A DNA stretch of 64,000 nucleotides from Pseudomonas sp. P8_241 (GTDB taxonomy: Bacteria; Pseudomonadota; Gammaproteobacteria; Pseudomonadales; Pseudomonadaceae): assembly GCF_034008315.1 (NCBI RefSeq), contig NZ_CP125377.1:3608001-3672000 (forward strand), in the 5' to 3' direction. The translations under genes were made by a program, and so were the position numbers. The notes under the pieces were generated by a model. It had not been told where the DNA came from, did not search any database, and worked only from the letters and a program-made list of their open reading frames with translations. This document shows positions 1-64,000 of the stretch, one piece after another (the first letter of the stretch is position 1; each line of letters begins with the position of its first letter).

Positions 1-359
1 ACACCGAGGCGGCCGAAGCTGTCGGCAGGGCGGCCATCATCATGGATCGGCAACAGCTGCGTGCCGCCGGTGCCTTTGCCGCCATCGAGCTTGACCGAGA
101 CCAGCCCCAGCACATCGGCACCAAAGCCGACTGGGCCTTGGGTGAAACCGGACTTGGCGTCGAGGATGAAGCTCTGGGTCCACTCTTCGGCTTTGCCCTG
201 GGGGTAGGCCGGGTTGGTGTAGTTGCGGTTGAAGTAGGCGTTGCGCAGGTTCAGGTTGGCGCTGGCATCGTCAATAAAGCCAGCGGCGGATGCTGGCAGC
301 GGTAATGCGCAGATAGTTGCCAGCGAACAGACAATTCGATGATTAACGACGGTTTTCAT
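1..359 (-). CDS. galP: OprD-family outer-membrane porin, N-terminal part (window edge)
   Basis: This gene is cut by the window edge; 119 codons are visible. The ATG is at 359-357. The protein opens with a signal peptide of about 25 residues ending in PASA, and the mature part begins GFIDDASANLNLRNAYFNRN, the usual start of OprD-type substrate-specific porins. It lies downstream of the gallate dioxygenase on the same strand. This reproduces the transporter-dioxygenase-porin order of Pseudomonas gallate operons, so it probably admits gallate through the outer membrane. The family call is firm from the N-terminus; the gallate role is inferred from context. A possible hairpin terminator lies between it and the dioxygenase, so its expression may be reduced or separately driven. 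Confidence 0.85.
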   Translation of the reverse strand, partial: MKTVVNHRIVCSLATICALPLPASAAGFIDDASANLNLRNAYFNRNYTNPAYPQGKAEEWTQSFILDAKSGFTQGPVGFGADVLGLVSVKLDGGKGTGGTQLLPIHDDGRPADSFGRLG

Positions 360-435
360 TGTTATTGTTTTCCGGTTTTTTGAGTAAAGGAAATGCCCTG
401 CGCCCGCAATCACCAGGCACAGCAAGTTCAAGAAG

Positions 436-467
436 AAAAAAATCGAAAGCGGCCCGGGACGAGCCGC
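436..467 (-). terminator. possible intrinsic terminator after gallate dioxygenase
   Basis: Read on the minus strand, a GCGGC/GCCGC stem (467-463 with 453-449) closes a 9-nt loop. It is followed by TTTCGATTTTTTT. The stem is only 5 bp, so it may attenuate rather than stop transcription into the porin gene. Confidence 0.4.
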
Positions 468-482
468 GCTCACTGCTGAAGT

Positions 483-1745
483 TCAGCGCGGGCCTTTGCC
501 CGCCACCGAGTAGAGCACCTGCTGATTTCGGGTTTTCATGAACGCCTCCAGGCTCTGTCCACGCATGGCGGCGTAGACCTGCAGGTTGGGAATCCCGAGG
601 ACCGCCGCGAGTTTCTCCAGCACGAAGAAGATCGCCCCGTACTGAATCAGCCCGCGCCAGTCACGGCGGCGCAACAGATCCCGTTCCTCGTCGCTCAGGC
701 CGCCTTCATCGAACAACGCTTCCGGCGTTTCGAGAAAGCGCTGGCGCCATTGCGGCTCGATCATGCGGTGCAGGAACTTGTTGAGGCGATAGCCCTTGGC
801 GCTGCGCTCCAGAGTGAATGGATAGGTGCCCTCGAGTTTTTCGATGCCGGCCAACTGGTGCTGCATGTGCTGCAAGTGGCGTGCGTTGACGTCGGCAGGC
901 AGCGCACGGTCCTGGTTTTCCAGCAACAGGGTCGCGATACCGGTCATGGATGGCAGGTAATAGTCCTGATGCAGATTTTTCACCGTGGCCGACAACGCGC
1001 CGCGCATGATCAGCCAGGTGATGACCTCCGAGCCTTCCATCCCGCCCAGGGTGGCGTACTCGGCGTGGGTCAGTTCGGTCAGGCGCTGCGGGTCGTTGAC
1101 CAGCAGATCGATGAACTGCTCATCCCACTGCGGGTTGTTGAATCCGCAGCGTTCGCCATGCACCTGATGGGACACACCGCCAGTGGCGACAATGGCCACC
1201 TTCAAGTCTTCGGGATAGCTTTCAATCGCGCGACGCAGGGCCTGACCCAACTTATAGCAGCGCAACGCACTGGGGATCGGGAACTGCAACACCCCCACTT
1301 GCAGCGGTACGATCTGCACCGGCCACGCCGGATCACAGGGCAACAACGCCGACATCGGCGAGAAAAACCCGTGGTCCAGCGGCTTGTCGCGGAAGAAGCT
1401 CATGTCGAACTCATCGGCCATCAGGCTTTGACCAATGTGCCGCGACAACGCGGCATGCCCGCCCACTGCGGGCAGCGAGCGCGGATTGCCACCTTCGTCG
1501 GCGACCTCGTAACGCTCATCAACGCCGAGGGAGAACGCGCCATAGTGGTCGAAGAAGAACGACGTCACATGGTCGTTGAAGATGTAGAACAGCACATCCG
1601 GCTGTTGCTCCTTCAACCATACCTTGATCGGTTCGAAGCCTTCGAAAATCGGCGCCCACGCCGCTTCATGCTGTTTATCGTGATCGACGGCGAAGCCGAT
1701 GGTAGGTGTATGGGATACAGCGAGGCCACCGATAATGCGTGCCAT
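483..1745 (-). CDS. galA: gallate dioxygenase (LigB-type extradiol ring cleavage)
   Basis: This 420-residue enzyme is predicted to cleave gallate to 4-oxalomesaconate with non-haem Fe(II). The N-terminal two thirds is a LigB-type extradiol domain. It shows GGLAVSHTPTIGFA with His12 and FNDHVTSFFF with His59 at the positions of the LigB iron histidines. The C-terminal ~120 residues resemble the LigA small subunit, as expected for the fused single-chain gallate dioxygenases of Pseudomonas, and the length matches them. I chose the ATG at 1745 because AGGA lies 7-8 nt upstream and the protein then starts MARIIGG like its relatives. An upstream in-frame extension has no ribosome site. It sits 25 nt downstream of the transporter gene, in one operon. 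The later steps (hydratase, tautomerase, aldolase) are not in the window. Confidence 0.9.
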   Translation of the reverse strand: MARIIGGLAVSHTPTIGFAVDHDKQHEAAWAPIFEGFEPIKVWLKEQQPDVLFYIFNDHVTSFFFDHYGAFSLGVDERYEVADEGGNPRSLPAVGGHAALSRHIGQSLMADEFDMSFFRDKPLDHGFFSPMSALLPCDPAWPVQIVPLQVGVLQFPIPSALRCYKLGQALRRAIESYPEDLKVAIVATGGVSHQVHGERCGFNNPQWDEQFIDLLVNDPQRLTELTHAEYATLGGMEGSEVITWLIMRGALSATVKNLHQDYYLPSMTGIATLLLENQDRALPADVNARHLQHMQHQLAGIEKLEGTYPFTLERSAKGYRLNKFLHRMIEPQWRQRFLETPEALFDEGGLSDEERDLLRRRDWRGLIQYGAIFFVLEKLAAVLGIPNLQVYAAMRGQSLEAFMKTRNQQVLYSVAGKGPR

Positions 1746-1770
1746 GACGAGTTCCTGTGTTCGAAAAAGA

Positions 1771-3108
1771 TTATTGCGCCAACAGAGCCCGGTTGACCCG
1801 ACGCCGTGCAAGACCGTTGGCGAGGATCGCCAGTGCGGCAATGAAGGCCGGCACGCTCAACAGGGCGAACAGCAACGGCAGGCCCAACCCGAGACTGAGC
1901 ACCGCACCACCGATGAGAGAACCAAAGATCCCGCCGAAACGACCGATGCCGAGCATCCAGCTGACGCCCGTTGCACGGAAATCCGTCGGGTAATAACCGG
2001 GGGCAAACGCGTTGAGGCCCGTCTGCGCGCCGCTCATGCAGAAACCGGCGGCGATCACGCCAAGCGCCAGCAAGCTCGATTCCAGGCTAAAGGCCCCCAG
2101 CAGCAGGATAAACACGCCACCCAGCGCATAGGAGGTGGCGATTACGCCGTTCGGGTTGCGTCGGTCCATGATCCAGCCCACCACAATCGCCCCGACAGTA
2201 CCGCCGATCTGGAACAGGCCGGTGATGGTGGCTGCCCGCTCGATGGACAGACCGCCTTCGCGCAACAGGGTCGGCATCCAGCCCATGGTCAGGTAGATCA
2301 CCAGCAGGCCCATGAAATAGGTCAGCCATAGCGCCAGTGTGCCGGCCCGATATCGTTCGGTGAACAGCATGCGCACCGGTGCCTTGTGCTGAGCCTGGGG
2401 TTCGGCGAGGGTGAAGTCAGTCGTTGCCGTGAATTTGCCCCCAAGCTTGTTCAGTACTTTGGCGATCTGGGCGGCGGGTGCATTGCGCGCTGCCAGGAAA
2501 CGTGCGGACTCGGGCAGAAACAACCAGAGGAAAGGCAGCAGCACCATTGGCAGAATGCCGCCGGCCAGCAACACCGATTTCCAGCCATACAGCGGAATCA
2601 ACCAGGCTGCCAACAAACCACCCAGTCCCGATCCCATGTTGAACCCGGTAAACATGATGGTGATGAACAGCGAGCGATTGCGCTCTGGCAGGTACTCGGC
2701 AAGCAGTGTGGTGGTATTGGGCATCGCGGCGCCCAGGGCCACACCGGTCAACAGGCGCAAGGCCGCCAGCTCATAGGGGTTACGCGCAAACGCACACGCC
2801 AGGCTCAACACACTGAACCCCGTCACGGCCAACAGCAGCACTTTCTTGCGCCCCACACGGTCAGCGTAAGGGCCAGCGGTCAGGGCACCGATGGCCAGCC
2901 CGACCATCCCGGCACTCATGACCGGGCCAAAAGCGGCTTTGGACAACCCCCACTCCTGTATCAGCGATGGCGCGATAAAACCCATGACCGCGACATCGAG
3001 GCCATCGAAAAGCACAATGAAGAAACACAGGCTCATGATGAGCCACTGGTACCCGGCAACCGGTCGGTTGTCGATCCACGCTTTGATGTCGACCGTTTCG
3101 TGACTCAT
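1771..3108 (-). CDS. galT: MFS aromatic acid:H+ symporter, probable gallate transporter
   Basis: This 445-residue inner-membrane protein has about 12 hydrophobic segments. TM1 carries the AAHS-family signature FDGLDVAVMGF, and the loop between TM2 and TM3 has the MFS motif GPYADRVGRKK. These are the marks of 4-hydroxybenzoate/gallate-type aromatic acid symporters (PcaK, GalT). The start at 3108 is preceded by a GAAGG ribosome site. A longer upstream reading frame is possible but is not membrane-like and lacks a site. It is the first gene of the transporter-dioxygenase-porin operon. Gallate as the substrate rests on the neighbouring dioxygenase; the family assignment is firm. Confidence 0.87.
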   Translation of the reverse strand: MSHETVDIKAWIDNRPVAGYQWLIMSLCFFIVLFDGLDVAVMGFIAPSLIQEWGLSKAAFGPVMSAGMVGLAIGALTAGPYADRVGRKKVLLLAVTGFSVLSLACAFARNPYELAALRLLTGVALGAAMPNTTTLLAEYLPERNRSLFITIMFTGFNMGSGLGGLLAAWLIPLYGWKSVLLAGGILPMVLLPFLWLFLPESARFLAARNAPAAQIAKVLNKLGGKFTATTDFTLAEPQAQHKAPVRMLFTERYRAGTLALWLTYFMGLLVIYLTMGWMPTLLREGGLSIERAATITGLFQIGGTVGAIVVGWIMDRRNPNGVIATSYALGGVFILLLGAFSLESSLLALGVIAAGFCMSGAQTGLNAFAPGYYPTDFRATGVSWMLGIGRFGGIFGSLIGGAVLSLGLGLPLLFALLSVPAFIAALAILANGLARRRVNRALLAQ

Positions 3109-3567
3109 GCTTTTACCTTCTTGTTTTTGTAGAAGTACCGTACGGCCTGGAGATCGGTGCAAGCCAGAGGCCGTCCGACAGCCGAACATTGGGCATGACT
3201 TTAAAGCCGCAGTTGTCTGCGGCGCCTCTGGGAAATCCTTAAACAGGTATCTGTTTTTCTTATCGGATGACGTGCAGCGGGTCATTACGCGGCCAAACGG
3301 CGTGGCTTCAAGGCTCAGGACGGTGCCAAATGCACAAGAGCGGCTTTCTCGATTGGCAACCGCGCCTTACCCAAACCTCAGCTGGTGCGGGTCTTGCGCC
3401 CTGGTGCCCGGCCAAATGCTAATACCCATAAATAAAATCGATACCTGCTTAATGACTTCACAGAAGACGCTCGGCGAGCGCGTACCTTAAGGTCGAAGCC
3501 ACTGCCTTGACGGCGGTAGTGGTAATTGACTTGTCGCTGCACATACTAATAAAAGAAGGGTTTGAAC
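3109..3567. promoter_or_regulatory. divergent intergenic region between galT and the amidohydrolase gene
   Basis: This 459-nt region has no convincing gene and must hold the promoters of the leftward gal operon and the rightward amidohydrolase. The clearest element is an inverted repeat, AAACAG-GTAT-CTGTTT, at 3241-3256. It is a good candidate operator and lies about 135 nt upstream of the galT start. AT-rich sequence around 3420-3450 (ataaataaaatcgat) could hold the rightward promoter. No gallate regulator gene is encoded in the window. Confidence 0.45.
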
Positions 3568-4572
3568 ATGACTGACACTCGCTTGTCCCGTCGCTCGCTG
3601 CTCAAAACAAGCACCATTGTGCTGACAGCCGGCGCCGCGCTTGGCCTGCCGACCCTGAGCCAGGCCTCACGCAGCAGCCTGCAGAGCGCAGACAATGAAG
3701 GCACCGATCAATCGCCAGGTACGGTTATGGATTCCCAACTGCTCAGTCTGTTTTCTCAACCCAAGATCGATTGCCACCATCATGTGATCGACCCTGTGCA
3801 GTTCCCCTATCCCGCCGACTCCACCTACCAGCCGGCAGGACCCGAGATCGGTTCAGCGGCGTATTACGCACAGGTCATGCAAGCCTATGGCATTCGCCAT
3901 TCCGTGGTCGTGCAGCCGACCTCGGCTTATGGCTTGGACAACAGTTGTCTGCTGGAAACGCTGGCTCGCGGCAACGGTCGCCATAAAGGTGTGATCGTGG
4001 TCCCGAACGACGTCTCCAGCGAGACCCTCGCGCAGTACAAGGCACAGGGTGTCGTCGGTGTGGCGCTCAATGCTGCGCTACTGGGTCCCGATCGCTTTGT
4101 GAAAATCGACGCGCTGATGGGGCGCTTGGCTGAGCTTGACCTGTATGCACAGATTCAGGTGAAGGACGATCAGTTGCTGGCGCTGTTGCCCTTGTTGCAG
4201 CGCACACGGCCCCGTGTGCTGATTGACCACTCCGGCCGACCCGATGCCAGTGCCGGCCTGCACCAACCGGCCTTCCAGGCATTGCTGTCGCTGGCCGGCA
4301 ACGGACGTACCTTCGTCAAACTCTCGGGGCTGTCGCAATACTCCAAAGAGCGTTACCCCTATGCCGATGCCAAGCCCTATCAACTGGCACTGCTGCAGGC
4401 GTTCACAGCCGAAAACTGTATGTGGGGCACGGACTGGCCGTTCTTGCGTGCGCGTCAAAACATGGAATTGGGCACCGTTCTGAGCAACTTCGGCGAAATG
4501 TTCCCCAATGCCAGTGACCGCCAGCAAATACTGTGGGAGACCCCAAGACGTCTGTTCGGCTTCACCGCCTGA
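3568..4572 (+). CDS. TAT-exported amidohydrolase of the PDC-hydrolase (COG3618) type
   Basis: This 334-residue protein has a twin-arginine signal (SRRSLLK, residues 7-13, then a hydrophobic stretch and a possible SQA cleavage near residue 33). The mature domain is an amidohydrolase-2 TIM barrel. IDCHHHVIDP (residues 67-76) is strand 1, VLIDHSGRPD lies in the middle, and MWGTDWPF holds the conserved acidic residue at about 289. This subgroup includes 2-pyrone-4,6-dicarboxylate lactonase (LigI) and sugar lactonases, most of which hydrolyse lactones. The start is fixed by AAGAAGGG 7 nt before the ATG; an in-frame TTG six bases earlier is less likely. Because it is divergent from the gal operon, it may act on a lactone or ester related to gallate in the periplasm. 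That role is inferred. Confidence 0.75.
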   Translation: MTDTRLSRRSLLKTSTIVLTAGAALGLPTLSQASRSSLQSADNEGTDQSPGTVMDSQLLSLFSQPKIDCHHHVIDPVQFPYPADSTYQPAGPEIGSAAYYAQVMQAYGIRHSVVVQPTSAYGLDNSCLLETLARGNGRHKGVIVVPNDVSSETLAQYKAQGVVGVALNAALLGPDRFVKIDALMGRLAELDLYAQIQVKDDQLLALLPLLQRTRPRVLIDHSGRPDASAGLHQPAFQALLSLAGNGRTFVKLSGLSQYSKERYPYADAKPYQLALLQAFTAENCMWGTDWPFLRARQNMELGTVLSNFGEMFPNASDRQQILWETPRRLFGFTA

Positions 4573-4679
4573 CTCCACCTGTCACGGGGCAATCGGCCTG
4601 CCACGGTTGGGTATCTCGCGTGCCGCCAATTCCCGCAAGCGCATTGGCCGGGGTGGCACAACAGGCTCACAAGAACCAG

Positions 4680-5492
4680 TCAACCCAGCGATAACAAACG
4701 GCGCGCCCGACCGAGCACAGGCGCGTCGACCATTGCCCCGTCCACTTTGAACGCCGCTTCACCGGACTCGGCCGCGCTGACCACGCGGCGTGCCCAGGCC
4801 ATTTCTTCAGCGCTGGGCGCCAGCGCCGCGTGCACGACAGGCACTTGTCGCGGGTGAATGCACAAGGCTCCCCCCATGCCCATATCGCGGACACGCTGCA
4901 TGGCGCAGGCCAGTCCCGCGTCATCTTCGAAAGCCGGATAGACACTGTCCAGCGGCGGTTCCAGAGCGTTGACCCGCGAGTGCAGCAACAGGGCATAACG
5001 GGTCTGGTCGAACACGGCTTCAGCCCCGCCACTACCCGCCTTCAACCCCAGGTCGAGGGCAAGATCCAGTGCCCCGAACGTCAGGCGCTGCACACCGCGG
5101 CACGACGCAATTGCACCGATGGCCAGCACGCCCTGCGCGCTTTCGATGATTGGCCAGACCGGTTTGCCAAGCGCCGTGACTTCGCTCACTTGAGCGGCTG
5201 ATTCGGCCTTTGGCAGCAATATCCCGACCACACCAGGGTGCTGGCGACAGTGTTCAAGATCGGCCTCATGCTCCTGGGTTGCGCTGGCATTGATCCGCAC
5301 CCAGACCCGCGCCTCCGGATGCGTGTTGAAATACGCGGCAAGCTGCTCACGGGCCAGCGCTTTGTCCTGCGCTGCCACGGCGTCTTCGAAATCGACGATC
5401 ACGACGTCGGCACCACTGGCCAGCGCCTTGGCAAAACGCTCAGGACGATTGCCCGGCACAAACAGCGCCGAGCGAACAAACAGTCTGGACAT
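4680..5492 (-). CDS. ccl: CitE-type acyl-CoA lyase, putative (S)-citramalyl-CoA lyase
   Basis: This 270-residue protein is a HpcH/HpaI aldolase/citrate-lyase beta family member. RSALFVPGNRPERFAKA is the standard N-terminal motif. VDFEDAV supplies acidic metal-binding residues, and PIIESAQGVLAI and LTFGALDLALDLGL follow at family positions. Such enzymes cleave citramalyl-CoA or malyl-CoA into acetyl-CoA and pyruvate or glyoxylate. I place the start at 5492 because AGAGGA lies 6 nt upstream; an ATG two codons earlier abuts the ribosome site. The gene follows the CoA-transferase by 13 nt. The set of hydratase, dehydrogenase, transferase and lyase resembles the Pseudomonas itaconate cluster, where this enzyme performs the last step to acetyl-CoA and pyruvate. 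Confidence 0.72.
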   Translation of the reverse strand: MSRLFVRSALFVPGNRPERFAKALASGADVVIVDFEDAVAAQDKALAREQLAAYFNTHPEARVWVRINASATQEHEADLEHCRQHPGVVGILLPKAESAAQVSEVTALGKPVWPIIESAQGVLAIGAIASCRGVQRLTFGALDLALDLGLKAGSGGAEAVFDQTRYALLLHSRVNALEPPLDSVYPAFEDDAGLACAMQRVRDMGMGGALCIHPRQVPVVHAALAPSAEEMAWARRVVSAAESGEAAFKVDGAMVDAPVLGRARRLLSLG

Positions 5493-5505
5493 CGACATTC
5501 CTCTT

Positions 5506-6753
5506 TCAGTCGTTCTGGACAACGCCGGTTTCGTTCAGGCGCTGAATATCGTCGGTGCTGTAACCCAGCTCACCCAGCAGGCTACGGCTGTGCTGACCCA
5601 GTCCGGGGACTGGCGCCATGTAAGGTGAAAACGCATTGCTGCTGGCGGGTGGCAAGAGCGTCGGCAGAATTCCCACCGGGCTCGCGACCTCGGTCCAGCG
5701 GCCCCTGGCCTTGAGCTGCGGATGCGCCCACACACCGGCCATGTCGTTGACCTGCGCATTGGCGATCTGCGCGGCATCGAGCCTTGCGATGATGGCGGCG
5801 GCGTCCAGCTGCGCGAACACCTCGACAATGATTGCGCACAAGGCCTCACGGTTGGCCGAGCGTTTGAAGTTGGCCGAAAACCGAGGGTCCTCAATCAGCT
5901 CGGGACGCTGAAGCACGGTTTGACAGAACTTCACCCATTCACGTTCGTTTTGCAGCCCGATCATCACCGTGCCGTTGTCACCGGTCGGAAACGGGCCGTA
6001 GGGGTAAATCGTCGCGTGGGATGCCCCGGTCCGTTGCGGTGGCTCGGCGTCTTCAAAGGCGTAGTACATCGGAAAGCCCATCCACTCCACCAGGCTTTCC
6101 AGCATCGACACTTCGACACGACTGCCCTGCCCGGTTTTGTCACGCAGCAACAGTGCCGACAGAATCCCGGTATAGGCGTACATGCCGGCGGAAATATCGG
6201 CAATCGAGCAACCGGCCTTGGCCATGCCCTCCTGCGTCGCATTCCCGGTCACGGACAGAAAGCCGCTTTCGCTCTGGATCAGCAGGTCGTAGGCTTTCTT
6301 GTCCTCGTACGTGCCACCTTCTCCATAACCGGAAATGTCGCAGACAATCAGTTGTGGATGGCGCTCATGCAACGCCTCGAACGACAGGCCCATTCTTGCA
6401 GCGGCGCCCGGCGCAAGGTTTTGCACCAGGACATCGGCTTGCTGCAACAGTTGTTCGAGAATGACCTGGCCTTGCGGCAGCTTGAGATCCAGCGCGATGC
6501 TTTCCTTGGAGCGATTGGTCCAGACAAAATGCGAGGCCATGCCCCGCACACGCTCGTCGTATCCACGGGCGAAGTCGCCGCTGCCGGGTCGCTCGACCTT
6601 GATTACCCGTGCCCCCAGATCAGCCAATTGACGCGTGCAGAACGGCGCCGCGATGGCGTGTTCGAGGCTGACCACGGTGATGCCGTCGAGGGGGCGTTGT
6701 TTCAGGTTTACACTGTTCATTGGGAAAGCGGCCGGTGTACGGGTATGGCTCAT
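5506..6753 (-). CDS. ict: class III CoA-transferase, putative itaconate CoA-transferase
   Basis: This 415-residue protein belongs to the CaiB/BaiF (formyl-CoA transferase) family. It has PLDGITVVSLEHAIAAPFCT at the N-terminus and KAYDLLIQSESG, in which Asp156 matches the aspartate that carries the acyl intermediate. It would transfer CoA from succinyl-CoA or another donor to a dicarboxylic acid. The start at 6753 has AAGGGGGG 7 nt upstream. It lies 13 nt from both the upstream dehydrogenase and the downstream lyase, so the genes are co-transcribed. Itaconate as the acceptor is inferred from the gene set; mesaconate, methylsuccinate or a similar C5 acid would fit too. Confidence 0.72.
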   Translation of the reverse strand: MSHTRTPAAFPMNSVNLKQRPLDGITVVSLEHAIAAPFCTRQLADLGARVIKVERPGSGDFARGYDERVRGMASHFVWTNRSKESIALDLKLPQGQVILEQLLQQADVLVQNLAPGAAARMGLSFEALHERHPQLIVCDISGYGEGGTYEDKKAYDLLIQSESGFLSVTGNATQEGMAKAGCSIADISAGMYAYTGILSALLLRDKTGQGSRVEVSMLESLVEWMGFPMYYAFEDAEPPQRTGASHATIYPYGPFPTGDNGTVMIGLQNEREWVKFCQTVLQRPELIEDPRFSANFKRSANREALCAIIVEVFAQLDAAAIIARLDAAQIANAQVNDMAGVWAHPQLKARGRWTEVASPVGILPTLLPPASSNAFSPYMAPVPGLGQHSRSLLGELGYSTDDIQRLNETGVVQND

Positions 6754-6765
6754 CGATTTCCCCCC

Positions 6766-7926
6766 TTAAAAACTGCGTGGCAGGTCGAGTAAATGCTCGG
6801 CCACATAAGACAGAATCAGGTTGGTGGAGATGGGCGCAACCTGGTACAGCCGCGTCTCGCGGAACTTGCGTTCCACGTCGTATTCGCAGGCAAAGCCAAA
6901 ACCGCCGTGGGTTTGCAGGCAGGCATTGGCCGCTTCCCAGGAGGCCTTCGCCGCCAGGTACTTGGCCATGTTGGCGCTGGCCCCGGCGTTGATGCCGCTG
7001 TCGTATTCCTCGCAAGCGCGCCAGCGCATCAGGTCCGCCGCTTCGATTTCGATATGCGCCTCGGCAATCGGGAACTGCACACCCTGGTTCTGCCCGATCG
7101 GGCGGCCGAATACCACCCGGTCACGGGCATAGGCGCTAGCCTTTTCAATGAACCAGCGACCATCGCCAATGCACTCGGCGGCAATCAGGGTGCGTTCGGC
7201 ATTCAGGCCATCGAGGATGTACTTGAAGCCTTTGCCTTCTTCGCCGATCAAACTGTCGGCGGGGATCTGCAGGTTGTCGAAGAACAGCTCGTTGGTCTCG
7301 TGATTGACCATGTTGGCAATGGGTTGCACGGTCAGGCCGTTACCGATGGCCTCGCGCAGATCAACGAGGAAGATCGACATGCCTTCGGATTTTTTCTTCA
7401 CCTCGGCCAGGGGTGTGGTGCGGGCCAGAAGGATCATCAGGTCCGAGTGCTGGATGCGCGAGATCCAGACCTTCTGCCCATTGATCACATACTTGTCGCC
7501 CTTGCGCACGGCCGTGGTCTTGATCTTGGTGGTATCGGTGCCGGTGGTCGGCTCGGTGACGCCCATCGATTGCAGGCGCAGTTCACCGCTGGCCAGCTTC
7601 GGCAGGTAATAACTTTTCTGCGCCTCACTGCCGTTTCGCAGCAAGGTGAACATGTTGTACATCTGGCCGTGCACGGTGCCGGAATTGCCGCCGCAACGGT
7701 TCACTTCTTCCAGGATCACCGACGCTTCGGCCAGGCCCAGGCCCGAGCCGCCATATTCGGTCGGGATCATCGCCGCCAGCCACCCGGCCCGGGTCAAGGC
7801 GTCGACAAAGGCCTGCGGAAAGCCTTTTTGCTCATCGATCCCGCGCCAGTAAGCGGCATCGAATTCAGCGCACAACGCCCGTACACCTTCGCGGATGGCA
7901 TTGAGTTCGTCACTGTTGGGATTCAT
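6766..7926 (-). CDS. acyl-CoA dehydrogenase of the itaconate-type module
   Basis: This 386-residue protein has the complete acyl-CoA dehydrogenase layout: an N-terminal helical domain, VTEPTTGTDTTKIKT in the mid beta domain, YVINGQKVWISR for flavin and substrate contacts, and a C-terminal helical domain with QTHGGFGFACEYDVERKFR. It would oxidise a short acyl-CoA with electrons passing to ETF. The start at 7926 has GAGGA 7 nt upstream. An acyl-CoA dehydrogenase of unassigned substrate also sits between hydratase and transferase in the Pseudomonas itaconate cluster. It could feed saturated analogues such as methylsuccinyl-CoA into the module. Family firm, substrate unknown. Confidence 0.8.
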   Translation of the reverse strand: MNPNSDELNAIREGVRALCAEFDAAYWRGIDEQKGFPQAFVDALTRAGWLAAMIPTEYGGSGLGLAEASVILEEVNRCGGNSGTVHGQMYNMFTLLRNGSEAQKSYYLPKLASGELRLQSMGVTEPTTGTDTTKIKTTAVRKGDKYVINGQKVWISRIQHSDLMILLARTTPLAEVKKKSEGMSIFLVDLREAIGNGLTVQPIANMVNHETNELFFDNLQIPADSLIGEEGKGFKYILDGLNAERTLIAAECIGDGRWFIEKASAYARDRVVFGRPIGQNQGVQFPIAEAHIEIEAADLMRWRACEEYDSGINAGASANMAKYLAAKASWEAANACLQTHGGFGFACEYDVERKFRETRLYQVAPISTNLILSYVAEHLLDLPRSF

Positions 7927-7974
7927 CGGTAGTCCTCGGTTCTTGTTATGGAATTGCCAGGGGTTGGCAAAAAA

Positions 7975-8811
7975 TCATTCGAAAGTCAGTTCGGCGCGCT
8001 GGGCGATTCCGCCGGCGTCACCCGCCCAGAGTTCAGCTCTGCCGGGGGCGGAGAGGCGCCCGCCGACGATGAAGGGGTGTGGCGAAATGAGCGGTCGGAT
8101 GCCGCGATATTCAAAGCTCCGGATCCGCGCCTGCGGGTTGGCGCGGCAGAAGGCGAGCAGGTTCAGGGTGGCAATCAAAGGCCCCTGCACCACCAGACCG
8201 GGGTAACCCTCGGCTTCGGTGACATACGGCCAGTCGTAATGGATGCGATGGCCGTTGAACGTCACGGCGCTGTAGCGAAACAACAACGTCGCGGTGGGTG
8301 TAATCGACTCTTGCCAGCCTGCCAGGGGCAACGCTTCGCCACTGGCGGGTTTGGGCGGAGTCGGATCGCGGTAGACAATGTCCTGCTCCTCGCGAATCGC
8401 CAGGCGCCCGTCCTGCACATATTCGTGACGCAAGGTCGCAAACAGCAGCGAACCGCTGCGCCCGGATTTTTCCTCGATGTTCAGCACGGTTGTGGTGCGT
8501 GTCGCTTCGGCGTCGACGCGCAGCGCCTCAAGGAACTCGACCCGTCCACCCGCCCACATCCGATTGCGAGGGTGTGTGGGCGGCAGAAGGACGCTGCCGG
8601 CCGGGTGGCCATCCTTTCCAAGCGCCGGTTCTTCCACGGCGGGCTGAAAGAATGCCCAGTGCCACAATGCAGGCAACGGCTGGCCCGAATGGGGTGCCGA
8701 TTCGCCCAGGGTAGCCGCGATCCGTTTGACCAGGCTTGCACTCAAGCGCTCTGTGGTGTGTTCGGTGCGCCCGATCCAGGCGGCGTAGGGGGAATCACTC
8801 ATGGACGTCAT
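7975..8811 (-). CDS. ich: double-hotdog enoyl-CoA hydratase, putative itaconyl-CoA hydratase
   Basis: This protein of about 278 residues has two hotdog domains. The N-terminal FAS1-like part contains LPPTHPRNRMWAGGRVEF. The C-terminal MaoC-like part contains FNGHRIHYDWPYV, the motif with catalytic Asp/His seen in mesaconyl-C4-CoA and itaconyl-CoA hydratases. It would hydrate itaconyl-CoA (or a relative) to citramalyl-CoA, the substrate of the lyase at the end of this operon. I chose the ATG at 8811 because AGGA lies 9 nt upstream; an ATG nine bases further in is possible. It is the first gene of the four-gene module. Confidence 0.7.
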   Translation of the reverse strand: MTSMSDSPYAAWIGRTEHTTERLSASLVKRIAATLGESAPHSGQPLPALWHWAFFQPAVEEPALGKDGHPAGSVLLPPTHPRNRMWAGGRVEFLEALRVDAEATRTTTVLNIEEKSGRSGSLLFATLRHEYVQDGRLAIREEQDIVYRDPTPPKPASGEALPLAGWQESITPTATLLFRYSAVTFNGHRIHYDWPYVTEAEGYPGLVVQGPLIATLNLLAFCRANPQARIRSFEYRGIRPLISPHPFIVGGRLSAPGRAELWAGDAGGIAQRAELTFE

Positions 8812-8948
8812 GCACAAAAATCCTGTCAGGGTGCGTATGTCCCATGCTCGGAGTTTCGCGCTCTGCGCAAAACTCCCCGGTTCGGGGGGGCGTCAGCAAG
8901 CAGGTGAAATTGGGCGCCCCCCTGGTGAGGGCGGTGCGCCTCGGATCT

Positions 8949-8990
8949 TCGCGAGCAAGCTCGCTCCTGCAGGAGCAGGCCTGCTCGCGA
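8949..8990. repeat. head-to-head REP pair
   Basis: Two REP units abut to form one long imperfect palindrome, GCGAGCAAGCTCGCTCCTGC followed by AGGAGCAGGCCTGCTCGCGA. It lies in the gap between the hydratase and the metallo-beta-lactamase-fold gene and can fold into a strong hairpin in either transcript. Confidence 0.8.
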
Positions 8991-9027
8991 TGGACGTGAA
9001 CGAAGACGCGAGAATCCGATTTGCGCT

Positions 9028-9891
9028 TCAACCTTCGAACTGATTGAGTGCGCGGTACAAATCGTACGCCAGGTACCGCGACTGCCTGTCGCGCATGACC
9101 TTGACCATCGCCACCTCCGGGTCGCGGCTGAAAAAGACCCGGCCACGTTGGCTGACCAGGTGATCGAGCAAACGCTCTTTCTCGCCGATCAGGCATTCGG
9201 GATTGCGGTCATACCCGCTGGTGACCGCCAGCTCCAGCCAATGGCTGCCCGGAATCAGGTCGCCGGCGAACAGCACCGGTCCGCCGGGCATGGCGATTTC
9301 CGGAAGCAACTGCCCCGGTGTGTAGCCATCGCTGAGATGAAACTGCCAACCGCTGCCAAGCAGCTCGCTATCCGTCCCCTTGAGCAACGTCAGGCGACCG
9401 CTGCTTTCAAGTCGGTGGAGCACGGGCGAAATAAACAGTGCCCGATCACGCGGGTGCGGACGGCGGGCGCGCTCCCAGTGACGCTCGCCAACCAGGTAAC
9501 GGGCATTGGGGAACAGCAGACGAGGCATTTCTCCGTCTTCGATGGCGCCCAGCAGTTGCGCCGATAGCCGGGCATGCAGGTGAACCAGCACCACCACATG
9601 AATATCGTCTTCGCCCAGGCCCTGCTCGGCCAGCGAATCGAGCAAGCCCTCGGGGGGCTTTTGACAGCGGCACGTCCGGGGCATCGGGGCCAGCAATGCT
9701 TCACTGCCCGCCAGCACCAGTATGTTCTTTCCGTCCTGTTCTACGAGCAAGGCGCGCGAAGCGAGTTTGATCTGGTTGTCGAGATCGGGGTTGACCCAGT
9801 CAGACCAGCTCGAGCGCGGTGTGTTGCCGAACATGACTCCGCCATCGAGCCTGCGACCCGTACCGACCAATGCAGAAATACGACGGTTCAT
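9028..9891 (-). CDS. metallo-beta-lactamase-fold protein with degenerate metal site
   Basis: This protein of about 287 residues aligns with bacterial MBL-fold hydrolases that start with a RLDGGVMFGNTPR motif. The usual HxHxDH motif is here HLHARL (residues 104-109): two histidines remain, but Asp and the third His are replaced by Arg108 and Leu109. The GHT histidine is Tyr190. The Asp of FAGD (211) is kept. The late histidine in the FEHD-like motif is Arg256 (FFSRDP). DTG is replaced by LAGSE. Zinc hydrolysis is therefore unlikely, although the reading frame is intact and the fold motifs are conserved. It may be a pseudoenzyme or a gene under relaxed selection. The start is uncertain; an in-frame ATG at 9939 is an alternative. 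It is divergent from a short LuxR regulator. Confidence 0.72.
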   Translation of the reverse strand: MNRRISALVGTGRRLDGGVMFGNTPRSSWSDWVNPDLDNQIKLASRALLVEQDGKNILVLAGSEALLAPMPRTCRCQKPPEGLLDSLAEQGLGEDDIHVVVLVHLHARLSAQLLGAIEDGEMPRLLFPNARYLVGERHWERARRPHPRDRALFISPVLHRLESSGRLTLLKGTDSELLGSGWQFHLSDGYTPGQLLPEIAMPGGPVLFAGDLIPGSHWLELAVTSGYDRNPECLIGEKERLLDHLVSQRGRVFFSRDPEVAMVKVMRDRQSRYLAYDLYRALNQFEG

Positions 9892-10080
9892 TGCGCGTTT
9901 TACCTTGAATGAAGATGACGTTCGAAACTCCTTTTCCATGCTATGGACATCCCGCGTCTGTCGCGACGGCCGAAGGAACGAAGTGACCGATGAAGCGAAC
10001 ATCGTCCGAAGGAACGTACGGTAGAGGGAGGTTGAACCGCTTGATTTTGCTACTCGCCGATCACCGGCAATCGGAGGATT

Positions 10081-11136
10081 GTGGCTGAATTTACCGGGAT
10101 CACCGACATGCCTGGCCTCCTCGCCACCCGCTGCCAGGCGTCTGCCACAGACCGCCACCACCTGCTGCGCGACACCCTGACCGCCCTTGCGGCCTATGAG
10201 CGCGGCGACCTGCAACAGGTGGCGCAATGGTTGGCTGACATCCTGCCCAAAGCCCGGCAGATTGGCGCAGATGACGCCCTGGTCATCAGTCATGTGCTGA
10301 TGGCGCGCCTGGCGCTGCTTGGCGGTGAAAGAGACACCTGGCTACGCTATCTGCTGGAACTTGAACGGTTCGGTCAACAGTCCGGTTCCCTGCGTGTCCA
10401 GTGCTCGGCCTGGCTGGAGCGCACCCGAGTGGCGACGCTGAACAACCATCTGGATGTGGCGCAACAAGCCTTGCAAACGGCAGAAAACATCAGCCACCAG
10501 GAGCCCTCCAACCCCTTGCAGCCTGCCAACGAAATCGACAATCCACTGATCGCCCGCCAACGCCTGCGCATTGCCCAAGGCAATCACGGCGTTGCAGTCG
10601 ACGAGCTGCTCGTAGCGATCCAGAGTGCGCGCCTGAATCAGCATCGACACTTCGAAATCAAACAGCATCTGCTGTTGGCCATGGCCCAGGACGGACTCAA
10701 CCACACCCGCCTGGCGATACAGGCACTCGACCACGCTCTGTACCTGGCGGGCGATGAAGGTGGCATGCAGGGTTTTATCGACGAAGGTGAGCCCTTGGCG
10801 GCGTTGTTGCGACGTTGGGTGGGCTATCAATGCAAACACCCTGATCAGGCCATCAATCGGAATTTCATCACGCGCTTGCTTTTGCGCTTCGGTATCGATT
10901 TGGTGCCCGGAGACACTCAATCGAACGAAAACGACCTCTCTACGACGCTGACCGAAAGGGAACTACAGGTGTTGCACTTGTTGGCCGTCGGCCATCGCAA
11001 TCGCGCGATCGCCCAGAAATTGTTCCTCAGCGAATGCACGGTGAAAACCCACTTGCACAGGATCAACGTGAAACTGGGGGCTCGCAGCCGTACCCAGGCA
11101 GTCGCTATTGCTCGCACCCGGGGTTGGCTGAGCTGA
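10081..11136 (+). CDS. short MalT-type LuxR regulator lacking the ATPase domain
   Basis: This 351-residue protein ends in a LuxR/GerE helix-turn-helix (LTERELQVLHLLAVGHRNR, then CTVKTHLHRINVKLGARSRT). The preceding ~270 residues are helical repeats matching the C-terminal part of the full-length MalT-type regulators elsewhere in this window; shared blocks include CSAWLERTRVATL and IARQRLRIAQG. The N-terminal P-loop ATPase half is absent. The GTG start follows GGAGG by only 3 nt, with no better start before an upstream stop. It may be a fragment of a former long regulator that kept DNA binding and the tetratricopeptide-like sensor region. It probably controls the DUF1302/DUF1329 genes or the divergent MBL-fold gene. 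Confidence 0.78.
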   Translation: MAEFTGITDMPGLLATRCQASATDRHHLLRDTLTALAAYERGDLQQVAQWLADILPKARQIGADDALVISHVLMARLALLGGERDTWLRYLLELERFGQQSGSLRVQCSAWLERTRVATLNNHLDVAQQALQTAENISHQEPSNPLQPANEIDNPLIARQRLRIAQGNHGVAVDELLVAIQSARLNQHRHFEIKQHLLLAMAQDGLNHTRLAIQALDHALYLAGDEGGMQGFIDEGEPLAALLRRWVGYQCKHPDQAINRNFITRLLLRFGIDLVPGDTQSNENDLSTTLTERELQVLHLLAVGHRNRAIAQKLFLSECTVKTHLHRINVKLGARSRTQAVAIARTRGWLS

Positions 11137-11244
11137 CGCTCAAGACATTGGTTACGCGTGCTGTGCAGGAGCGGCCCACCTTGCGTCGGAAGATCAAAAA
11201 ATCGCAGCCTCCGGCAGTTACGAAGTGCCCGAAAGGCATGATCC

Positions 11245-11270
11245 CCTGTAGGAGCCGGCTTGCCGGCGAA
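11245..11270. repeat. single REP-like element
   Basis: CCTGTAGGAGCCGGCTTGCCGGCGAA is a different REP subtype (GGAGCCGGCTTGCCGGC) from the arrays further right. It lies between two convergent genes. Confidence 0.65.
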
Positions 11271-11316
11271 GGCGTCCTCGAACAGCGGTGATGTGCAGAA
11301 CCGTCGGCCCGGCTGT

Positions 11317-12684
11317 TTAGCGGATACCCGCGTTGCGCAGCGCAGCCGGGGTGAAGTCCGCCATTGTCGGCTGGTAGCTGTAGTCGGTGCCGCGCTTGTT
11401 CTCGTTGCCCAGGTTCGACACCAGATAACGCCCGGCAATCAGGTCATAGATACCGATCCCGGCATAGACCGCAACGCCCTGCTGGTAATCGTTGACCAGA
11501 TGCCCCTCGCTGACCCGCCACAATTGACCGCGACCGTCGTATTGATCGATTTCCACGGCCGCCCAAGTGTCTTCATCGAAGTACATGTGACGTTTGGCAT
11601 AGATATGCCGCTCACCAGGCTTGAGCGTACCTTCCACTTCCCACACCCGATGCAGTTCGTAGCGAGTCAGGTCCTGATTGATATGCCCGGGCTTGATGAT
11701 GTCGGCGTATTTGAGCTTCGGCGATTGCAGCAAGTAGTTGTTGTACGGAATGTACATCTCTTTCTTGCCGATCAATTTCCAGTCGTAACGGTCCGGCGCG
11801 CCGTTGTACATGTCGGCGTTATCGGCCACGCGCATGCCGTCGGCCGCCGTGCCCGGACCGTCATAGGCGACTTGCGGTGCACGTCGTACCCGACGCTGAC
11901 CGGCGTTGTAGGCCCAGGCCATACGCGGTTCCTTGACTTGATCGAGGGTCTCGTGGATCAGCAGCACACTGCCCGCCATCCGTGCCGGTGCCGTCACGGT
12001 CTGCTTGGCATAAAACAGGATATTGGCGCTTTCCTCAGGCTTGGCATCGGCCATTTTCCACGGTAACCCCGCTGCGATTTCGATCTGCACAATGGTGTAG
12101 TCACCATTGGTCTGCGGGGTGGCCTGGGCCTGGCGGTTGATGAAGTTGGTGCCCCGTGAACGGGTCAGGTGGTTCCAGACCACCTCCAGGCCATTCTTCG
12201 GAATCGGGAAGGCGTAGTAGTGCGATTGTTCGAAGTTTTTCAGCGCGTAGCCATCGTTCGCGGGTTCGGTGGTCACCGCGCTTTTCTTCGCCGCATCGTA
12301 GACCTCCTGCGGCGCCGATGCCGTGCGCTGGGTCTTGTACACCGGAATCTTGTAGGTGTCGGGGTAACGCACGAACATCGCCAGTTGCCCGGCCGTCAGC
12401 TTGTCCTTGTACTGCGCGGCGTTAGCGGCGGTGATCACGAATTGCGGCTTGTCACCTTCGAACGGGTTGCCGAGAAATTCATTGGTCACCGGTGCAGCGC
12501 CAGGCTTCAGGCCACCGGTCCAGGCAGGAATAGTGCCACTGGCGTTGCCGGCCTTCTCGCCCCCCAACGGCGTCAGCGTGGTACCCAGTTGCGCGGCTTG
12601 CTGCGCAGAAACAGCAGCCATGATGCTGGTCGATAACAGACTCAACGCGAGTGTGCCGCATGCAACAAGAATGATTTTTTTCAT
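11317..12684 (-). CDS. DUF1329 exported protein, copy 1
   Basis: This 455-residue protein has a Sec signal peptide (residues 1-23, cleavage near IMA|AVS). It is DUF1329 over its whole length, with YAFPIPKNGLEVVWNHLTRS and YNAGQRRVRRAPQVAYDGPG as recognisable blocks. DUF1329 proteins have a LolA-like fold. They almost always accompany DUF1302 outer-membrane proteins in clusters that degrade hydrophobic compounds, where they are thought to help move lipophilic substrates across the envelope. The gene follows the DUF1302 gene by 25 nt in the same operon. A closely similar second copy lies at 23776-25143. Function beyond envelope handling is not established. Confidence 0.85.
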   Translation of the reverse strand: MKKIILVACGTLALSLLSTSIMAAVSAQQAAQLGTTLTPLGGEKAGNASGTIPAWTGGLKPGAAPVTNEFLGNPFEGDKPQFVITAANAAQYKDKLTAGQLAMFVRYPDTYKIPVYKTQRTASAPQEVYDAAKKSAVTTEPANDGYALKNFEQSHYYAFPIPKNGLEVVWNHLTRSRGTNFINRQAQATPQTNGDYTIVQIEIAAGLPWKMADAKPEESANILFYAKQTVTAPARMAGSVLLIHETLDQVKEPRMAWAYNAGQRRVRRAPQVAYDGPGTAADGMRVADNADMYNGAPDRYDWKLIGKKEMYIPYNNYLLQSPKLKYADIIKPGHINQDLTRYELHRVWEVEGTLKPGERHIYAKRHMYFDEDTWAAVEIDQYDGRGQLWRVSEGHLVNDYQQGVAVYAGIGIYDLIAGRYLVSNLGNENKRGTDYSYQPTMADFTPAALRNAGIR

Positions 12685-12709
12685 GGTCTCGATCCTTTGC
12701 TGTGGGCTA

Positions 12710-14617
12710 TCAGAAGTTCACGCCGACGCTGAGCGCAACGTAGTCGCGATCACCGTTGGTGTTGAAATGGCCGCCGAAGTAATCCGTGTAGCTGAGGCTG
12801 GCGGTGTACAGGTTGGCGTAGTCGGCATCCACCCCGAGGCTGACGGCTTTGAGGCCCTCCTCGAAGTTCGGGCCATTGCCGTCGACGTCATGGGACCAGG
12901 CGATGTTCGGCGCCAGGTTCACCCCGGCGAACACGTTCGGGTAGTCGAGTCGGCCGCGCAGGCGATAACCCCAGGAATCGGTGGTATAGAAACCGTGGCT
13001 GTTGCATTCCTGCTGCGGATTGCTCGGACGGGTGACACCGGCAGCGGCACCGGGTACCTGACTCTGCGTTCCGACGCAGGTTTGCGGGCCGGTCGCACCG
13101 ACGCCCGCGCCGGTCGCCAGTGCGCCCGCACCGAAAATCGTGCTGCGGCCAAAACGCAAGTCAGTGCCGTCGGAATCGCCCAGACCGTTGATGCGGTTGT
13201 AGCCCACCTCGCCGACCAGGGTGAAACGACTGGCGCCCATGACCTGATCGAAGAAGCGTGTGGCGCTGAACTGGGTCTGCAACACCGGCATCCGTACGTA
13301 ACCGTCGAGGGGTGCGCCGGCAACATTCTGCGACAGGCCGGCAACGAACGACGGCGAGTTCTTGTTGCCGGTCGCCGCCAGATTCAAGTCGGCGCCGTTG
13401 AGTTGCAGCGGCATGTTCGGCCGATAGCTGACTTCGCCGCCCAGCGAGGTGCCGAGGGCGTTGGTCGAGAAGCTCAGCCCGTAGAGGCGGATGTCCTCGG
13501 GATACACAACGTGGTAGGTCGCGGTGCGGATCGAATTGATCGCGCCCGGCACCGTCGCCAGGCCGGCTCCAGTGTTGGTGGTCACGGTGGCGCGGGTGAA
13601 ATCGAGGTTCGGGTTACGGCTGTGGTAATTGAGGAAGTAGGCGCCGAACTCGGTATCGTTCAAGTCCGGGGCGAACCAGCGCAGGGCCACGCCGAACTGG
13701 CCGCTGTCACGGGCATCCTTGGTCTTGGTGCGGGTCACATAGGCGTCGTCCACCCCGCCGCCCTGTGCTCCGGTCCCGGCGACAGCCAATCCGGATTTGC
13801 TGTTGGTGCCCACGCCCGGCGGCAGGTCGAGGCCGGCGATCACCGCACGGTCGTTACAGCCTTCAGGCGTGAGGTCATTGCCGAAGAAGGTGCCGCAATT
13901 GTCGATCACCGACGGCGCCCATTCGATCTGGTAAAAAGCCTCGGCGGTAACGTTCTCGGACAAGCCCTGGGACACGTACAGCATGTTGACCGGAATCAGG
14001 CCTTCCTTGACTTCGGCACCCGGGCGCCGCAGGGCCGCCACATCAATCGGGTTGATGCTGTTGATCGAGTTGCCGATGAAGGTGCTTTCGCCCCAGCTCA
14101 CCACCTGCTTGCCCAGGCGCACGTTGCCCTGCAATTGATCCAGCGTGTAGTTGTGGTAGACAAAGCTGTCGAGAAACATCGCCCCGGACGATTTCGCCGC
14201 ACGCTGGCGGCCGTGATCGTCGATGTCATAGAACGGCCGACTCTCGTCCATCAGCTCGAAGTCGTACCAGTACTTGCCGCGCACGAAGGCGCCACTGTCG
14301 CCGTACTTCAACTCCAGGTCATGCACGCCTTTGAAGATCTTCGAGAAGGTTTCGCCCTTCTTGAAATTCAGCCGATTGTCGTCGTTGGTCCGCGACGAGG
14401 CGTTGCCCCTGACACCTTGCGAATTGAAGTTGGAAATGAAGTCCGGGTCGGGTCCGCGGACGGCCCAACTGGCACCCACCGACAGCGACGAATCGAAACT
14501 GCCCTCAATCTCACCCATATCGAAACTTACAGCGTAAGCCTGCGCGCTAATCCCCAAGGCAACGGCTGCTGCCAGCAGATGCGGTTGAAAGACTGCGCAC
14601 TTTGTTGTTTTTGTCAT
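12710..14617 (-). CDS. DUF1302 outer-membrane barrel protein, copy 1
   Basis: This 635-residue protein has a signal peptide (cleavage near AYA29). It shows the DUF1302 pattern SLSVGASWAVRGPDPDF, NDDNRLNFKKGETFSK and LGKQVVSWGES, and it ends RDYVALSVGVNF with the terminal Phe of outer-membrane barrels. The start has GGGGAG 5 nt upstream. DUF1302 proteins pair with DUF1329 proteins in catabolic clusters for hydrophobic substrates such as steroids. The N-terminal third is almost base-for-base identical to copy 2 (25169-26989), while the rest differs and carries a longer insertion around residues 270-300. Likely substrate uptake across the outer membrane; inferred from family and context. Confidence 0.85.
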   Translation of the reverse strand: MTKTTKCAVFQPHLLAAAVALGISAQAYAVSFDMGEIEGSFDSSLSVGASWAVRGPDPDFISNFNSQGVRGNASSRTNDDNRLNFKKGETFSKIFKGVHDLELKYGDSGAFVRGKYWYDFELMDESRPFYDIDDHGRQRAAKSSGAMFLDSFVYHNYTLDQLQGNVRLGKQVVSWGESTFIGNSINSINPIDVAALRRPGAEVKEGLIPVNMLYVSQGLSENVTAEAFYQIEWAPSVIDNCGTFFGNDLTPEGCNDRAVIAGLDLPPGVGTNSKSGLAVAGTGAQGGGVDDAYVTRTKTKDARDSGQFGVALRWFAPDLNDTEFGAYFLNYHSRNPNLDFTRATVTTNTGAGLATVPGAINSIRTATYHVVYPEDIRLYGLSFSTNALGTSLGGEVSYRPNMPLQLNGADLNLAATGNKNSPSFVAGLSQNVAGAPLDGYVRMPVLQTQFSATRFFDQVMGASRFTLVGEVGYNRINGLGDSDGTDLRFGRSTIFGAGALATGAGVGATGPQTCVGTQSQVPGAAAGVTRPSNPQQECNSHGFYTTDSWGYRLRGRLDYPNVFAGVNLAPNIAWSHDVDGNGPNFEEGLKAVSLGVDADYANLYTASLSYTDYFGGHFNTNGDRDYVALSVGVNF

Positions 14618-14909
14618 GCGGCTCCCCGAACTACGGTTTGTGTTGGAGCGCCAACAGTAGGGAATGTGCCATCACTCGGGACATTCCCTGATGGGGTGAT
14701 TTCGGATTACCCGTGTGGGTAATCACGGGTTGATCGTCGATACAAGAAGTAACGTTGGCGGGCTTGCGATGTGTGGGGCAGTCTTATCAACCGAAAAGGG
14801 TATTGCCGGCGCTGGTCAGGCTGCGGATGCTTTAGCGCAGTTACCGTTCAGTCATTAGCCTGCTGTGGACTAGAACGCGGCGCATTGCCCTGTGGTCCGG
14901 GAGACCGAA
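14618..14909. promoter_or_regulatory. divergent control region with two inverted repeats
   Basis: This region lies between the leftward DUF1302/DUF1329 operon and the rightward MalT-type regulator. It holds GGGAATGT (14660-14667) mirrored by ACATTCCC (14681-14688), and a perfect GATTACCC-GTGT-GGGTAATC palindrome at 14705-14724. Both are close to the DUF1302 start and are good operator candidates for the adjacent regulators. No experimental site is known to me. Confidence 0.5.
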
Positions 14910-17420
14910 ATGTCGCAGTCCCTTTCAGCCATTTCCCTACAGTCGCGCAAGCCGGTCAGCCTGGCGTCCGAGGAAGCGCCCAGTCCTTCCTCTCGGTTGT
15001 TACCGCGCCAGCATCTGGTGGCGCAGTTGCTGGAGAAACCCCGACGCCTGCGTTTGCTTTGCGCACCCGTGGGGTATGGCAAAACCTCATTGATCAGGCA
15101 ATGCCTGTCCCGGTCCGCACCGGCGCCGCTGATCCTGCAACTCAATCTGGCGGGTCAACCCTTGTGCCTGGCGCGGTTTTGCATGCGCATCGCCGAACTG
15201 CTCGGCGAGCTGGCGCAACCCGTCGTTACCGGTTCCGCGCTGCTGAGTGCGCTTGAAGGCTTGAAAGAACCATGCACCCTGGTCCTCGACGACTATCTTG
15301 CCGGGGCCGATACGGCACTCGATGCGTGGATCGACCACCTGCTTGTGCACTCCTCCGCCCCCATTGAACTTTGGGTCAGCTGCCGACGACGCCCGACCTG
15401 GAACCTGCCGCGCCTGCTACTCGAAGGTCAATTGCTGACGCTGGACAGCGAGGCACTGGCTTTTTCCCGTCAGGAGTCCGACGACCTCGTGTATCTGCTG
15501 GCCCCGGCGACGACGCAAGCGGGCCTCGACGCGATCTGGCAACAGGCCTGGGGCTGGTGCGCAGGCACACGCTTGTTGCTCACCTCCCCGAGCGCCGCTC
15601 AACCGATGCTGTACGACTACCTCGAGCGCGAACTGCTGTCACACCTGAGCGCCGAGCAATGCAGCCTGCTGTGCGGTCTGGCGTATTTGCCGCGATTTTG
15701 CCAAGCCCTGTGTGCCGAGCTTTGGGAAGAGCTTCATGACAAAGCGTGCCTTCATCAATTATTGATGTCCCATGCGTTCTTCCAGGCACTGGACAGCGAT
15801 GGCCAGTGGTATCGCATCCTGCCGGCAGTCGCTCAGGCACTGCAGGGCAGGATGGACGCAAGCGCAGTCAATCGATTGCGCTTGCGCGCCTGCCGTGGCC
15901 TGAGTGCGAGCGGTTTCATCGAGGACGCCATCGACCTGGCGTTGAGTGCCGGTCGCGCGGATGTCGCCGCCAACTACATGGCGACACTCAACCCGAGCTG
16001 GCTCTTGTCCGGGCGCAATTTGCAGAGGCTGCTGGACTGGCGCAAGCACTTGCCGGCCCGCTTGCAATCAAGCACGCCGCAGCTGGTAGTACTCATCGCC
16101 TGTGCCTTGATGATGAACATGCGGCTGAATGACGCGCAGGCGGCCCTGGAACAACTGAGTCAATTCCTGCCGCAACCCTCGGCACAACAGAACCGTCGCC
16201 TGCTGGCGCTCTGGCAAGCCTTGTCGGGTTCAATCAATGGTCTTCTGGGCAACTGCACCCAGGCCATGGAGTATTGCCAGGCCGCGCTGGAGCATCTGGG
16301 CGAGGATGAGCAACATCTGTCGTTTGTCTGCACGGTCATCCTTGCGCGCATGGCCATGAGCACCGGCGCGACTGTTCAGGCTCAACAGATCCTGATGCTC
16401 GCCCTCGAAAAGGCGCGGCGCCAAGGCAGTCTGATCCGGGAGGTGCAGGTCAACACTCAGCGTATTTGCCTGATGATTTTGTGTGGGGAAAGCGATCTGG
16501 CCGAACGGTTGTTGCAGCACAATCTGTCGTTATTGCAGGCCGATGGCAATCGGGATGTGATGCTGCTGGGCCGTCTGCTGGTGTTGCAGGGCAAACTGCA
16601 TCTGCAGCGCGGTGAGCAGGACTGTTGCGAGCGCACCCTGAAGCAGGCGTTGCAGCTCCTTGGCGCCCACAACCTGTCCATCCTGCACGCACTGACGGGC
16701 CTCTCGCAAGTGTGCGCCTGCCGGGGCGATTTCCAGCAGGCCTTCGCTTTGCTGCAGGACGCCGAACGCCACATGCAATGCGCCGATGCCCAGGAAAGCA
16801 GCTACCGCGCGGTGCTCAATCTACAAACCCTCAGCGTGCTGATCCATCAGAAAAACTGGAAACAGGCGCTGCTCATGGCGCAGATGATCGAACAATATCT
16901 GCGAGGCTCCGCCGCTCGCTTGACCTGCGTGTATGTGCCGTCGCTGGCGGTGCACAGTCAGCTGCTATTAGCCATTGTCGAACAGGGCATCGGCCAGTCC
17001 AAAGACGCCGGCAGGCGCCTGGAGACCGTGCTGCGCGAGTGCCGTCGCCTGAACTTCCACGGGCTTGAGGCAAAGGCGTTGCGCCTGCTGGATGACCTCA
17101 CCCGGGACACTGGCGCGTCGCACCCGGCCCGGCAGCCGACGCGAAACAACGGCACCTTCAATCTGGTCGTCAGCGAAGCCAGAGTGGTCCCACCGCGCCA
17201 ATCGGCCGTCAGTACCAAGCAACATGAGCAGCTCACGAGCCGTGAGATGGCCGTACTGGAACTGCTCGCCGAAGGTTTCTCAAACCGGGAGATCAGCGAG
17301 CGCCTGTACATCTCGACCAATACGGTCAAGGCACACATCAAGCACATCAACAGCAAGCTGGGCGTAACCCGGCGCGCTCAAGCGGTGATGCGCGCCAAGG
17401 CGACCGGTGTATTGGTGTGA
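14910..17420 (+). CDS. MalT-type LuxR transcriptional activator (ATPase + repeats + HTH)
   Basis: This 836-residue regulator has the full MalT architecture. A P-loop ATPase domain carries Walker A APVGYGKTS at residues 52-60 and the Walker B-like LVLDDYLAG. A long helical-repeat sensor region follows. The C-terminal LuxR helix-turn-helix reads LTSREMAVLELLAEGFSNRE, then TNTVKAHIKHINSKLG. Such proteins bind an inducer and ATP, multimerise and activate promoters. The ATG at 14910 is preceded by GGGAG at 6 nt; a GTG six codons upstream is less likely. It is divergent from the DUF1302/DUF1329 operon, its probable target. Its last 43 bases overlap tail-to-tail with the short LuxR gene on the other strand. 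Confidence 0.88.
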   Translation: MSQSLSAISLQSRKPVSLASEEAPSPSSRLLPRQHLVAQLLEKPRRLRLLCAPVGYGKTSLIRQCLSRSAPAPLILQLNLAGQPLCLARFCMRIAELLGELAQPVVTGSALLSALEGLKEPCTLVLDDYLAGADTALDAWIDHLLVHSSAPIELWVSCRRRPTWNLPRLLLEGQLLTLDSEALAFSRQESDDLVYLLAPATTQAGLDAIWQQAWGWCAGTRLLLTSPSAAQPMLYDYLERELLSHLSAEQCSLLCGLAYLPRFCQALCAELWEELHDKACLHQLLMSHAFFQALDSDGQWYRILPAVAQALQGRMDASAVNRLRLRACRGLSASGFIEDAIDLALSAGRADVAANYMATLNPSWLLSGRNLQRLLDWRKHLPARLQSSTPQLVVLIACALMMNMRLNDAQAALEQLSQFLPQPSAQQNRRLLALWQALSGSINGLLGNCTQAMEYCQAALEHLGEDEQHLSFVCTVILARMAMSTGATVQAQQILMLALEKARRQGSLIREVQVNTQRICLMILCGESDLAERLLQHNLSLLQADGNRDVMLLGRLLVLQGKLHLQRGEQDCCERTLKQALQLLGAHNLSILHALTGLSQVCACRGDFQQAFALLQDAERHMQCADAQESSYRAVLNLQTLSVLIHQKNWKQALLMAQMIEQYLRGSAARLTCVYVPSLAVHSQLLLAIVEQGIGQSKDAGRRLETVLRECRRLNFHGLEAKALRLLDDLTRDTGASHPARQPTRNNGTFNLVVSEARVVPPRQSAVSTKQHEQLTSREMAVLELLAEGFSNREISERLYISTNTVKAHIKHINSKLGVTRRAQAVMRAKATGVLV

Positions 17421-18619
17421 CACAGCACATGGGGCGCGTCTTCAAGGCAATCGAGCAGCCCTCGCGCCCTGGCGATGGCGGCGGCTTGCGTCTGGCCGTG
17501 AGCGCCCAGCTTGCGGAAGAGATTGCGCAGATGCACTTTCACCGTGTACCCGGAAAGTCGCAAATTGTCCGCAATCGCACTGATCGGATAGCCCTGAGCG
17601 ACCAGACGGACCACTTGCTGTTCGCGCTCGGTGAGCACAGAGCACGCTTGTCCAACGTCGCTGGGCAGTCCAGGCGCGCCAGCCAATCGCTTGAGCAGAT
17701 CACCAATAAACCCCGGCTCGCCCCCTCGCGCCCGGAGTGTCCGGGCGCAGCGTTGCAACAGCGCCTCAAGGCAGGCCCCTTCTTCGACAAAGGTGCTGCG
17801 CCAGCCCTCCTCGCTGGCAAACGGCAACAGCCCGGTGAGTTCTGCCATTGCCGCTTCGTGTTGTGCACTGCCCTCAAGGGCCACGGCGAGCAGCAAACGC
17901 AGCTTGAGCTTGCGGCGCAAACGACCCTGCCCGTGTGCTTGCGCAATTTCCGGGCGTAACGTGCGAAGCGCCAGGTCAAAGCGTCCTTGTGCGATGTACA
18001 GGCGCACGCGGGCGACGGTGGGCGTGTCGACGTCGTTGGCGTAGTAAAACGCCTGCGAACGCGCCCAATCGCCGTATCTGTCCACGTGAGTCAACGCCTG
18101 AGCAGCCGCAAGCACACGACCTTCCAGCGTCGCCATACGCGCACGCTCAATCCAGACCGAGCACTGGCTGCGTCGGCATGCCCGGTCATGGGCAGCTTGC
18201 ATAAGCGTGGCGAGGTGGCGTCGACAGATGGCCCCCTCACCTCGGGAGTAGGCGATTCGGGCCATCAGGATATGACTGACGATCAGTGCGTCCGGCGGGC
18301 TGTCGTCCGGGATGTGAGGCTGGGTTCGCGCGAGCAGGTCTTGTGCCTGATCCAGCGATCCACTTTCGTAAAGCACAAGGGCTCGCATGACGTTGGGCAG
18401 CAAGCCCGCCAACGCGGTGCAATCTGGAACAAAACACTCCAGGCGCATACGGGCCGATGCCAGCCCCCCTTGAGTCAGGTCGATGAGGCTTTCCATCGCC
18501 GTCGCCGCAGGGGGTACGCCGCCGGTGCCGTGCTGCGCGGCATGCCCTATCACTTGGGACAGCCTGCGCCTGGCCGCGTCGAAACGTCCGAGGGCCAGCA
18601 GGTCACAGGCTGTCTTCAT
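17378..18619 (-). CDS. second short MalT-type LuxR regulator lacking the ATPase domain
   Basis: This 413-residue protein ends in a LuxR helix-turn-helix (LTEREQQVVRLVAQGYPISA, then YTVKVHLRNLFRKLGAHGQT) with an unusual ~27-residue tail. The preceding region matches the repeat-rich C-terminal half of the long regulators (CSVWIERARMATLEGR, VARVRLYIAQGRF). No P-loop is present. It lies 9 nt downstream of the racemase gene and has no strong ribosome site of its own, so it may be translationally coupled to it. The linkage suggests it controls this operon or the neighbouring beta-oxidation genes. It overlaps the 3' end of the convergent long regulator by 43 nt. Confidence 0.78.
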   Translation of the reverse strand: MKTACDLLALGRFDAARRRLSQVIGHAAQHGTGGVPPAATAMESLIDLTQGGLASARMRLECFVPDCTALAGLLPNVMRALVLYESGSLDQAQDLLARTQPHIPDDSPPDALIVSHILMARIAYSRGEGAICRRHLATLMQAAHDRACRRSQCSVWIERARMATLEGRVLAAAQALTHVDRYGDWARSQAFYYANDVDTPTVARVRLYIAQGRFDLALRTLRPEIAQAHGQGRLRRKLKLRLLLAVALEGSAQHEAAMAELTGLLPFASEEGWRSTFVEEGACLEALLQRCARTLRARGGEPGFIGDLLKRLAGAPGLPSDVGQACSVLTEREQQVVRLVAQGYPISAIADNLRLSGYTVKVHLRNLFRKLGAHGQTQAAAIARARGLLDCLEDAPHVLCHTNTPVALARITA

Positions 18620-18628
18620 GGCCGTACG

Positions 18629-19744
18629 CTAGGGTTTCCAGACAGCCGCGAGATCGTTGATGTCGAGTGCCGCCATGATCCTGGCCGTATGTTCACCTCG
18701 CTCAGGGATCGCTCCTGGTACTTCAACGCGGCCATCGAAACGGGGCGCGGGACTGGTTTGCAAAGCACCGTCGCGTTCAAAGTACACGCCCCGCTCCACC
18801 ATGTGCTGATGCTGCGACGCCTCACGCGGGCTCAGTACCGGCGCGAAGCACACGTCACTGCCTTCCAGCAATTGGCACCAGTGATCGCGGGGCTGGCCGG
18901 CAAACACCTCGGCGAGCAAGCCGCGCAGTTCTTCCCAGCGGTTCATGTCCCACTGTTTGGCGAAACGCGGATCATTGTCCAACCCCAGTTTTTGCAACAG
19001 CAACGCATAGAACTGCGGCTCCATTGAACCCACCGCCACATAGTTGTCATCGGCGCAGCGATAAGTCGCATAGAAATGCGAGCCGTCGTGCACGCTTTTA
19101 CCGCGCTGTTCCTTGAGCAAGCCTCGACCCTGCAGCGACAGCATCAGCTGCATCATGTGCGCCGAACCGTCGACGATGGCTGCGTCGACCACTGTGCCCT
19201 TGCCGGTCTGCCGGGCATTGAGCACGCCTGCAAGCAGGCCGATAGTCAGGTACAGAGCGCCGCCGCCAATGTCGCCGATCAGTGTGATTGGCGACGAAGG
19301 TGCCTCATTGACGGTCCCGCTGTGATGAAGCGCACCTGACAGGGCGATGTAGTTATTGTCGTGACCGGCGGCACTGGCCAATGGACCGCTCTGCCCCCAA
19401 CCGGTCATGCGCCCGTAGACCAGGCGTGGATTGCGTGCCTGACAGTCCTGCGGACCAAGGCCAAGACGCTCCATGACGCCGGGGCGCATGCCCTCGATCA
19501 GGACATCGGCGCTCTCGATCAGCTTCAGGACCAGTTCGCGACCTTCAGCGCTTTTCAGGTCCGCAAACACCGACCGCTTGCCACGGTTGACCGGGTTGGC
19601 CGTGTGGCTCGCTTGCCCGCTGATCGACTTTGACTCTGCGCGCTCGACCGCTATGACATCGGCCCCCAGATCGGCCAGGTGCATGGCACAAAAGGGTCCC
19701 GGACCAATCCCGCAAATCTCTACGACCTTGATACCTGAAAGCAT
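18629..19744 (-). CDS. alpha-methylacyl-CoA racemase (CaiB/BaiF fold)
   Basis: This 371-residue protein has the CoA-transferase III fold but the racemase active-site pattern: GHDNNYIALSGAL with His128, and LIGDIGGG with Asp158. These correspond to the catalytic His/Asp pair of mycobacterial and human alpha-methylacyl-CoA racemase (offset by two residues from the mycobacterial numbering). It would interconvert 2R- and 2S-methylacyl-CoA so that methyl-branched chains can enter beta-oxidation. The ATG at 19744 has GGGGGA about 4-5 nt upstream, and the protein then starts MLSGIKVVEI, typical of the family. Its presence points to a methyl-branched or isoprenoid-like substrate. A plain CoA-transferase role is the main alternative. 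Confidence 0.8.
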   Translation of the reverse strand: MLSGIKVVEICGIGPGPFCAMHLADLGADVIAVERAESKSISGQASHTANPVNRGKRSVFADLKSAEGRELVLKLIESADVLIEGMRPGVMERLGLGPQDCQARNPRLVYGRMTGWGQSGPLASAAGHDNNYIALSGALHHSGTVNEAPSSPITLIGDIGGGALYLTIGLLAGVLNARQTGKGTVVDAAIVDGSAHMMQLMLSLQGRGLLKEQRGKSVHDGSHFYATYRCADDNYVAVGSMEPQFYALLLQKLGLDNDPRFAKQWDMNRWEELRGLLAEVFAGQPRDHWCQLLEGSDVCFAPVLSPREASQHQHMVERGVYFERDGALQTSPAPRFDGRVEVPGAIPERGEHTARIMAALDINDLAAVWKP

Positions 19745-19934
19745 CTCTTCCCCCATTTGTAGTGACATGGCAACGGACGCTGAAGCCCTGTGCACCAGCG
19801 CTGATCGTAGTCGATACCCTAGCAGAGCCCCCTGAAAATCGTGCCCCCCGCTTTGGGGGGCTATAGGCTGGAAAAGACAGGGCTACCCTAGGCCTTCCTC
19901 TTCAGGCAATAACAACAACAGGAAGGAAGAAAAC
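19745..19934. promoter_or_regulatory. divergent promoter region, racemase versus exported propeller-like protein
   Basis: The region contains a strong hairpin, GCCCCCC-GCTTT-GGGGGGC, at 19843-19861. Two TACCCTAG(C/G) copies lie near 19815 and 19883, spaced about 70 nt apart, and could be regulator half-sites. GGAAGGA just before 19935 is the ribosome site of the rightward gene. Confidence 0.4.
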
Positions 19935-21647
19935 ATGTTTGCTCTACGTTCGCATTGGGCACTTCTGGCGAGTCTACTGACCGTCCCGGCACTGGGGTGG
20001 GCCCAGATCGCACCCGGCAACCCTTACCTGGCGCAGTCCTACAACAACCAGACCCACTGGAACGACGGGGCCTCGGACAGTACCGACATCGCCGTGCCGC
20101 GTGGCACCTTCAAGATGACACCGGACGCCTACCGTGTTTTGCCCAACGAATCGGGGAGCCTGGTGCAATACAGCGACAAGGTCGGCGATACCGACCTTTA
20201 CTGGTTCTGGGCCGGCTTTTCCCTGCGCAAGGTGAAGATCGAAGACGACTTCAAGTTCACCGAAGTGGCCCGCGTCGACCTGCCGGTCAAGCTGCCGAAC
20301 TACCAGCCGGTCACGCCTGAACAGCGTTTGCAGCAAGCGGCCCAAACCCGCAGGTTTCTTGAAGCGAGGGACGAAAAGGGTTTGCTCGACTACATGACAG
20401 CCCAACCGAACCGCATGCTGACCGCTACCGCCGATCAAGTCATGGGGGGGGCGATCTACTCACTGCTGACCCGTGACGATGCCTTCATCGGCGCCAGCGC
20501 CCGTCGAGTGTTCCGCATTGACCAGAACGATCAGAAGGATCCGGCGTCCGGCATGCAGCTCACCCAGGAAGTACAGCTTCCGGATGCGCTGTTCGACAAC
20601 GAGAAGACCAAGCGCGGCGTCAACGTTCCCGTGGACGTCACCTTCGGCATGGGCATGACCCAAAACGGCTACCTGGTGATCAACACCATGGGCGGCGTGG
20701 TCGCCACCCTCGATCGCACGACACTCAAACTGATCGACAGCTATCGCGTTGAAGGCAGTGACGAACTGTTCCTCAACTCCTTCGCCACCGGGCCGGAAGT
20801 CGATGGCGGTGCGGTGTATGTCGCATCCAACCAGAACATGTACCGTCTGGTGGTCGACAAGCAAGGCAAGCTCCACGCCGACGACGCCAGTGGCGCCTGG
20901 AAAGCGCCTTATGAACGCGGCTCGCGCTTTACCTCGATCAAAATCGGTGACGGCACCGGCTCGACGCCGACCCTGATGGGCTACGGTCCAGAGGAAGACA
21001 AGTTGGTAGTGTTCACCGACGGCGCAAACAAGATGAACCTGGTCGCCATGTGGCGCGACGGTATTCCGACCGGCTGGAAGCAAAAACCGGGCACCGGGTC
21101 ACCGCGCGTTGCCGACCAGCGTGAAGTCGACATGGGCCCGACCATCCCTACCGTGCAATCGGAACAGTCGGTGGCGGTGTATGACGGTCACGCGTTTGTG
21201 GTCAACAACATCCCTGCCGTGGAAAAACCGGTCCTGTCCAAATCCGGGTACTACGTGACCATGCTAAACGGCATGACCCGCCCTGCCCCGAGTGGCGTGG
21301 CAATGTTCAAATGGGACAATGGCAAGCATCAATGGAACAGCCTGTGGACCCGTGAAGACGTGGGTTCGATCTCGATCGTGCCGATGATCAGCGGTGGCAG
21401 TCGCATGGCCTTGATCAATGGCTTCTATGCCGGTCGGCTGGGTGAAGGCTTCCACATCGGCATGGATCTGGACACCGGCAAAACCGTGCTGGAAATCGCC
21501 ACCGGCAGCGACCCGGTGTTCAACGGCATGTACGCGCCGATGAAAGTCGATAAACAGGGACGGTTGATGTATGGCATGGCCTTCGGCATGGTCTTGATGG
21601 ACACCAGTCGCATGCAGAAAGTCGACCAGGTGGCCAAGAGCGAGTAA
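19935..21647 (+). CDS. exported propeller-like protein of unknown function
   Basis: This 570-residue protein has a clear Sec signal peptide (residues 1-23, cleavage at GWA|Q). The mature part has repeated short strand motifs of a WD/PQQ-like beta-propeller (GYLVINTMGGVVATLDRTTL, GGAVYVASNQNMYRLVVDKQ, YAPMKVDKQGRLMYGMAFGM). I do not see canonical PQQ-binding residues or a haem CxxCH site. It is monocistronic, with a strong ribosome site and a good intrinsic terminator. Divergence from the racemase ties it to the catabolic cluster. It could bind or process the substrate in the periplasm, but the role is unknown. The fold call is inferred from pattern, not from a search. Confidence 0.65.
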   Translation: MFALRSHWALLASLLTVPALGWAQIAPGNPYLAQSYNNQTHWNDGASDSTDIAVPRGTFKMTPDAYRVLPNESGSLVQYSDKVGDTDLYWFWAGFSLRKVKIEDDFKFTEVARVDLPVKLPNYQPVTPEQRLQQAAQTRRFLEARDEKGLLDYMTAQPNRMLTATADQVMGGAIYSLLTRDDAFIGASARRVFRIDQNDQKDPASGMQLTQEVQLPDALFDNEKTKRGVNVPVDVTFGMGMTQNGYLVINTMGGVVATLDRTTLKLIDSYRVEGSDELFLNSFATGPEVDGGAVYVASNQNMYRLVVDKQGKLHADDASGAWKAPYERGSRFTSIKIGDGTGSTPTLMGYGPEEDKLVVFTDGANKMNLVAMWRDGIPTGWKQKPGTGSPRVADQREVDMGPTIPTVQSEQSVAVYDGHAFVVNNIPAVEKPVLSKSGYYVTMLNGMTRPAPSGVAMFKWDNGKHQWNSLWTREDVGSISIVPMISGGSRMALINGFYAGRLGEGFHIGMDLDTGKTVLEIATGSDPVFNGMYAPMKVDKQGRLMYGMAFGMVLMDTSRMQKVDQVAKSE

Positions 21648-21690
21648 CTCGATGGCGGGATGTCGTTGACGCTCATCGCATCCCTTCCTC

Positions 21691-21729
21691 AAAAACGCCG
21701 GCCCTTCAATGAAAGGCCGGCGTTTTTTT
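21691..21729 (+). terminator. intrinsic terminator after the propeller-like gene
   Basis: A long stem AAAACGCCGGCC / GGCCGGCGTTTT closes a ~10-nt loop and runs into TTTTTTT. It is textbook for the plus strand. The A-run on the other side could also serve the minus strand. Confidence 0.9.
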
Positions 21730-21754
21730 GTGCCTGTTATCTGCCTATCAAATA

Positions 21755-22410
21755 CCTGTAGGAGCGAGCCTGCTCGCGAAGAACTCACGCACACCGCGTT
21801 AATCCAGGATGCCCGCGTCATCGTTGACGACCATCGCGAGCGCGCTCGCTCCTACAGGTGAGCGTATTCCCCTGTAGGAGCGAGCACGCTCGCGAAAAAC
21901 CTGAGCACGCCGCGTTTTTCCAGCATGCCCGCGTCATCGTTGGCGACCATCGCGAGCGCGCTCGCTCCTACAGGTGAGCGTATTCCCCTGTAGGAGCGAG
22001 CACGCTCGCGAAAAACCTGAGCACGACGCGTTTTTCCAGCATGCCCGCGTCATCGTTGACGACCATCGCGAGCGTGCTCGCTCCTACAAGTGATCGTATT
22101 CCCTGTAGGAGCGAGCACGCTCGCGAAAAACCTGAGCACGACGCGTTTTTCCAGCATGCCCGCGTCATCGTTGACGACCATCGCGAGCCTGCTCGCTCCT
22201 ACAGGTGAGCGTATTCCCCTGTAGGAGCGAGCACGCTCGCGAAAAACCTGAGCACGACGCGTTTTTCCAGCATGCCCGCGTCATCGTTGACGACCATCGC
22301 GAGCGCGCTCGCTCCTACAGGTGAGCGTATTCCCCTGTAGGAGCGAGCACGCTCGCGAAAAACCTGAGCACGCCGCGTTTTTCCAGCATGCCCGCGTCAT
22401 CGCTGACGAC
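21755..22410. repeat. tandem REPIN array 1 (five units plus one truncated)
   Basis: Each ~104-nt unit is CCTGTAGGAGCGAGC..GCTCGCGAA, a ~50-nt spacer containing CCAGCATGCCCGCGTCATCG, then the mirrored CCATCGCGAGC..GCTCGCTCCTACAGG. Units start at 21755, 21871, 21987, 22102, 22218 and 22334, a period of 115-116 nt, separated by TGAGCGTATTCC-like linkers. The last unit lacks its mirrored half. The array fills the gap between two convergent transcription units that each have their own terminator. Copies are nearly identical, so it probably expanded recently by tandem duplication. Confidence 0.92.
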
Positions 22411-22422
22411 CTGACCGCGCAT

Positions 22423-22447
22423 AAAAAAACCGGGCGCAAGGCCCGGT
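22423..22447 (-). terminator. intrinsic terminator of the nine-gene leftward cluster
   Basis: On the minus strand a 7-bp stem, GCCCGGT (22447-22441 on the complement) with ACCGGGC (22435-22429), is followed by seven T. It lies about 57 nt after the stop codon of thiolase 1. Confidence 0.85.
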
Positions 22448-22503
22448 CAAAACAAGTAACCCGGTTGGCGGTGCATACTCTAAGGCATGCACCGCCAGAG
22501 GGA

Positions 22504-23691
22504 TCAAGTGCGACCGTACAGGGTCACCACGCATGCACCACCCAGGCCCAGGTTATGCGCCAGCGCGACATTCACCCCTTCGACCTGACGTTTGTCGGCA
22601 TTACCTCGCAATTGCTGAGTCAACTCATAGCACTGCGCCAGACCGGTCGCTCCCAGCGGATGTCCCTTGGACAACAGGCCACCGGAGGGGTTGGTCACGA
22701 CCTGGCCGCCGTAGGTGTTGCTGCCTTCGAGAACAAATTTTTCCGCGCCGCCGACATCGCACAGGCCCAGGGCTTCATACGTCAGCAATTCGTTATGGGC
22801 GAAGCAGTCGTGCATTTCAGCGACCCGGATGTCCAGCGGGTCGACACCGGCCTTCTCATAGACTTCCCTGGCAGCCCGTTGGGCCATGTCGAAGCCGACG
22901 ACTTCGATCATCGAACGGGTTTCGAAGCAGACGGGTTTGTCAGTGGTCAACGATTGCGCGAGGATCACCACATCGGTGCGCAACCCATGCTTTTTGGCGA
23001 AAGCTTCGGAACAGATAATGGCGGCCGCCGCGCCGCAAGTCGGCGGGCAAGCCATCAGGCGGGTCATCACACCCGGCCACATCACTTGATCGTTCATCAC
23101 GTCTTCGGTGGTGACCACTTTGCGGAACAATGCCAACGGGTTGTTGGCGGCATGACGACTGGCCTTGGCACGGATCGCGGCAAAGGTACTCATTTGCGTG
23201 CCGTACTTCTGCATGTGCTCACGACCGGCGCCACCGAACATGCGCAGCGCGCTCGGGATCTCTACATCAGAGGTCAGTTCGTCGATCACCGACTGGGTCT
23301 TGTGCGTGGTCGCGCGCGGGCGGTCATCCCAATGGCCTTTCAGGGCACCTGGCTGCATCTGCTCGAAACCGAATGCCAGGGCGCACTCGACCGCCCCGCT
23401 CTCCACCGCCTGGCGTGCCAGGAACAGCGCGCTGGAACCGGTGGCGCAGTTGTTGTTGACGTTGATCACCGGGATGCCGCTCATGCCCACTTCATAGAGG
23501 GCGGCCTGACCGCTGGTGGAGTCGCCGTAAACGTAGCCGGCATAGGCTTGCTGAACCAGTTTGTAATCCAGACCGGCATCCTGAAGGGCCAGACGAATCG
23601 CTTCGCCGCCCATGTCGATGTAAGTACCGCTGGTACCAGGCTTGACGAACGGGATCATGCCGACGCCGGCAATGTAAGGTTTTTGCGACAT
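22504..23691 (-). CDS. SCPx-type thiolase 1
   Basis: This 395-residue protein is a thiolase of the sterol-carrier-protein-X (lipid-transfer) branch. The nucleophile is Cys82 in NNNCATGSSAL. MHDCFAHNE carries the branch-typical His, and KGHPLGATG and LGLGGACVV hold the remaining active-site residues. This branch cleaves 3-ketoacyl-CoAs with bulky or alpha-methyl-branched chains. The start has GGAGAA about 5-6 nt upstream. It is the last gene of the leftward cluster, followed by a terminator. Two paralogues (31838-33022 and 39553-40740) share the whole layout. I see no DUF35 partner gene, which often accompanies SCPx-like aldolases, so thiolysis is more likely than retro-aldol cleavage. Confidence 0.87.
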   Translation of the reverse strand: MSQKPYIAGVGMIPFVKPGTSGTYIDMGGEAIRLALQDAGLDYKLVQQAYAGYVYGDSTSGQAALYEVGMSGIPVINVNNNCATGSSALFLARQAVESGAVECALAFGFEQMQPGALKGHWDDRPRATTHKTQSVIDELTSDVEIPSALRMFGGAGREHMQKYGTQMSTFAAIRAKASRHAANNPLALFRKVVTTEDVMNDQVMWPGVMTRLMACPPTCGAAAAIICSEAFAKKHGLRTDVVILAQSLTTDKPVCFETRSMIEVVGFDMAQRAAREVYEKAGVDPLDIRVAEMHDCFAHNELLTYEALGLCDVGGAEKFVLEGSNTYGGQVVTNPSGGLLSKGHPLGATGLAQCYELTQQLRGNADKRQVEGVNVALAHNLGLGGACVVTLYGRT

Positions 23692-23775
23692 TGTTCTTCT
23701 CCAGATTCAGTGAACGGGACACAGGGGACAGCCGTCCGCCCTCTCAAGAGGACGGACTGCCATTGCTCAAAGGAT

Positions 23776-25143
23776 TTAGCGAATACCGGCGTTGCGCAGC
23801 GCTGCCGGAGTGAAGTCATTCATGGTCGGCTGGTACGCGTAGTCGGTGCCACGCTTGTTTTCGTTACCCAGGTTCGACACCAGATACCGCCCGGCAATCA
23901 GGTCATAGACCCCCATCGCGGCATACACGGCGACACCCTGCTGATAGTCGTTGACCAGGTAACCTTCGCTGACCCGCCACAGTTGGCCGCGACCGTCGTA
24001 CTGGTCGATTTCCACGGCAGCCCAGGTGTCCTCGTCGATGTACATATGACGCTTGGCATAAATGTGGCGCTGGCCAGGCTTGAGCGTGCCCTCCACTTCC
24101 CAAACCCGATGCAGCTCGTAGCGGGTCAGGTCCTGGTTGATATGGCCGGGCTTGATGATGTCGGCGTATTTGAGCTTCGGCGACTGCAACACGTAGTTGT
24201 TGTAGGGAACGTAAACTTCTTTCTTGCCGATCAACTTCCAGTCGTAACGGTCCGGTGCACCGTTGTACATGTCGGCGTTGTCGGCCACGCGCATGCCGTC
24301 GGCAGCGGTGCCCGGACCGTCATAGGCCACTTGCGGGGCACGACGCACGCGGCGTTGCCCAGCGTTGTAGGCCCAGGCCATGCGCGGTTCCTTGACCTGA
24401 TCGAGGGTCTCGTGAATCAACAGCACACTACCGGCCAGACGTGCGGGCGCCGTCACCGTCTGCTTGACGTAGAACAGGATGTTGGCGCTGTCCTCGGGCT
24501 TGGCGTCGGCCATTTTCCAGGGCAACCCGGTGGCCATCTCAATCTGCACAATGGTGTAGTCACCATTGGTTTGCGGCGTGGCCTGGGCCTGACGGTTGAT
24601 GAAGTTGGTGCCCCGTGAGCGGGTCAGGTGGTTCCAGACCACTTCCAGGCCATTCTTCGGAATCGGGAACGCGTAATAGCGCGACTGCTCGAAATTTTTC
24701 AACGAGTAGCCGTCATTGGCCGACTCGGTGGTCACCGCACTTTTCTTCACGGCGTCGTAGACTGCCTGTGGCGCGGACGCCGTGCGCTGGGTCTTGTACA
24801 CCGGGATCCTGTACGTGTCGGGGTAACGCGTGAACATCGCCAGTTGCCCGGCCGTGAGCTTGTCTTTGTACTGCGCGACGTTGGCAGCAGTGATTACGAA
24901 CTGCGGTTTTTCCCCTTCGAACGGATTGCCCAGAAAGTCGTTCTGCATTGGGGCGGCACCGGGTTTGAGGCCACCGGTCCAGGCAGGAATGGTGCCGCCG
25001 GCATTGCCGGCCTTCTCGCCGCCCAGCGGCGTCAGCGTGGTACCCAATTGCGCCGCTTCCTGCGGGGAAACAGCCGCCATCACGCTGGAAGCAATCAGGC
25101 TGAGGGTCAAGGTGCAGGCTTTGATCAGAATGCTGGATTTCAT
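23776..25143 (-). CDS. DUF1329 exported protein, copy 2
   Basis: This 455-residue protein is a close paralogue of the product of 11317-12684, with the same length and the same blocks (YAFPIPKNGLEVVWNHLTRS, YNAGQRRVRRAPQ). A signal peptide occupies about residues 1-23. At DNA level the two copies differ at many third positions, so this is not a very recent duplicate. It follows DUF1302 copy 2 by 25 nt, the same spacing as in the first pair. It probably works with that barrel protein in moving a hydrophobic substrate through the envelope. Confidence 0.85.
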   Translation of the reverse strand: MKSSILIKACTLTLSLIASSVMAAVSPQEAAQLGTTLTPLGGEKAGNAGGTIPAWTGGLKPGAAPMQNDFLGNPFEGEKPQFVITAANVAQYKDKLTAGQLAMFTRYPDTYRIPVYKTQRTASAPQAVYDAVKKSAVTTESANDGYSLKNFEQSRYYAFPIPKNGLEVVWNHLTRSRGTNFINRQAQATPQTNGDYTIVQIEMATGLPWKMADAKPEDSANILFYVKQTVTAPARLAGSVLLIHETLDQVKEPRMAWAYNAGQRRVRRAPQVAYDGPGTAADGMRVADNADMYNGAPDRYDWKLIGKKEVYVPYNNYVLQSPKLKYADIIKPGHINQDLTRYELHRVWEVEGTLKPGQRHIYAKRHMYIDEDTWAAVEIDQYDGRGQLWRVSEGYLVNDYQQGVAVYAAMGVYDLIAGRYLVSNLGNENKRGTDYAYQPTMNDFTPAALRNAGIR

Positions 25144-25168
25144 TGTTGTTTTCTCCGTCTGACAGGTA

Positions 25169-26989
25169 TTAAAAGTTCACACCCAGGCTGAGGGCGACAT
25201 AGTCGCGATCAGTGTTGGTATTCCACTTTCCGCCGAAGTAGTCGGTGTAACTGAGGCTCGCTGTGTAGGTATTCATGTAGTCGGCATCCACGCCGAGGCT
25301 GATCGCCTTATTGCCTTCCTCGAAGTTCGGACCGATACCATTGACGTCATGGGACCAGGCCAGGTTGGGCGACAGATTGATGCCCGCGATGAGGTTGGGG
25401 TATTCGAGCTTGCCGCGCAGGCGATAGCCCCACGAGTCGGTGGTATAGAAACCGTGACTGTTGCATTCCTGTTGCGGGTTGCCGGGTCGCGTGACGCCAG
25501 GCTGACCCGGTACCGGTGTGGCCTGGCCAACGCAGACCGCCTGATTGACCAACTGCCCGGCGCCGAACACCGTGCTGCGGCCAAACCGCACATCGCTGCC
25601 GTCGCTGGAACCCAGGCCGTTGATGCGGTTGTAGCCCACCTCGCCCACCAGGGTCAGGCGCTCGGAACCCAGGATCTGGTCGAAGAACCGGGTGGCACTC
25701 ATCTGCGCCTGCAACACCGGCATACGCTGGTAGCCATCAATCGACGCCCCGACGACGTTGGACGACTGTCCGCTGACGAACAGCGGTGAAGTGGCGTTGC
25801 CCACGGCGGCCAGGTTGATATCGGCACCGTTGAGGTTCAACGGCATGTTCGGCCGATAGCTGACCTCGCCACCCAGCGATGTACCGAGCGCGTTGGTGGC
25901 GAAGCTCAAGCCGTACAAGCGCACGTCTTCTGGATAGACCACGTTGTAGCTGGCGCTGCGAACCGCCGTCACCGCGTTGGCGGTATTGGTTGCGCGGGTA
26001 AAGTCCAGGCTCGGGTTACGGCTGTGGTAATTCATGAAATAGGCGCCGAACTCGGTGTCGTTCAAGTCCGGGGCGAACCAGCGCAGGGCTACGCCGAACT
26101 GGCCGCTGTCACGGGCGTCACGGGTTTTGGTGCGCGCAATGAAAGCGTCGTCGGTCAGGCCAGGAGTGGCCGTGTTGTTTGCCACACCGGGTGGCAGATC
26201 CAGACCCGCCAGGACGACACGGTCGTTACAGCCTTCAGGCGTGAGGTCATTGCCGAAGAAGGTGCCGCAATTGTCGATCACCGACGGCGCCCATTCGATC
26301 TGGTAAAAAGCCTCGGCGGTAACGTTCTCGGACAAGCCCTGGGACACGTACAGCATGTTGACCGGAATCAGGCCTTCCTTCACTTCTGCGCCGGGACGAC
26401 GCAGGGCTGCGACGTCGATCGGATTAATGCTGTTGATCGAGTTGCCGATGAAGGTGCTTTCGCCCCAGCTCACCACCTGCTTGCCCAGGCGCACGTTGCC
26501 CTGCAATTGATCCAGCGTGTAGTTGTGGTAGACAAAGCTGTCGAGAAACATCGCCCCGGACGATTTCGCCGCACGCTGGCGGCCGTGATCGTCGATGTCG
26601 TAGAACGGACGACTTTCGTCCATCAGCTCGAAGTCGTACCAGTACTTGCCGCGCACGAAGGCGCCACTGTCGCCGTACTTCAACTCCAGGTCATGCACGC
26701 CTTTGAAGATCTTCGAGAAGGTTTCGCCCTTCTTGAAATTCAGCCGGTTGTCGTCGTTGGTCCGCGACGAGGCGTTGCCCCTGACACCTTGCGAATTGAA
26801 GTTGGAAATGAAGTCCGGGTCGGGTCCGCGGACGGCCCAACTGGCACCCACCGACAGCGACGAATCGAAACTGGCCTCGATTTCACCGATGCTGAAATCG
26901 ACGGCAAATGCCTGTGGGCTAACGGCGGCAGCAACGGCGACGGCCAAAAGGTGTGGGTAGCAAACTCCACGCATTCTCGTAATGCTCAT
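25169..26989 (-). CDS. DUF1302 outer-membrane barrel protein, copy 2
   Basis: This 606-residue protein has a signal peptide ending near QAFA. Residues ~25-240 are nearly identical to copy 1, followed by a diverged C-terminal two thirds; it ends RDYVALSLGVNF. The start at 26989 is chosen because GGAG lies 6 nt upstream; an ATG four codons earlier has no site. It lacks the insertion seen in copy 1 around residue 280. The near-identity extends to silent positions in blocks (for example 26219-26380 against 13847-14008), which suggests gene conversion between the copies. It sits between the acyl-CoA ligase and DUF1329 copy 2. Confidence 0.85.
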   Translation of the reverse strand: MSITRMRGVCYPHLLAVAVAAAVSPQAFAVDFSIGEIEASFDSSLSVGASWAVRGPDPDFISNFNSQGVRGNASSRTNDDNRLNFKKGETFSKIFKGVHDLELKYGDSGAFVRGKYWYDFELMDESRPFYDIDDHGRQRAAKSSGAMFLDSFVYHNYTLDQLQGNVRLGKQVVSWGESTFIGNSINSINPIDVAALRRPGAEVKEGLIPVNMLYVSQGLSENVTAEAFYQIEWAPSVIDNCGTFFGNDLTPEGCNDRVVLAGLDLPPGVANNTATPGLTDDAFIARTKTRDARDSGQFGVALRWFAPDLNDTEFGAYFMNYHSRNPSLDFTRATNTANAVTAVRSASYNVVYPEDVRLYGLSFATNALGTSLGGEVSYRPNMPLNLNGADINLAAVGNATSPLFVSGQSSNVVGASIDGYQRMPVLQAQMSATRFFDQILGSERLTLVGEVGYNRINGLGSSDGSDVRFGRSTVFGAGQLVNQAVCVGQATPVPGQPGVTRPGNPQQECNSHGFYTTDSWGYRLRGKLEYPNLIAGINLSPNLAWSHDVNGIGPNFEEGNKAISLGVDADYMNTYTASLSYTDYFGGKWNTNTDRDYVALSLGVNF

Positions 26990-27060
26990 GCGTTTCTCCA
27001 TTGATTCTGGCGCAAGGAAACCCGATCGCCCTCGTGGATGCGACTCGGATTACGGTGATC

Positions 27061-27089
27061 AAAAAGCAACGCGGCCTGACTGACCGCGT
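27061..27089 (-). terminator. weak hairpin between ligase and DUF1302 copy 2
   Basis: On the minus strand ACGCGG/CCGCGT forms a 6-bp stem followed by TGCTTTTT. It could partly end transcription after the ligase and separate the enzyme genes from the DUF1302-DUF1329-thiolase genes. Confidence 0.35.
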
Positions 27090-27101
27090 GCCCGTCAGGG
27101 T

Positions 27102-28664
27102 TCAGGCGATGGTGCGTTGATGGTGTTCCCAGAAGGGTTTGCGCAGTTCGGTCTTCAGCACTTTGCCGACACTGGTCAGCGGCAGTGAGTCGCGAAACTC
27201 GACACTGCGCGGCACCTTGTAGCCGGCAATCAGCTCACGGCAGTGGCTGATAATCTGCTCCTGGGTAACGCTGGCACCGGGTTTGAGGATGATGACGGCG
27301 TGAACGGTCTCGCCCCATTTCTTGCAGGGAATGCCGATCACCGCACTTTGCGCGACGGCAGGATGACGGGCGATGGCCGCCTCTACCTCGCCGCAGTAGA
27401 TGTTTTCGCCGCCGCTGACCACCATGTCTTTGAGGCGATCACAGATATAGATGAAACCGTCCTCGTCCATGTAGCCGCCATCACCGGTGTGCATCCATCC
27501 GCCGCGCAATGCTTCAGCGGTCGCTTCTGGCTTGTTCCAATAGCCGAGCATAACGTTGGGACCACGCACGATGATTTCGCCGACGGTGCCACGCGGCACT
27601 TCATTGTCGTTGGCATCGACGATGCGGATCTCTACGCAAATGGCTGGCTGGCCCGCCGAATACATTTTGCCATTGGCCTGGTACTCGGCAGTGTGGTACT
27701 CGGCGGGGAGCGTCGCGGCCACCGGGGACAGCTCGGTCATGCCATAGCCCTGGGAGAAGCCGGCGTTGGTGAACACCGCACGCGCCCGGTCGAGCAGTGC
27801 CGGAGTGATGGTCGACGCACCGTATCCAATGGTCCTCAGCGAACTGACGTCGTGGGCTTGCCCACGGGTTTCGCGCCAGTCCAGCAACATCTGGATCATG
27901 GTCGGCGCCAGCAGGATTTCGTTGACGTTTTCCTGGTCAATGGCTTGCAGTACACCCTCTGGCGAGAAGGTCTGCAATATCGCGTGGGTGGCGCCGGTGA
28001 TGAACAGTCCAGTGATCGCCGCGAAGTCGGCCAGATGGAACATCGGCATCGCATGCAGAAAAATCGTATCGTTGCCAAGGCGCCCCTGGGACAGGGTATT
28101 GAGCGCCGAAAACGCCACGTTGTTGTGACTGAGCATCACCCCTTTGGGGTGACCGGTGGTGCCACCGGTATAGAAAATCCCGAGCAACGAATCGCCACCG
28201 CGCCGGGCATCTTCCACCGGTTCACTGGAAGCGATCAGCGATTCGTAATTGAGCATGCCACGGGGGGTTTCGCCATCGCCGGCATAAATCACCCGTTGTA
28301 CGCTTTGCGCTTCTTCAAGTACCCGGGCGCCGAGTTCCTTGTGGTGATCGTCGACAATCAGGACGCTCGTTTGCGAGTCGTTCAGGGAATAGATGATCTC
28401 CGCCGCACTCCAGCGAAAATTCACCGGATTGACCACCGCATCGGCCCAGGGTACCGCTTGATAGTACTCAAGATAACGTGCGCAGTTGAATGCCAGCATC
28501 GCCACGCGATCACCGCTGGCAACCCCCAGTCCCTTGAGTGCACCGGCCAGGCGTGCGACACGCGCACCGAACTGGGCGTAGGTAATCTGACGGCCCTGGA
28601 AGCGAACCGCAATGGCATTGGGTCGTTGCTGCAGATGACGGTGCAGCCCTTGTGTGATGTACAT
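27102..28664 (-). CDS. AMP-forming acyl-CoA ligase
   Basis: This 520-residue adenylate-forming ligase has the P-loop FYTGGTTGHPKGVMLSH (near residue 170), the GYGMTELSPV motif, YMDEDGFIYICDRLKDMVVS with the hinge region, and the late catalytic lysine in TSVGKVLKTEL. It would activate a carboxylic acid as its AMP ester and then as the CoA thioester, the entry step of the pathway. Length and motif order are standard for medium/long-chain or fatty-acid-like CoA ligases. The start has GGAG 6 nt upstream. It is the only CoA ligase in the window, so it probably activates the main substrate after oxidation by the alcohol and aldehyde dehydrogenases at 50.8-53.4 kb. Confidence 0.88.
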   Translation of the reverse strand: MYITQGLHRHLQQRPNAIAVRFQGRQITYAQFGARVARLAGALKGLGVASGDRVAMLAFNCARYLEYYQAVPWADAVVNPVNFRWSAAEIIYSLNDSQTSVLIVDDHHKELGARVLEEAQSVQRVIYAGDGETPRGMLNYESLIASSEPVEDARRGGDSLLGIFYTGGTTGHPKGVMLSHNNVAFSALNTLSQGRLGNDTIFLHAMPMFHLADFAAITGLFITGATHAILQTFSPEGVLQAIDQENVNEILLAPTMIQMLLDWRETRGQAHDVSSLRTIGYGASTITPALLDRARAVFTNAGFSQGYGMTELSPVAATLPAEYHTAEYQANGKMYSAGQPAICVEIRIVDANDNEVPRGTVGEIIVRGPNVMLGYWNKPEATAEALRGGWMHTGDGGYMDEDGFIYICDRLKDMVVSGGENIYCGEVEAAIARHPAVAQSAVIGIPCKKWGETVHAVIILKPGASVTQEQIISHCRELIAGYKVPRSVEFRDSLPLTSVGKVLKTELRKPFWEHHQRTIA

Positions 28665-28786
28665 GCAAACTCCAATTGTTTTTATTATTCAATGGGTTCG
28701 AAACTTTGCCGGGGCCGGTCAGCGTTCTGCAGTCAAAGACTGTCGAGTACGCTGACAAACCGACCCGCAACGGGCCGGTCTGAACG

Positions 28787-29929
28787 TCACAGCGAGCGCG
28801 CAACAACTTCGCGCTGAATCTCGTTGGAGCCACCGTAGATCCGCGCTACCCGCGCATCGGCCCACATCCGCCCGATCGGGTACTCGTTCATGTAGCCGTA
28901 GCCGCCGAACAGTTGCAGGCAGCGATCGAGCACTTCGCCTTGACGCTCGGTCAGCCAGAACTTGCCCATCGATGCCAGGGTGGTATCGAGGGTGCCGTCG
29001 ATCCAGCGCTGGATGATCAGGTCGACAAAGGTGCGTGAAGCGAGCACCGTCGCCTTCGCGTCAGCCAGCACGAAGCGGCTGTTCTGGAAGTCGATGACCG
29101 GCTTGCCGAAGGCTTTGCGGTCCTTGGTGTATTCCACGGTCAAACGCAGGGCACGCTCCATCACCGCGACAGCACCTACACCGATCTGCGCACGTTCGTA
29201 CGGCAGTTGGCTCATCAGGGTGTAGAAACCGCGACCTTCCACTTCACCCAGCAGGCAATCAGCCGGCACTTCGACGTCATCGAAGAACATTTCCGAGGTG
29301 TCCTGGGCGTGCATGCCGACTTTGCTCAGCAATTTGCCGCGACGAAAGCCCGGGGTGTTGGTGTCGACCATGAACAACGAAACGCCCTTGGCGCCCTGCG
29401 TGATGTCGGTCTTGGCGATGACCAGCACCATGTCGCAGGTCTGACCGTTGCTGATGAAGGTCTTGGCGCCGTTGATGACGTACTTGTCCCCCCTCTTCAC
29501 CGCACGGGTGCGCACCGATTGCAGATCTGAACCAGCGCCTGGTTCGGTCATCGCGATAGCGCAAATGATCTCGCCGGAACCGATTTTCGGCAGCCAGTGT
29601 TTCTTCTGCGCTTCGGTGCCGGATTCGAGGATGTAGTGGGCGACGATATGACTCAGGCCAATGCCCAGGCCGCTGCCGTTGGCGTTCATCGCCTGAATCA
29701 CGCACACGTAGTGGCCGATGCCGCCACCAGCACCACCGTATTCTTCCGATACGTCAGGCAGAATCAGACCCAGTTCACCGGCCTTGAGCCAGGCGGAGCG
29801 GTCGGCGCAGTGCTGCTCGCGCCATTTCAACTCGTTCGGCTCCATGTATTCCCTGGCGAAGCGCTGGACCATGTCGTTGAACGACTCCAGGTCCTCGGTC
29901 ATCCAGGCAGAGCGGTAGTTTTCCAGCAT
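28787..29929 (-). CDS. acyl-CoA dehydrogenase (leftward cluster)
   Basis: This 380-residue enzyme has AMTEPGAGSDLQSVRTRAV, KYVINGAKTFISNGQTCDMV and QLFGGYGYMNEYPIGRMWAD, ending with IYGGSNEIQREV. All hallmark flavin and substrate motifs are intact, so it should be catalytically competent. The ATG at 29929 has GAGGT 8 nt upstream; the longer upstream frame is not coding-like. It closely resembles the dehydrogenase at 33501-34649. It would introduce the 2,3-double bond into the CoA-activated substrate, with electrons passing to the ETF at 46.5-48.2 kb. It lies between the SDR and the ligase genes. Confidence 0.88.
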   Translation of the reverse strand: MLENYRSAWMTEDLESFNDMVQRFAREYMEPNELKWREQHCADRSAWLKAGELGLILPDVSEEYGGAGGGIGHYVCVIQAMNANGSGLGIGLSHIVAHYILESGTEAQKKHWLPKIGSGEIICAIAMTEPGAGSDLQSVRTRAVKRGDKYVINGAKTFISNGQTCDMVLVIAKTDITQGAKGVSLFMVDTNTPGFRRGKLLSKVGMHAQDTSEMFFDDVEVPADCLLGEVEGRGFYTLMSQLPYERAQIGVGAVAVMERALRLTVEYTKDRKAFGKPVIDFQNSRFVLADAKATVLASRTFVDLIIQRWIDGTLDTTLASMGKFWLTERQGEVLDRCLQLFGGYGYMNEYPIGRMWADARVARIYGGSNEIQREVVARSL

Positions 29930-30032
29930 TGCAAATACCTCGGGTTCTGAGGCCTGTTGACCGCGAACGGGCAACAGGCGCGACACAGCGTTGGCCCCGC
30001 CCGTTGTGGCGGGCGAGCACCGCGACGGGCAG

Positions 30033-30866
30033 TTAGAAGTTCGAGCCTGGGCCACCGCCGCAGTAGATGACCTGACCAGAGCAGAAATTGGATTCCGGCA
30101 GGCAGAACATGACCACTGCACCCGCCGCCTCTTCCGGTGTGCCAGTACGGCCCAGCGGGATGGTGGCGGCGACACTGTCCAGACGTGACTGCTGAACGCC
30201 GACCTTGATCTCGCGACCTTCAATGCTCACGGTTTTGCTGTCTTCACCGGCCAGGGCCTGGGTCAGGCGAGTATCGATCAGGCCGAAGGCAACGGCGTTG
30301 ACGTTGACCTTCAGGCGCCCCCACTCCTTGGAAAGGGTTTTGGTCAGGCCCAGAATCCCGGACTTGCCCGAGGAGTAGTTGGACTGGCCGACGTTGCCGC
30401 CCGCTGCACCAGAGGAAATGTTCACCACCTTGCGCAATACTTCGCGGCCTTCTGCGGCCTCTTTTTTGGCCTGGGCGCTGATCACTGGCTGGGCAGCCCG
30501 CAGGATGCGGAATGGCGCGGTCAGGTGGCAGTCGATGACGGCGTACCATTGTTCGTCGCTCATCTTCTGGATGACGTTGTCCCAGGTAAAACCGGCGTTG
30601 TTGACGATGATGTCGATGGCGCCATAGTTCTTGACGGCGGTTTGCACGAAACGGTCGGCAAAATCGGCGGCGGTCACGCTACCGACGCAAGCCACGGCCT
30701 CGCCACCCGCGTCGCGAATCTGCGCAACCACTTCATCAGCCGGTTCGGCGTCCAGATCGTTGACCACGACTTTGGCGCCATACGCCGCCAGCTGCAGGGC
30801 GACTTCACGACCAATACCGCGACCGGAACCGGTGACCAGTGCAACTTTGCCTTCAAGCTTTTTCAT
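30033..30866 (-). CDS. SDR-family 3-hydroxyacyl-CoA dehydrogenase
   Basis: This 277-residue protein has the cofactor motif TGSGRGIG (residues 12-19), NNAG in the middle, a catalytic Ser in NISSGAAGG and YSSGK for the Tyr/Lys pair. The architecture matches the (3R)-hydroxyacyl-CoA dehydrogenase part of peroxisomal multifunctional enzyme 2 and related bacterial SDRs. In the gene order it follows the two MaoC-type proteins, which make R-3-hydroxyacyl-CoA, so the stereochemistry fits. It would deliver 3-ketoacyl-CoA to the SCPx-type thiolase. The start has AAGGA 8 nt upstream. Confidence 0.85.
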   Translation of the reverse strand: MKKLEGKVALVTGSGRGIGREVALQLAAYGAKVVVNDLDAEPADEVVAQIRDAGGEAVACVGSVTAADFADRFVQTAVKNYGAIDIIVNNAGFTWDNVIQKMSDEQWYAVIDCHLTAPFRILRAAQPVISAQAKKEAAEGREVLRKVVNISSGAAGGNVGQSNYSSGKSGILGLTKTLSKEWGRLKVNVNAVAFGLIDTRLTQALAGEDSKTVSIEGREIKVGVQQSRLDSVAATIPLGRTGTPEEAAGAVVMFCLPESNFCSGQVIYCGGGPGSNF

Positions 30867-30898
30867 TTTTGTTTTCCTTAGAGAGGTGGGATGGAAGT

Positions 30899-31333
30899 TC
30901 AGGCCAGGGCCACGACGGCTTCACCGGCGAGTTTTTCTTCGCCGTACTGGTTGGCGCAGCGGATCTGCAGGCGCACGCGTTTCTCACCGTTCTCTTCGAA
31001 TTTCTCGGTGACGGTTCCGGTGCAGGTCGGGATGTGCCCCAAATGGGTGATGCCGGTGAAACGGATCGACAGGCTGCGTACCTGTTGCTGCGGTACCCAT
31101 TGGGTCAGCAGACGACCGAGGTAGGCGGCCGACAACATGCCGTGGGCGAACACATCGGGCATGCGTGATTTGCGTGCAAAGTCGAGGTCGACGTGGATCG
31201 GGTTGTGGTCGCCCGAAGCCCCGCAGTAGAGGGCCAGGGTGGTACGGTTGACCGGCGGCAGTTGCAGCAGCGCAATGGCGTCGCCAACCTGGATATCGGA
31301 GTATTGAACGTGGCTGCTTTGAGACAGGGACAT
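30899..31333 (-). CDS. MaoC-type enoyl-CoA hydratase, catalytic hotdog
   Basis: This 144-residue single hotdog protein carries the MaoC catalytic signature in YCGASGDHNPIHVD with Asp and His, followed by MPDVFAHGMLSAAYLG. It would hydrate trans-2-enoyl-CoA to the R-3-hydroxy form. The start at 31333 has GAGGA 7 nt upstream, and that site overlaps the stop codon of the preceding hotdog gene, so the two are translationally coupled. The two small genes look like the split halves of the double-hotdog hydratases and probably form a heteromer, as in the steroid-pathway MaoC pairs of actinobacteria. Confidence 0.85.
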   Translation of the reverse strand: MSLSQSSHVQYSDIQVGDAIALLQLPPVNRTTLALYCGASGDHNPIHVDLDFARKSRMPDVFAHGMLSAAYLGRLLTQWVPQQQVRSLSIRFTGITHLGHIPTCTGTVTEKFEENGEKRVRLQIRCANQYGEEKLAGEAVVALA

Positions 31334-31343
31334 GGACATTTCC

Positions 31344-31781
31344 TCAACGCTGTACGAGGGACGAGCGGACATCGGCGATGTGTTCGCCATGCTGGTTGGT
31401 GACGCGCGACTGCGTGACCACGAACTGCAATGCCCCCCCCTTCTTCTCGTAGACATCGGTGATGCGGGCGTCGAATGTCAGCACGTCGCCGGCATAGGCC
31501 AGGGCGTGATAGACGAAGGATTGCTCGGCATGCAGGATGCGGCCGAGGTCGAAATCGACCAGCTTCAGGAACGTCGTCAGATCACGACCTTCACCTTCCA
31601 GGCACTTCAAAAACGTCGGCGGCACCAGCAGGGATTTGTGGCCCGCCGCGATGGCAGCCGCTTCGCTGGTGTAGACCGGATCGGTTTCACCGATTGCCTT
31701 GGCGAAGAAGCGCAGGCGGCCCTTCTCCACGTCGACGCTGAACGTGTCGAGCTGGTGCCCGATCAGACTCTTGTCTGCCAT
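31344..31781 (-). CDS. FAS1-like MaoC N-terminal-domain partner subunit
   Basis: This 145-residue protein matches the N-terminal, usually non-catalytic hotdog of double-hotdog hydratases: FAKAIGETDPVYTSEAAAIA, then LLVPPTFLKCLEGEGRD and AEQSFVYHALAYAGDVLTF. It lacks the DHNPIH catalytic motif held by the next gene. It probably contributes the acyl-binding half of a heteromeric enoyl-CoA hydratase. The start at 31781 has GAGGAG about 8 nt upstream. It is positioned 56 nt after thiolase 2 and 10 nt before its catalytic partner. Confidence 0.83.
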   Translation of the reverse strand: MADKSLIGHQLDTFSVDVEKGRLRFFAKAIGETDPVYTSEAAAIAAGHKSLLVPPTFLKCLEGEGRDLTTFLKLVDFDLGRILHAEQSFVYHALAYAGDVLTFDARITDVYEKKGGALQFVVTQSRVTNQHGEHIADVRSSLVQR

Positions 31782-31837
31782 TTGTCTCACTCCTCTTGTT
31801 GTTATGCGTGGCCGAACGGTCACGCCCGTGGAAAGAC

Positions 31838-33022
31838 TCAGTTGCGTCCGTACATCGTCACGACGCAGGCGCCGCCCAGGCCAATGTTGTGTTGCAGGGC
31901 GATGTTCAGGTCTTCGACCTGGCGCTTGTCTGCGGTGCCGCGCAGCTGATGGGTCAGCTCGTAGCACTGCGCCAGGCCGGTGGCTCCCAGTGGATGGCCC
32001 TTGGAAAGCAGACCGCCGGACGGATTGGTCACTACCTGGCCGCCGAAGGTGTTATCGCCATCGAGGACGAACTGCTCGCCGCCACCGACTGGACACAAGC
32101 CCAGGCCTTCGTAGGTCAGCAATTCGTTGTGGGCGAAGCAGTCATGCAACTCCACGGCGCGCACGTCCTGCGGGCCAACGCCCGCCTGCTCGTAGACCAA
32201 TTGCGCGGCACTCTGGGTCATGTAGAAACCGGCGTAGGCGATCATCGAAGGCGGGTCGAACGACTCCACCGAGTCGGTGACCAGCGACTGGGCGAGAATC
32301 ACCACGTCCCTGCGCAGGCCGTGCTTCTTGGCGAAGGCTGGCGAGCAGATGATCGCCGCCGCTGCGCCACAGGTTGGTGGACAGGCCATCAGGCGCGTCA
32401 TCACGCCTGGCCACAAAATCTGATCGTTCATCACGTCTTCGGTGGTCAGGACATTCTTGAACAGTGCCAAGGGGTTGTTCGCGGCATGGCGGCTGGCCTT
32501 GGCGCGGATGGCGGCGAAGGTTTCCATGCGGGTGCCGTACTTCTGCATGTGTTCGCGGCCCGCACCGCCGAAGGTTTTGAGCGCACGCGGCAGGTCGACG
32601 TCACGGGTCAGTCCTTCCAGGACGTGAGCCACGCTGGCCCTGGTTTGTGGACGGTCATCCCAATGCGACTTGAGCGCACCGGCCTGCATTTGCTCGAAAC
32701 CCAATGCCAGCACGCATTCAGCCTGGCCGCTCTGCACAGCGGCGCGGGCCAGGTACAGAGCCGTCGAGCCGGTGGAGCAGTTGTTGTTGACGTTCACCAC
32801 CGGAATACCCGTGCGGCCCACTTCATACAGGGCGGTCTGCCCGCAGGTGGAATCGCCGTAGACATAGCCAGCGAACGCCATCTGCACCTTGTCGTAACCG
32901 ATGCCGGCATCCTTCAGCGCCTGACGCACAGCCTCGGCGCCCATCTCCGTATAGCTTGAACTCTTGCCCGGTTTGGCGAAGGCGATCATGCCGACCCCGG
33001 CGACGACGACTTTTTCACTCAT
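31838..33022 (-). CDS. SCPx-type thiolase 2
   Basis: This 394-residue thiolase has nucleophile Cys82 in NNNCSTGSTAL, plus LHDCFAHNE, KGHPLGATG and IGLGGACVV, the full SCPx-branch set. It is the first gene of the leftward cluster, with AAGGGA 10 nt before the ATG at 33022. Compared with thiolase 1 and 3 it differs around residues 125-150 (DRPQTRASVAHVLEGLTRDV), a region near the acyl pocket. The three paralogues may therefore act on successive chain lengths. It is divergent from the acyl-CoA dehydrogenase at 33501. Confidence 0.87.
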   Translation of the reverse strand: MSEKVVVAGVGMIAFAKPGKSSSYTEMGAEAVRQALKDAGIGYDKVQMAFAGYVYGDSTCGQTALYEVGRTGIPVVNVNNNCSTGSTALYLARAAVQSGQAECVLALGFEQMQAGALKSHWDDRPQTRASVAHVLEGLTRDVDLPRALKTFGGAGREHMQKYGTRMETFAAIRAKASRHAANNPLALFKNVLTTEDVMNDQILWPGVMTRLMACPPTCGAAAAIICSPAFAKKHGLRRDVVILAQSLVTDSVESFDPPSMIAYAGFYMTQSAAQLVYEQAGVGPQDVRAVELHDCFAHNELLTYEGLGLCPVGGGEQFVLDGDNTFGGQVVTNPSGGLLSKGHPLGATGLAQCYELTHQLRGTADKRQVEDLNIALQHNIGLGGACVVTMYGRN

Positions 33023-33500
33023 GGATGAATTTCCCTTGGAATACGCGTTCGGTGGTCGTACCGCCGGCCGGCAGGTTCTTGTGGGATTCATCCTAGGTTT
33101 GGCAGTCGCCGCGCTTCGACCGTCGAAGGGATGAACTTGCGGAGGTAACGGGAGGCGTTCCAAGGAACGTTTGGTGGGAGTACCGCGGGGGTGTTTGGCT
33201 TTCAACCTCCAAACATTGTGGGAGCGAGCCTGCTTGCGATGGATGTCAACGATAACGCGTGCTGCCCGGTTGAACGCATGTGCCGGACGTTTTTCGCGAG
33301 CAGGCTCGCTCCTACAGAAAAGCGAGGGCAGCGCGGCATATACGCATGCCCTTGAAAGGTTTTCAGAACTACTCCCTCAACGCCTTCCTTCGGACCACAG
33401 CGGATCTACTCCGCAGCATCATCCCTTCGGCGCTCGCTCAAATCCTGCGCTGCAACGAGCATGGCAAGAGTCCCTGTCCCCTGACCTTGCGAGGATTCAA
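33023..33500. promoter_or_regulatory. divergent promoter region of the leftward cluster, with one REPIN
   Basis: This is a 478-nt gap with no credible gene. It should carry the main promoter of the leftward catabolic cluster (start 33022) and that of the rightward dehydrogenase. A REPIN occupies 33216-33317. Near the thiolase start, GTGGGATTCATCC and AAGGGATGAACTT form an imperfect mirrored pair at about 33080-33095 and 33126-33138. This is a candidate regulator site. Confidence 0.45.
33216..33317. repeat. single REPIN
   Basis: TTGTGGGAGCGAGCCTGCTTGCGAT and the mirrored TTCGCGAGCAGGCTCGCTCCTACAG flank a ~50-nt spacer. Confidence 0.85.
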
Positions 33501-34649
33501 ATGACTGAATACAGACCAGCGTGGCTGACCGAAGACCTGGCGATCTTCCAGGCATCGGTTCGCCGTTTTGCCGCCGAAGAACTGGTGCCCCATGAAGAAC
33601 GCTGGGCGCAGCAAAAGCACGTGGACCGCCAGACGTGGCTCAGAGCGGGTGAGATGGGCATGCTGTGCCCGGCGATTCCGGAAGAGTACGGCGGCAGCGG
33701 CGGCAGTCACGCGCACAACGCGATCATTGGCTACGAGCTGGCCCGCGCGGTCGCTACCAGCCTGGGTACCAATGTGCACAGCGCGATCTGCGCGCACTAC
33801 ATCCTGCGTTACGCCTCAGAAGAACAGAAAATGCGCTGGCTGCCGAAAATGGCCAGCGGCGAAATGGTCGCCGCCATCGCCATGACCGAACCCGGCGCCG
33901 GCACCGACTTGCAAAACGTCAAGACCAAGGCCATTCGCGATGGCGACCATTACGTCATCAACGGTTCGAAAACGTTTATCACCAACGGCTCCCAGGCCGA
34001 CCTGGTGCTGCTGGTATGCAAGACCGACCCGTCCCTGGGCGCCAAGGGCATGTCGATCATCGTGCTGGAGGTCAATGACCTGCCGGGCTTCCGTCGCGGA
34101 CGCATCCTCGACAAACTCGGTCAGAAAGGCCAGGACACCTCGGAGCTGTTCTTCGATGACATGCGCGTGCCGGTCGCCAACCTGCTTGGCCCGGAGGAAG
34201 GCAAGGGTTTCGTCCAGTTGATGCAGCAATTGCCCGAGGAGCGCATGTTCATCGCGATGAACGCGTTGGGTGCCATGGAGCGGGCGGTCGAGGAAACCAT
34301 CAAGTACACCAACGACCGCAAGCTCTTCGGCAAGCCGCTGCTGGACATGCAGAACACCCGCTTCAAACTGGCGGAAATGCAGACCACCGTGACCATCGCC
34401 CGCACCTTCATCCACGATTGCCTGGGCAAGATGATCAAGCACGAACTGGACGCAACCACCGCCGCGATGGCCAAGTGGTGGGCCTCCACGCAAGCCTGTC
34501 AGATCATCGACGAGTGCCTGCAGCTACATGGCGGCTACGGTTACATGCTCGAATACCCGATCGCCCGCCTGCATATCAACACCCGGCCGATGCGTATCTA
34601 TGGCGGCTCCAATGAAGTCATGAAAGAGCTGATTGCCCGCACCCTGTAG
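33501..34649 (+). CDS. acyl-CoA dehydrogenase (rightward)
   Basis: This 382-residue enzyme has all family motifs: AMTEPGAGTDLQNVKTKAI, HYVINGSKTFITNGSQADLV, QLHGGYGYMLEYPIARLH and IYGGSNEVMKELIA. It is a near neighbour in sequence to the dehydrogenase at 28787-29929, so one probably arose from the other. The ATG at 33501 has GAGGA 5 nt upstream; longer upstream frames run through REPIN sequence and are not real. Its TAG stop codon lies inside the first REP half of the next REPIN. It is probably co-regulated with the divergent leftward cluster. Confidence 0.88.
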   Translation: MTEYRPAWLTEDLAIFQASVRRFAAEELVPHEERWAQQKHVDRQTWLRAGEMGMLCPAIPEEYGGSGGSHAHNAIIGYELARAVATSLGTNVHSAICAHYILRYASEEQKMRWLPKMASGEMVAAIAMTEPGAGTDLQNVKTKAIRDGDHYVINGSKTFITNGSQADLVLLVCKTDPSLGAKGMSIIVLEVNDLPGFRRGRILDKLGQKGQDTSELFFDDMRVPVANLLGPEEGKGFVQLMQQLPEERMFIAMNALGAMERAVEETIKYTNDRKLFGKPLLDMQNTRFKLAEMQTTVTIARTFIHDCLGKMIKHELDATTAAMAKWWASTQACQIIDECLQLHGGYGYMLEYPIARLHINTRPMRIYGGSNEVMKELIARTL

Positions 34650-34745
34650 GAACTGGCTTGCCAGCGAAGATCGTCAACGATGACGCAGGCATCCTGACGA
34701 AACGCGTTGTTCTTGCGATCTTCGCGAGCACGCTCGCTCCTACAG
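34643..34745. repeat. REPIN overlapping a stop codon
   Basis: CCTGTAGGAACTGGCTTGCC and the mirrored TTCGCGAGCACGCTCGCTCC flank a ~55-nt spacer. The two halves belong to different REP subtypes. The CTGTAG of the left half supplies the last Leu codon and the stop codon of the upstream dehydrogenase. Confidence 0.8.
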
Positions 34746-34811
34746 AATTGGCGCGATAGCGCCTTCAGTGATCGGCTTTGACCACTGCACGCACACAACG
34801 AGCACACGCCA

Positions 34812-35276
34812 ATGAATTCACCCCCTGAGCCCTTTCAAGCTGTCGCCCACGAGGACAGGCCTCCAGCCGGTTTCGTGCCGATGGGACGCGTCGGTTTTGT
34901 GGTGCATTGCACCGGCCTGTATGTCCATGAAGAACGCTCCATACTGGCCGCGCGCATCCGCCCTGAACACTTGAACCCATTAGGCATCGCCCACGGCGGT
35001 TTTCTCGCAACCCTGGCCGACACCGCCTTCGGACGGGCACTGAAACTGGCGGCGGCCACCGAGCTGCCGCCGGCGACCATCAACCTGAGCATGGACTACC
35101 TGAGCCCGGCCAGCCTGGGTGCGTGGATCGAAGCCCATGTGCAGATTCACCGGGTCGGGCGCTCGCTGGCCCATGCCAGCCTCGACCTGGTCGATGGCGA
35201 GCGTCTGGTGGCACGGGGCAAGGCGACGTTTATCGGTAATACCCCAAGCCTGCACGGCAGGAATCGCAAAGGCTGA
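34812..35276 (+). CDS. PaaI-type hotdog acyl-CoA thioesterase
   Basis: This 154-residue hotdog protein has HLNPLGIAHGGFLATLADTA, the PaaI/thioesterase signature in which the Gly-Gly-containing helix and an acidic residue act on the thioester. ATINLSMDYLSPASLGAWIE forms the central strand region. It would release CoA from stalled or non-productive acyl-CoAs, a common housekeeping role in CoA-dependent catabolic clusters. The ribosome site is weak. Its TGA stop directly abuts the stop of the convergent regulator gene. Confidence 0.8.
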   Translation: MNSPPEPFQAVAHEDRPPAGFVPMGRVGFVVHCTGLYVHEERSILAARIRPEHLNPLGIAHGGFLATLADTAFGRALKLAAATELPPATINLSMDYLSPASLGAWIEAHVQIHRVGRSLAHASLDLVDGERLVARGKATFIGNTPSLHGRNRKG

Positions 35277-38030
35277 TTAAAGCTGCGGATTGCTGGGCAG
35301 TTTGAGCTGAAGGTCGCGCACCTTGGCGATAGCCTCGTCCCGCCCGGTAACCCCCAACTTGTAAAAGATGTTCTTCATGTGCCATTTCACCGTTTCCGGC
35401 GACAGGTTCAGCACCCGGGCGATTTTTTTGTTGGGCAGCGCCTGAGCCACCAGACCGAGCACGTCCATCTCGCGAATGCTCAGCACGCAGGTCGTGTCGG
35501 TGTCCGCTGCCTGCTGGCTGCCCGCATCGGTGGCGCGGGCGATGTCGAGCAGGCGTTGCGCGTAAAACGTCAGCACTGGATCAAGCACATTGTCGGCGAT
35601 CAGCCCCTGGAGCATCGAAGGGACGCCGGGCCACGCGTCCAGCACGCTGCGAACCAGACCCAGGCGATGGCCCTGACGCAACGCCTCCACCCATTGCTCG
35701 CGAGCCGCGTTCAGCTCACCCCTGCCTTGTTCGATCACGGCCATCTGCACGCGCATCGACACGACGCGACGCCAACGGTGGTTACTCTGTGACGCCTCGA
35801 TCAGCGCCGGCAACCGCTCGGCCGCCGCCGCAAAATCCGCGGTATGCAGGTGCCGCTCAACCGTGGCCCGACGGGCGATGATCCGCACTTCCAGTGGTGT
35901 ACCCGACTCCGACAAGCCGTTCTGTTGCGCCGCTTGGCTGATACGCTGCAGTACACAATCAGCCTCCGCCTCGTCCCCTGTTTGCTGCATCCAGCGCATA
36001 CGCACCAGGAGTGCACAGACCAGTAACCGCCCCAGCTCATAACGACTGGCATACTGTTCCAGGCGATCCAGCCAGCTCAAGGCTTCGGTCCGTCGGCCCG
36101 CCAGCCAGTGCGCCATCGCCAGTGTCTGCGTGCACTGCAACACGGTGTCGGGAATCGCTACCTGCTCCAGCAGTTTCATCCGCCGTTCGAGCAACTGGCA
36201 GGTCGCGTCGTACTCCCCCTGTTCGTACAACGCAGTGCCAAGCAATCCGGCGGCCATGGTGCTGACCACAAGGTAGGCCACTCCGTGCTTTTCGGACTCC
36301 TCCAGCACCTCTCGGTAGAGATGCTCGGCCTGGGTGGCGCGGCCTTCGAGTGCCAGGCTCATGCCACTCATGCAACGCCCCAGCAGGCTGCGGCGTGGCG
36401 AGCCAAGTGGTCGTTCGCCGTTTTCGAGAAGCTCCCGCGCTTTCTCGAATTCACCCTGGTACATATACAACCAGGCGAGCGTGTTGCTGCGCCCAGACCA
36501 TGAAAAGTCGTCGGCATCGACGGGGATCGCCAGCAGTTCGGGCAGGATCGCCAGCATTGCTGCGGTGTCGTCCTGATGGATTGCCTGACTGCCCTTGAGG
36601 ACGGTGAGTGCGTGGCGCTGCTGGGGGGCGAGTTTTGCGTAATGGGTTTGCAGATGCTGCAGCGTCAGGTGCAGTGCCTGGAAATTGCGCGAGTACAGTT
36701 GCAAATGCGCCAGCACCACTTGCAGGCCGAAACGCTCTGCGGTCTCCTCTGCCGGCAAGCCCTTGAGCAGCCCGGAGATCTGACTGAGGTTGCCTTTGGC
36801 CAGCAGGTCGTAAGCGCAAGCTTCCACGATATCGGCGGCCGCCTCGTTATCGCCGGCGCGTAGCGCATGACGCACCGCTTCATCAAGATGATCATGCTCG
36901 GTGAACCAGCCGCGTGCGATGACGTGCAACAGTTGCTCCTGCTGCGGCCGCGCCGCCAGGCGCGCCTGCAAAACGCTGCCCAGCAGCGGGTGCAGGCGAT
37001 ACCAGGTTTCGCGGTCATGACTCTTGACCTGGGTGATGAACAGATTGTCCCCATCGAGCCGTGCGAGCTGGGTCATCATGCCGGCAATCGCGTGGGGCTG
37101 GCCCAGCAAGGTCGCGCACAATGAGGCACAGAACCGTTCACAGATCGATGCATAGGTGAGCAGGCGCAGGTCTTCTGGCTCCAGGCGCACCAGGACTTCA
37201 CGTTCGAAATAGTCGGCGAAGCCAGTGGCGTCGCGAATCTGCACCCGGTCGAAGCGGGTCATCTGTTTGGCTTTGATATCGACGGCAAACAATTGCAGGC
37301 CGGCAATCCAGCCATCGGTCAGTTCGTGCAGCGTCGCCGCGTCGCGTGAGTCGATGACACCCAGGTGCTCTCGCAGGAAAAGCTCCGATTCGCTGCGACT
37401 GAAGCGCAGGTCGCGCAAATCGAATTCACTGACCTGATCCCGGGCGCGCAAGGGCGCCAACGGGAATGGCAACGCACTGCGTGTACCGAATACCAGGTGC
37501 AGGTTTTGCGGTGCATAGTCGATCAACCATTGCAGCGTCTGGACAATCCGCGGGTTCTGCAAATGCTGCATGTCATCAAGCATCAGCACCAGTTCGCGCG
37601 AATGCTGAGCGATGCCCTGGACCAGCGTGATGATCCAGTGCTCAAACGCCATTTCCTGATTGTCGCGCCCGAGCAGAACGCCCGCATCACGCACGTGCTC
37701 CGGCAACACTTCAGCAAGACTGGCCTGCAGGCAATGGCAGAAGCGCCCGACCTCGTCGTCCTCCACCGCCAGTGAGAGCCAGGCAACTTCGAAATTCATC
37801 GCCAGCAATTCCCGGCGCCAGGCCAGCAACGTGCTGGTTTTACCGCAGCCAGCAGGTCCCTGAATCACCACGCAACGCTGCCGACGGACCTCCAGCAGGC
37901 GCTGCATCAGGCTTTCCCGAGGTACCAGCCGACGTGCCCCGCGCGGAGGGACAACTTTGGTATCGGCAATGGACTGGTCCGCTTCGACCGAACAACGCAG
38001 GTCAATGTCTTTGATGGGGGGTAGCGACAT
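35277..38030 (-). CDS. MalT-type LuxR transcriptional activator
   Basis: This 917-residue regulator has a P-loop GPAGCGKTS at residues 58-66, a Walker B-like VLMLDDMQHL, a long tetratricopeptide-like region (for example LLEESEKHGVAYLVV, GLLGTALYEQGEYDATCQLL) and a C-terminal LuxR domain (LSIREMDVLGLVAQALPNKK, then PETVKWHMKNIFYKLG). It is more distant in sequence from the other long regulators here than those at 42200 and 53517 are from each other. It probably senses a pathway metabolite and activates adjacent genes. It is convergent with the thioesterase; upstream lies a large REPIN array. Confidence 0.88.
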   Translation of the reverse strand: MSLPPIKDIDLRCSVEADQSIADTKVVPPRGARRLVPRESLMQRLLEVRRQRCVVIQGPAGCGKTSTLLAWRRELLAMNFEVAWLSLAVEDDEVGRFCHCLQASLAEVLPEHVRDAGVLLGRDNQEMAFEHWIITLVQGIAQHSRELVLMLDDMQHLQNPRIVQTLQWLIDYAPQNLHLVFGTRSALPFPLAPLRARDQVSEFDLRDLRFSRSESELFLREHLGVIDSRDAATLHELTDGWIAGLQLFAVDIKAKQMTRFDRVQIRDATGFADYFEREVLVRLEPEDLRLLTYASICERFCASLCATLLGQPHAIAGMMTQLARLDGDNLFITQVKSHDRETWYRLHPLLGSVLQARLAARPQQEQLLHVIARGWFTEHDHLDEAVRHALRAGDNEAAADIVEACAYDLLAKGNLSQISGLLKGLPAEETAERFGLQVVLAHLQLYSRNFQALHLTLQHLQTHYAKLAPQQRHALTVLKGSQAIHQDDTAAMLAILPELLAIPVDADDFSWSGRSNTLAWLYMYQGEFEKARELLENGERPLGSPRRSLLGRCMSGMSLALEGRATQAEHLYREVLEESEKHGVAYLVVSTMAAGLLGTALYEQGEYDATCQLLERRMKLLEQVAIPDTVLQCTQTLAMAHWLAGRRTEALSWLDRLEQYASRYELGRLLVCALLVRMRWMQQTGDEAEADCVLQRISQAAQQNGLSESGTPLEVRIIARRATVERHLHTADFAAAAERLPALIEASQSNHRWRRVVSMRVQMAVIEQGRGELNAAREQWVEALRQGHRLGLVRSVLDAWPGVPSMLQGLIADNVLDPVLTFYAQRLLDIARATDAGSQQAADTDTTCVLSIREMDVLGLVAQALPNKKIARVLNLSPETVKWHMKNIFYKLGVTGRDEAIAKVRDLQLKLPSNPQL

Positions 38031-38938
38031 GGGAAAACGGTTCCGGAATGGCGGGTCAGGCGACGAGCGACGTGGGACAGAGTGTGTCTCGGCAGCATGA
38101 AATTACGCTGCACATTGTAGGCCTTAACGCGTCGTTTGCCGATACGGCTTTCGTACAACCGAGTTTGCAGTGAAACCAGACACTCGGTGTTTATCCAGCA
38201 TGCCCGCGTCATCGTTGACGTCCATCGCGAGCGCGCTCGCTCCTACAGGTGATCGCACACTCCTGTAGGAGCGAGCATGCTCGCGAAAACCTGAGAGCGC
38301 CGCGTTTTTCCAGCATGCCCGCGTCATCGTTGACGGGTCGCCATCTGTGGGCGAGCATGCTCGCGAGCCTGAGAGCGCCGCGTTTTCCAGCATGTGATCG
38401 GCCATCGCGAGCGCGCTCGCCCTGTAGGAGCGAGCATGCTCGCGAAGAACCTGAAAGCGCCGCGTTTTTCCAGCATGCCCGCGTTATCGTTGACGGCCAT
38501 CGCGAGCGCGCTCGCTCCTACAGGTGATCGCACACTCCTGTAGGAGCGAGCATGCTCGCGAAGAACCTGAAAGCGCCGCGTTTTTCCAGCATGCCCGCGT
38601 TATCGTTGACGGCCATCGCGAGCGCGCTCGCTCCTACAGGTGATCGCGTACTCCTGTAGGAGCGAGCATGCTCGCGAAGAACCTGAGGCGCCGCGTTTTC
38701 CAGCATGCCCGCGTTATCGTTGACGGCCATGCGGGGCTCGGCTCCTACAGATGACCGCGTACTCTCGTGTGGGGGGGGCGATCTCGGAACCTGAGAGCGC
38801 CGCGTTTTTTCAGCATGCCCGCGTCATCGTTGACGGCCATCGCGAGCGCGCTCGCTCCTACAGGTGATCGCACACTCCTGTAGGAGCGACCATGCTCGCG
38901 AAGAACCTGAGAGCGCCGCGTTGGTCCGGGATGACAAT
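38031..38938. other. 908-nt gene-free region dominated by repeats
   Basis: Bases 38031-38190 are upstream of the regulator gene and presumably hold its promoter. The rest is REPIN sequence that ends only a few bases short of the DUF2889 stop codon. I see no gene here. Confidence 0.7.
38191..38935. repeat. tandem REPIN array 2 (about six degenerate units)
   Basis: Units of ~115 nt have the same design as array 1: CCTGTAGGAGCGAGCATGCTCGCGAA, spacer with CCAGCATGCCCGCGT, mirrored CCATCGCGAGCGCGCTCGCTCCTACAGG, and linker TGATCGCACACT. Several units are damaged: 38341-38402 has lost part of a half, and 38760-38790 is scrambled around GTGTGGGGGGGGCGATCTCG. The array begins with a right half and ends with a left half, so it may read as repeats of the complementary unit. 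Linker and spacer differ consistently from array 1, so the two arrays expanded independently. Confidence 0.88.
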
Positions 38939-39511
38939 TCAAGCCTTGGGCAAGCCTTCAGGCCACAACAACCGTACCGCATCGCCGCCTTCGCGATAGG
39001 CGTGACAGGTGCCGATCACCCATGGGCGCACCGCGACGACCTGTTGCGCCCCTGTCTCCCTGCGGCGGCTGGCCTCCGCGCGGAAGGTGGAAAACATCGT
39101 CTGCATCGCGGTGGAGGCCATGCGTTCAAGCAGTTCGGTGATGTGGGTGCAACCGCTCACGCCACCGACAATGGCCTTCATTTTCTGCTTGAAACCCGCG
39201 GCAATCTTCAACCCCACAAGGCGCGAATAGGCTGCCGCCGCTTCGCCGCAGAACGGACTGGCACCGGTGGCTGTCAGGGCTGCGATGCTCTGGATCACCA
39301 TGTCGGTGTCGAGGGTCATCACCAGGCGCATATCATGGATCGCACCGCCACTGGGCACCCGGTGAAAAGGCAGGTCGGTTGGCTCATTGGTCAGGTCCAG
39401 CAGGCGTCCTTCGATGTCGAACAGACCGTCGCTGCGCTGATAGCCCTTGCAGGTGATTTCGCGGGTATGCAGCAGGGTGCGAACGGGCGATTCAAGAGGC
39501 TGGGTGGTCAT
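38939..39511 (-). CDS. DUF2889 protein
   Basis: This 190-residue soluble protein matches DUF2889, with REITCKGYQRSDGLFDIEGR at the N-terminus, MRLVMTLDTDMVIQSIAALT in the middle and GVSGCTHITELLERMA with a conserved Cys and His. The function of the family is unknown; such genes occur beside acyl-CoA and thiolase genes in proteobacterial catabolic clusters. It lies 41 nt downstream of thiolase 3 in the same operon. The start has AAGGA about 9 nt upstream. It could be an auxiliary factor for the thiolase reaction, which is inferred only from linkage. Confidence 0.75.
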   Translation of the reverse strand: MTTQPLESPVRTLLHTREITCKGYQRSDGLFDIEGRLLDLTNEPTDLPFHRVPSGGAIHDMRLVMTLDTDMVIQSIAALTATGASPFCGEAAAAYSRLVGLKIAAGFKQKMKAIVGGVSGCTHITELLERMASTAMQTMFSTFRAEASRRRETGAQQVVAVRPWVIGTCHAYREGGDAVRLLWPEGLPKA

Positions 39512-39552
39512 CAATGGAATCCTTCTTGCAAAAAACGCAACGCACGGATGGC

Positions 39553-40740
39553 TCAGTTTTTTCCGTACAGGGTGACGACGCAGGCGCCGCCCAGGCCGAG
39601 GTTGTGTTGCAAGCCATGACGCAAGCCCTCGACTTGACGCGCCCCCGCCGTTCCGCGCAGTTGATGGGTCAGCTCGTAGCACTGCGCAAGGCCGGTTGCG
39701 CCCAGTGGATGGCCTTTGCACAACAGACCACCGGAAGGATTGGTCACGACCCGGCCGCCATAGGTGTTATCGCCATCGAGGACGAATTTCTCGGCCTCGC
39801 CGATCGGGCACAGGCCCAGTGCTTCATAGGTCAGCAGTTCGTTGTGGGCGAAGCAGTCGTGCAGTTCGACCACGCGAATGTCCTGGGGACCGACGCCGGC
39901 CTTTTCGTAGACCGCACCCGCAGCCCGCTCGGCCATGTGTGCACCGACAAAACCAATCATGGTTTTCGGTTCGAAAGACTCCACCGGATCGGTCACCAGC
40001 GACTGAGCGAGGATCGCCACGTCGCTGCGCAGGCCATGCTTTTTCGCAAACGCCGGCGAGCAGATGATCGCGGCAGCTGCGCCGCAGGTCGGTGGGCACG
40101 CCATCATGCGGGTCATCACCCCGTCCCACATCAGTTGGTCGTTCATCACCTCTTCGGTGGTGACGATCTTCTTGAACAAAGCCAATGGGTTGTTGGCAGC
40201 GTGGCGGCTGGCCTTGGCGCGGATCGCAGCGAAGGTGCTCATCTGCGTGCCGTATCGGCGCATGTGCTCGCGGCCCGCGCCGCCGAAGGTAATCAGGTTG
40301 CGAGGGATGTCGCCGGCGTCACCGCACAGCTCATCCTGAATCGGCAGATAATCACCTCGGGGCAACGGCCGGTCATCGAAGTTGGAGCGGGTCGGTCCCG
40401 GTCGCATCTGTTCGAAACCGACTGCCAGGGCGCAATCGACCTGGCCGCTTTCAACGGCGGCACGGGCGAGGAACAAGGCACTGGAGCCGGTGGCACAGGC
40501 GTTGTTGACGTTGAACACCGGAATGGCCGTACGACCGACCCGATACAGCACGGCCTGACCGCAGGTGGTATCACCGTAGACGTAACCGGCGAACGCCATT
40601 TGTACTTTGTCATAGCTCAGGCCGGCATCGGCCAGCGCCAGGCGCACCGCTTCGGCCCCCATATCGATGTAGCTCGGGCTCGCACCCGGTTTGCTGAATG
40701 GGATCATGCCGACCCCGGCTACTAATGCGTTATGACTCAT
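39553..40740 (-). CDS. SCPx-type thiolase 3
   Basis: This 395-residue thiolase has nucleophile Cys82 in NNACATGSSAL, plus LHDCFAHNE, KGHPLGATG and LGLGGACVV. The segment around residues 125-150 (DRPLPRGDYLPIQDELCGDA) differs strongly from thiolases 1 and 2, again near the expected acyl pocket. It lies 34 nt after the degenerate dehydrogenase and 41 nt before the DUF2889 gene, forming a three-gene operon. It probably cleaves a different intermediate of the same substrate. The start at 40740 gives the family length. Confidence 0.86.
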   Translation of the reverse strand: MSHNALVAGVGMIPFSKPGASPSYIDMGAEAVRLALADAGLSYDKVQMAFAGYVYGDTTCGQAVLYRVGRTAIPVFNVNNACATGSSALFLARAAVESGQVDCALAVGFEQMRPGPTRSNFDDRPLPRGDYLPIQDELCGDAGDIPRNLITFGGAGREHMRRYGTQMSTFAAIRAKASRHAANNPLALFKKIVTTEEVMNDQLMWDGVMTRMMACPPTCGAAAAIICSPAFAKKHGLRSDVAILAQSLVTDPVESFEPKTMIGFVGAHMAERAAGAVYEKAGVGPQDIRVVELHDCFAHNELLTYEALGLCPIGEAEKFVLDGDNTYGGRVVTNPSGGLLCKGHPLGATGLAQCYELTHQLRGTAGARQVEGLRHGLQHNLGLGGACVVTLYGKN

Positions 40741-40774
40741 CGAGATGTCCTGTAGGGTTGTGCGTTGTGGGATT

Positions 40775-41881
40775 TCATAGCGCCAGCGCGATGGTTTCGT
40801 GCAGGGCCTTGCCGGTAGCGCCGTGGTCGACCACGGCGCGGGTAATCGAATGGGTGCGCAGGCGGCCCTGAGCGGCGCGCAGGCGCGACAGTTCGTCGGC
40901 GCAGGTGCGCAGGGTTTCGCTGGCATACAGATTGGCGACCGCCGCGTGCTCGGCGCTCAACGACTGGCGCATGCGCTGGTCCAGGTAGTGATCAACCAAT
41001 ACCCGCAAGGCGACGGCGCGGGCCTTGATGGCCGCCATCTTGTTGCGGGTGTGTTGCAACTGCCATGGGCAATGCCCGTCACCATCGGGTTGACGCAGAT
41101 GGATCAGGGTCAGATCCAGCAAATGCTCCAGGCGACTGGCGGCGTAAACCGCTGACAACAGGTGCTCCTGATCCCCCGACCGGTTCAGGTACTCCACGCC
41201 CCTGCCCGCCTCGCCCAGCAAATGGCTGGCCGGCACTCGGACGTTGCTCAAGCGCAATTCGGCGGCACTCGGTTGCTCGCAGCGATGAGGACTGCGGCTG
41301 CGCTGCACACCGGGGCGGTCTGTCTCGACCATGATCAGGCTGATACCCGCCTCGCCGTCGTCCTCCCCGGTGCGACAGGCGAGCAATATCAGGCCACCGG
41401 TCATGCCGTTGCCGACACAGGTTTTGCTGCCGCTGATCAGGTAGTCATCACCATCGCGCAGAGCGCGCGTTTGCAGGTTCCTGAGCTTGCCACCGGGCTC
41501 GTTCACCGCCAGGGCCAACTGAACTTCGCCGCTGCAAACCCCCGGCAGCCAGCGGCGCTTCTGTTGCTCACTGGCCCATTGAGCGATGGTCGCCGCAATG
41601 ACGTCGGAGTGCAGGGAGAACGCCCGATCGCAGACACCGGCACGGGCGAATTCCTCGCGCAGAACCGCCGCATGACCAAAATCGCCACCGCCACCGAACT
41701 CCGCTGGCAGGGTCACACACAGCAATCCCTCGCGACCGGCCTTCAGCCAGACCCGAGGCTCGACATCGCCGGGGTTTTCGCAACGGGCGTGTCGAGGCAG
41801 GTATTCGCGCTCAAGAAAACGCCGCACGGCGGTGCGGAACATTTCATGGTCTTCACGGTAGATAGTGCGTTGAACGTCCAT
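40775..41881 (-). CDS. divergent acyl-CoA dehydrogenase-like protein, possibly non-catalytic
   Basis: This 368-residue protein aligns with the dehydrogenases at 28787 and 33501 at its N-terminus (MFRTAVRRFLEREYLPRHAR, GLLCVTLPAEFGGGGDFGHA). Key motifs are eroded. TEPGAGSDL is NEPGGKLRNL, FITNG is CVGNG, and the C-terminal GGYGYMxEYP...GGSNEI block is replaced by RAAQGRLRTHSITRAVVDHG. Much of the flavin and substrate contact set is therefore missing. The frame is open and the ribosome site is good (AAGG 7 nt upstream), so it is expressed and not a simple pseudogene. It could be a regulatory or scaffold subunit for one of the intact dehydrogenases, or be drifting. Confidence 0.72.
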   Translation of the reverse strand: MDVQRTIYREDHEMFRTAVRRFLEREYLPRHARCENPGDVEPRVWLKAGREGLLCVTLPAEFGGGGDFGHAAVLREEFARAGVCDRAFSLHSDVIAATIAQWASEQQKRRWLPGVCSGEVQLALAVNEPGGKLRNLQTRALRDGDDYLISGSKTCVGNGMTGGLILLACRTGEDDGEAGISLIMVETDRPGVQRSRSPHRCEQPSAAELRLSNVRVPASHLLGEAGRGVEYLNRSGDQEHLLSAVYAASRLEHLLDLTLIHLRQPDGDGHCPWQLQHTRNKMAAIKARAVALRVLVDHYLDQRMRQSLSAEHAAVANLYASETLRTCADELSRLRAAQGRLRTHSITRAVVDHGATGKALHETIALAL

Positions 41882-42199
41882 CCGTAACCTTTGCTCATCC
41901 CGATTGCATGGGAAACGGGGAAATAACCCGTTCCTTTGTGTCGAGGTAATCGTTGCATGAGACCGGAGGATCGGGAGCCACCCTCACAGGGGGGGTGGGT
42001 TTGCAAGAGGCCGTACGTGCCGAATAATCGGACCCGGCGCTTTGAACGGCGCAAACCACGCCGGTTGTGGCACAACGTTGCGTTAGACCAAAGTCTCGGG
42101 CACTGGCCAGACGTGGCACTATGGTCGGGACTAACAAGAATAAAAGGGTCGCATTGCCGTCAGTTTGCATGGCAAGTGACCTGCATGGAGGTTCTTTCA
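41882..42199. promoter_or_regulatory. divergent control region upstream of a MalT-type regulator
   Basis: This 318-nt gap lies between the leftward dehydrogenase-like/thiolase/DUF2889 operon and the rightward regulator. It contains an inverted repeat, CCACCC (41978-41983) with GGGTGG (41993-41998), and no credible gene. GGAGG at 42187-42191 is the regulator's ribosome site. Confidence 0.4.
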
Positions 42200-44938
42200 A
42201 TGCCAGTTCACCGGGACAACCCGGCGGTCGATTCCCTGAGCCCTGCTCTTTCTCCCGCCCCGGTTGAGTCGTCAGCCTCGAGAAGTGGTTCCATCAAGTT
42301 CGCCAGTCCGAAATCGGCCGACAGCCATTTGTCGCGCTCGCACCTGCTGCAGCAAATGGCCAACGCGGACGCGGCGCGCCTGATCCTGATTCGTGCCGCC
42401 GCCGGTTTCGGTAAAACCACCCTCATGCAGCAGTACCGCGAGCACTGCATGACCAGCGGCAAGCCGGTGCTGTGGATCAACCTGGAAACGGCCGACAATG
42501 ACCTGCAACGCTTCGTCAACCTGCTGGACAAAGGCCTCGGCGCTTTGATTTCGCGGTCTGGCGAGCAGACGCTGGGCAACGATCCGCCCAATGCCCAGGA
42601 CGTACTCGATCAACTGGTGAACAGTCCATTGCCCTTTGCGATCCTGCTCGACGAGGTCGAAGTCATCCAGAACCCCGAAGTGCTTGAGTTCCTCCAGCAA
42701 CTGGTAGAGCAACTGCCTGGCGGCAGCGTCCTGGTGATGGCTTCGCGTTCCACGCCGGGCATCGGTCTTGGGCGGATTCGAGCCCGGGGTCAGCTACTGG
42801 AGATCCGTCCCGGGGATCTGCGATTTACCCCCGAAGAAGCCATGGCGTTCATTCGCGACAAGCGGCAGATTCCATTGCACGACGACGAACTGGCCACGCT
42901 GTACCGGCGTACCGAAGGCTGGATCGCCGGGCTGTACCTGGCCAGTTTGTCGCTCAAGGATCGGGATGATCACGGCGCATTCATTTCATCGTTTTCCGGA
43001 TCCAACCTGGAACTGGCCGAATACCTCACCGAAGACATTTTGACTCGCCAGACCGAAGACTGCCGCGTGTTCCTGATGCAGACCAGCATCCTCGAGCAAT
43101 TCTGCGTGCCACTCTGCGAGGCGGTAACCGGGCGCAGCGACAGCCGCGCCATGATCGACCACCTCGACCGCACCAACCTGTTCCTGGTCCCGGTCGACAG
43201 CCAGCAACAATGGTTTCGCTATCACCATCTGTTTGCCAGTTTCTTGCGCCATGCCCTGGATCGTCTGTATCCAGGCATGGCCCAGACCCTTCATAAAACT
43301 GCCGCGCACTGGTTTTTCGAGGCAGGGCAACCGATCCCCGGTGTCGAGCACCTGTTCAATGCCGGGCTCCTCGACGCCGCCGCCCAAGCCTTGAACACTC
43401 ACCTCGATACCCTGATCGACAGTGGCCGCACGCGCCTGCTGCTGCGCTGGCTGGACCGAATCGAGGAATCGACTCGCGACCGCTATCCGCAACTCAGTCA
43501 GGCCTACGCCTGGCTGCTGGCGACCACGACCCGCCTCAAAGACGCGATGCAGGTTGCCGAGCGCCTGGAACAAGAATCGGGACCCGCCTATGCCTACGTC
43601 GCCGAGGTCCTGAAGTGCCTGCACCTGGGGGCCACCGATCAGGCCGAGGCGTGCTGCAGCAAGGGCATCGAACTGCTTGAGCGAATGCCGGCCGACGAAG
43701 TGCACCTGTACATGGTGCTGGCAAGCTCGGTGGCGATAAACATGGTCGCCAGCGGCCGCTATGACGAGGCGCGCCACCTGTTGTCCCGCACATTGCAACG
43801 CGATCCACGGGTTCATTCGAGCTTTCTGCGCCACACCTTGAGCGTCAACGAGAGCACGCTCGATCTGATCCAGGGCCGCTTGAGCAATGCCCTCGTGCGC
43901 ATGCAGAGCACACCGGACCGGCCGCAAAACAACGGCCAGCGCAAGCCCCACGAAGCGAAGTTGTCGATGGACATCCTCCACGGCCTTTTGCTGTACGAGA
44001 ACGGCGATTTTGCTCAAGCGCAAACGTACCTGTCGCGCAGCCTGTTTTTTGCCAAGCATGTCAGCTCCCCTGATAACCAGATCGTCACTCACGTACTGAC
44101 TGCCCGCATCGCCTACCGTCAGGGCGACCGCACGACGTGGACCCGTTGCCTGATGGAACTGGAGCACATCGGCCGTCAGGTAGGTTCGCGCCGCGTCGAG
44201 TGTTCCGCCTGGCTGGAGCGAGCCCGCGTGGCAATACTGGAACAGCGCCTCGATTCGGCGGTGCAAGCCCTGCATTCGGCGGATCTGGCAGGCGATTGGG
44301 ACCGCCCCGATTTCATCCGGTTCGCCAACGATATGGACACGCCGAGTATCGCCCGTCAGCGCCTGCGCATTTTCCAGGGTGAAGGCGCTGCGGCGGTCAA
44401 GGCGTTGCGCACGGCCATCGAACAGGCACGGCACTGGCAACATCACCGCCGCGAACTGAAACTGCACATTCTTCTGGCCCTGGCGCTGGACAGTATCCAG
44501 CACCCGCAGGAGGCTTTTCAGGCGCTCAATGAGGCGCTGCGCCTGGCCAGTCATGACGGTTTCCTGGCCACGTTCATTGAGGAAGGCGAGCGCATGACCG
44601 GGTTGCTGCAACGCTGGGCCACCACGGGCAAGGCTCGCTGCAAGGAGCTGGGTATCGAATGCGGATTCGTCGAAAAACTGATGCAACAGTTGGGGACCAG
44701 TGACGCAAGCATGGAAGACGCACGCAACGACAACGGGGCGCACGAAGTGCTGACCGTGCGCGAGTACCAGATCCTGCAACTGCTGGCTGCCGGGAATCGT
44801 AACCGTGAAATCGCCGAGAAAGTGTTTCTCTCGGAATTCACCGTGAAATCCCATCTGCAGAAGATCTACGCGAAACTGGAGGCCAAAGGGCGTACCGAAA
44901 CCCTGGCCATCGCCCGCGCGCGGGGCTGGATCACCTGA
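42200..44938 (+). CDS. MalT-type LuxR transcriptional activator
   Basis: This 912-residue regulator has Walker A AAAGFGKTT at residues 66-74, the Walker B-like ILLDEVEVIQNPEVLEF, a WIAGLYLASLSL segment typical of the family, helical repeats, and a C-terminal LuxR domain (LTVREYQILQLLAAGNRNRE, then EFTVKSHLQKIYAKLE). The ATG at 42200 follows GGAGG by 8 nt; an ATG five codons earlier overlaps that ribosome site and is less likely. It is very similar in layout to the regulator at 53517-56198, and both contain the blocks found in the two short regulators. It is probably the activator of the divergent thiolase 3 operon or of the ETF/dehydrogenase genes. Confidence 0.88.
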   Translation: MPVHRDNPAVDSLSPALSPAPVESSASRSGSIKFASPKSADSHLSRSHLLQQMANADAARLILIRAAAGFGKTTLMQQYREHCMTSGKPVLWINLETADNDLQRFVNLLDKGLGALISRSGEQTLGNDPPNAQDVLDQLVNSPLPFAILLDEVEVIQNPEVLEFLQQLVEQLPGGSVLVMASRSTPGIGLGRIRARGQLLEIRPGDLRFTPEEAMAFIRDKRQIPLHDDELATLYRRTEGWIAGLYLASLSLKDRDDHGAFISSFSGSNLELAEYLTEDILTRQTEDCRVFLMQTSILEQFCVPLCEAVTGRSDSRAMIDHLDRTNLFLVPVDSQQQWFRYHHLFASFLRHALDRLYPGMAQTLHKTAAHWFFEAGQPIPGVEHLFNAGLLDAAAQALNTHLDTLIDSGRTRLLLRWLDRIEESTRDRYPQLSQAYAWLLATTTRLKDAMQVAERLEQESGPAYAYVAEVLKCLHLGATDQAEACCSKGIELLERMPADEVHLYMVLASSVAINMVASGRYDEARHLLSRTLQRDPRVHSSFLRHTLSVNESTLDLIQGRLSNALVRMQSTPDRPQNNGQRKPHEAKLSMDILHGLLLYENGDFAQAQTYLSRSLFFAKHVSSPDNQIVTHVLTARIAYRQGDRTTWTRCLMELEHIGRQVGSRRVECSAWLERARVAILEQRLDSAVQALHSADLAGDWDRPDFIRFANDMDTPSIARQRLRIFQGEGAAAVKALRTAIEQARHWQHHRRELKLHILLALALDSIQHPQEAFQALNEALRLASHDGFLATFIEEGERMTGLLQRWATTGKARCKELGIECGFVEKLMQQLGTSDASMEDARNDNGAHEVLTVREYQILQLLAAGNRNREIAEKVFLSEFTVKSHLQKIYAKLEAKGRTETLAIARARGWIT

Positions 44939-44947
44939 AAGGCAAAC

Positions 44948-44974
44948 GCTCATCGCGGGTCGCCCGCGATGAGC
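44948..44974. terminator. stem-loop between convergent genes
   Basis: A perfect 12-bp stem, GCTCATCGCGGG with CCCGCGATGAGC, closes a 3-nt loop. There is no T-run, so it may be a transcript-stabilising or Rho-assisted end serving both strands. Confidence 0.55.
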
Positions 44975-44987
44975 CCATCAGGATTGT

Positions 44988-46322
44988 CTACGCTTTCACA
45001 CGTTCCTTAAGCTGACTGGCCGGAATGGCCACCAGCAGCACCACCGCACCCACCACCAACACGCCCGCGATCACATCGAACGCAAGGTACAAGTCTCCGG
45101 TTGCGGTTTTGATCGCTCCCACCACAATCTGGCTGATGACCCCGGCCAGACCACCGATGCAACTGATTACCGCAATCCCCACCGCCGCTGCAGAGGGCGA
45201 CAGTAAGGCTGGCGGTATGCTCCAGAACAGCGACAGCGCGGACAGCGCGGCGGCAGCCCCGATGCTCATGAACACCACCGACAGCACGAGATGATCCTGG
45301 ACCGGCCCCAGCAAAAAGAAACAGGTGGCGCTGAGCATCAGGGTCAGGCTCACGTGCCAGCGCCGCTCCAGCCGTTTATCTGAGCTGCGGGCCAGCAGGT
45401 ACATGCCGATCAAGGCACCCATGTACGGCACGCTGGCCAACAGGCCGATGCTTTTCAGATCCTGCACGCCAAACCCGCGAATCAATGTCGGCATCCAGTA
45501 AGACACCGTGTTCGAGCCGCTGTAGATGCAAAAGAACACCAACCCGGCAATGTACACCTAGGGATTGCGCAGCACTTGCACCAGGCTGGCATTGGGCGTG
45601 TCTGCCGGCCGCCCGTGGGCCAGGCAAGCCGCCAGCATGTGTTTTTCCTGTACCGTGAGCCAGCGCGCATCATCCGGTTTATCGACCAGCCAGAACCAGC
45701 CGAACAGCCCCAGCAACATTGCCGGGACGCCTTCGAGCACAAACAGTACCTGCCAGTCGCGCAGGCCCAGCCAACCATGAAAATGGCTCATGATGGTTCC
45801 GGCGAGCGGCCCGCTGATGATGCCGGCGACCATGGCTGCCATCAGGAATACCGCCGTAATGCGCGCACGCAGAGCGGGGGGAAACCAGTACGTCAAGTAC
45901 AGGATCACGCCGGGGAAGAAACCGGCCTCGGCCACGCCAAGCAGGAAGCGCGCGACAATCAACTGATCCGCCGTGGTGACAAACGCCGTGGCCACGGTGA
46001 CCATGCCCCACAGCACCATGATGCGTGTCAGAGTGGCCCGCGCACCCGTGCGTTGCAGATAGATATTGCTCGGTACTTCGAACAGGATGTAGCCCAGGTA
46101 AAAAATCCCTGCGCCAAGGCCGTAGGCGGCATCCGTCAGCCCGATGTCCTCGGCCATGCGCAGCTTGGCGAAGGACACGTTCAGCCGGTCGATGGTGTTG
46201 ATGGCATAGGCCAGGACCAGGTAAGGCAACAAGCGCAGGATGACCTTGCGATAGACCCCCCGGGTTTCCTCGACGGAATAATCGGACGTCGCCGGCAGGT
46301 AGTGCTCAGCAGCATGACTCAT
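44988..46322 (-). pseudogene. MFS transporter (ACS type) interrupted by an in-frame TAG
   Basis: Residues 1-254 (46322-45561) hold the first six membrane segments and NTIDRLNVSFAKLRMAEDIG, typical of anion:cation symporter-type MFS carriers for aromatic or organic acids. A TAG codon at 45560-45558 follows VLRNP. The frame then resumes immediately as VYIAGLVFFCIYSGSNTVSY and runs 189 residues to 44988, completing a normal ~444-residue carrier. There is no frameshift. Either a point mutation inactivated the gene, the stop is read through, or it is a sequencing error. The start has AAGGAG 6 nt upstream and looks intact. It would otherwise import the acid substrate of the cluster. Confidence 0.82.
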
Positions 46323-46351
46323 GCGGCTCTCCTTTCATGGATGATGCTGAT

Positions 46352-46454
46352 CCTGCAGGAGCGAGCCTGCTCGCGATGGATGTCAACGATTACGCGGTCT
46401 GTCAGCAAGAACGCATCGTGTTTGAGCCCGTCGCGAGCAGGCTTGCTCCTACAG
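46352..46454. repeat. single REPIN
   Basis: CCTGCAGGAGCGAGCCTGCT and the mirrored TCGCGAGCAGGCTTGCTCCT flank a spacer, between the transporter start and the ETF alpha stop. Confidence 0.85.
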
Positions 46455-46467
46455 GGAGTGGTGGTTT

Positions 46468-47409
46468 TCAGAGGGCTTGTTCGAGTTGCGGGACCGCCTC
46501 GAACAGGTCGGCCACCAGGCCGTAGTCGGCCACCTGAAAAATCGGCGCCTCTTCGTCTTTGTTGATGGCGACGATGATTTTCGAGTCTTTCATCCCCGCC
46601 AAGTGCTGGATCGCCCCGCTGATACCGACGGCGATGTACAACTGCGGCGCGACAATCTTGCCGGTCTGTCCGACCTGCATGTCGTTGGGCACAAACCCTG
46701 CGTCAACCGCGGCGCGTGACGCTCCGACACCGGCGCCGAGCTTGTCGGCCAGGCTGTACAGGTATTGGAAGTTCTCGCCGTTTTGCATCCCGCGTCCGCC
46801 GGACACCACGATTTTCGCAGCGGTCAGCTCAGGACGATCAGACTTGGCCAGCGCTTCGCTGACAAAGCTGGAAATGCCTGCGTCATGGGCATCGGCAATG
46901 GACTCGATGGTGGCGCAGCCTCCTTCGGCGGCGACCGGGTCGAAACCGGTGGCACGCACGGTGATCACTTTGACCACCGCGCTCGACTGCACGGTAGCGA
47001 TGGCGTTACCGGCGTAGATCGGGCGCTTGAAGGTGTCAGGGCTTTCTACCGAAATGATCTCGGAGATCTGGTCAACGTCCAGTGCCGCAGCAACGCGCGG
47101 CAGGATGTTCTTGCCGCAGGACGTGGCAGGCGCCAAAACATGGGTGAAAATGGTGTGCTGCTCGACCACCAGGCGGGTGACCAAAGGTGCGACGTTTTCC
47201 GCAAGCTGATGGGCATAGACCGGATGATCCACCCACAGCACTTTGGCCACCCCTGCGATGTTTGCAGCGCACTCAGCCACGGTCCCCACACCCTGCCCCG
47301 CAACCAGCACATGGATGTCACCACCGATTTCAGCGGCGGCAGCCACGGTATTGAGCGTGGCCGTGGCCAGCGTGTTGTTGTCGTGCTCAGCGATTACCAG
47401 GATTGCCAT
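46468..47409 (-). CDS. etfA: electron transfer flavoprotein alpha subunit
   Basis: This 313-residue subunit has the C-terminal FAD domain signature ([56 protein letters not shown]). It passes electrons from acyl-CoA dehydrogenases to ETF:ubiquinone oxidoreductase. The ATG starts right after the TGA of the beta subunit gene (47412-47410), so the two are coupled. Pseudomonads have a housekeeping ETF elsewhere. A second copy beside several acyl-CoA dehydrogenases suggests a dedicated acceptor for this pathway. Confidence 0.92.
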
Positions 47410-48159
47410 TCAAATCACCTTCGCTTCGTTTTTCAGTTTCTCGACCAGTTCCGCCACCGACTTGACCTTGATGCCCGCGCTGCGTGTCGCGGGCGCTTGA
47501 ACTTTGAGGACGGTGTTGGTGGAGGCGGTGCAAACACCCAAAGCATCCGGGGTCAGCACTTCAAGAGGCTTCTTCTTGGCCTTCATGATGTTCGGCAGGG
47601 ACGCATAGCGCGGTTCGTTCAAACGCAGATCGGTGGTGACGATGGCGGGCAATTTCAGGGAAACCGTCTGCATGCCGCTGTCGATTTCACGGGAGACGTT
47701 GATCTTGTCACCGACGATCTCGACCTTCGAGGCGAAGGTACCCTGTGCAAAGCCCGTGAGTGCGCCGAGCATCTGCCCGGTCTGGTTGTTGTCGCTGTCG
47801 ATCGCTTGTTTGCCGAGGATCACCAGCTGCGGTTGCTCCTGATCGACAACGGCCTTGAGCAGCCTGGCGATGGCCAGCGAGCTCAGTTCGTCGTCGCTCT
47901 CGATCAGGATGGCGCGGTCTGCACCCAAGGCCAGCGCGGTGCGCAATTGTTCCTGGGCGGCGGCAGGCCCGACACTGACCACGACGACTTCATTGGCGAC
48001 GCCCTGCTCTTTGAGGCGCACCGCTTCTTCCACGGCAATTTCGCAGAAGGGGTTCAGGGCCATTTTGACGTTGGCCAGGTCCATGCCGGACTGGTCTTCC
48101 TTGACGCGAACCTTGACATTGAAGTCGACCACGCGCTTGACGGCTACGAGGACTTTCAT
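47410..48159 (-). CDS. etfB: electron transfer flavoprotein beta subunit
   Basis: This 249-residue subunit has the family opening [38 protein letters not shown] with the AMP/recognition region, and [20 protein letters not shown]. The ATG at 48159 fits the family length; a longer upstream frame runs into REPIN sequence. It is the partner of the alpha subunit encoded immediately downstream. The gap of 164 nt to the upstream dehydrogenase gene is filled by a REPIN. Confidence 0.92.
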
Positions 48160-48190
48160 CAGATAACTCCAAAATGAATGGATCTTTTTT

Positions 48191-48304
48191 TGTAGGAGCG
48201 AGCTTGCTCCGGCCGGTGATCCGACGAAGCACTCCAGGACGGCGCGGTTATTCAGCGTGTACGCGTTATCGTTGACGTCCATCGCGAGCGGGCTCGCTCC
48301 TGCT
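48191..48304. repeat. single REPIN
   Basis: TGTAGGAGCGAGCTTGCTCC and the mirrored ATCGCGAGCGGGCTCGCTCC flank a spacer, within what may be a transcript joining the dehydrogenase pair to the ETF genes. Confidence 0.82.
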
Positions 48305-48323
48305 GGGGATTGGGGATGACGGG

Positions 48324-49466
48324 CTACTCGTCTTGCATCAGGTCGCTGTAGGCCTGCAGGTGATGGTCGTCGTCGCCGAACTGGCGAGCGATCATCAGCA
48401 GATGTTTGGCGTGATGCGACAGCACGTATTCCCAGGTCAAACCGATACCGCCGTGCAACTGAATGCCCTGATCGGCGACATAACGCGCGGCACGGCAGAC
48501 GGTGTATTTAGCGGCAGCCAGTGTTCGGCTGCGTTCAGGGCTGTCCGGCTCGTTGGCCACGCAAGCGGCGAGCATGGTCATCGAAGTCGCCTGGTCCAGT
48601 TCGATGTGCATGTCCACCATGCGGTGCTGCAAGGCCTGGAATTTGCCGATGACCTGGCCGAATTGCTTACGGGTCTTGAGATAATCAAGCGTCAACGCGC
48701 AAGTTGCCTCCAGACTGCCAACCGCCTGCGCGCATTGTGCGGCGATGGCGCGTCCCTGCTGATAACGCAAGGCATCGAGTGCCTTGCCGTGCTCACCCAA
48801 TACGGCGGCATTGCTGACAACCACGTTGTCCAGGAACAGGTCGCAAGCCCGGCGACCGTCCATGGTCGGATATTCCCGTATGCTCACGCCCGGGGCTGCC
48901 GGATCGACCAGGAACAGGCCGATGCCCGCCTCGTCACGCACTTCACCGGATACCCGCGCCGAGACCAGAATCAAGCCGGCGCTCTGGCCGGCGACCACCA
49001 CCGATTTGCGTCCGCTGAGCGACCAGCCGCCATTGACCGCTTCGGCACGGGTCTGGACATCGTGCAACTGGTAATGGCTTTGCGGTTCATCGATGGCCAC
49101 GGCCAATTGCAGCTCGGCACTGGCCACTTGCGGCAGCAGTTCGTTCTTTTGCGCGGCATTGCCCAGTTGATCGATCAGCCCGCCGGCATAGATCACCGAA
49201 TGCAGCCACGGCTCCAGGCACAGACCGCGCCCGAGCTCCTGGGCCACCAGCATGACGTCCACGCCATTGCCACCGAACCCCCCGAATGCCTCGGCGAACG
49301 GTACCGAGGCAAGTCCCAGCTCTCCCATCTGCTGCCAGAACTCGTCGCTGAAGCCTTTGGCACTGTCGCGAAACTGTTCGCGCTGCTCGAAACTGTAGGT
49401 GTCACGCACCAGTCGGGCAGCCGTGTCTTGCAGCATTTGCTGCTCTTGTGAAAGTTTAAAGTCCAT
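48324..49466 (-). CDS. acyl-CoA dehydrogenase, beta-like subunit of a pair
   Basis: This 380-residue protein has the family fold ([20 protein letters not shown] near the C-terminus). The usual TEPGAGSD is replaced by [10 protein letters not shown], the FITNG-like stretch is [14 protein letters not shown], and no GGTxEI-type motif is present. Such proteins occur as the non-catalytic partner in alpha2beta2 acyl-CoA dehydrogenases of steroid side-chain degradation. It lies 10 nt after the more canonical dehydrogenase at 49477-50673, which would be the alpha partner. Pairing is inferred from gene arrangement and motif loss. Confidence 0.82.
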
Positions 49467-49476
49467 GGCCTGCCCC

Positions 49477-50673
49477 TTAGAGTTCGAGAATCATCTTGGC
49501 GATGATGTTCTTCTGGATTTCAGTGGACCCGCCGTAGACCGAGGCTTTGCGCATGTCCAGGTACTGGCAGGTCGACGAGTTGCTGAACTCGCTGTGCAGC
49601 AGTTCGCCTTCATGGTCATAGCTCAACTCGTCTTTAAGAAACGGATTGGCATAGGCCCCCACCACTTTGGTCAGAAGGTAAGTAATCGCCTGACGGATCT
49701 CGGTGCCCTTGATTTTCAGGATCGAACTTTCTGAACCCGGAACGCCGCCCTCCTGGGCCGAGGCCAGAATGCGCAGGTTGCTCATGGCAATGGCCATCAG
49801 CTGGATTTCCACATCGGCGATCTGCGCACGCAAGTGCGGGTCTTCGATCAACGGCTTGCCGTTGCGATACTCTTGTCGGGCAACCTGCTTGAGACGCGAG
49901 AGCATGGCCTTGGCGATGCCGATCCCGGCGATCGTCGTGCGTTCATGCGTCAGCAGATACTTGGCACAGGTCCAGCCCTCGTTCTCACGGCCGACCAGGT
50001 TGTGTACCGGTACACGCACGTTGTCGAGGAACACTTCGTTGACGTAATGACCGCCGTCGAGGGTAATGATCGGCCGCACGGTGATGCCCGGGGTTTTCAT
50101 GTCGATCAGCAGGAAGGAAATACCCCTTTGCTGTTGCGCATCGGCATCGGTACGCACCAGGCAGAACATCCAGTCGGCCATATGGCCGGTTGACGTCCAG
50201 GTCTTCTGGCCATTGACCACGTAATGGTCGCCGTCGCGCACCGCACGGGTGCGCAGGCTGGCCAGGTCAGACCCGGCGCCAGGCTCGGAGTAGCCCTGGC
50301 ACCACCAGTCATCGCAGTTGAGAATGCGCGGCAGGAAATGCGCCTTTTGTTCTTCGGTGCCGAATTTGATAATCACCGGCCCGACCATATTGATGCCAAA
50401 CGGTACAATCCGCGGTGAACCGGCAACCGAACATTCTTCGTCGAAAATGTGCTTCTGCACGGCGCTCCAGCCCGTGCCTCCCTGCTCCACCGGCCAGCTT
50501 GCCGCCAGCCAGCCCTGGTCATTAAGGGTGCGCATCCAGAGTACCTGGTCGTCTTTGCATACCGACTTGCCCTGGTTGATCCTGGCCGCGATGTTTTGCG
50601 GCAGGTTTGCCTTGAGAAATGCGCGAACTTCCTCGCGGAACGTCACTTCCTCGGGACTGAAATGAATATCCAT
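49477..50673 (-). CDS. acyl-CoA dehydrogenase, alpha-like subunit of a pair
   Basis: This 398-residue enzyme has GYSEPGAGSDLASLRTRAVR, HYVVNGQKTWTSTGHMADWM, DNVRVPVHNLVGRENEGWT and a C-terminal YGGSTEIQKNIIAKMI. The start at 50673 gives the family length; a longer frame extends upstream without a good site. The SEPGAGSDLASLRT/NGQKTWTSTGH pattern is close to the dehydrogenases used on steroid and isoprenoid side chains. With the following gene (10 nt away) it probably forms a heteromeric enzyme, and the ETF genes lie just beyond. Confidence 0.86.
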   Translation of the reverse strand: MDIHFSPEEVTFREEVRAFLKANLPQNIAARINQGKSVCKDDQVLWMRTLNDQGWLAASWPVEQGGTGWSAVQKHIFDEECSVAGSPRIVPFGINMVGPVIIKFGTEEQKAHFLPRILNCDDWWCQGYSEPGAGSDLASLRTRAVRDGDHYVVNGQKTWTSTGHMADWMFCLVRTDADAQQQRGISFLLIDMKTPGITVRPIITLDGGHYVNEVFLDNVRVPVHNLVGRENEGWTCAKYLLTHERTTIAGIGIAKAMLSRLKQVARQEYRNGKPLIEDPHLRAQIADVEIQLMAIAMSNLRILASAQEGGVPGSESSILKIKGTEIRQAITYLLTKVVGAYANPFLKDELSYDHEGELLHSEFSNSSTCQYLDMRKASVYGGSTEIQKNIIAKMILEL

Positions 50674-50781
50674 GTGGTACCTCAACAGTGAGTCGCCAGC
50701 CTGTGGCCGGTCTTGTTTTGCACGTGCTGCAAAGGGGCTGCGTGCCGCCGCAGTCGTTGGCACTGCGACGGCACACTGCAT

Positions 50782-51867
50782 TTATTGATCGAAGAGGATG
50801 ACCGAGCGAGCCAGCTCACCCCGACGCAGTTCGTCGAAGGCTTCGTTGATCTGCTCCAGTTTGATCCGCTGCGAGATCATTTCATCGAGCTTGAGCCGGC
50901 CCTGCATGTAGAAGTCGGTCAGGCGCGGCAGGTCTACCGGGAAGCGGTTGGAACCCATGAACGAACCCTGGATACGACGCTCATGCAGGAGTGCCAGTGG
51001 ATCGAGCTCCAGCTTCACACCCGGCTTGATCATGCCGATCACCGTCGCGGTACCACCGCGAGCCAGCATGCCAAAAGCCTGTTCGGCGGTTTGCTTGAGG
51101 CCGATGCATTCAAACGCGTGATGCACGCCGCCACGGGTCAATTCCAGCACCTGTGCGACCGCACTGCCGTCTTTGGCGTTGACCACATCGGTGGCGCCGA
51201 ACTGCCTGGCCAGTTCCAGCTTCGAGTCGAGCATGTCGACGGCAATAATCCGTCCCGCACCGGCCAGCGCCGCACCGTTGATGGTGGCCAGGCCGATGCC
51301 GCCACAGCCGATCACCGCGACGGTTTCGCCCGGACGAACCTTGGCGGTATTGAACACGGCGCCAGTCCCGGTGGTGACCGCGCACCCCAGCAAGGCGGCT
51401 CGGTCGAGCGGCATGTCCCGGCGAATCGCGACCAGCGCATTCTCATGCACCAACATTTGCTCAGCGTAAGCCGACAGGTTGATGAACTGCGTCATCGGCT
51501 TTTTGATGTAGGTCAGGCGTGACTCTTCATCCGCACCGCGTTTGGTCTCTGGAGACACGCACAGCGACAGGTGCCCGGTGACGCAGTGCTCGCAGTGGCC
51601 GCAATAGGCCGACAGGCAGGTCACCACATGATCACCCGGCTTCACCGTGCGCACCAGGGAACCCACTTGCTCGACGATGCCCGACGCTTCGTGGCCGAGG
51701 ACGACCGGTTTCGGATGCGGATACGCGCCATCGACGAAGTGCAGGTCGGAGTGGCAGACGCCCACCGCAACGGTACGCACCAGCACTTCCCGGGGTCCGG
51801 GTTTGCTGATGCCGACTTCTTCGATGGTCATTGGCAAACCGGGAGCATGGAATACGGCAGCTTTCAT
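50782..51867 (-). CDS. zinc-dependent alcohol dehydrogenase
   Basis: This 361-residue MDR-family enzyme has the catalytic zinc ligand region [20 protein letters not shown] with GHEASG, four structural-zinc cysteines in [15 protein letters not shown], and the NAD-binding [14 protein letters not shown]. It would oxidise a primary alcohol to the aldehyde (or the reverse) with NAD. It lies between the dehydrogenase pair and the aldehyde dehydrogenase, so alcohol and aldehyde oxidation are linked. This implies that the growth substrate, or an intermediate, is an alcohol later activated by the CoA ligase. Confidence 0.9.
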
Positions 51868-51945
51868 TTTTTATTCTCTTTTAAAAGCATGAAGTGAATG
51901 GCGACGGCGAGCGCTATGAGCGCACCCGCCATGCCGGTGGTTGTC

Positions 51946-53358
51946 TCAGCGCTTGATCATCGACCCGACGAACTGGCGTACCTGTTCGCTGTAGGGAGGT
52001 CGCATCGCGTCCGGCCCATCGACAGCGCGCAGTACCGATTTGCCATGGCTGAACGTGCGGAAACCGTCGACGCCGTGGTAGCAGCCCATGCCGCTATGGC
52101 CGACACCGCCAAAGGGCAATGTCTCGACACCGCCATGGCGCAGCACGTCATTGAGGGTCACGCCACCAGAGGTGGTACGGTTGAGCACGAAGGACTCTTC
52201 GCCGGCATCGTTACCGAAGTAGTACAGGCCCAGTGGGCGTGGGTGCGAGTTGATGTAGCTGACCACGTCGGCAAAGGATTTGTAGGGTTTGAACGGCAAC
52301 AACGGGCCGAAGATTTCGTCCTGCATGATCTGTAGTTCGTCCCCTGGATTACGCAGCAGGGTCGGCGCCATCTTGTGGTGCGGCTGGCCGCGCAATTGCT
52401 CGACAGCCGGGTTCAGTTCGATCAGCTCGACACCCGCCTCGCGCGCCTCATTCAGGTAACTGTGCAGGCGCTCGAAGTGACGGGCGTTGATCACCGAGGT
52501 GTAATCCGGGTTGTCGAGCAAGGTCGGGTACAACGTTGTAACCACTTCCCGGGCCATTGCAACGAACGCGTCCTGTTGCTCTTCGGGCACAAAGACATAG
52601 TCCGGTGCCAGACAGATTTGCCCGGCGTTGTGCAGTTTGCCGGTGAGGATTTTGGTCACTGCGGTTTTCATGTCGGCGGTGCGCGAAATGATGGTCGGTG
52701 ACTTGCCGCCCAGCTCCAGGGTCACCGGCACCAGGTTCTCGGCGGCGGCGCGCATGACGTGCTTGCCAATGCTACTGGCACCGGTGAACAACAGATGGTC
52801 AAACGGTTGCTGGCTGAAGGCATGGCCGATGTCAGGACCACCGGTGATGATCGCGACTTCATCCTCGGCATAGACTTCGCGCAAGATGCGCGCCAGCAAC
52901 GCCGAAGTGTTCGGATTGTATTCGGAGACCTTGATCATCACGCGATTGCCTGCCGCCAGGGCCCCGGCCAAACCGTTGAAGACCATGTTCCCCGGGAAGT
53001 TCCAGGCGGTGAGAATGCCCACCACGCCCAGCGGCTGATACTGTACCCATGCCTCCCCGCGGTCGGTGGCCCGCTGTTCCGGCTGCATCCATTCGGCGAT
53101 TTTGGCCTTGGTATACTTCAAGGATGCCAGGGGGCCCAAAACATCCAGCATGCGCGAGAAATCAGGGCTGCGATGACCGAAGTCAGCCGACAAGGCATCG
53201 ACGATGTCGTGCTGGTAATCGACCAGCAGGCCAATGGCCCGGTCGATCAATTCGCAGCGCTGTTCGGCCGTCCACGGTTCATCGGCCACGCAGGCGGCAC
53301 GTTGCTTGTCCAGGATCACGCGAATATCAGCGGCGTTCAGGTTTTCGTTGGCACTCAT
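51946..53358 (-). CDS. NAD(P)-dependent aldehyde dehydrogenase, coniferyl-aldehyde type
   Basis: This 470-residue aldehyde dehydrogenase has VGILTAWNFPGNMVFNGLAG for cofactor binding, FTGASSIGKHV, VTLELGGKSPTII with the general-base Glu, and the nucleophile Cys in NAGQICLAPDYV. Its short length and C-terminal YHGVDGFRTFSHGKSVL match the coniferyl-aldehyde dehydrogenase subgroup, which accepts hydrophobic and aromatic aldehydes. It would oxidise the aldehyde made by the adjacent alcohol dehydrogenase. The start at 53358 is the family-typical one; the longer upstream frame overlaps the control region of the divergent regulator. Confidence 0.88.
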   Translation of the reverse strand: MSANENLNAADIRVILDKQRAACVADEPWTAEQRCELIDRAIGLLVDYQHDIVDALSADFGHRSPDFSRMLDVLGPLASLKYTKAKIAEWMQPEQRATDRGEAWVQYQPLGVVGILTAWNFPGNMVFNGLAGALAAGNRVMIKVSEYNPNTSALLARILREVYAEDEVAIITGGPDIGHAFSQQPFDHLLFTGASSIGKHVMRAAAENLVPVTLELGGKSPTIISRTADMKTAVTKILTGKLHNAGQICLAPDYVFVPEEQQDAFVAMAREVVTTLYPTLLDNPDYTSVINARHFERLHSYLNEAREAGVELIELNPAVEQLRGQPHHKMAPTLLRNPGDELQIMQDEIFGPLLPFKPYKSFADVVSYINSHPRPLGLYYFGNDAGEESFVLNRTTSGGVTLNDVLRHGGVETLPFGGVGHSGMGCYHGVDGFRTFSHGKSVLRAVDGPDAMRPPYSEQVRQFVGSMIKR

Positions 53359-53516
53359 GGTGTTCGGACTTCCATGCAATGGTGGGCGGTTCGGGAGCTT
53401 CCAATCCGGTGTCGTCCCGCTACACTGGCGGGCTCGAAGCATGAATCGGGTGTTGCTCATGACAGGCGATACTAGAAAGGGCCACCCCGGCACGACGACA
53501 ACCAAAGGTAGGATGC

Positions 53517-56198
53517 ATGGAAGGGTTTGAACGTAGTTCCAATGAACCAGCACAGGGAGCAAAGCCACCCGTTCGCGCTGGAAAATTCCTGGCGCCGGCC
53601 AGCCTGCCAGGCCAATTGGAACGTTCGACTTTGCTTGCACAACTCGAACAATACGAAGGCGTGCGCCTGATCCTGATCAGCGCCTGTGCCGGGTACGGCA
53701 AGACCACGCTGTTGCAGCAATACCGCGAGCGCTGCATCAACGCCGGTCGACGGGTGTTGTGGTGCAACCTTGATCAGGCCGACAACGAGCCAGCCCGGCT
53801 GCTCCATGTGTTGTCCATCGGTTTGCGCGAACTGGGTCTGCTTGAGGAGTACACGCCTGACGAAGGCGAGCCGGCGCGTTACGAGCAATGGTTGCTGGAG
53901 CACCTCGCTGCCAGTAGCGAAACCTTCACCCTCCTGCTGGATGATTTCCAGGCCATTGACAATCCGCAGGCCCTGGATTTTTTCCAGCGCCTGCTCAAGG
54001 CATTGCCCGTTGGCAGCACATTGGCCATCGCTGCGCGCACAACGCCGGACATCAACCTGGGGCGGTTACGGGCCCGAGGCGAGTTGCTGGAGATCGGCAC
54101 CGATGCATTACGCCTGAGCATCGAGGAAACGGCCGGTTATATCCTGCAAAAGCGTCAACTGCCGCTGGACGCCGTCGACATCGGCAACCTGCACCAGCGC
54201 TGCGAAGGCTGGATTACCGGGATCTACCTCGCGACCCTGTCTCTGCAACGGCACAGCGATCCGGCAGCATTTATTGCTTCGTTCAATGGTTCCAACCCGG
54301 CGCTGGCCGAGTACTTTGCCGAAGACGTTCTGGCCAGGCAGACCGCGCAGCGCCAGCAATTCCTGTTGCAGACCAGCGTGCTGTCGCGGTTCTGCCCTGC
54401 CCTGTGCGATGCCGTCACCGGCCACAGCGACAGCAAAGCCATGATCGAATCGCTGGAGCGGGACAACCTGTTCGTTGTTGCAACAGACGACCAGCGCCAA
54501 TGGTTTCGTTTTCACAGCCTGTTCGCAGACTTCCTCCTGCAATCGCTCAAACAACATTCGGACAAATTCGAACAGCAACATCGTGCGGCGGCTTACTGGT
54601 TCTTCACCAACGATCAGCCGGTGGATGCCCTGGAGCATCTGTTTGCCGCGCACGCCGTCGATGAGGCCGCCAAACAACTGGTGTTGCACATCGATGAACT
54701 GGTGGAAAACGGCCATGCGAGCCTGCTGATGCGCTGGCTCTCGCGCATTCCGGTCGAGATACGGGATCTGCATCCCCGACTGGGCATTGCCTATGCGTGG
54801 GCGTTACTCCATGCGCGTCGCCACAAAGACGCGCTTCAGGTCCTGGAAAACCCGGCGTTGGCCGACGAACACCACTACGTCTATCCGCTGTTGTTGCTGA
54901 TCGGCGACCGGGTCCACGAGGCGTTGCTGGCCAGTACCGAACTGCTGGAGCGACTCGGCCCCCAGGACACGTTGTCCTATCGGTTGACGGCGTTTGTGCA
55001 GGCCTGCTCGCTGTTCTACAGCGGACGCTTCGATGAAGCGCGCAACAAGCTTGGCAGTGCGGGGCTACGCGAGGCACAACGTGAGTCGGCCTACCTGCGC
55101 GATGTCTCCGATGCCCTGGAGGCGATGCTCGACCTGACCCAAGGGCAACTCGACAGTGCCCTGACCCGTGTGGATGCCGCCATGCGCCGCAGTCGTGAGT
55201 CGTTTGCCGGAACTCCGCCCGTAGGGTTTCCCATCCTGCAAACCATCCATTGCGTGGTGCTTTACGAAACCGCTGCCCTGGATGAAGCCCAGCGGCGACT
55301 CAGCGAACTGTTGCCTTATGCCAGGGAACACGCCGCGCCAGACTCGTTGATCAGCATCCATGTATTGCTGGCACGCATTGCCTACCTGAACGCAGATCGC
55401 CCGAACTGGATGCGTCACCTGGCCGATCTCGACCAGTTGGGCCAGGTGGCGGGCTCCACGCGCATTCTCTGCTCGACCTGGCTGGAGCGCGCACGTGTCG
55501 CCACTCTGGAAAATCGCCTGGATACCGCCGATCACGCCATGCGCGCGGCCGAACAGTTAAGTGACTGGGAACAGACGGGGGTGACACTGAGCGCCAACGA
55601 TGTCGATATACCTTTTATCGCTCGCCAGCGCCTGCGCATCGCTCAAGGTGACGGCGATTGCGCCGAGCCGTTGCGCCAGGCTATCGATCAGGCACTGCAA
55701 CGCCACCAGCATCGCCGCGCCCTGAAACTGCGTCTGTTGCTGGCCATGGCACTGGATGGCACAAAACAGCACAAGGAGGCCCTGGAACAACTGACGCTGG
55801 CCTTGCGCTTCGCCAGCCACGTGGGTTTCATCCGCACCTTTCTCGACGAAGGCGCACCCTTGGCGGCCGTACTGGAACGCTGGTCGGTGACCTTTCATGG
55901 CCAGGAACAGGCACTGGGCATCCGTGCAGGCTTTATCGCCCTGTTGTTGAAGGGCGAGAGCAGCAGCCAGAAAGTCGAGGGCAACAGCGAAGACGCGACA
56001 ACGACCAATCTGTCCAACCGTGAACTGCAAGTGGTGCGCATGCTGGCGTTGGGTTATCGCAACCGCGAAATCGCGGAAAAGATGTTTCTTTCCGAGCTGA
56101 CGGTGAAATCGCACCTGCGCAAGATCAACACCAAACTCGGTGCCGGGGGACGCACCGAGGCGGTGTCGATCGCGCGGGCCCAAGGGTTGCTGGACTGA
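53517..56198 (+). CDS. MalT-type LuxR transcriptional activator
   Basis: This 893-residue regulator has Walker A ACAGYGKTT at residues 56-64, the Walker B-like LLLDDFQAIDNPQALDFF, the family segment WITGIYLATLSL, helical repeats and the C-terminal LuxR domain (LSNRELQVVRMLALGYRNRE, then ELTVKSHLRKINTKLG). The ribosome site AAGGTAGG precedes the ATG at 53517. It is divergent from the aldehyde dehydrogenase gene, which makes the alcohol-oxidising operon its likely target. It is closely related to the regulator at 42200-44938. Confidence 0.88.
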   Translation: MEGFERSSNEPAQGAKPPVRAGKFLAPASLPGQLERSTLLAQLEQYEGVRLILISACAGYGKTTLLQQYRERCINAGRRVLWCNLDQADNEPARLLHVLSIGLRELGLLEEYTPDEGEPARYEQWLLEHLAASSETFTLLLDDFQAIDNPQALDFFQRLLKALPVGSTLAIAARTTPDINLGRLRARGELLEIGTDALRLSIEETAGYILQKRQLPLDAVDIGNLHQRCEGWITGIYLATLSLQRHSDPAAFIASFNGSNPALAEYFAEDVLARQTAQRQQFLLQTSVLSRFCPALCDAVTGHSDSKAMIESLERDNLFVVATDDQRQWFRFHSLFADFLLQSLKQHSDKFEQQHRAAAYWFFTNDQPVDALEHLFAAHAVDEAAKQLVLHIDELVENGHASLLMRWLSRIPVEIRDLHPRLGIAYAWALLHARRHKDALQVLENPALADEHHYVYPLLLLIGDRVHEALLASTELLERLGPQDTLSYRLTAFVQACSLFYSGRFDEARNKLGSAGLREAQRESAYLRDVSDALEAMLDLTQGQLDSALTRVDAAMRRSRESFAGTPPVGFPILQTIHCVVLYETAALDEAQRRLSELLPYAREHAAPDSLISIHVLLARIAYLNADRPNWMRHLADLDQLGQVAGSTRILCSTWLERARVATLENRLDTADHAMRAAEQLSDWEQTGVTLSANDVDIPFIARQRLRIAQGDGDCAEPLRQAIDQALQRHQHRRALKLRLLLAMALDGTKQHKEALEQLTLALRFASHVGFIRTFLDEGAPLAAVLERWSVTFHGQEQALGIRAGFIALLLKGESSSQKVEGNSEDATTTNLSNRELQVVRMLALGYRNREIAEKMFLSELTVKSHLRKINTKLGAGGRTEAVSIARAQGLLD

Positions 56199-56201
56199 AC
56201 G

Positions 56202-56999
56202 TCACTTCACAACGGGCCATTGGTAAAGCGCCGGTTCTTTGCGCATGAACCGCGCGGCGGCTGCCTGGACATAGGGCGAAGTCATCGCTACCGCCTGGGC
56301 GGCGGCTTCGCCATCGAGTTGCGTGGCCAGATCGACGTCGAAGGTGCGCGCCAACAGGCGTTTGCTCAGGCCGAAAGCGACCGTCGACACATTGCTCAGG
56401 CTGCGCGCCAGTTCTTGCGCACGCGCTCGAAACCGGTCGGCGGGATGCACTTCAAGCGCGATGCCCAGCGCCAGGGCTTCTTGCGCAGAGACTTCGCGGG
56501 CGGAATAGATAATCTCCCTGGCTTTGGGCAACCCGACGATGCGCGGCAAGGTGTGAGATGCACCCATGTCCGGAACAAGGCCTATACGGGCAAACGCCAT
56601 GCAGAAGCGTGCCCGGTCCGAGGCGATCAGAAAGTCAGCGGCCAGAGCCAGACTGAAGCCGGCGCCGAACGCAACGCCATCCACGGCGGCGATCACGGGC
56701 CGGTCGAAGGTCGCCAGTGCAACGAGCACACGGTTGAAAGGGTCTATTCGCTGGAGCACATCGATCGCTGCGATTGCGTCACCCATTTTGCTGACGTCGG
56801 CCCCGGAACAAAAATCGCACCCGGCGCCCGTCAACAACAGCGCCTTGACCGCCGGATTCGCACGAAGACTCTCCAGCGCCTGGCGTAACTCATCGGCCAT
56901 TTGCAGGGTGATTGCATTCTTGCGCTCGGGACGTTTGAGAGTCAGCGTCGCCAGGCCCTCTTCAATGGATAATTCAACGAAAGTGTTCAGTACAGTCAT
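56202..56999 (-). CDS. crotonase-family protein, isomerase-like active site
   Basis: This 265-residue crotonase-fold protein has SGADVSKMGD for the oxyanion hole and GVAFGAGFSLALAADFLIAS, where the hydratase Glu is Ser. GLVPDMGASHTLPRIVG keeps the Asp used by PaaG- and ECI-type enoyl-CoA isomerases. Double-bond isomerisation is therefore more likely than simple hydration. It is convergent with the MalT-type regulator, 3 nt away, and lies 177 nt downstream of the TetR gene. It probably handles misplaced double bonds in the branched acyl chain. Confidence 0.78.
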   Translation of the reverse strand: MTVLNTFVELSIEEGLATLTLKRPERKNAITLQMADELRQALESLRANPAVKALLLTGAGCDFCSGADVSKMGDAIAAIDVLQRIDPFNRVLVALATFDRPVIAAVDGVAFGAGFSLALAADFLIASDRARFCMAFARIGLVPDMGASHTLPRIVGLPKAREIIYSAREVSAQEALALGIALEVHPADRFRARAQELARSLSNVSTVAFGLSKRLLARTFDVDLATQLDGEAAAQAVAMTSPYVQAAAARFMRKEPALYQWPVVK

Positions 57000-57176
57000 G
57001 AAGTAACCTCGATGTTTTTATTGTGTTGTCGCAGCGCTCACTTGAGCGGCTCGAGGTTACGGCAGGCACAGGTGCGAAGCGTCCTACCCAGGCCGGGGGG
57101 GAGCTCGTTGCAAGCATTGGAAGTGATCCATCGATTCGCTGGACAGTCTTGCCAACATCCAACCTCTGAAGCGTCC

Positions 57177-57821
57177 TTACGCACCCACGGCCATCGCATG
57201 TTCAACGAACGCCAGCAATTGATCGTGTAATTGCTTGAGCGGAATATCGGACGGGTCCAGCAAAAACTGCAGCATGGTCCCGCGCAAGGCGCCCAGAATC
57301 AGCATCGCACCGGCCATCGGGTCGACCTGCGCGCGGATCTCGCCGCTGGCGATGCCTTCGCTGATGTAGTGCGCCAGATGCTGCTGCACCGAGCGGTTGT
57401 ATTCGGCGAGAATTTGCGCGATGTCCGAATCCTGGGTTACCGCTTCGGCCATCAGTGCCAGCAAGGCGCGGGTGTTGATCCAGTCGCCATCGTTGCGTCC
57501 CAGATAAATGCTGACAAAGCCCTTGAGCGCGTCGATGCCGGGACGCCACCGCGAGGACTCGGCCTCCACCAGGTGCATGAAGCTCGAATTGACGAAACCC
57601 GCCAGGGCGCGCAACAAACCGGCCTTGTTACCGAAATGGTGGGTCGCCAGGCCGCGGCTGAACCCGGCCTCCTCACCCACCTCGGACAGGGTCATGCCGA
57701 CCCAGCCTTTGCGCGCAACAATTTGCCGTGCCGCGATCAGTAACCGTTGTTCAGCCTCGGCGCGACGTTCGACCTGGGTGCGACGGGTGGACGCCTGAGT
57801 GGTTTTTTCAACGGGTTCCAT
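57177..57821 (-). CDS. TetR-family transcriptional repressor
   Basis: This 214-residue regulator has an N-terminal TetR helix-turn-helix (LIAARQIVARKGWVGMTLSE, then AGFSRGLATHHFGNKAGLLR, about residues 26-72) and a C-terminal ligand domain. The start at 57821 has AAGGA 8 nt upstream and lies 10 nt after the stop of the crotonase gene, so the two are one operon. The divergent acyl-CoA dehydrogenase pair shares the promoter region, which contains an imperfect palindrome that could be its operator. Ligands of such regulators in this setting are usually acyl-CoAs. Confidence 0.88.
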   Translation of the reverse strand: MEPVEKTTQASTRRTQVERRAEAEQRLLIAARQIVARKGWVGMTLSEVGEEAGFSRGLATHHFGNKAGLLRALAGFVNSSFMHLVEAESSRWRPGIDALKGFVSIYLGRNDGDWINTRALLALMAEAVTQDSDIAQILAEYNRSVQQHLAHYISEGIASGEIRAQVDPMAGAMLILGALRGTMLQFLLDPSDIPLKQLHDQLLAFVEHAMAVGA

Positions 57822-57831
57822 CGGTAGTTCC

Positions 57832-58617
57832 TTACTGACCTGTAAATACGGGTGGGCGTCGTTCGGCCATCGCCTGGATGCCTTCGGCGAAATCGGCACT
57901 GACAATCTGCCATTCCTGCTCGCTGGCTTCCCGATCGATGATCCGGTCGACCGCATCGGCCAACCCGCTGCGCAGGGTTTCACGGCTGGACATGACGGCC
58001 ATGGGCGCCGAAGCGGCAATTTCTTCGGCCAGATCCCGGGCGGCCTGTCGCTCCAGCCCCGGCTCTGCCAGCACGTCGGCCAGCCCGATGCGCACGGCTT
58101 CGCGGCCATCGATGCGGCGCCCCGTGGCGATCAGCAGCGAGGCCATTTGCGGGCCGACCAATCGCGGCATGGTAACCGAAATCCCGAACCCCTGATGAAT
58201 GCCCAAGCGGTTGAAGTTGGCAGAAAACCGGGCTTTCTCACTGGTGACCCGGAAGTCGGCGACCAGCGCCAAACCCAGTCCCCCACCAATGGCGGCACCC
58301 TCCACCACACAAATCAGCGGTTTGCGGTTGCGAAACAAACGCACCGCCGATTTGTAGACGCGACGCGGGTATTGCGCATCGCGTTGATCGGCGCCGGAAA
58401 AGTCCGCACCGGCACAAAACACTTTGCCCTCGGCTTGCAGGATGACCACGCGGCACTCCGGTAAATCGTCGAGATAGTCCAGTGTGTCGGCCAGGTCCTT
58501 GATCAACTGGGCATCGAAGAAATTCAGCGGCGGCCGGTTGAAACCCAGCGTTGCGACATGCCCTTGTAGGTCCAGCGTGAGGCCGTGGCCAGGGATAAAC
58601 GCGGTGTGAACAGACAT
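57832..58617 (-). CDS. crotonase-family protein lacking hydratase glutamates
   Basis: This 261-residue crotonase-fold protein has FCAGADFSGAD for the oxyanion hole, but the two glutamates of enoyl-CoA hydratases are missing: GAAIGGGLGLAL has Gly in place of the first, and RLGIHQGFGIS has Gly in place of the second. The frame and fold motifs are intact. It may catalyse a different crotonase reaction (isomerase, C-C lyase or thioesterase). It starts an operon with the TetR gene and is divergent from the dehydrogenase pair. The start at 58617 matches the family length. Confidence 0.76.
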   Translation of the reverse strand: MSVHTAFIPGHGLTLDLQGHVATLGFNRPPLNFFDAQLIKDLADTLDYLDDLPECRVVILQAEGKVFCAGADFSGADQRDAQYPRRVYKSAVRLFRNRKPLICVVEGAAIGGGLGLALVADFRVTSEKARFSANFNRLGIHQGFGISVTMPRLVGPQMASLLIATGRRIDGREAVRIGLADVLAEPGLERQAARDLAEEIAASAPMAVMSSRETLRSGLADAVDRIIDREASEQEWQIVSADFAEGIQAMAERRPPVFTGQ

Positions 58618-58760
58618 AAACACTCCAGGATTGAAATGAAACACAGGGACGGGCGGCCACTTGAACGCCATCGGGGTTGCTGATAGCTTATTTACTTGTT
58701 GTCCGTTCAGCAAGTTGCTTAAAGCGTCGTCTCCCCTTTTAATTACAAGAGCAAAAAGCC
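58618..58760. promoter_or_regulatory. divergent promoter with candidate TetR operator
   Basis: ACTTGTTG-TCCGTT-CAGCAAGT at 58694-58715 is a 22-nt imperfect palindrome (7 of 8 arm positions pair). It sits midway between the crotonase-TetR operon and the dehydrogenase pair. Its size and place suit a TetR dimer site controlling both directions. Confidence 0.5.
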
Positions 58761-59903
58761 ATGCAGGCACTCGACATCCGTCCCTGTCATCTGGACGCCA
58801 GCACGCAAACCCTGCGCGCCGAGGTGCGCGAATTCCTCGCCGAGACGTTGAAAGACTTCCCGGCCCAGGAGCGCGCCAAAAACTGGAACGGCGCCGACCC
58901 GCAGTTCAGCCGCAAGCTCGGCGCCCGGGGCTGGTTGGGCATGACCTGGCCAAAACGCTACGGCGGCCATGAGCGCAGCGCCCTTGAGCGCTATGTGGTC
59001 CTTGAAGAGTTGCTGGCCGCGGGCGCCCCGGTGAATGCCCACTGGATCGCCGAACGTCAATCCGGCCCGTTGCTGATGAAGTTTTCGCCTGACGTCCTCG
59101 CCCCTCGGTTTCTACCCGCCATAGCCCGGGGTGAATTGCTGTTTTGCATCGGCATGAGCGAGCCGGATGTCGGCTCCGACCTTGCCTCGGTGCGCACCCG
59201 TGCGGTCAAGACCGACGGCGGCTGGCACGTCCACGGCAGCAAGGTGTGGACCACCGGCGCCCATCGCAGCCATTACATGGTGACCCTGCTGCGCACCGGC
59301 CCGAAAGAGGAAAACAATCGTCACGCCGGTCTCTCGCAATTGCTGATCGACCTGCAAGCCCCCGGTGTCACGGTGCGCCCGATCTACAACATGCTGGGCG
59401 AGCACGATTTCAACGAAGTGTTCCTGGACAACGTATTCGTCCCCGATGATTTTGTCATCGGCCAACCGGGTGATGGCTGGAAGCAAGTCGGTGCGGAGCT
59501 GGCGCTTGAGCGCAGCGGGCCGGAGCGCTACCTCAGCTGCACGCAGCTGTATCTGGAAATGCTCGATGCCGCCGATCCGCAGAACTCGCGCCATGCCGTA
59601 AGCCTGGGGCGAGTCGCCGCGCGATATGGCGCATTGCGCCAAATGTCACTGGGTGTGGCCGGCATGCTCGCCCGCGGTGAAAACCCGGCGACACCGGCCG
59701 CGCTGGTCAAGGATCAAGGCGCGCTGCTGGAACAATCGCTGCCCGACCTGGCCCACGATCTGTTCGGCGGCACCCGGCAACCGGGTTCCAGGCTCGATCA
59801 GGTGATGCGGTATCTGACTCAGACCGCCCCTTCGTTTTCGTTGCGTGGCGGCACCCGCGAAATTCTTCGCGGCATTATTGCGAGAGGATTAGGACTGCGA
59901 TGA
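58761..59903 (+). CDS. acyl-CoA dehydrogenase, alpha-like subunit of second pair
   Basis: This 380-residue protein has GMSEPDVGSDLASVRTRAVK, WHVHGSKVWTTGAHRSHYMV, DNVFVPDDFVIGQPGDGWKQ and a C-terminal LRGGTREILRGIIARGLG. These motifs mark a catalytically plausible acyl-CoA dehydrogenase of the long-substrate type. Its stop codon overlaps the next ATG by 4 nt (ATGA at 59900-59903), so the two products are made in step and probably assemble. Divergence from the TetR operon suggests de-repression by an acyl-CoA ligand. Confidence 0.86.
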   Translation: MQALDIRPCHLDASTQTLRAEVREFLAETLKDFPAQERAKNWNGADPQFSRKLGARGWLGMTWPKRYGGHERSALERYVVLEELLAAGAPVNAHWIAERQSGPLLMKFSPDVLAPRFLPAIARGELLFCIGMSEPDVGSDLASVRTRAVKTDGGWHVHGSKVWTTGAHRSHYMVTLLRTGPKEENNRHAGLSQLLIDLQAPGVTVRPIYNMLGEHDFNEVFLDNVFVPDDFVIGQPGDGWKQVGAELALERSGPERYLSCTQLYLEMLDAADPQNSRHAVSLGRVAARYGALRQMSLGVAGMLARGENPATPAALVKDQGALLEQSLPDLAHDLFGGTRQPGSRLDQVMRYLTQTAPSFSLRGGTREILRGIIARGLGLR

Positions 59904-61030
59904 ACCAGGCACTCAATGATCAAGCGGTGGACGCCAACGCGCCATCGGAACTGCAATCGATGATTGCCGACAGCGTCGAACGCCTGTTCGCCGATCAGAT
60001 CACCCCCGAGGTGCTGGCCCGCTTCGATGCCGGACAGGCCGCGAGCGAATTGTGGCAACTCGTGGTGGACAACGGTCTGCCCGGTGCACTGGTGACGGAG
60101 GACGCGGGTGGCAGCGGTGCGAACTGGCTTGAGGTCAGCCCCGTAATGCGCGCCATCGGCTACTGGAAAGCCCCGCTTGCCCTGAGCGAGACCATGCTGG
60201 CTGCGATGTTACTGGGCCGCGTCGGACTCGACGTGCCAGAAGGCCCAATGACAGTCATTCAGACCGGACATTGCGGTGATCTTGAGCTGGGCGAAGACGG
60301 CAATCTGAGTGGCAGCGCTACCAGTGTGCCTTGGGCACGCAGTTGCCAATGGGCGGTCGTTGCCGATCCGCGCGGGCGCATTGCACTGGTCGATCTCAAG
60401 CATCCTCTGGTTCGCGTGGAGCCCGGCAGCAACTTTGCGGGCGAACAACGCGACACCCTGCATTTCGACGCCACGCCTGCCAAAGCAATGGTGGCGCTTC
60501 AAGTGGCCGACATTGCAGAGCCTGTGTGGTTGTTCGGTGCTCTGATGCGCGCCTGCATGTTGGTCGGGGCTTTGGAGTCAAGCCTTGATCAGGCGGTGGC
60601 CTATGCGAACGAGCGTGCGCAGTTCGGCAAGGCCATCGGAAAATTTCAGGCGATTCAGCAACAGCTTGCGCAGATGGCCGGCGCGATCGGCCTGGCCCGA
60701 ACGGCTACGCAAGTGGCCCTTCACAGTGCCTGTCAGGCCATGGCTGCCCAACCGGGCAGTCGCAGCAGTTTGCTGTTCGACGTGGCCGTGGCCAAAGTCT
60801 GCGCCGGCGAAGCCGCCACACTGGCGACCTCGGTGGCGCATCAGGTGCACGGTGCCATCGGCTTTACCCATGAGCACACCCTGCACTTCGCAACCCGTCG
60901 GTTGTGGTCATGGCGTGACGAGTTTGGCAGCGATGCACAGTGGGCCGAAGTGCTGGGTCAGGCGGCGATTGCGGCGGGAAGCGAAGGGTTCTGGGCAGGT
61001 TTGACGGCGCGGGATCTTCATCCCGTTTGA
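59900..61030 (+). CDS. acyl-CoA dehydrogenase, beta-like subunit of second pair
   Basis: This 376-residue protein keeps the C-terminal helical domain (ANERAQFGKAIGKFQAIQQQ, then VHGAIGFTHEHTLHFATRRL). It lacks the TEPGAGSD-type motif, the NGxKxWxT stretch and the late GGTxEI motif; the middle domain is short. This is the profile of the partner subunit in heteromeric acyl-CoA dehydrogenases. It is translationally coupled to the preceding gene through an ATGA overlap. It is comparable to the product of 48324-49466. Confidence 0.84.
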   Translation: MNQALNDQAVDANAPSELQSMIADSVERLFADQITPEVLARFDAGQAASELWQLVVDNGLPGALVTEDAGGSGANWLEVSPVMRAIGYWKAPLALSETMLAAMLLGRVGLDVPEGPMTVIQTGHCGDLELGEDGNLSGSATSVPWARSCQWAVVADPRGRIALVDLKHPLVRVEPGSNFAGEQRDTLHFDATPAKAMVALQVADIAEPVWLFGALMRACMLVGALESSLDQAVAYANERAQFGKAIGKFQAIQQQLAQMAGAIGLARTATQVALHSACQAMAAQPGSRSSLLFDVAVAKVCAGEAATLATSVAHQVHGAIGFTHEHTLHFATRRLWSWRDEFGSDAQWAEVLGQAAIAAGSEGFWAGLTARDLHPV

Positions 61031-61040
61031 AAACGTACCG

Positions 61041-61069
61041 GCGGCGACAATCCGACCCATTGTCGCCGC
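61041..61069. terminator. stem-loop after the dehydrogenase pair
   Basis: GCGGCGACAAT and ATTGTCGCCGC form a perfect 11-bp stem with a 7-nt loop, 10 nt after the stop codon. There is no T-run, so termination would need another factor. Confidence 0.5.
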
Positions 61070-61308
61070 ACACAACACCTGCAGGACGAGCCGAAAAAAC
61101 CGACTACGCTGTATCTTGGATCCATACACGAAGGCCACACCACGAACATCCAAGTGAGCCTGAGCACAACCCCAGGCACATCCCAAAGTAGTCTCTGGCG
61201 TATGACCCCGTGCGCGATCCGAATTGCGCAGTCCCCTCGGTCGAATGGACGCTTTTGAAGGGAATCTCGACAGGTTGCTTCGAAGATTCGCAGAGGGATT
61301 TGATCGCC

Positions 61309-64000
61309 ATGACTCGACACGTGAATTCGTCCGGTTCGTTCAGCAGATTCCCCCGTCCAATGCCTGAGCAGTCTGAGCCGACGGCCTATACCAGCCTTCC
61401 TTTCATTGGGATTACAGATCCTGGTTCATCCCCCGAATGGCGATTGCGGCTGCAGATTGCGGCCACGGTGGCGCTGTTGAGTGGTGTGGGGGTACCTGCC
61501 TGGTCCGCGGGGGTTTGCCCTGCACCCGCGGTGGCCAATAACACTGATTGTACGGTTGCACCCGGCACCACCGTGAATGTCACTCCGGCCGGTGCCATCG
61601 GGCTGAACGCCAATGGAGCGGCGGGGCTGATAACCGCTGATGCCGTTACCCTCAATCTCGCCGCGGCCACCACGTTGGGGGCGCTGGCACTGCAAGACGC
61701 CACCATCAGTTTCAATTTCGGTATCGTCACGACGACCTCCGTTGGCGCCGCCGCGACCGGACAGACCGGCGTGCGCGCATCCGGCGCCGGCAGCAATGTC
61801 TCGGCGGCCAGTGCCGTCATCGATCTGACCCCTGCTTCAGGCACCTCCCTGAACATGCGCGGTGCGGTTGCTGACGACAGCGGTGTAGTGACGCTGAGCG
61901 ACACCACTGTGCTGGTAACAGGTGGGGCCAACGGCACGGGCAACTACGGCCTGGTATCGACCGGAGCCAACAGCCAGATCAACTTCTCCGGTGGTTCGGT
62001 CAGCACCAGTTCCCGCGCAGCCTTCGGGGTGCTGGCCGAGAGCGGTGGCGTGGTCAACCTGTCCAACGCCGCACAGATTACCTCCGCCGGAGCGATCAAT
62101 ACGGCCACTCAAGCGGGCAGTCATGGGTTGTACGCGACCGGCACCGGCAGCCAGATCAACGCCACCGGCATCAGCGCCAGCACTTCCGGCACCAACGCAT
62201 CGGCAGCGCTGGCCGAGGCCGGGGGCACCCTGGTGTTGACCAATAGTACCTTTACCAACTCGGGAAGCAGCAATAACGATAGTTTTCCCAATGCCGGGGT
62301 ACGGGCGAACACCGGGGGCAGGATTGTGATGAGCGGAGCCGGGAGCGCGATCACCACCACCGGCCTGCGCGGCTTTGGTCTTTCCGTCGAAGGCGCCGAT
62401 TCGCAGGCCCAGGTGGCAGACACGGCGATCCAGGTCGGGGGTAGCCGAACATTCGGGATTTCCATCAAAGCTGGCGGTGTGGCGCAGGTCAGTAACAGCA
62501 GCATTGCGCTCAATGGCGTCACCGGGCCGTTTGCATCGGCGGTGCAGGCCGAAGGCGCCGGCTCGAACCTGACGCTGAGCAACAGCAGTGTCAACACCAC
62601 GACCCCCACCGTCGCCGTGGGTGTAACGGCCCGGGACGGCGCGAGCATTCTTATCAGCGATTCATCGATCACCACCACAGGCGCCAACTCCGCAGCATTG
62701 AGTGCCAGCAGTGCAACGAGTACGCCAGGCTCCGTCACGGCGAATAACGTGACGATCAATACCAGTGGCGACGACAATGCCATGGGCGCCATTGCCGACC
62801 TTGGCGGCAGCGTCACGCTCAACGGCGGCACCGTCACCACCACCGGCAATCAAGTCCGGCCGTCATCTTTCGCCCATGGGCTTGGCGCACGTAACCCTAA
62901 CGGCACGTTGGTTGCCAACGGCACGGTGGTTAATACCTCGGGGCTCTCCGCCATGGGCGCCTGGTCGGACGATGGCGGCAATTCCACCTTGAATGACGTC
63001 AGGATCACCACCGCCGGTGAATTGGGAGTGGGCGTGTACGCCGTCGCCGAACAGGTCGGCGCGGGCCGGTTCACTGCCAATACCACGACCCATCGCACCA
63101 CCGTTGTAACCACCGGTCTCAATGCCTTTGGGGCCCAGGCACAATCGCGCAACGATCAGCCGGTCGATGTCGCCACGGTGACGGTGAACGACTCCTCGAT
63201 CACCACTCGCGGCACCGGTGCTGATGGATTGCGGGCGGTACTGGAAAACTACGGTTCAACGCCCTCTGGTCGCGGCGAAGCCAATGTGATCGCGAACCGC
63301 AGCACCGTGCTCACTCAGGGCACGGGTGCCTATGGCGCGCTATCGCGTGACAATCCCACCTCGGTGACCGTCAACCAGAGCTCGATCCAGACCACCGGCG
63401 CGAATGCCCATGGCGCCGTCGCGTTGATTGGCGGGCGTATCAGCGGCACCGACGCCAAGGTGTCAGCCAGTGGCGCCGATTCGATGACCCTTTATGCGGT
63501 GGGAATACCGGGGGCCGTCTCCAAGGCAGACTTCACCCGCAGCGCCCTGACCAACAGTAGCGGCCCGATTATTGGCATCGCCGGCGATGCCAATGTGACC
63601 CTTGCCGACTCTACTGCAACGGGCGCCAGTGAATGGTTGCGTGTGGGAACCATCAACGACTTTGTCGCGCTTTCCGCCTCGCCACCGCCCCTCACCGGCC
63701 CTGGCGATTTTCCGGATGAGATCACCGGCGACCTGCCGCCGCTGCAGTCGCCCCCCGTCACAGCACCCGCACCGCCCACTACCCCTGGCCTTGCCAATGT
63801 CAGCCTCTCCGGATCGACGGTCGTCGGTTCTGCCTTTACCGCGCCGGGCAGCGTTTCCAACCTGACCCTGAGCAACAATAGCGTCTGGCGCATGACCGGT
63901 GACTCCAACCTGACCAACCTGGTCAACGACCCCAGCCTCATCGAGTTCTCAGCCCCGGTGGGCGGCGTGTTCAAGACCCTCACCGTCAACACCTACAGCG
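61309..64000 (+). CDS. autotransporter-type adhesin, N-terminal passenger (window edge)
   Basis: The open frame runs off the window after 897 codons. An N-terminal extension of about 50 residues precedes a hydrophobic signal segment (LQIAATVALLSGVGVPAWSA), as in extended-signal autotransporters. The mature part is Gly/Ser/Thr/Asn-rich with many short parallel-beta-helix repeats (GSQINATGIS, GSNLTLSNSSV, GASILISDSSI). A proline-rich insert lies near residues 786-828. The visible end, FKTLTVNTYS, resembles the start of the pertactin-like region that precedes the outer-membrane barrel, which would lie beyond the edge. GAGGGA 11 nt upstream supports the ATG. It is unrelated to the catabolic genes. 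Confidence 0.83.
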   Translation, partial: MTRHVNSSGSFSRFPRPMPEQSEPTAYTSLPFIGITDPGSSPEWRLRLQIAATVALLSGVGVPAWSAGVCPAPAVANNTDCTVAPGTTVNVTPAGAIGLNANGAAGLITADAVTLNLAAATTLGALALQDATISFNFGIVTTTSVGAAATGQTGVRASGAGSNVSAASAVIDLTPASGTSLNMRGAVADDSGVVTLSDTTVLVTGGANGTGNYGLVSTGANSQINFSGGSVSTSSRAAFGVLAESGGVVNLSNAAQITSAGAINTATQAGSHGLYATGTGSQINATGISASTSGTNASAALAEAGGTLVLTNSTFTNSGSSNNDSFPNAGVRANTGGRIVMSGAGSAITTTGLRGFGLSVEGADSQAQVADTAIQVGGSRTFGISIKAGGVAQVSNSSIALNGVTGPFASAVQAEGAGSNLTLSNSSVNTTTPTVAVGVTARDGASILISDSSITTTGANSAALSASSATSTPGSVTANNVTINTSGDDNAMGAIADLGGSVTLNGGTVTTTGNQVRPSSFAHGLGARNPNGTLVANGTVVNTSGLSAMGAWSDDGGNSTLNDVRITTAGELGVGVYAVAEQVGAGRFTANTTTHRTTVVTTGLNAFGAQAQSRNDQPVDVATVTVNDSSITTRGTGADGLRAVLENYGSTPSGRGEANVIANRSTVLTQGTGAYGALSRDNPTSVTVNQSSIQTTGANAHGAVALIGGRISGTDAKVSASGADSMTLYAVGIPGAVSKADFTRSALTNSSGPIIGIAGDANVTLADSTATGASEWLRVGTINDFVALSASPPPLTGPGDFPDEITGDLPPLQSPPVTAPAPPTTPGLANVSLSGSTVVGSAFTAPGSVSNLTLSNNSVWRMTGDSNLTNLVNDPSLIEFSAPVGGVFKTLTVNTYS

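Follow-up and report, generated by a model that had tools for sequence, protein, structure and literature searches.

Peroxisomes handle 2-methyl-branched acyl-CoA by means of AMACR, acyl-CoA oxidase, MFE-2 (D-bifunctional protein), and SCPx. The actinobacterial route for the cholesterol side chain involves FadD19, MCR, ChsE4-ChsE5, ChsH1-ChsH2, FadA5, and Ltp2, and ChsE4-ChsE5 is described as an α2β2 enzyme. The published accounts of terpenoid islands list a MalT-type LuxR regulator (MyrR), an alcohol dehydrogenase (ADH, MyrB), an aldehyde dehydrogenase (ALDH, MyrA), and an acyl-CoA synthetase (MyrC) in the myrcene island of Pseudomonas sp. M1, and a LuxR gene, GeoA, GeoB, GeoC, and DUF1302/DUF1329 transporter genes in Castellaniella. 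PimCD belongs to the pim operon for dicarboxylic acid degradation.

We analyzed a stretch of 64,000 nucleotides of the Pseudomonas sp. P8_241 chromosome (the window), in which positions 11317-61030 had been annotated initially as a catabolic cluster of about 50 kb. We consider, with a probability of about 0.6, that several paralogous modules, this cluster among them, serve the (R)-specific peroxisome-style β-oxidation of an α-methyl-branched hydrophobic primary alcohol. Pfam scans of 11317-61030 confirmed every enzyme named in the initial annotation: an ADH, an ALDH, one CoA ligase, one CoA-transferase-III/racemase gene, an SDR, a thioesterase, a DUF2889 protein, seven acyl-CoA dehydrogenase-family genes (28787, 33501, 40775, 48324, 49477, 58761, and 59900), ETF α and β, FAS1_DH and MaoC half-hydratases, two DUF1302/DUF1329 pairs, three SCPx-type thiolases (22504, 31838, and 39553), and two crotonases (56202 and 57832). 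Additional features are four full-length MalT-like LuxR regulators (14892, 35277, 41936, and 53517) and a short one (17378), a secreted β-propeller protein (19935), and a TetR gene. An in-frame stop at 45558 interrupts an MFS gene, and a sulfatase has been lost at 48160-48323. All features are listed below (coordinates in the window, strand, assignment).

11317..12684, −, DUF1329 (Pfam, 502 bits)
12710..14617, −, DUF1302 (Pfam, 542 bits)
14892..17420, +, MalT-like LuxR regulator (Pfam)
17378..18619, −, short MalT-TPR/LuxR protein, ATPase domain not detected (Pfam); also short in G002 (419 aa)
18629..19795, −, α-methylacyl-CoA racemase (PDB 1x74/8rmw, about 360 bits; at most 138 for CoA-transferases)
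19935..21647, +, exported β-propeller protein (408 homologues)
22504..23691, −, SCP2-type thiolase (PDB SCP2-thiolase type-1, 414 bits; NCBIfam PRK08256, 665 bits, above cut-off 436)
23776..25143, −, DUF1329 (Pfam, 501 bits)
25169..27001, −, DUF1302 (Pfam, 535 bits)
27102..28664, −, acyl-CoA ligase (Pfam; NCBIfam PRK06187, 535 bits, above cut-off)
28787..29929, −, acyl-CoA dehydrogenase (Pfam)
30033..30866, −, SDR, (3R)-hydroxyacyl-CoA-dehydrogenase-like (best PDB 2et6, 226 bits; best NCBIfam FabG, 195 bits, below cut-off 296)
30899..31372, −, MaoC half of the split hydratase (Pfam MaoC_dehydratas)
31344..31781, −, FAS1_DH/MFE-2 hydratase N-terminal half (Pfam FAS1_DH_region, 148 bits; MFE-2_hydrat-2_N, 31 bits, cut-off 27; PDB HadA/ChsH weak)
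31838..33022, −, SCP2-type thiolase (Pfam; 74% identity to 22504)
33501..34649, +, acyl-CoA dehydrogenase (Pfam)
34812..35276, +, hotdog thioesterase (Pfam; NCBIfam)
35277..38030, −, MalT-like LuxR regulator (Pfam)
38939..39721, −, DUF2889 protein (Pfam); about 190 aa in relatives
39553..40740, −, SCP2-type thiolase (Pfam; 73% identity to 22504)
40775..41881, −, acyl-CoA dehydrogenase, divergent (Pfam)
41936..44938, +, MalT-like LuxR regulator (Pfam)
44988..46322, −, MFS transporter, in-frame stop at 45558-45560; one 444-aa ORF in G002
46468..47409, −, ETF α (Pfam)
47410..48282, −, ETF β (Pfam ETF); start in relatives at about 48159
48160..48323, no strand, lost-sulfatase site with REP/REPIN-like sequence in its place
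48324..49466, −, PimD-like acyl-CoA dehydrogenase partner without the LCAD/IVD-position Glu (NCBIfam PimD, 341 bits, below cut-off 653; alignment)
49477..50673, −, PimC-like acyl-CoA dehydrogenase (NCBIfam PimC, 480 bits, below cut-off 624; best PDB 4x28, 204 bits)
50782..51867, −, zinc ADH (Pfam), class III/NDMA-ADH-like, below cut-offs
51946..53358, −, ALDH, first gene of the alcohol operon (Pfam Aldedh; best NCBIfam MdlD benzaldehyde dehydrogenase, 278 bits, below cut-off 550)
53517..56198, +, MalT-like LuxR regulator (Pfam)
56202..56999, −, crotonase (Pfam); G002 orthologue at another locus
57177..58109, −, TetR regulator (Pfam); ORF exceeds gene length
57832..58617, −, crotonase (Pfam)
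58761..59903, +, acyl-CoA dehydrogenase (Pfam; alignment)
59900..61030, +, acyl-CoA dehydrogenase-like partner without Glu (Pfam; alignment)

The identities first proposed for the racemase, the SCPx thiolase, the split hydratase and dehydrogenase, and the paired acyl-CoA dehydrogenases hold at the family level in the PDB, Pfam, and NCBIfam matches, the MFE-2 type of the hydratase halves and the SDR being tentative. In 18629, the H and D positions, which we take to be racemase residues, are conserved in the printed alignment. The C(A/S)TG, HDCF, and GHP motifs, presumably functional in SCP2-type thiolases and including the nucleophile Cys, are found in all six regional thiolases (the copy at 2.26 Mb lies outside this count), and their CxG motif is missing or misplaced. 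A FadA5-type thiolase and an Ltp2-type aldolase gave 26 and 68 bits, respectively (68 bits for lipid-transfer protein 6ok1), against 414 bits for SCP2-thiolase. The dehydrogenase 49477 retains the Glu at the LCAD/IVD position (H-E-R in the alignment). It is predicted to form with 48324 a heteromeric pair in which one member is catalytic and the other is not, with PimC/PimD and 4x28 as the closest matches. Taken together, the racemase, the SCP2-thiolases, the split hydratase and the SDR of putative MFE-2 type, and the paired dehydrogenases point, at the level of enzyme families, to α-methyl-branched acyl-CoA chemistry. Against this reading, the PimCD models are named for dicarboxylyl-CoA, not branched chains, the pair stays below both curated NCBIfam cut-offs, and the best NCBIfam model for the SDR is FabG.

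We infer the individual reactions, their order, and the substrate class as follows. In the ancestral first step, a sulfatase would release the alcohol from a sulfate ester outside the cytoplasm, and DUF1302/DUF1329 would deal with the hydrophobic compound at the outer membrane; according to published accounts, such proteins serve P. putida in using Tween-20 and Castellaniella in tolerating monoterpenes. The alcohol would be oxidized to the acid by the ADH and the ALDH, the acid activated by the CoA ligase, and the α-methyl configuration set by the racemase. The PimCD-like heteromeric dehydrogenases would then form the enoyl-CoA, with the ETF encoded in the same operon as electron acceptor. The split MaoC/FAS1_DH hydratase and the MFE-2-like SDR would give the 3-oxoacyl-CoA, from which the SCP2-thiolase would free propionyl-CoA, or acetyl-CoA in unbranched rounds. 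Activation of the operons probably falls to the MalT-like LuxR proteins. As for the β-propeller protein, no family match was found in Pfam or NCBIfam, and its structure model (pLDDT 85) suggests a BamB/PQQ-ADH-like fold.

The surroundings of the cluster should be noted. Paralogous modules are spread over the chromosome between about 3.52 and 3.67 Mb, and a further one lies at 2.26 Mb. The six regional SCP2-type thiolases and the one at 2.26 Mb show 69-84% identity to the query, and their neighbours match. Since the cluster is one of several such modules, the single pathway of about 50 kb assumed at the outset is not supported. The limits of 11317-61030 are not natural boundaries, as its gene set recurs as far as about 90 kb before the first position of the window. 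A LuxR fragment lies at 10081-11136.

The synteny search proposed with the initial annotation found three further Pseudomonas genomes with a syntenic cluster and a fourth in which the synteny is partial. Among 34 called ORFs (MFS as two halves, DUF2889 left out), matches of at least 70% identity over 85% of the length within a single fetched region number 32 in G001, 33 in G002, 32 in G012, and 24 in G005, where four of the matches share two places. Since both the matches and the gene order are kept in G001, G002, and G012, and partly in G005, the gene set is more than chance. An orthologue of crotonase 56202 was not found in the G001, G012, and G005 stretches. The missing sulfatase, the interrupted MFS gene, and the LuxR fragment could also mean that the window copy is a duplicate in decay that no longer functions. 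This is very unlikely, since the other called genes are open, with 33 of the 34 ORFs (two MFS halves counted) at least 70% identical to their G002 orthologues. Without its sulfatase and with a broken MFS gene, the window copy has probably lost its entry step or receives it from another locus, such as the sulfatase gene to the left of the window.

In all five orthologous operons, a sulfatase gene separates the ETF genes from the dehydrogenase genes. The window operon has none, so a sulfated substrate cannot be read from the window itself. The ancestral sulfatase of the window operon is of the S1 type, and a sulfatase of 54% identity lies 6.6 kb left of the window. Of 21 racemase loci in 15 genomes, nine have a sulfatase within 20 kb (0.34 expected). 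In G043, one 28-kb stretch holds a sulfatase, ADH, ALDH, ligases, SDR, MaoC, thiolase, and two dehydrogenase pairs. Several counts weigh against our reading: a sulfatase lies within 10 kb of only four of the 21 loci, none lies within 20 kb of the window's own racemase, and one was found in 4 of 20 fetched PimC neighbourhoods. Of 199 genomes, 14 have a PimC homologue of at least 64% identity; the PimCD-ETF operons of G144 and G104 lie amid ordinary β-oxidation genes, and no racemase or sulfatase was called in the fetched 15 kb.

The sulfatase, ADH, ALDH, and PimCD-like enzymes could instead degrade branched or long surfactant-like alkyl sulfates and dicarboxylates as plain chains, with the racemase serving occasional methyl branches. 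The closeness of the PimC/PimD models suits this explanation, as does the racemase cluster of G145, which holds a type-III alkylsulfatase besides two S1 sulfatases and also counts in favour of our main reading; G062 has this alkylsulfatase with 92% conservation, and in G007 a homologue of 45% adjoins a PimCD-ETF operon. However, the ancestral sulfatase is not of type III, no alkylsulfatase homologue was found in 14 own-genome stretches and the window, and several modules with private thiolases and a racemase exceed the needs of plain chains. We regard the explanation as doubtful.

The absence of ring-degrading steroid genes, stated in the initial annotation, is true of the window but misleading for the genome. 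A steroid ring-degradation cluster lies on the same chromosome at 4.50-4.60 Mb, about 0.85 Mb from the window, with KshA_C (223 bits) and an HsaF-like protein above its NCBIfam equivalog cut-off; the HsaC-, HsaA-, and KstD-like proteins are all below theirs. Window-type racemases co-occur with such clusters: seven of the 199 genus genomes carry one with at least 58% identity to that of the window, and all seven belong to the 27 steroid degraders (Fisher p 4e-7, uncorrected and ignoring common descent; four of the seven genomes have one similar cluster in common). Steroid degraders make up 11 of the 15 genomes with any racemase match and 7 of the 10 with a thiolase of at least 63% identity, and 14 of 16 chosen named genomes carrying the thiolase have a KshA domain.

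This co-occurrence raises the possibility that the module acts on C27 bile alcohols. A 5α-cyprinol-sulfate-like substrate oxidized to the acid at C27 would lose its three end carbons as propionyl-CoA, and a C24 bile-acid-type CoA ester would then pass to the genome's steroid cluster, a mammalian peroxisomal bile-acid step run as catabolism. We regard this possibility as unlikely. The best PDB match of the dehydrogenase pair, 4x28, which we take to be ChsE4-ChsE5 of cholesterol side-chain breakdown, and the sulfatase of the orthologous operons agree with this possibility. Fish C27 bile alcohols are sulfated, according to published work. Contrarily, steroid genes are absent from genomes with relatives of the thiolase (G105, G129, and G147) or the racemase (G097, G105, G147, and G189), 18 of the 27 steroid degraders have no racemase or thiolase match at these thresholds, the ligase does not stand out as similar to steroid-CoA ligases (282 bits to the CasG model, whose cut-off is 750), and the hosts have no known fish-gut link. 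A fuller version is speculative and improbable: sulfated C27 bile alcohols of carp-like fish would undergo sulfatase action, oxidation to the C27 acid, racemization, and propionyl-CoA removal by a split-up bacterial peroxisomal-type machinery that feeds a distinct steroid ring pathway of that cell, and the window strain would be a derivative without the operon's sulfatase and transporter, using free alcohols or acids or the sulfatase of another module.

The initial annotation also read a missing primary oxygenase as a sign of a possibly undescribed pathway. No P450 was found in the cluster genes scanned with Pfam (11317-61030), and a P450 search of the whole genome gave one 45-bit match. The same Pfam scans showed no myrcene-hydroxylase-like or other oxygenase and no primary hydrocarbon hydroxylase or hydratase, linalool dehydratase-isomerase being outside that search. 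A new pathway is not thereby implied, since the operon begins at an alcohol and a sulfatase is part of the orthologous operons, so that the compound taken up may already carry oxygen. The lack of an oxygenase among the scanned genes also counts against a terpenoid or isoprenoid alcohol module resembling the M1 and Castellaniella islands, with ADH, ALDH, CoA ligase, β-oxidation, and MalT-like LuxR control. The gene content of these islands and the occurrence of some modules in genomes without steroid genes speak for such a module. It leaves the steroid co-occurrence unexplained, though, and the available descriptions of the islands include no sulfatase; we take it as a tentative and rather unlikely alternative.

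If the preferred reading, β-oxidation of an α-methyl-branched alcohol, is true, Pseudomonas holds multi-copy, separately regulated versions of a pathway known chiefly from animal peroxisomes, tied to sulfatases and steroid degraders. The cluster would then be a concrete candidate for the breakdown of sulfated branched alcohols, such as fish bile salts, by soil and water bacteria; fish bile salts are reported to act as signals in lakes. Its racemases, heteromeric dehydrogenases, and thiolases would also be candidate enzymes for branched substrates.

The cluster shares the racemase and SCP2-thiolase families with the peroxisomal system, and may share the (3R)-type dehydrogenase and the hydratase-2 fold. 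However, it has dehydrogenases and ETF in place of oxidases, places the MFE-2 and SCPx activities on separate genes, and exists in several parallel copies. As in the actinobacterial cholesterol route, there is a heteromeric dehydrogenase pair, and the racemase is close to M. tuberculosis MCR, whereas the thiolase is SCP2-type and a CYP125/142-like hydroxylase was not found in the scanned genes. The alcohol-aldehyde-acid-CoA route, the LuxR/MalT regulator, and DUF1302/DUF1329 are shared with the M1 and Castellaniella islands, a likeness by description; no hydroxylase was found among the scanned genes of the cluster, and the available accounts do not mention a racemase or SCP2-thiolase. PimCD provides the closest NCBIfam models for 49477 and 48324, yet the scores reach 480 of 624 and 341 of 653 bits. 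The steroid cluster of the same genome likewise has dehydrogenase pairs, MaoC hydratases, and SCPx-family thiolases, but its dehydrogenases are 25-38% and its lipid-transfer-type thiolases (family PRK07855) 25-32% identical to the window set.

The gene content read earlier from the sequence alone is confirmed by ORF calling and Pfam scans. The cluster at 11317..61030, in a host genome of 6.39 Mb on a single contig (window, G000:C1:3608001-3672000), contains seven acyl-CoA dehydrogenase-family genes, three SCPx-type thiolases, a racemase/CoA-transferase-III gene, an ETF pair, a split hydratase, an SDR, a CoA ligase, an alcohol dehydrogenase (ADH), an aldehyde dehydrogenase (ALDH), two crotonases, a thioesterase, a DUF2889 protein, and two DUF1302/DUF1329 pairs. 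The gene set is also syntenic in relatives. When a match requires 70% identity or more across 85% of the length, inside one fetched region per genome, 33 of the 34 called ORFs are matched in P. putida 17522 (G002), and 32/34 each in P. azerbaijanoccidentalis SWRI74 (G001) and P. putida ASAD (G012). The synteny is partial in P. fluorescens PS862 (G005), where 24/34 ORFs are matched and the remainder are not; four ORFs in this count share two places, since only a single DUF1302/DUF1329 pair is present there. The short LuxR-like ORF 17378 (ORFs are named by start coordinate) is below 70% identical in all four relatives. Crotonase 56202 is not found in the fetched stretches of G001, G012, and G005, and its G002 copy lies at another place. 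The G005 stretch also lacks 19935, the MFS gene, ORF 14892, and the acyl-CoA dehydrogenase pair 58761/59900 at that place.

At 483-3108, Pfam finds a fused LigA/LigB ring-opening dioxygenase and an MFS gene, which with their neighbors, up to ~4.8 kb left of the window, look like a gallate (gal) cluster; the gallate-like genes left of window position 3.3 kb are outside the synteny. An HpcH/HpaI aldolase, a CoA-transferase III, an acyl-CoA dehydrogenase, and a weak FAS1_DH-type gene (Pfam) at 4680-8802 resemble an itaconate set. An MmgE/PrpD-family gene lies between the second and third genes of this group in relatives (Pfam, G002) and is absent from the window, where the first residues of ORF 5506-6753 resemble its start. 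A C-terminal fragment of a MalT-like LuxR regulator is located at 10081-11136 (Pfam), and G002 too has a fragment (226 aa). REPIN-like sequences, in tandem arrays of a 116-bp unit, occupy 21755-22411 (5.7 copies) and 38262-38922 (~4.4 copies). An open frame of great length, whose second-position G+C is unusual, covers 61210-64000 and continues beyond the window end; no family is matched by Pfam within 61210-63999, and the frame may encode a surface protein with repeats or be a shadow of another frame.

The thiolase 22504 scores 414 bits with SCP2-thiolase type-1 in the PDB (we take entry 6hsj to be from zebrafish), and 665 bits with NCBIfam PRK08256, above the cut-off of 436. A retro-aldolase or FadA5-type end step was dropped as a candidate, with scores of only 68 bits for the lipid-transfer protein 6ok1 and 26 bits for FadA5. 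The C(A/S)TG, HDCF, and GHP thiolase motifs are present in all six regional copies. The racemase 18629 matches alpha-methylacyl-CoA racemases at ~360 bits and Far at 290 bits, and was rejected as a CoA-transferase, such enzymes giving at most 138 bits. The top PDB match of the SDR 30033 is a (3R)-hydroxyacyl-CoA dehydrogenase (226 bits; 2et6, presumably yeast MFE-2), followed by FabG-type enzymes at ~149 bits, while its top NCBIfam model is FabG, under the cut-off. The hydratase half 31344 matches Pfam FAS1_DH_region (148 bits) and MFE-2_hydrat-2_N (31 bits), and its PDB matches to HadA and ChsH1/ChsH2 are weak. The acyl-CoA dehydrogenase pair 49477/48324 scores 480 bits with PimC and 341 bits with PimD (NCBIfam), each under the cut-off. 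The top PDB match of 49477 is 4x28 (204 bits), which we take to be ChsE4-ChsE5, followed by Tcur3483 (197 bits). In the alignment, a Glu residue is kept in 49477 and 58761 and is absent from their partners 48324 and 59900; the region is presumably the catalytic one in LCAD/IVD.

The initial annotation regarded the cluster as a single ~50-kb pathway, a view that did not hold. When the regional proteins are compared with one another by BLAST, the thiolases number six (64-83% identical), and PimC and PimD have three members each (66-75%). SDR/MaoC/FAS1_DH sets occur three times, as do ligases in the first stretch; there are two racemases (65%), four proteins each of DUF1302 and close DUF1329, and, counting fragments, eight regulators of LuxR type. 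One more ligase (71%), dehydrogenase (70%), and LuxR regulator are found at 80-90 kb to the left of the window. Seven copies of the thiolase (69-100% identity) are present in the whole genome, six at 3.529-3.649 Mb and one at 2.262 Mb; the latter neighbors DUF1302, DUF1329, racemase-family, FAS1_DH, MaoC, and SDR genes. DUF1302 has 16 copies in the genome. The modules are thus paralogous and parallel, and the 50-kb unit is therefore an arbitrary cut through them.

In G001, G002, G005, G012, and P. serbica (G003), a sulfatase gene lies between the ETF beta and PimD-like genes. The G002 protein scores 163 bits with Pfam Sulfatase and has, by eye, a C-x-A-G-R motif and a signal-peptide-like start. 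In the window, the site is reduced to 164 bases with a REP-like sequence at 48192, and tblastn finds no remnant (best E 0.09, at other places). With the same pattern, a REP-like sequence between ETF beta and the sulfatase is found in G002 and G012 but not in G001 and G005; a REP-mediated loss is therefore possible. The MFS gene, a single 444-aa ORF in G002, is broken in the window by an in-frame stop. A second sulfatase (54% identical) is located 6.6 kb left of the window. In the genus sample, a sulfatase lies within 20 kb of the racemase at 9 of 21 loci (9/15 genomes; expected 0.34) and within 10 kb at four (expected 0.18). The racemase cluster of G145 has two S1 sulfatases, a type-III alkylsulfatase, a GMC alcohol oxidoreductase, and an MMPL/RND-type protein, and that of G062 is similar. 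A 28-kb stretch of G043 contains a sulfatase, two dehydrogenase pairs, ADH, ALDH, ACAD, SDR, MaoC, a thiolase, and two ligases. In G144 and G104, a PimCD-ETF operon (dehydrogenases 65-68% identical) is found amid ordinary beta-oxidation genes.

The host also has steroid genes elsewhere. KshA_C is matched at 4.503 Mb (223 bits), and gene calling gives a large catabolic cluster around it at 4.50-4.60 Mb. HsaF-like aldolase (553 bits; cut-off 286) and lipid-transfer protein (683; 469) models are above the cut-off there, and HsaC-like (281; 450), HsaA-like (365; 450), 3-oxosteroid-1-dehydrogenase-like (585; 788), and HsaD-like (170; 400) matches are below the equivalog cut-offs; ten proteins were scanned, and matches other than these six are less specific. 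VgrG-like proteins (by eye) and four near-identical 395-400-aa proteins lie within this region at 4.54-4.577 Mb. A P450-started sterol route was dropped, since the sole genome-wide P450 match has 45 bits.

We defined steroid degraders among 199 genus genomes by KshA_C of at least 215 bits, a line of our choosing that selects the identical 27 genomes as an HsaC homologue at E 1e-60; KshA counts vary with the line (E 0.001 gives 43 genomes, and the family cut-off 41). Racemases of at least 58% identity occur in seven genomes, all steroid degraders (Fisher p 4e-7, common descent ignored), and racemase matches at E 1e-60 in 15, 11 of them degraders (p 3.5e-8, likewise ignoring descent). The thiolase at 63% identity or more is found in ten genomes, seven being degraders (p 3.6e-5, again ignoring descent), a count that leaves out matches of ~50-59% identity in G067, G079, G102, G139, G144, and G145. 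PimC of at least 64% identity is present in 14 genomes, half of them (7/14) degraders. Catabolic generalists may inflate these numbers. Weighing against our main reading, 20/27 degraders lack the racemase at 58% identity (16/27 at E 1e-60), and 20/27 lack the thiolase at 63%. KshA_C is present in 14 of 16 named genomes with the thiolase, hand-picked from 79 thiolase loci, and absent from P. schmalbachii and Variovorax. A strict dependence of the cluster on steroid rings was dropped, as the thiolase occurs in G105, G129, and G147, where KshA and HsaC are absent. The window-type racemase travels with steroid degradation, and the wider kit does not require it.

The product of 19935-21647 is exported and matches no family in Pfam or NCBIfam. 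It has 408 homologues, mostly unnamed, and the best 120 of them include Pseudomonas, Cupriavidus, and Variovorax proteins; a 28% homologue adjoins a sulfatase in G007. Structure prediction gives pLDDT 32 from the single sequence and a confident 85 from an 18-sequence alignment. With this model, Foldseek finds beta-propellers, BamB being at the top (E 1e-10, TM 0.47 by query) and quinohaemoprotein ADH ranking sixth.

For transport and regulation, three papers provide leads by family only. P. putida KT2440 is described as needing DUF1302/DUF1329 proteins to use Tween-20, and a transport system was proposed for them (PMC10866462). AmeA/AmeB of Castellaniella are described as part of an apolar monoterpene efflux system (PMC6394551), and MyrR, a MalT-type LuxR protein, as controlling the myrcene island in Pseudomonas sp. 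M1 (PMC7794910).

The earlier proposal of a methyl-branched or steroid/isoprenoid-like substrate is supported in part. The gene content points to a bulky alpha-methyl-branched primary alcohol, ancestrally sulfated, as the substrate class, with C27 bile alcohols as the boldest candidate. In the open-access literature searched, neither the cluster nor a breakdown of C27 bile-alcohol sulfates by bacteria was found described; this silence is weak evidence of novelty, because the subscription literature was mostly outside the search. The cluster belongs to no named pathway. It lacks the P450 and FadA5/Ltp2 features of the actinobacterial sterol route, differs from PimCD, whose cut-offs its dehydrogenase pair does not reach, and probably works like peroxisomal branched-chain beta-oxidation.
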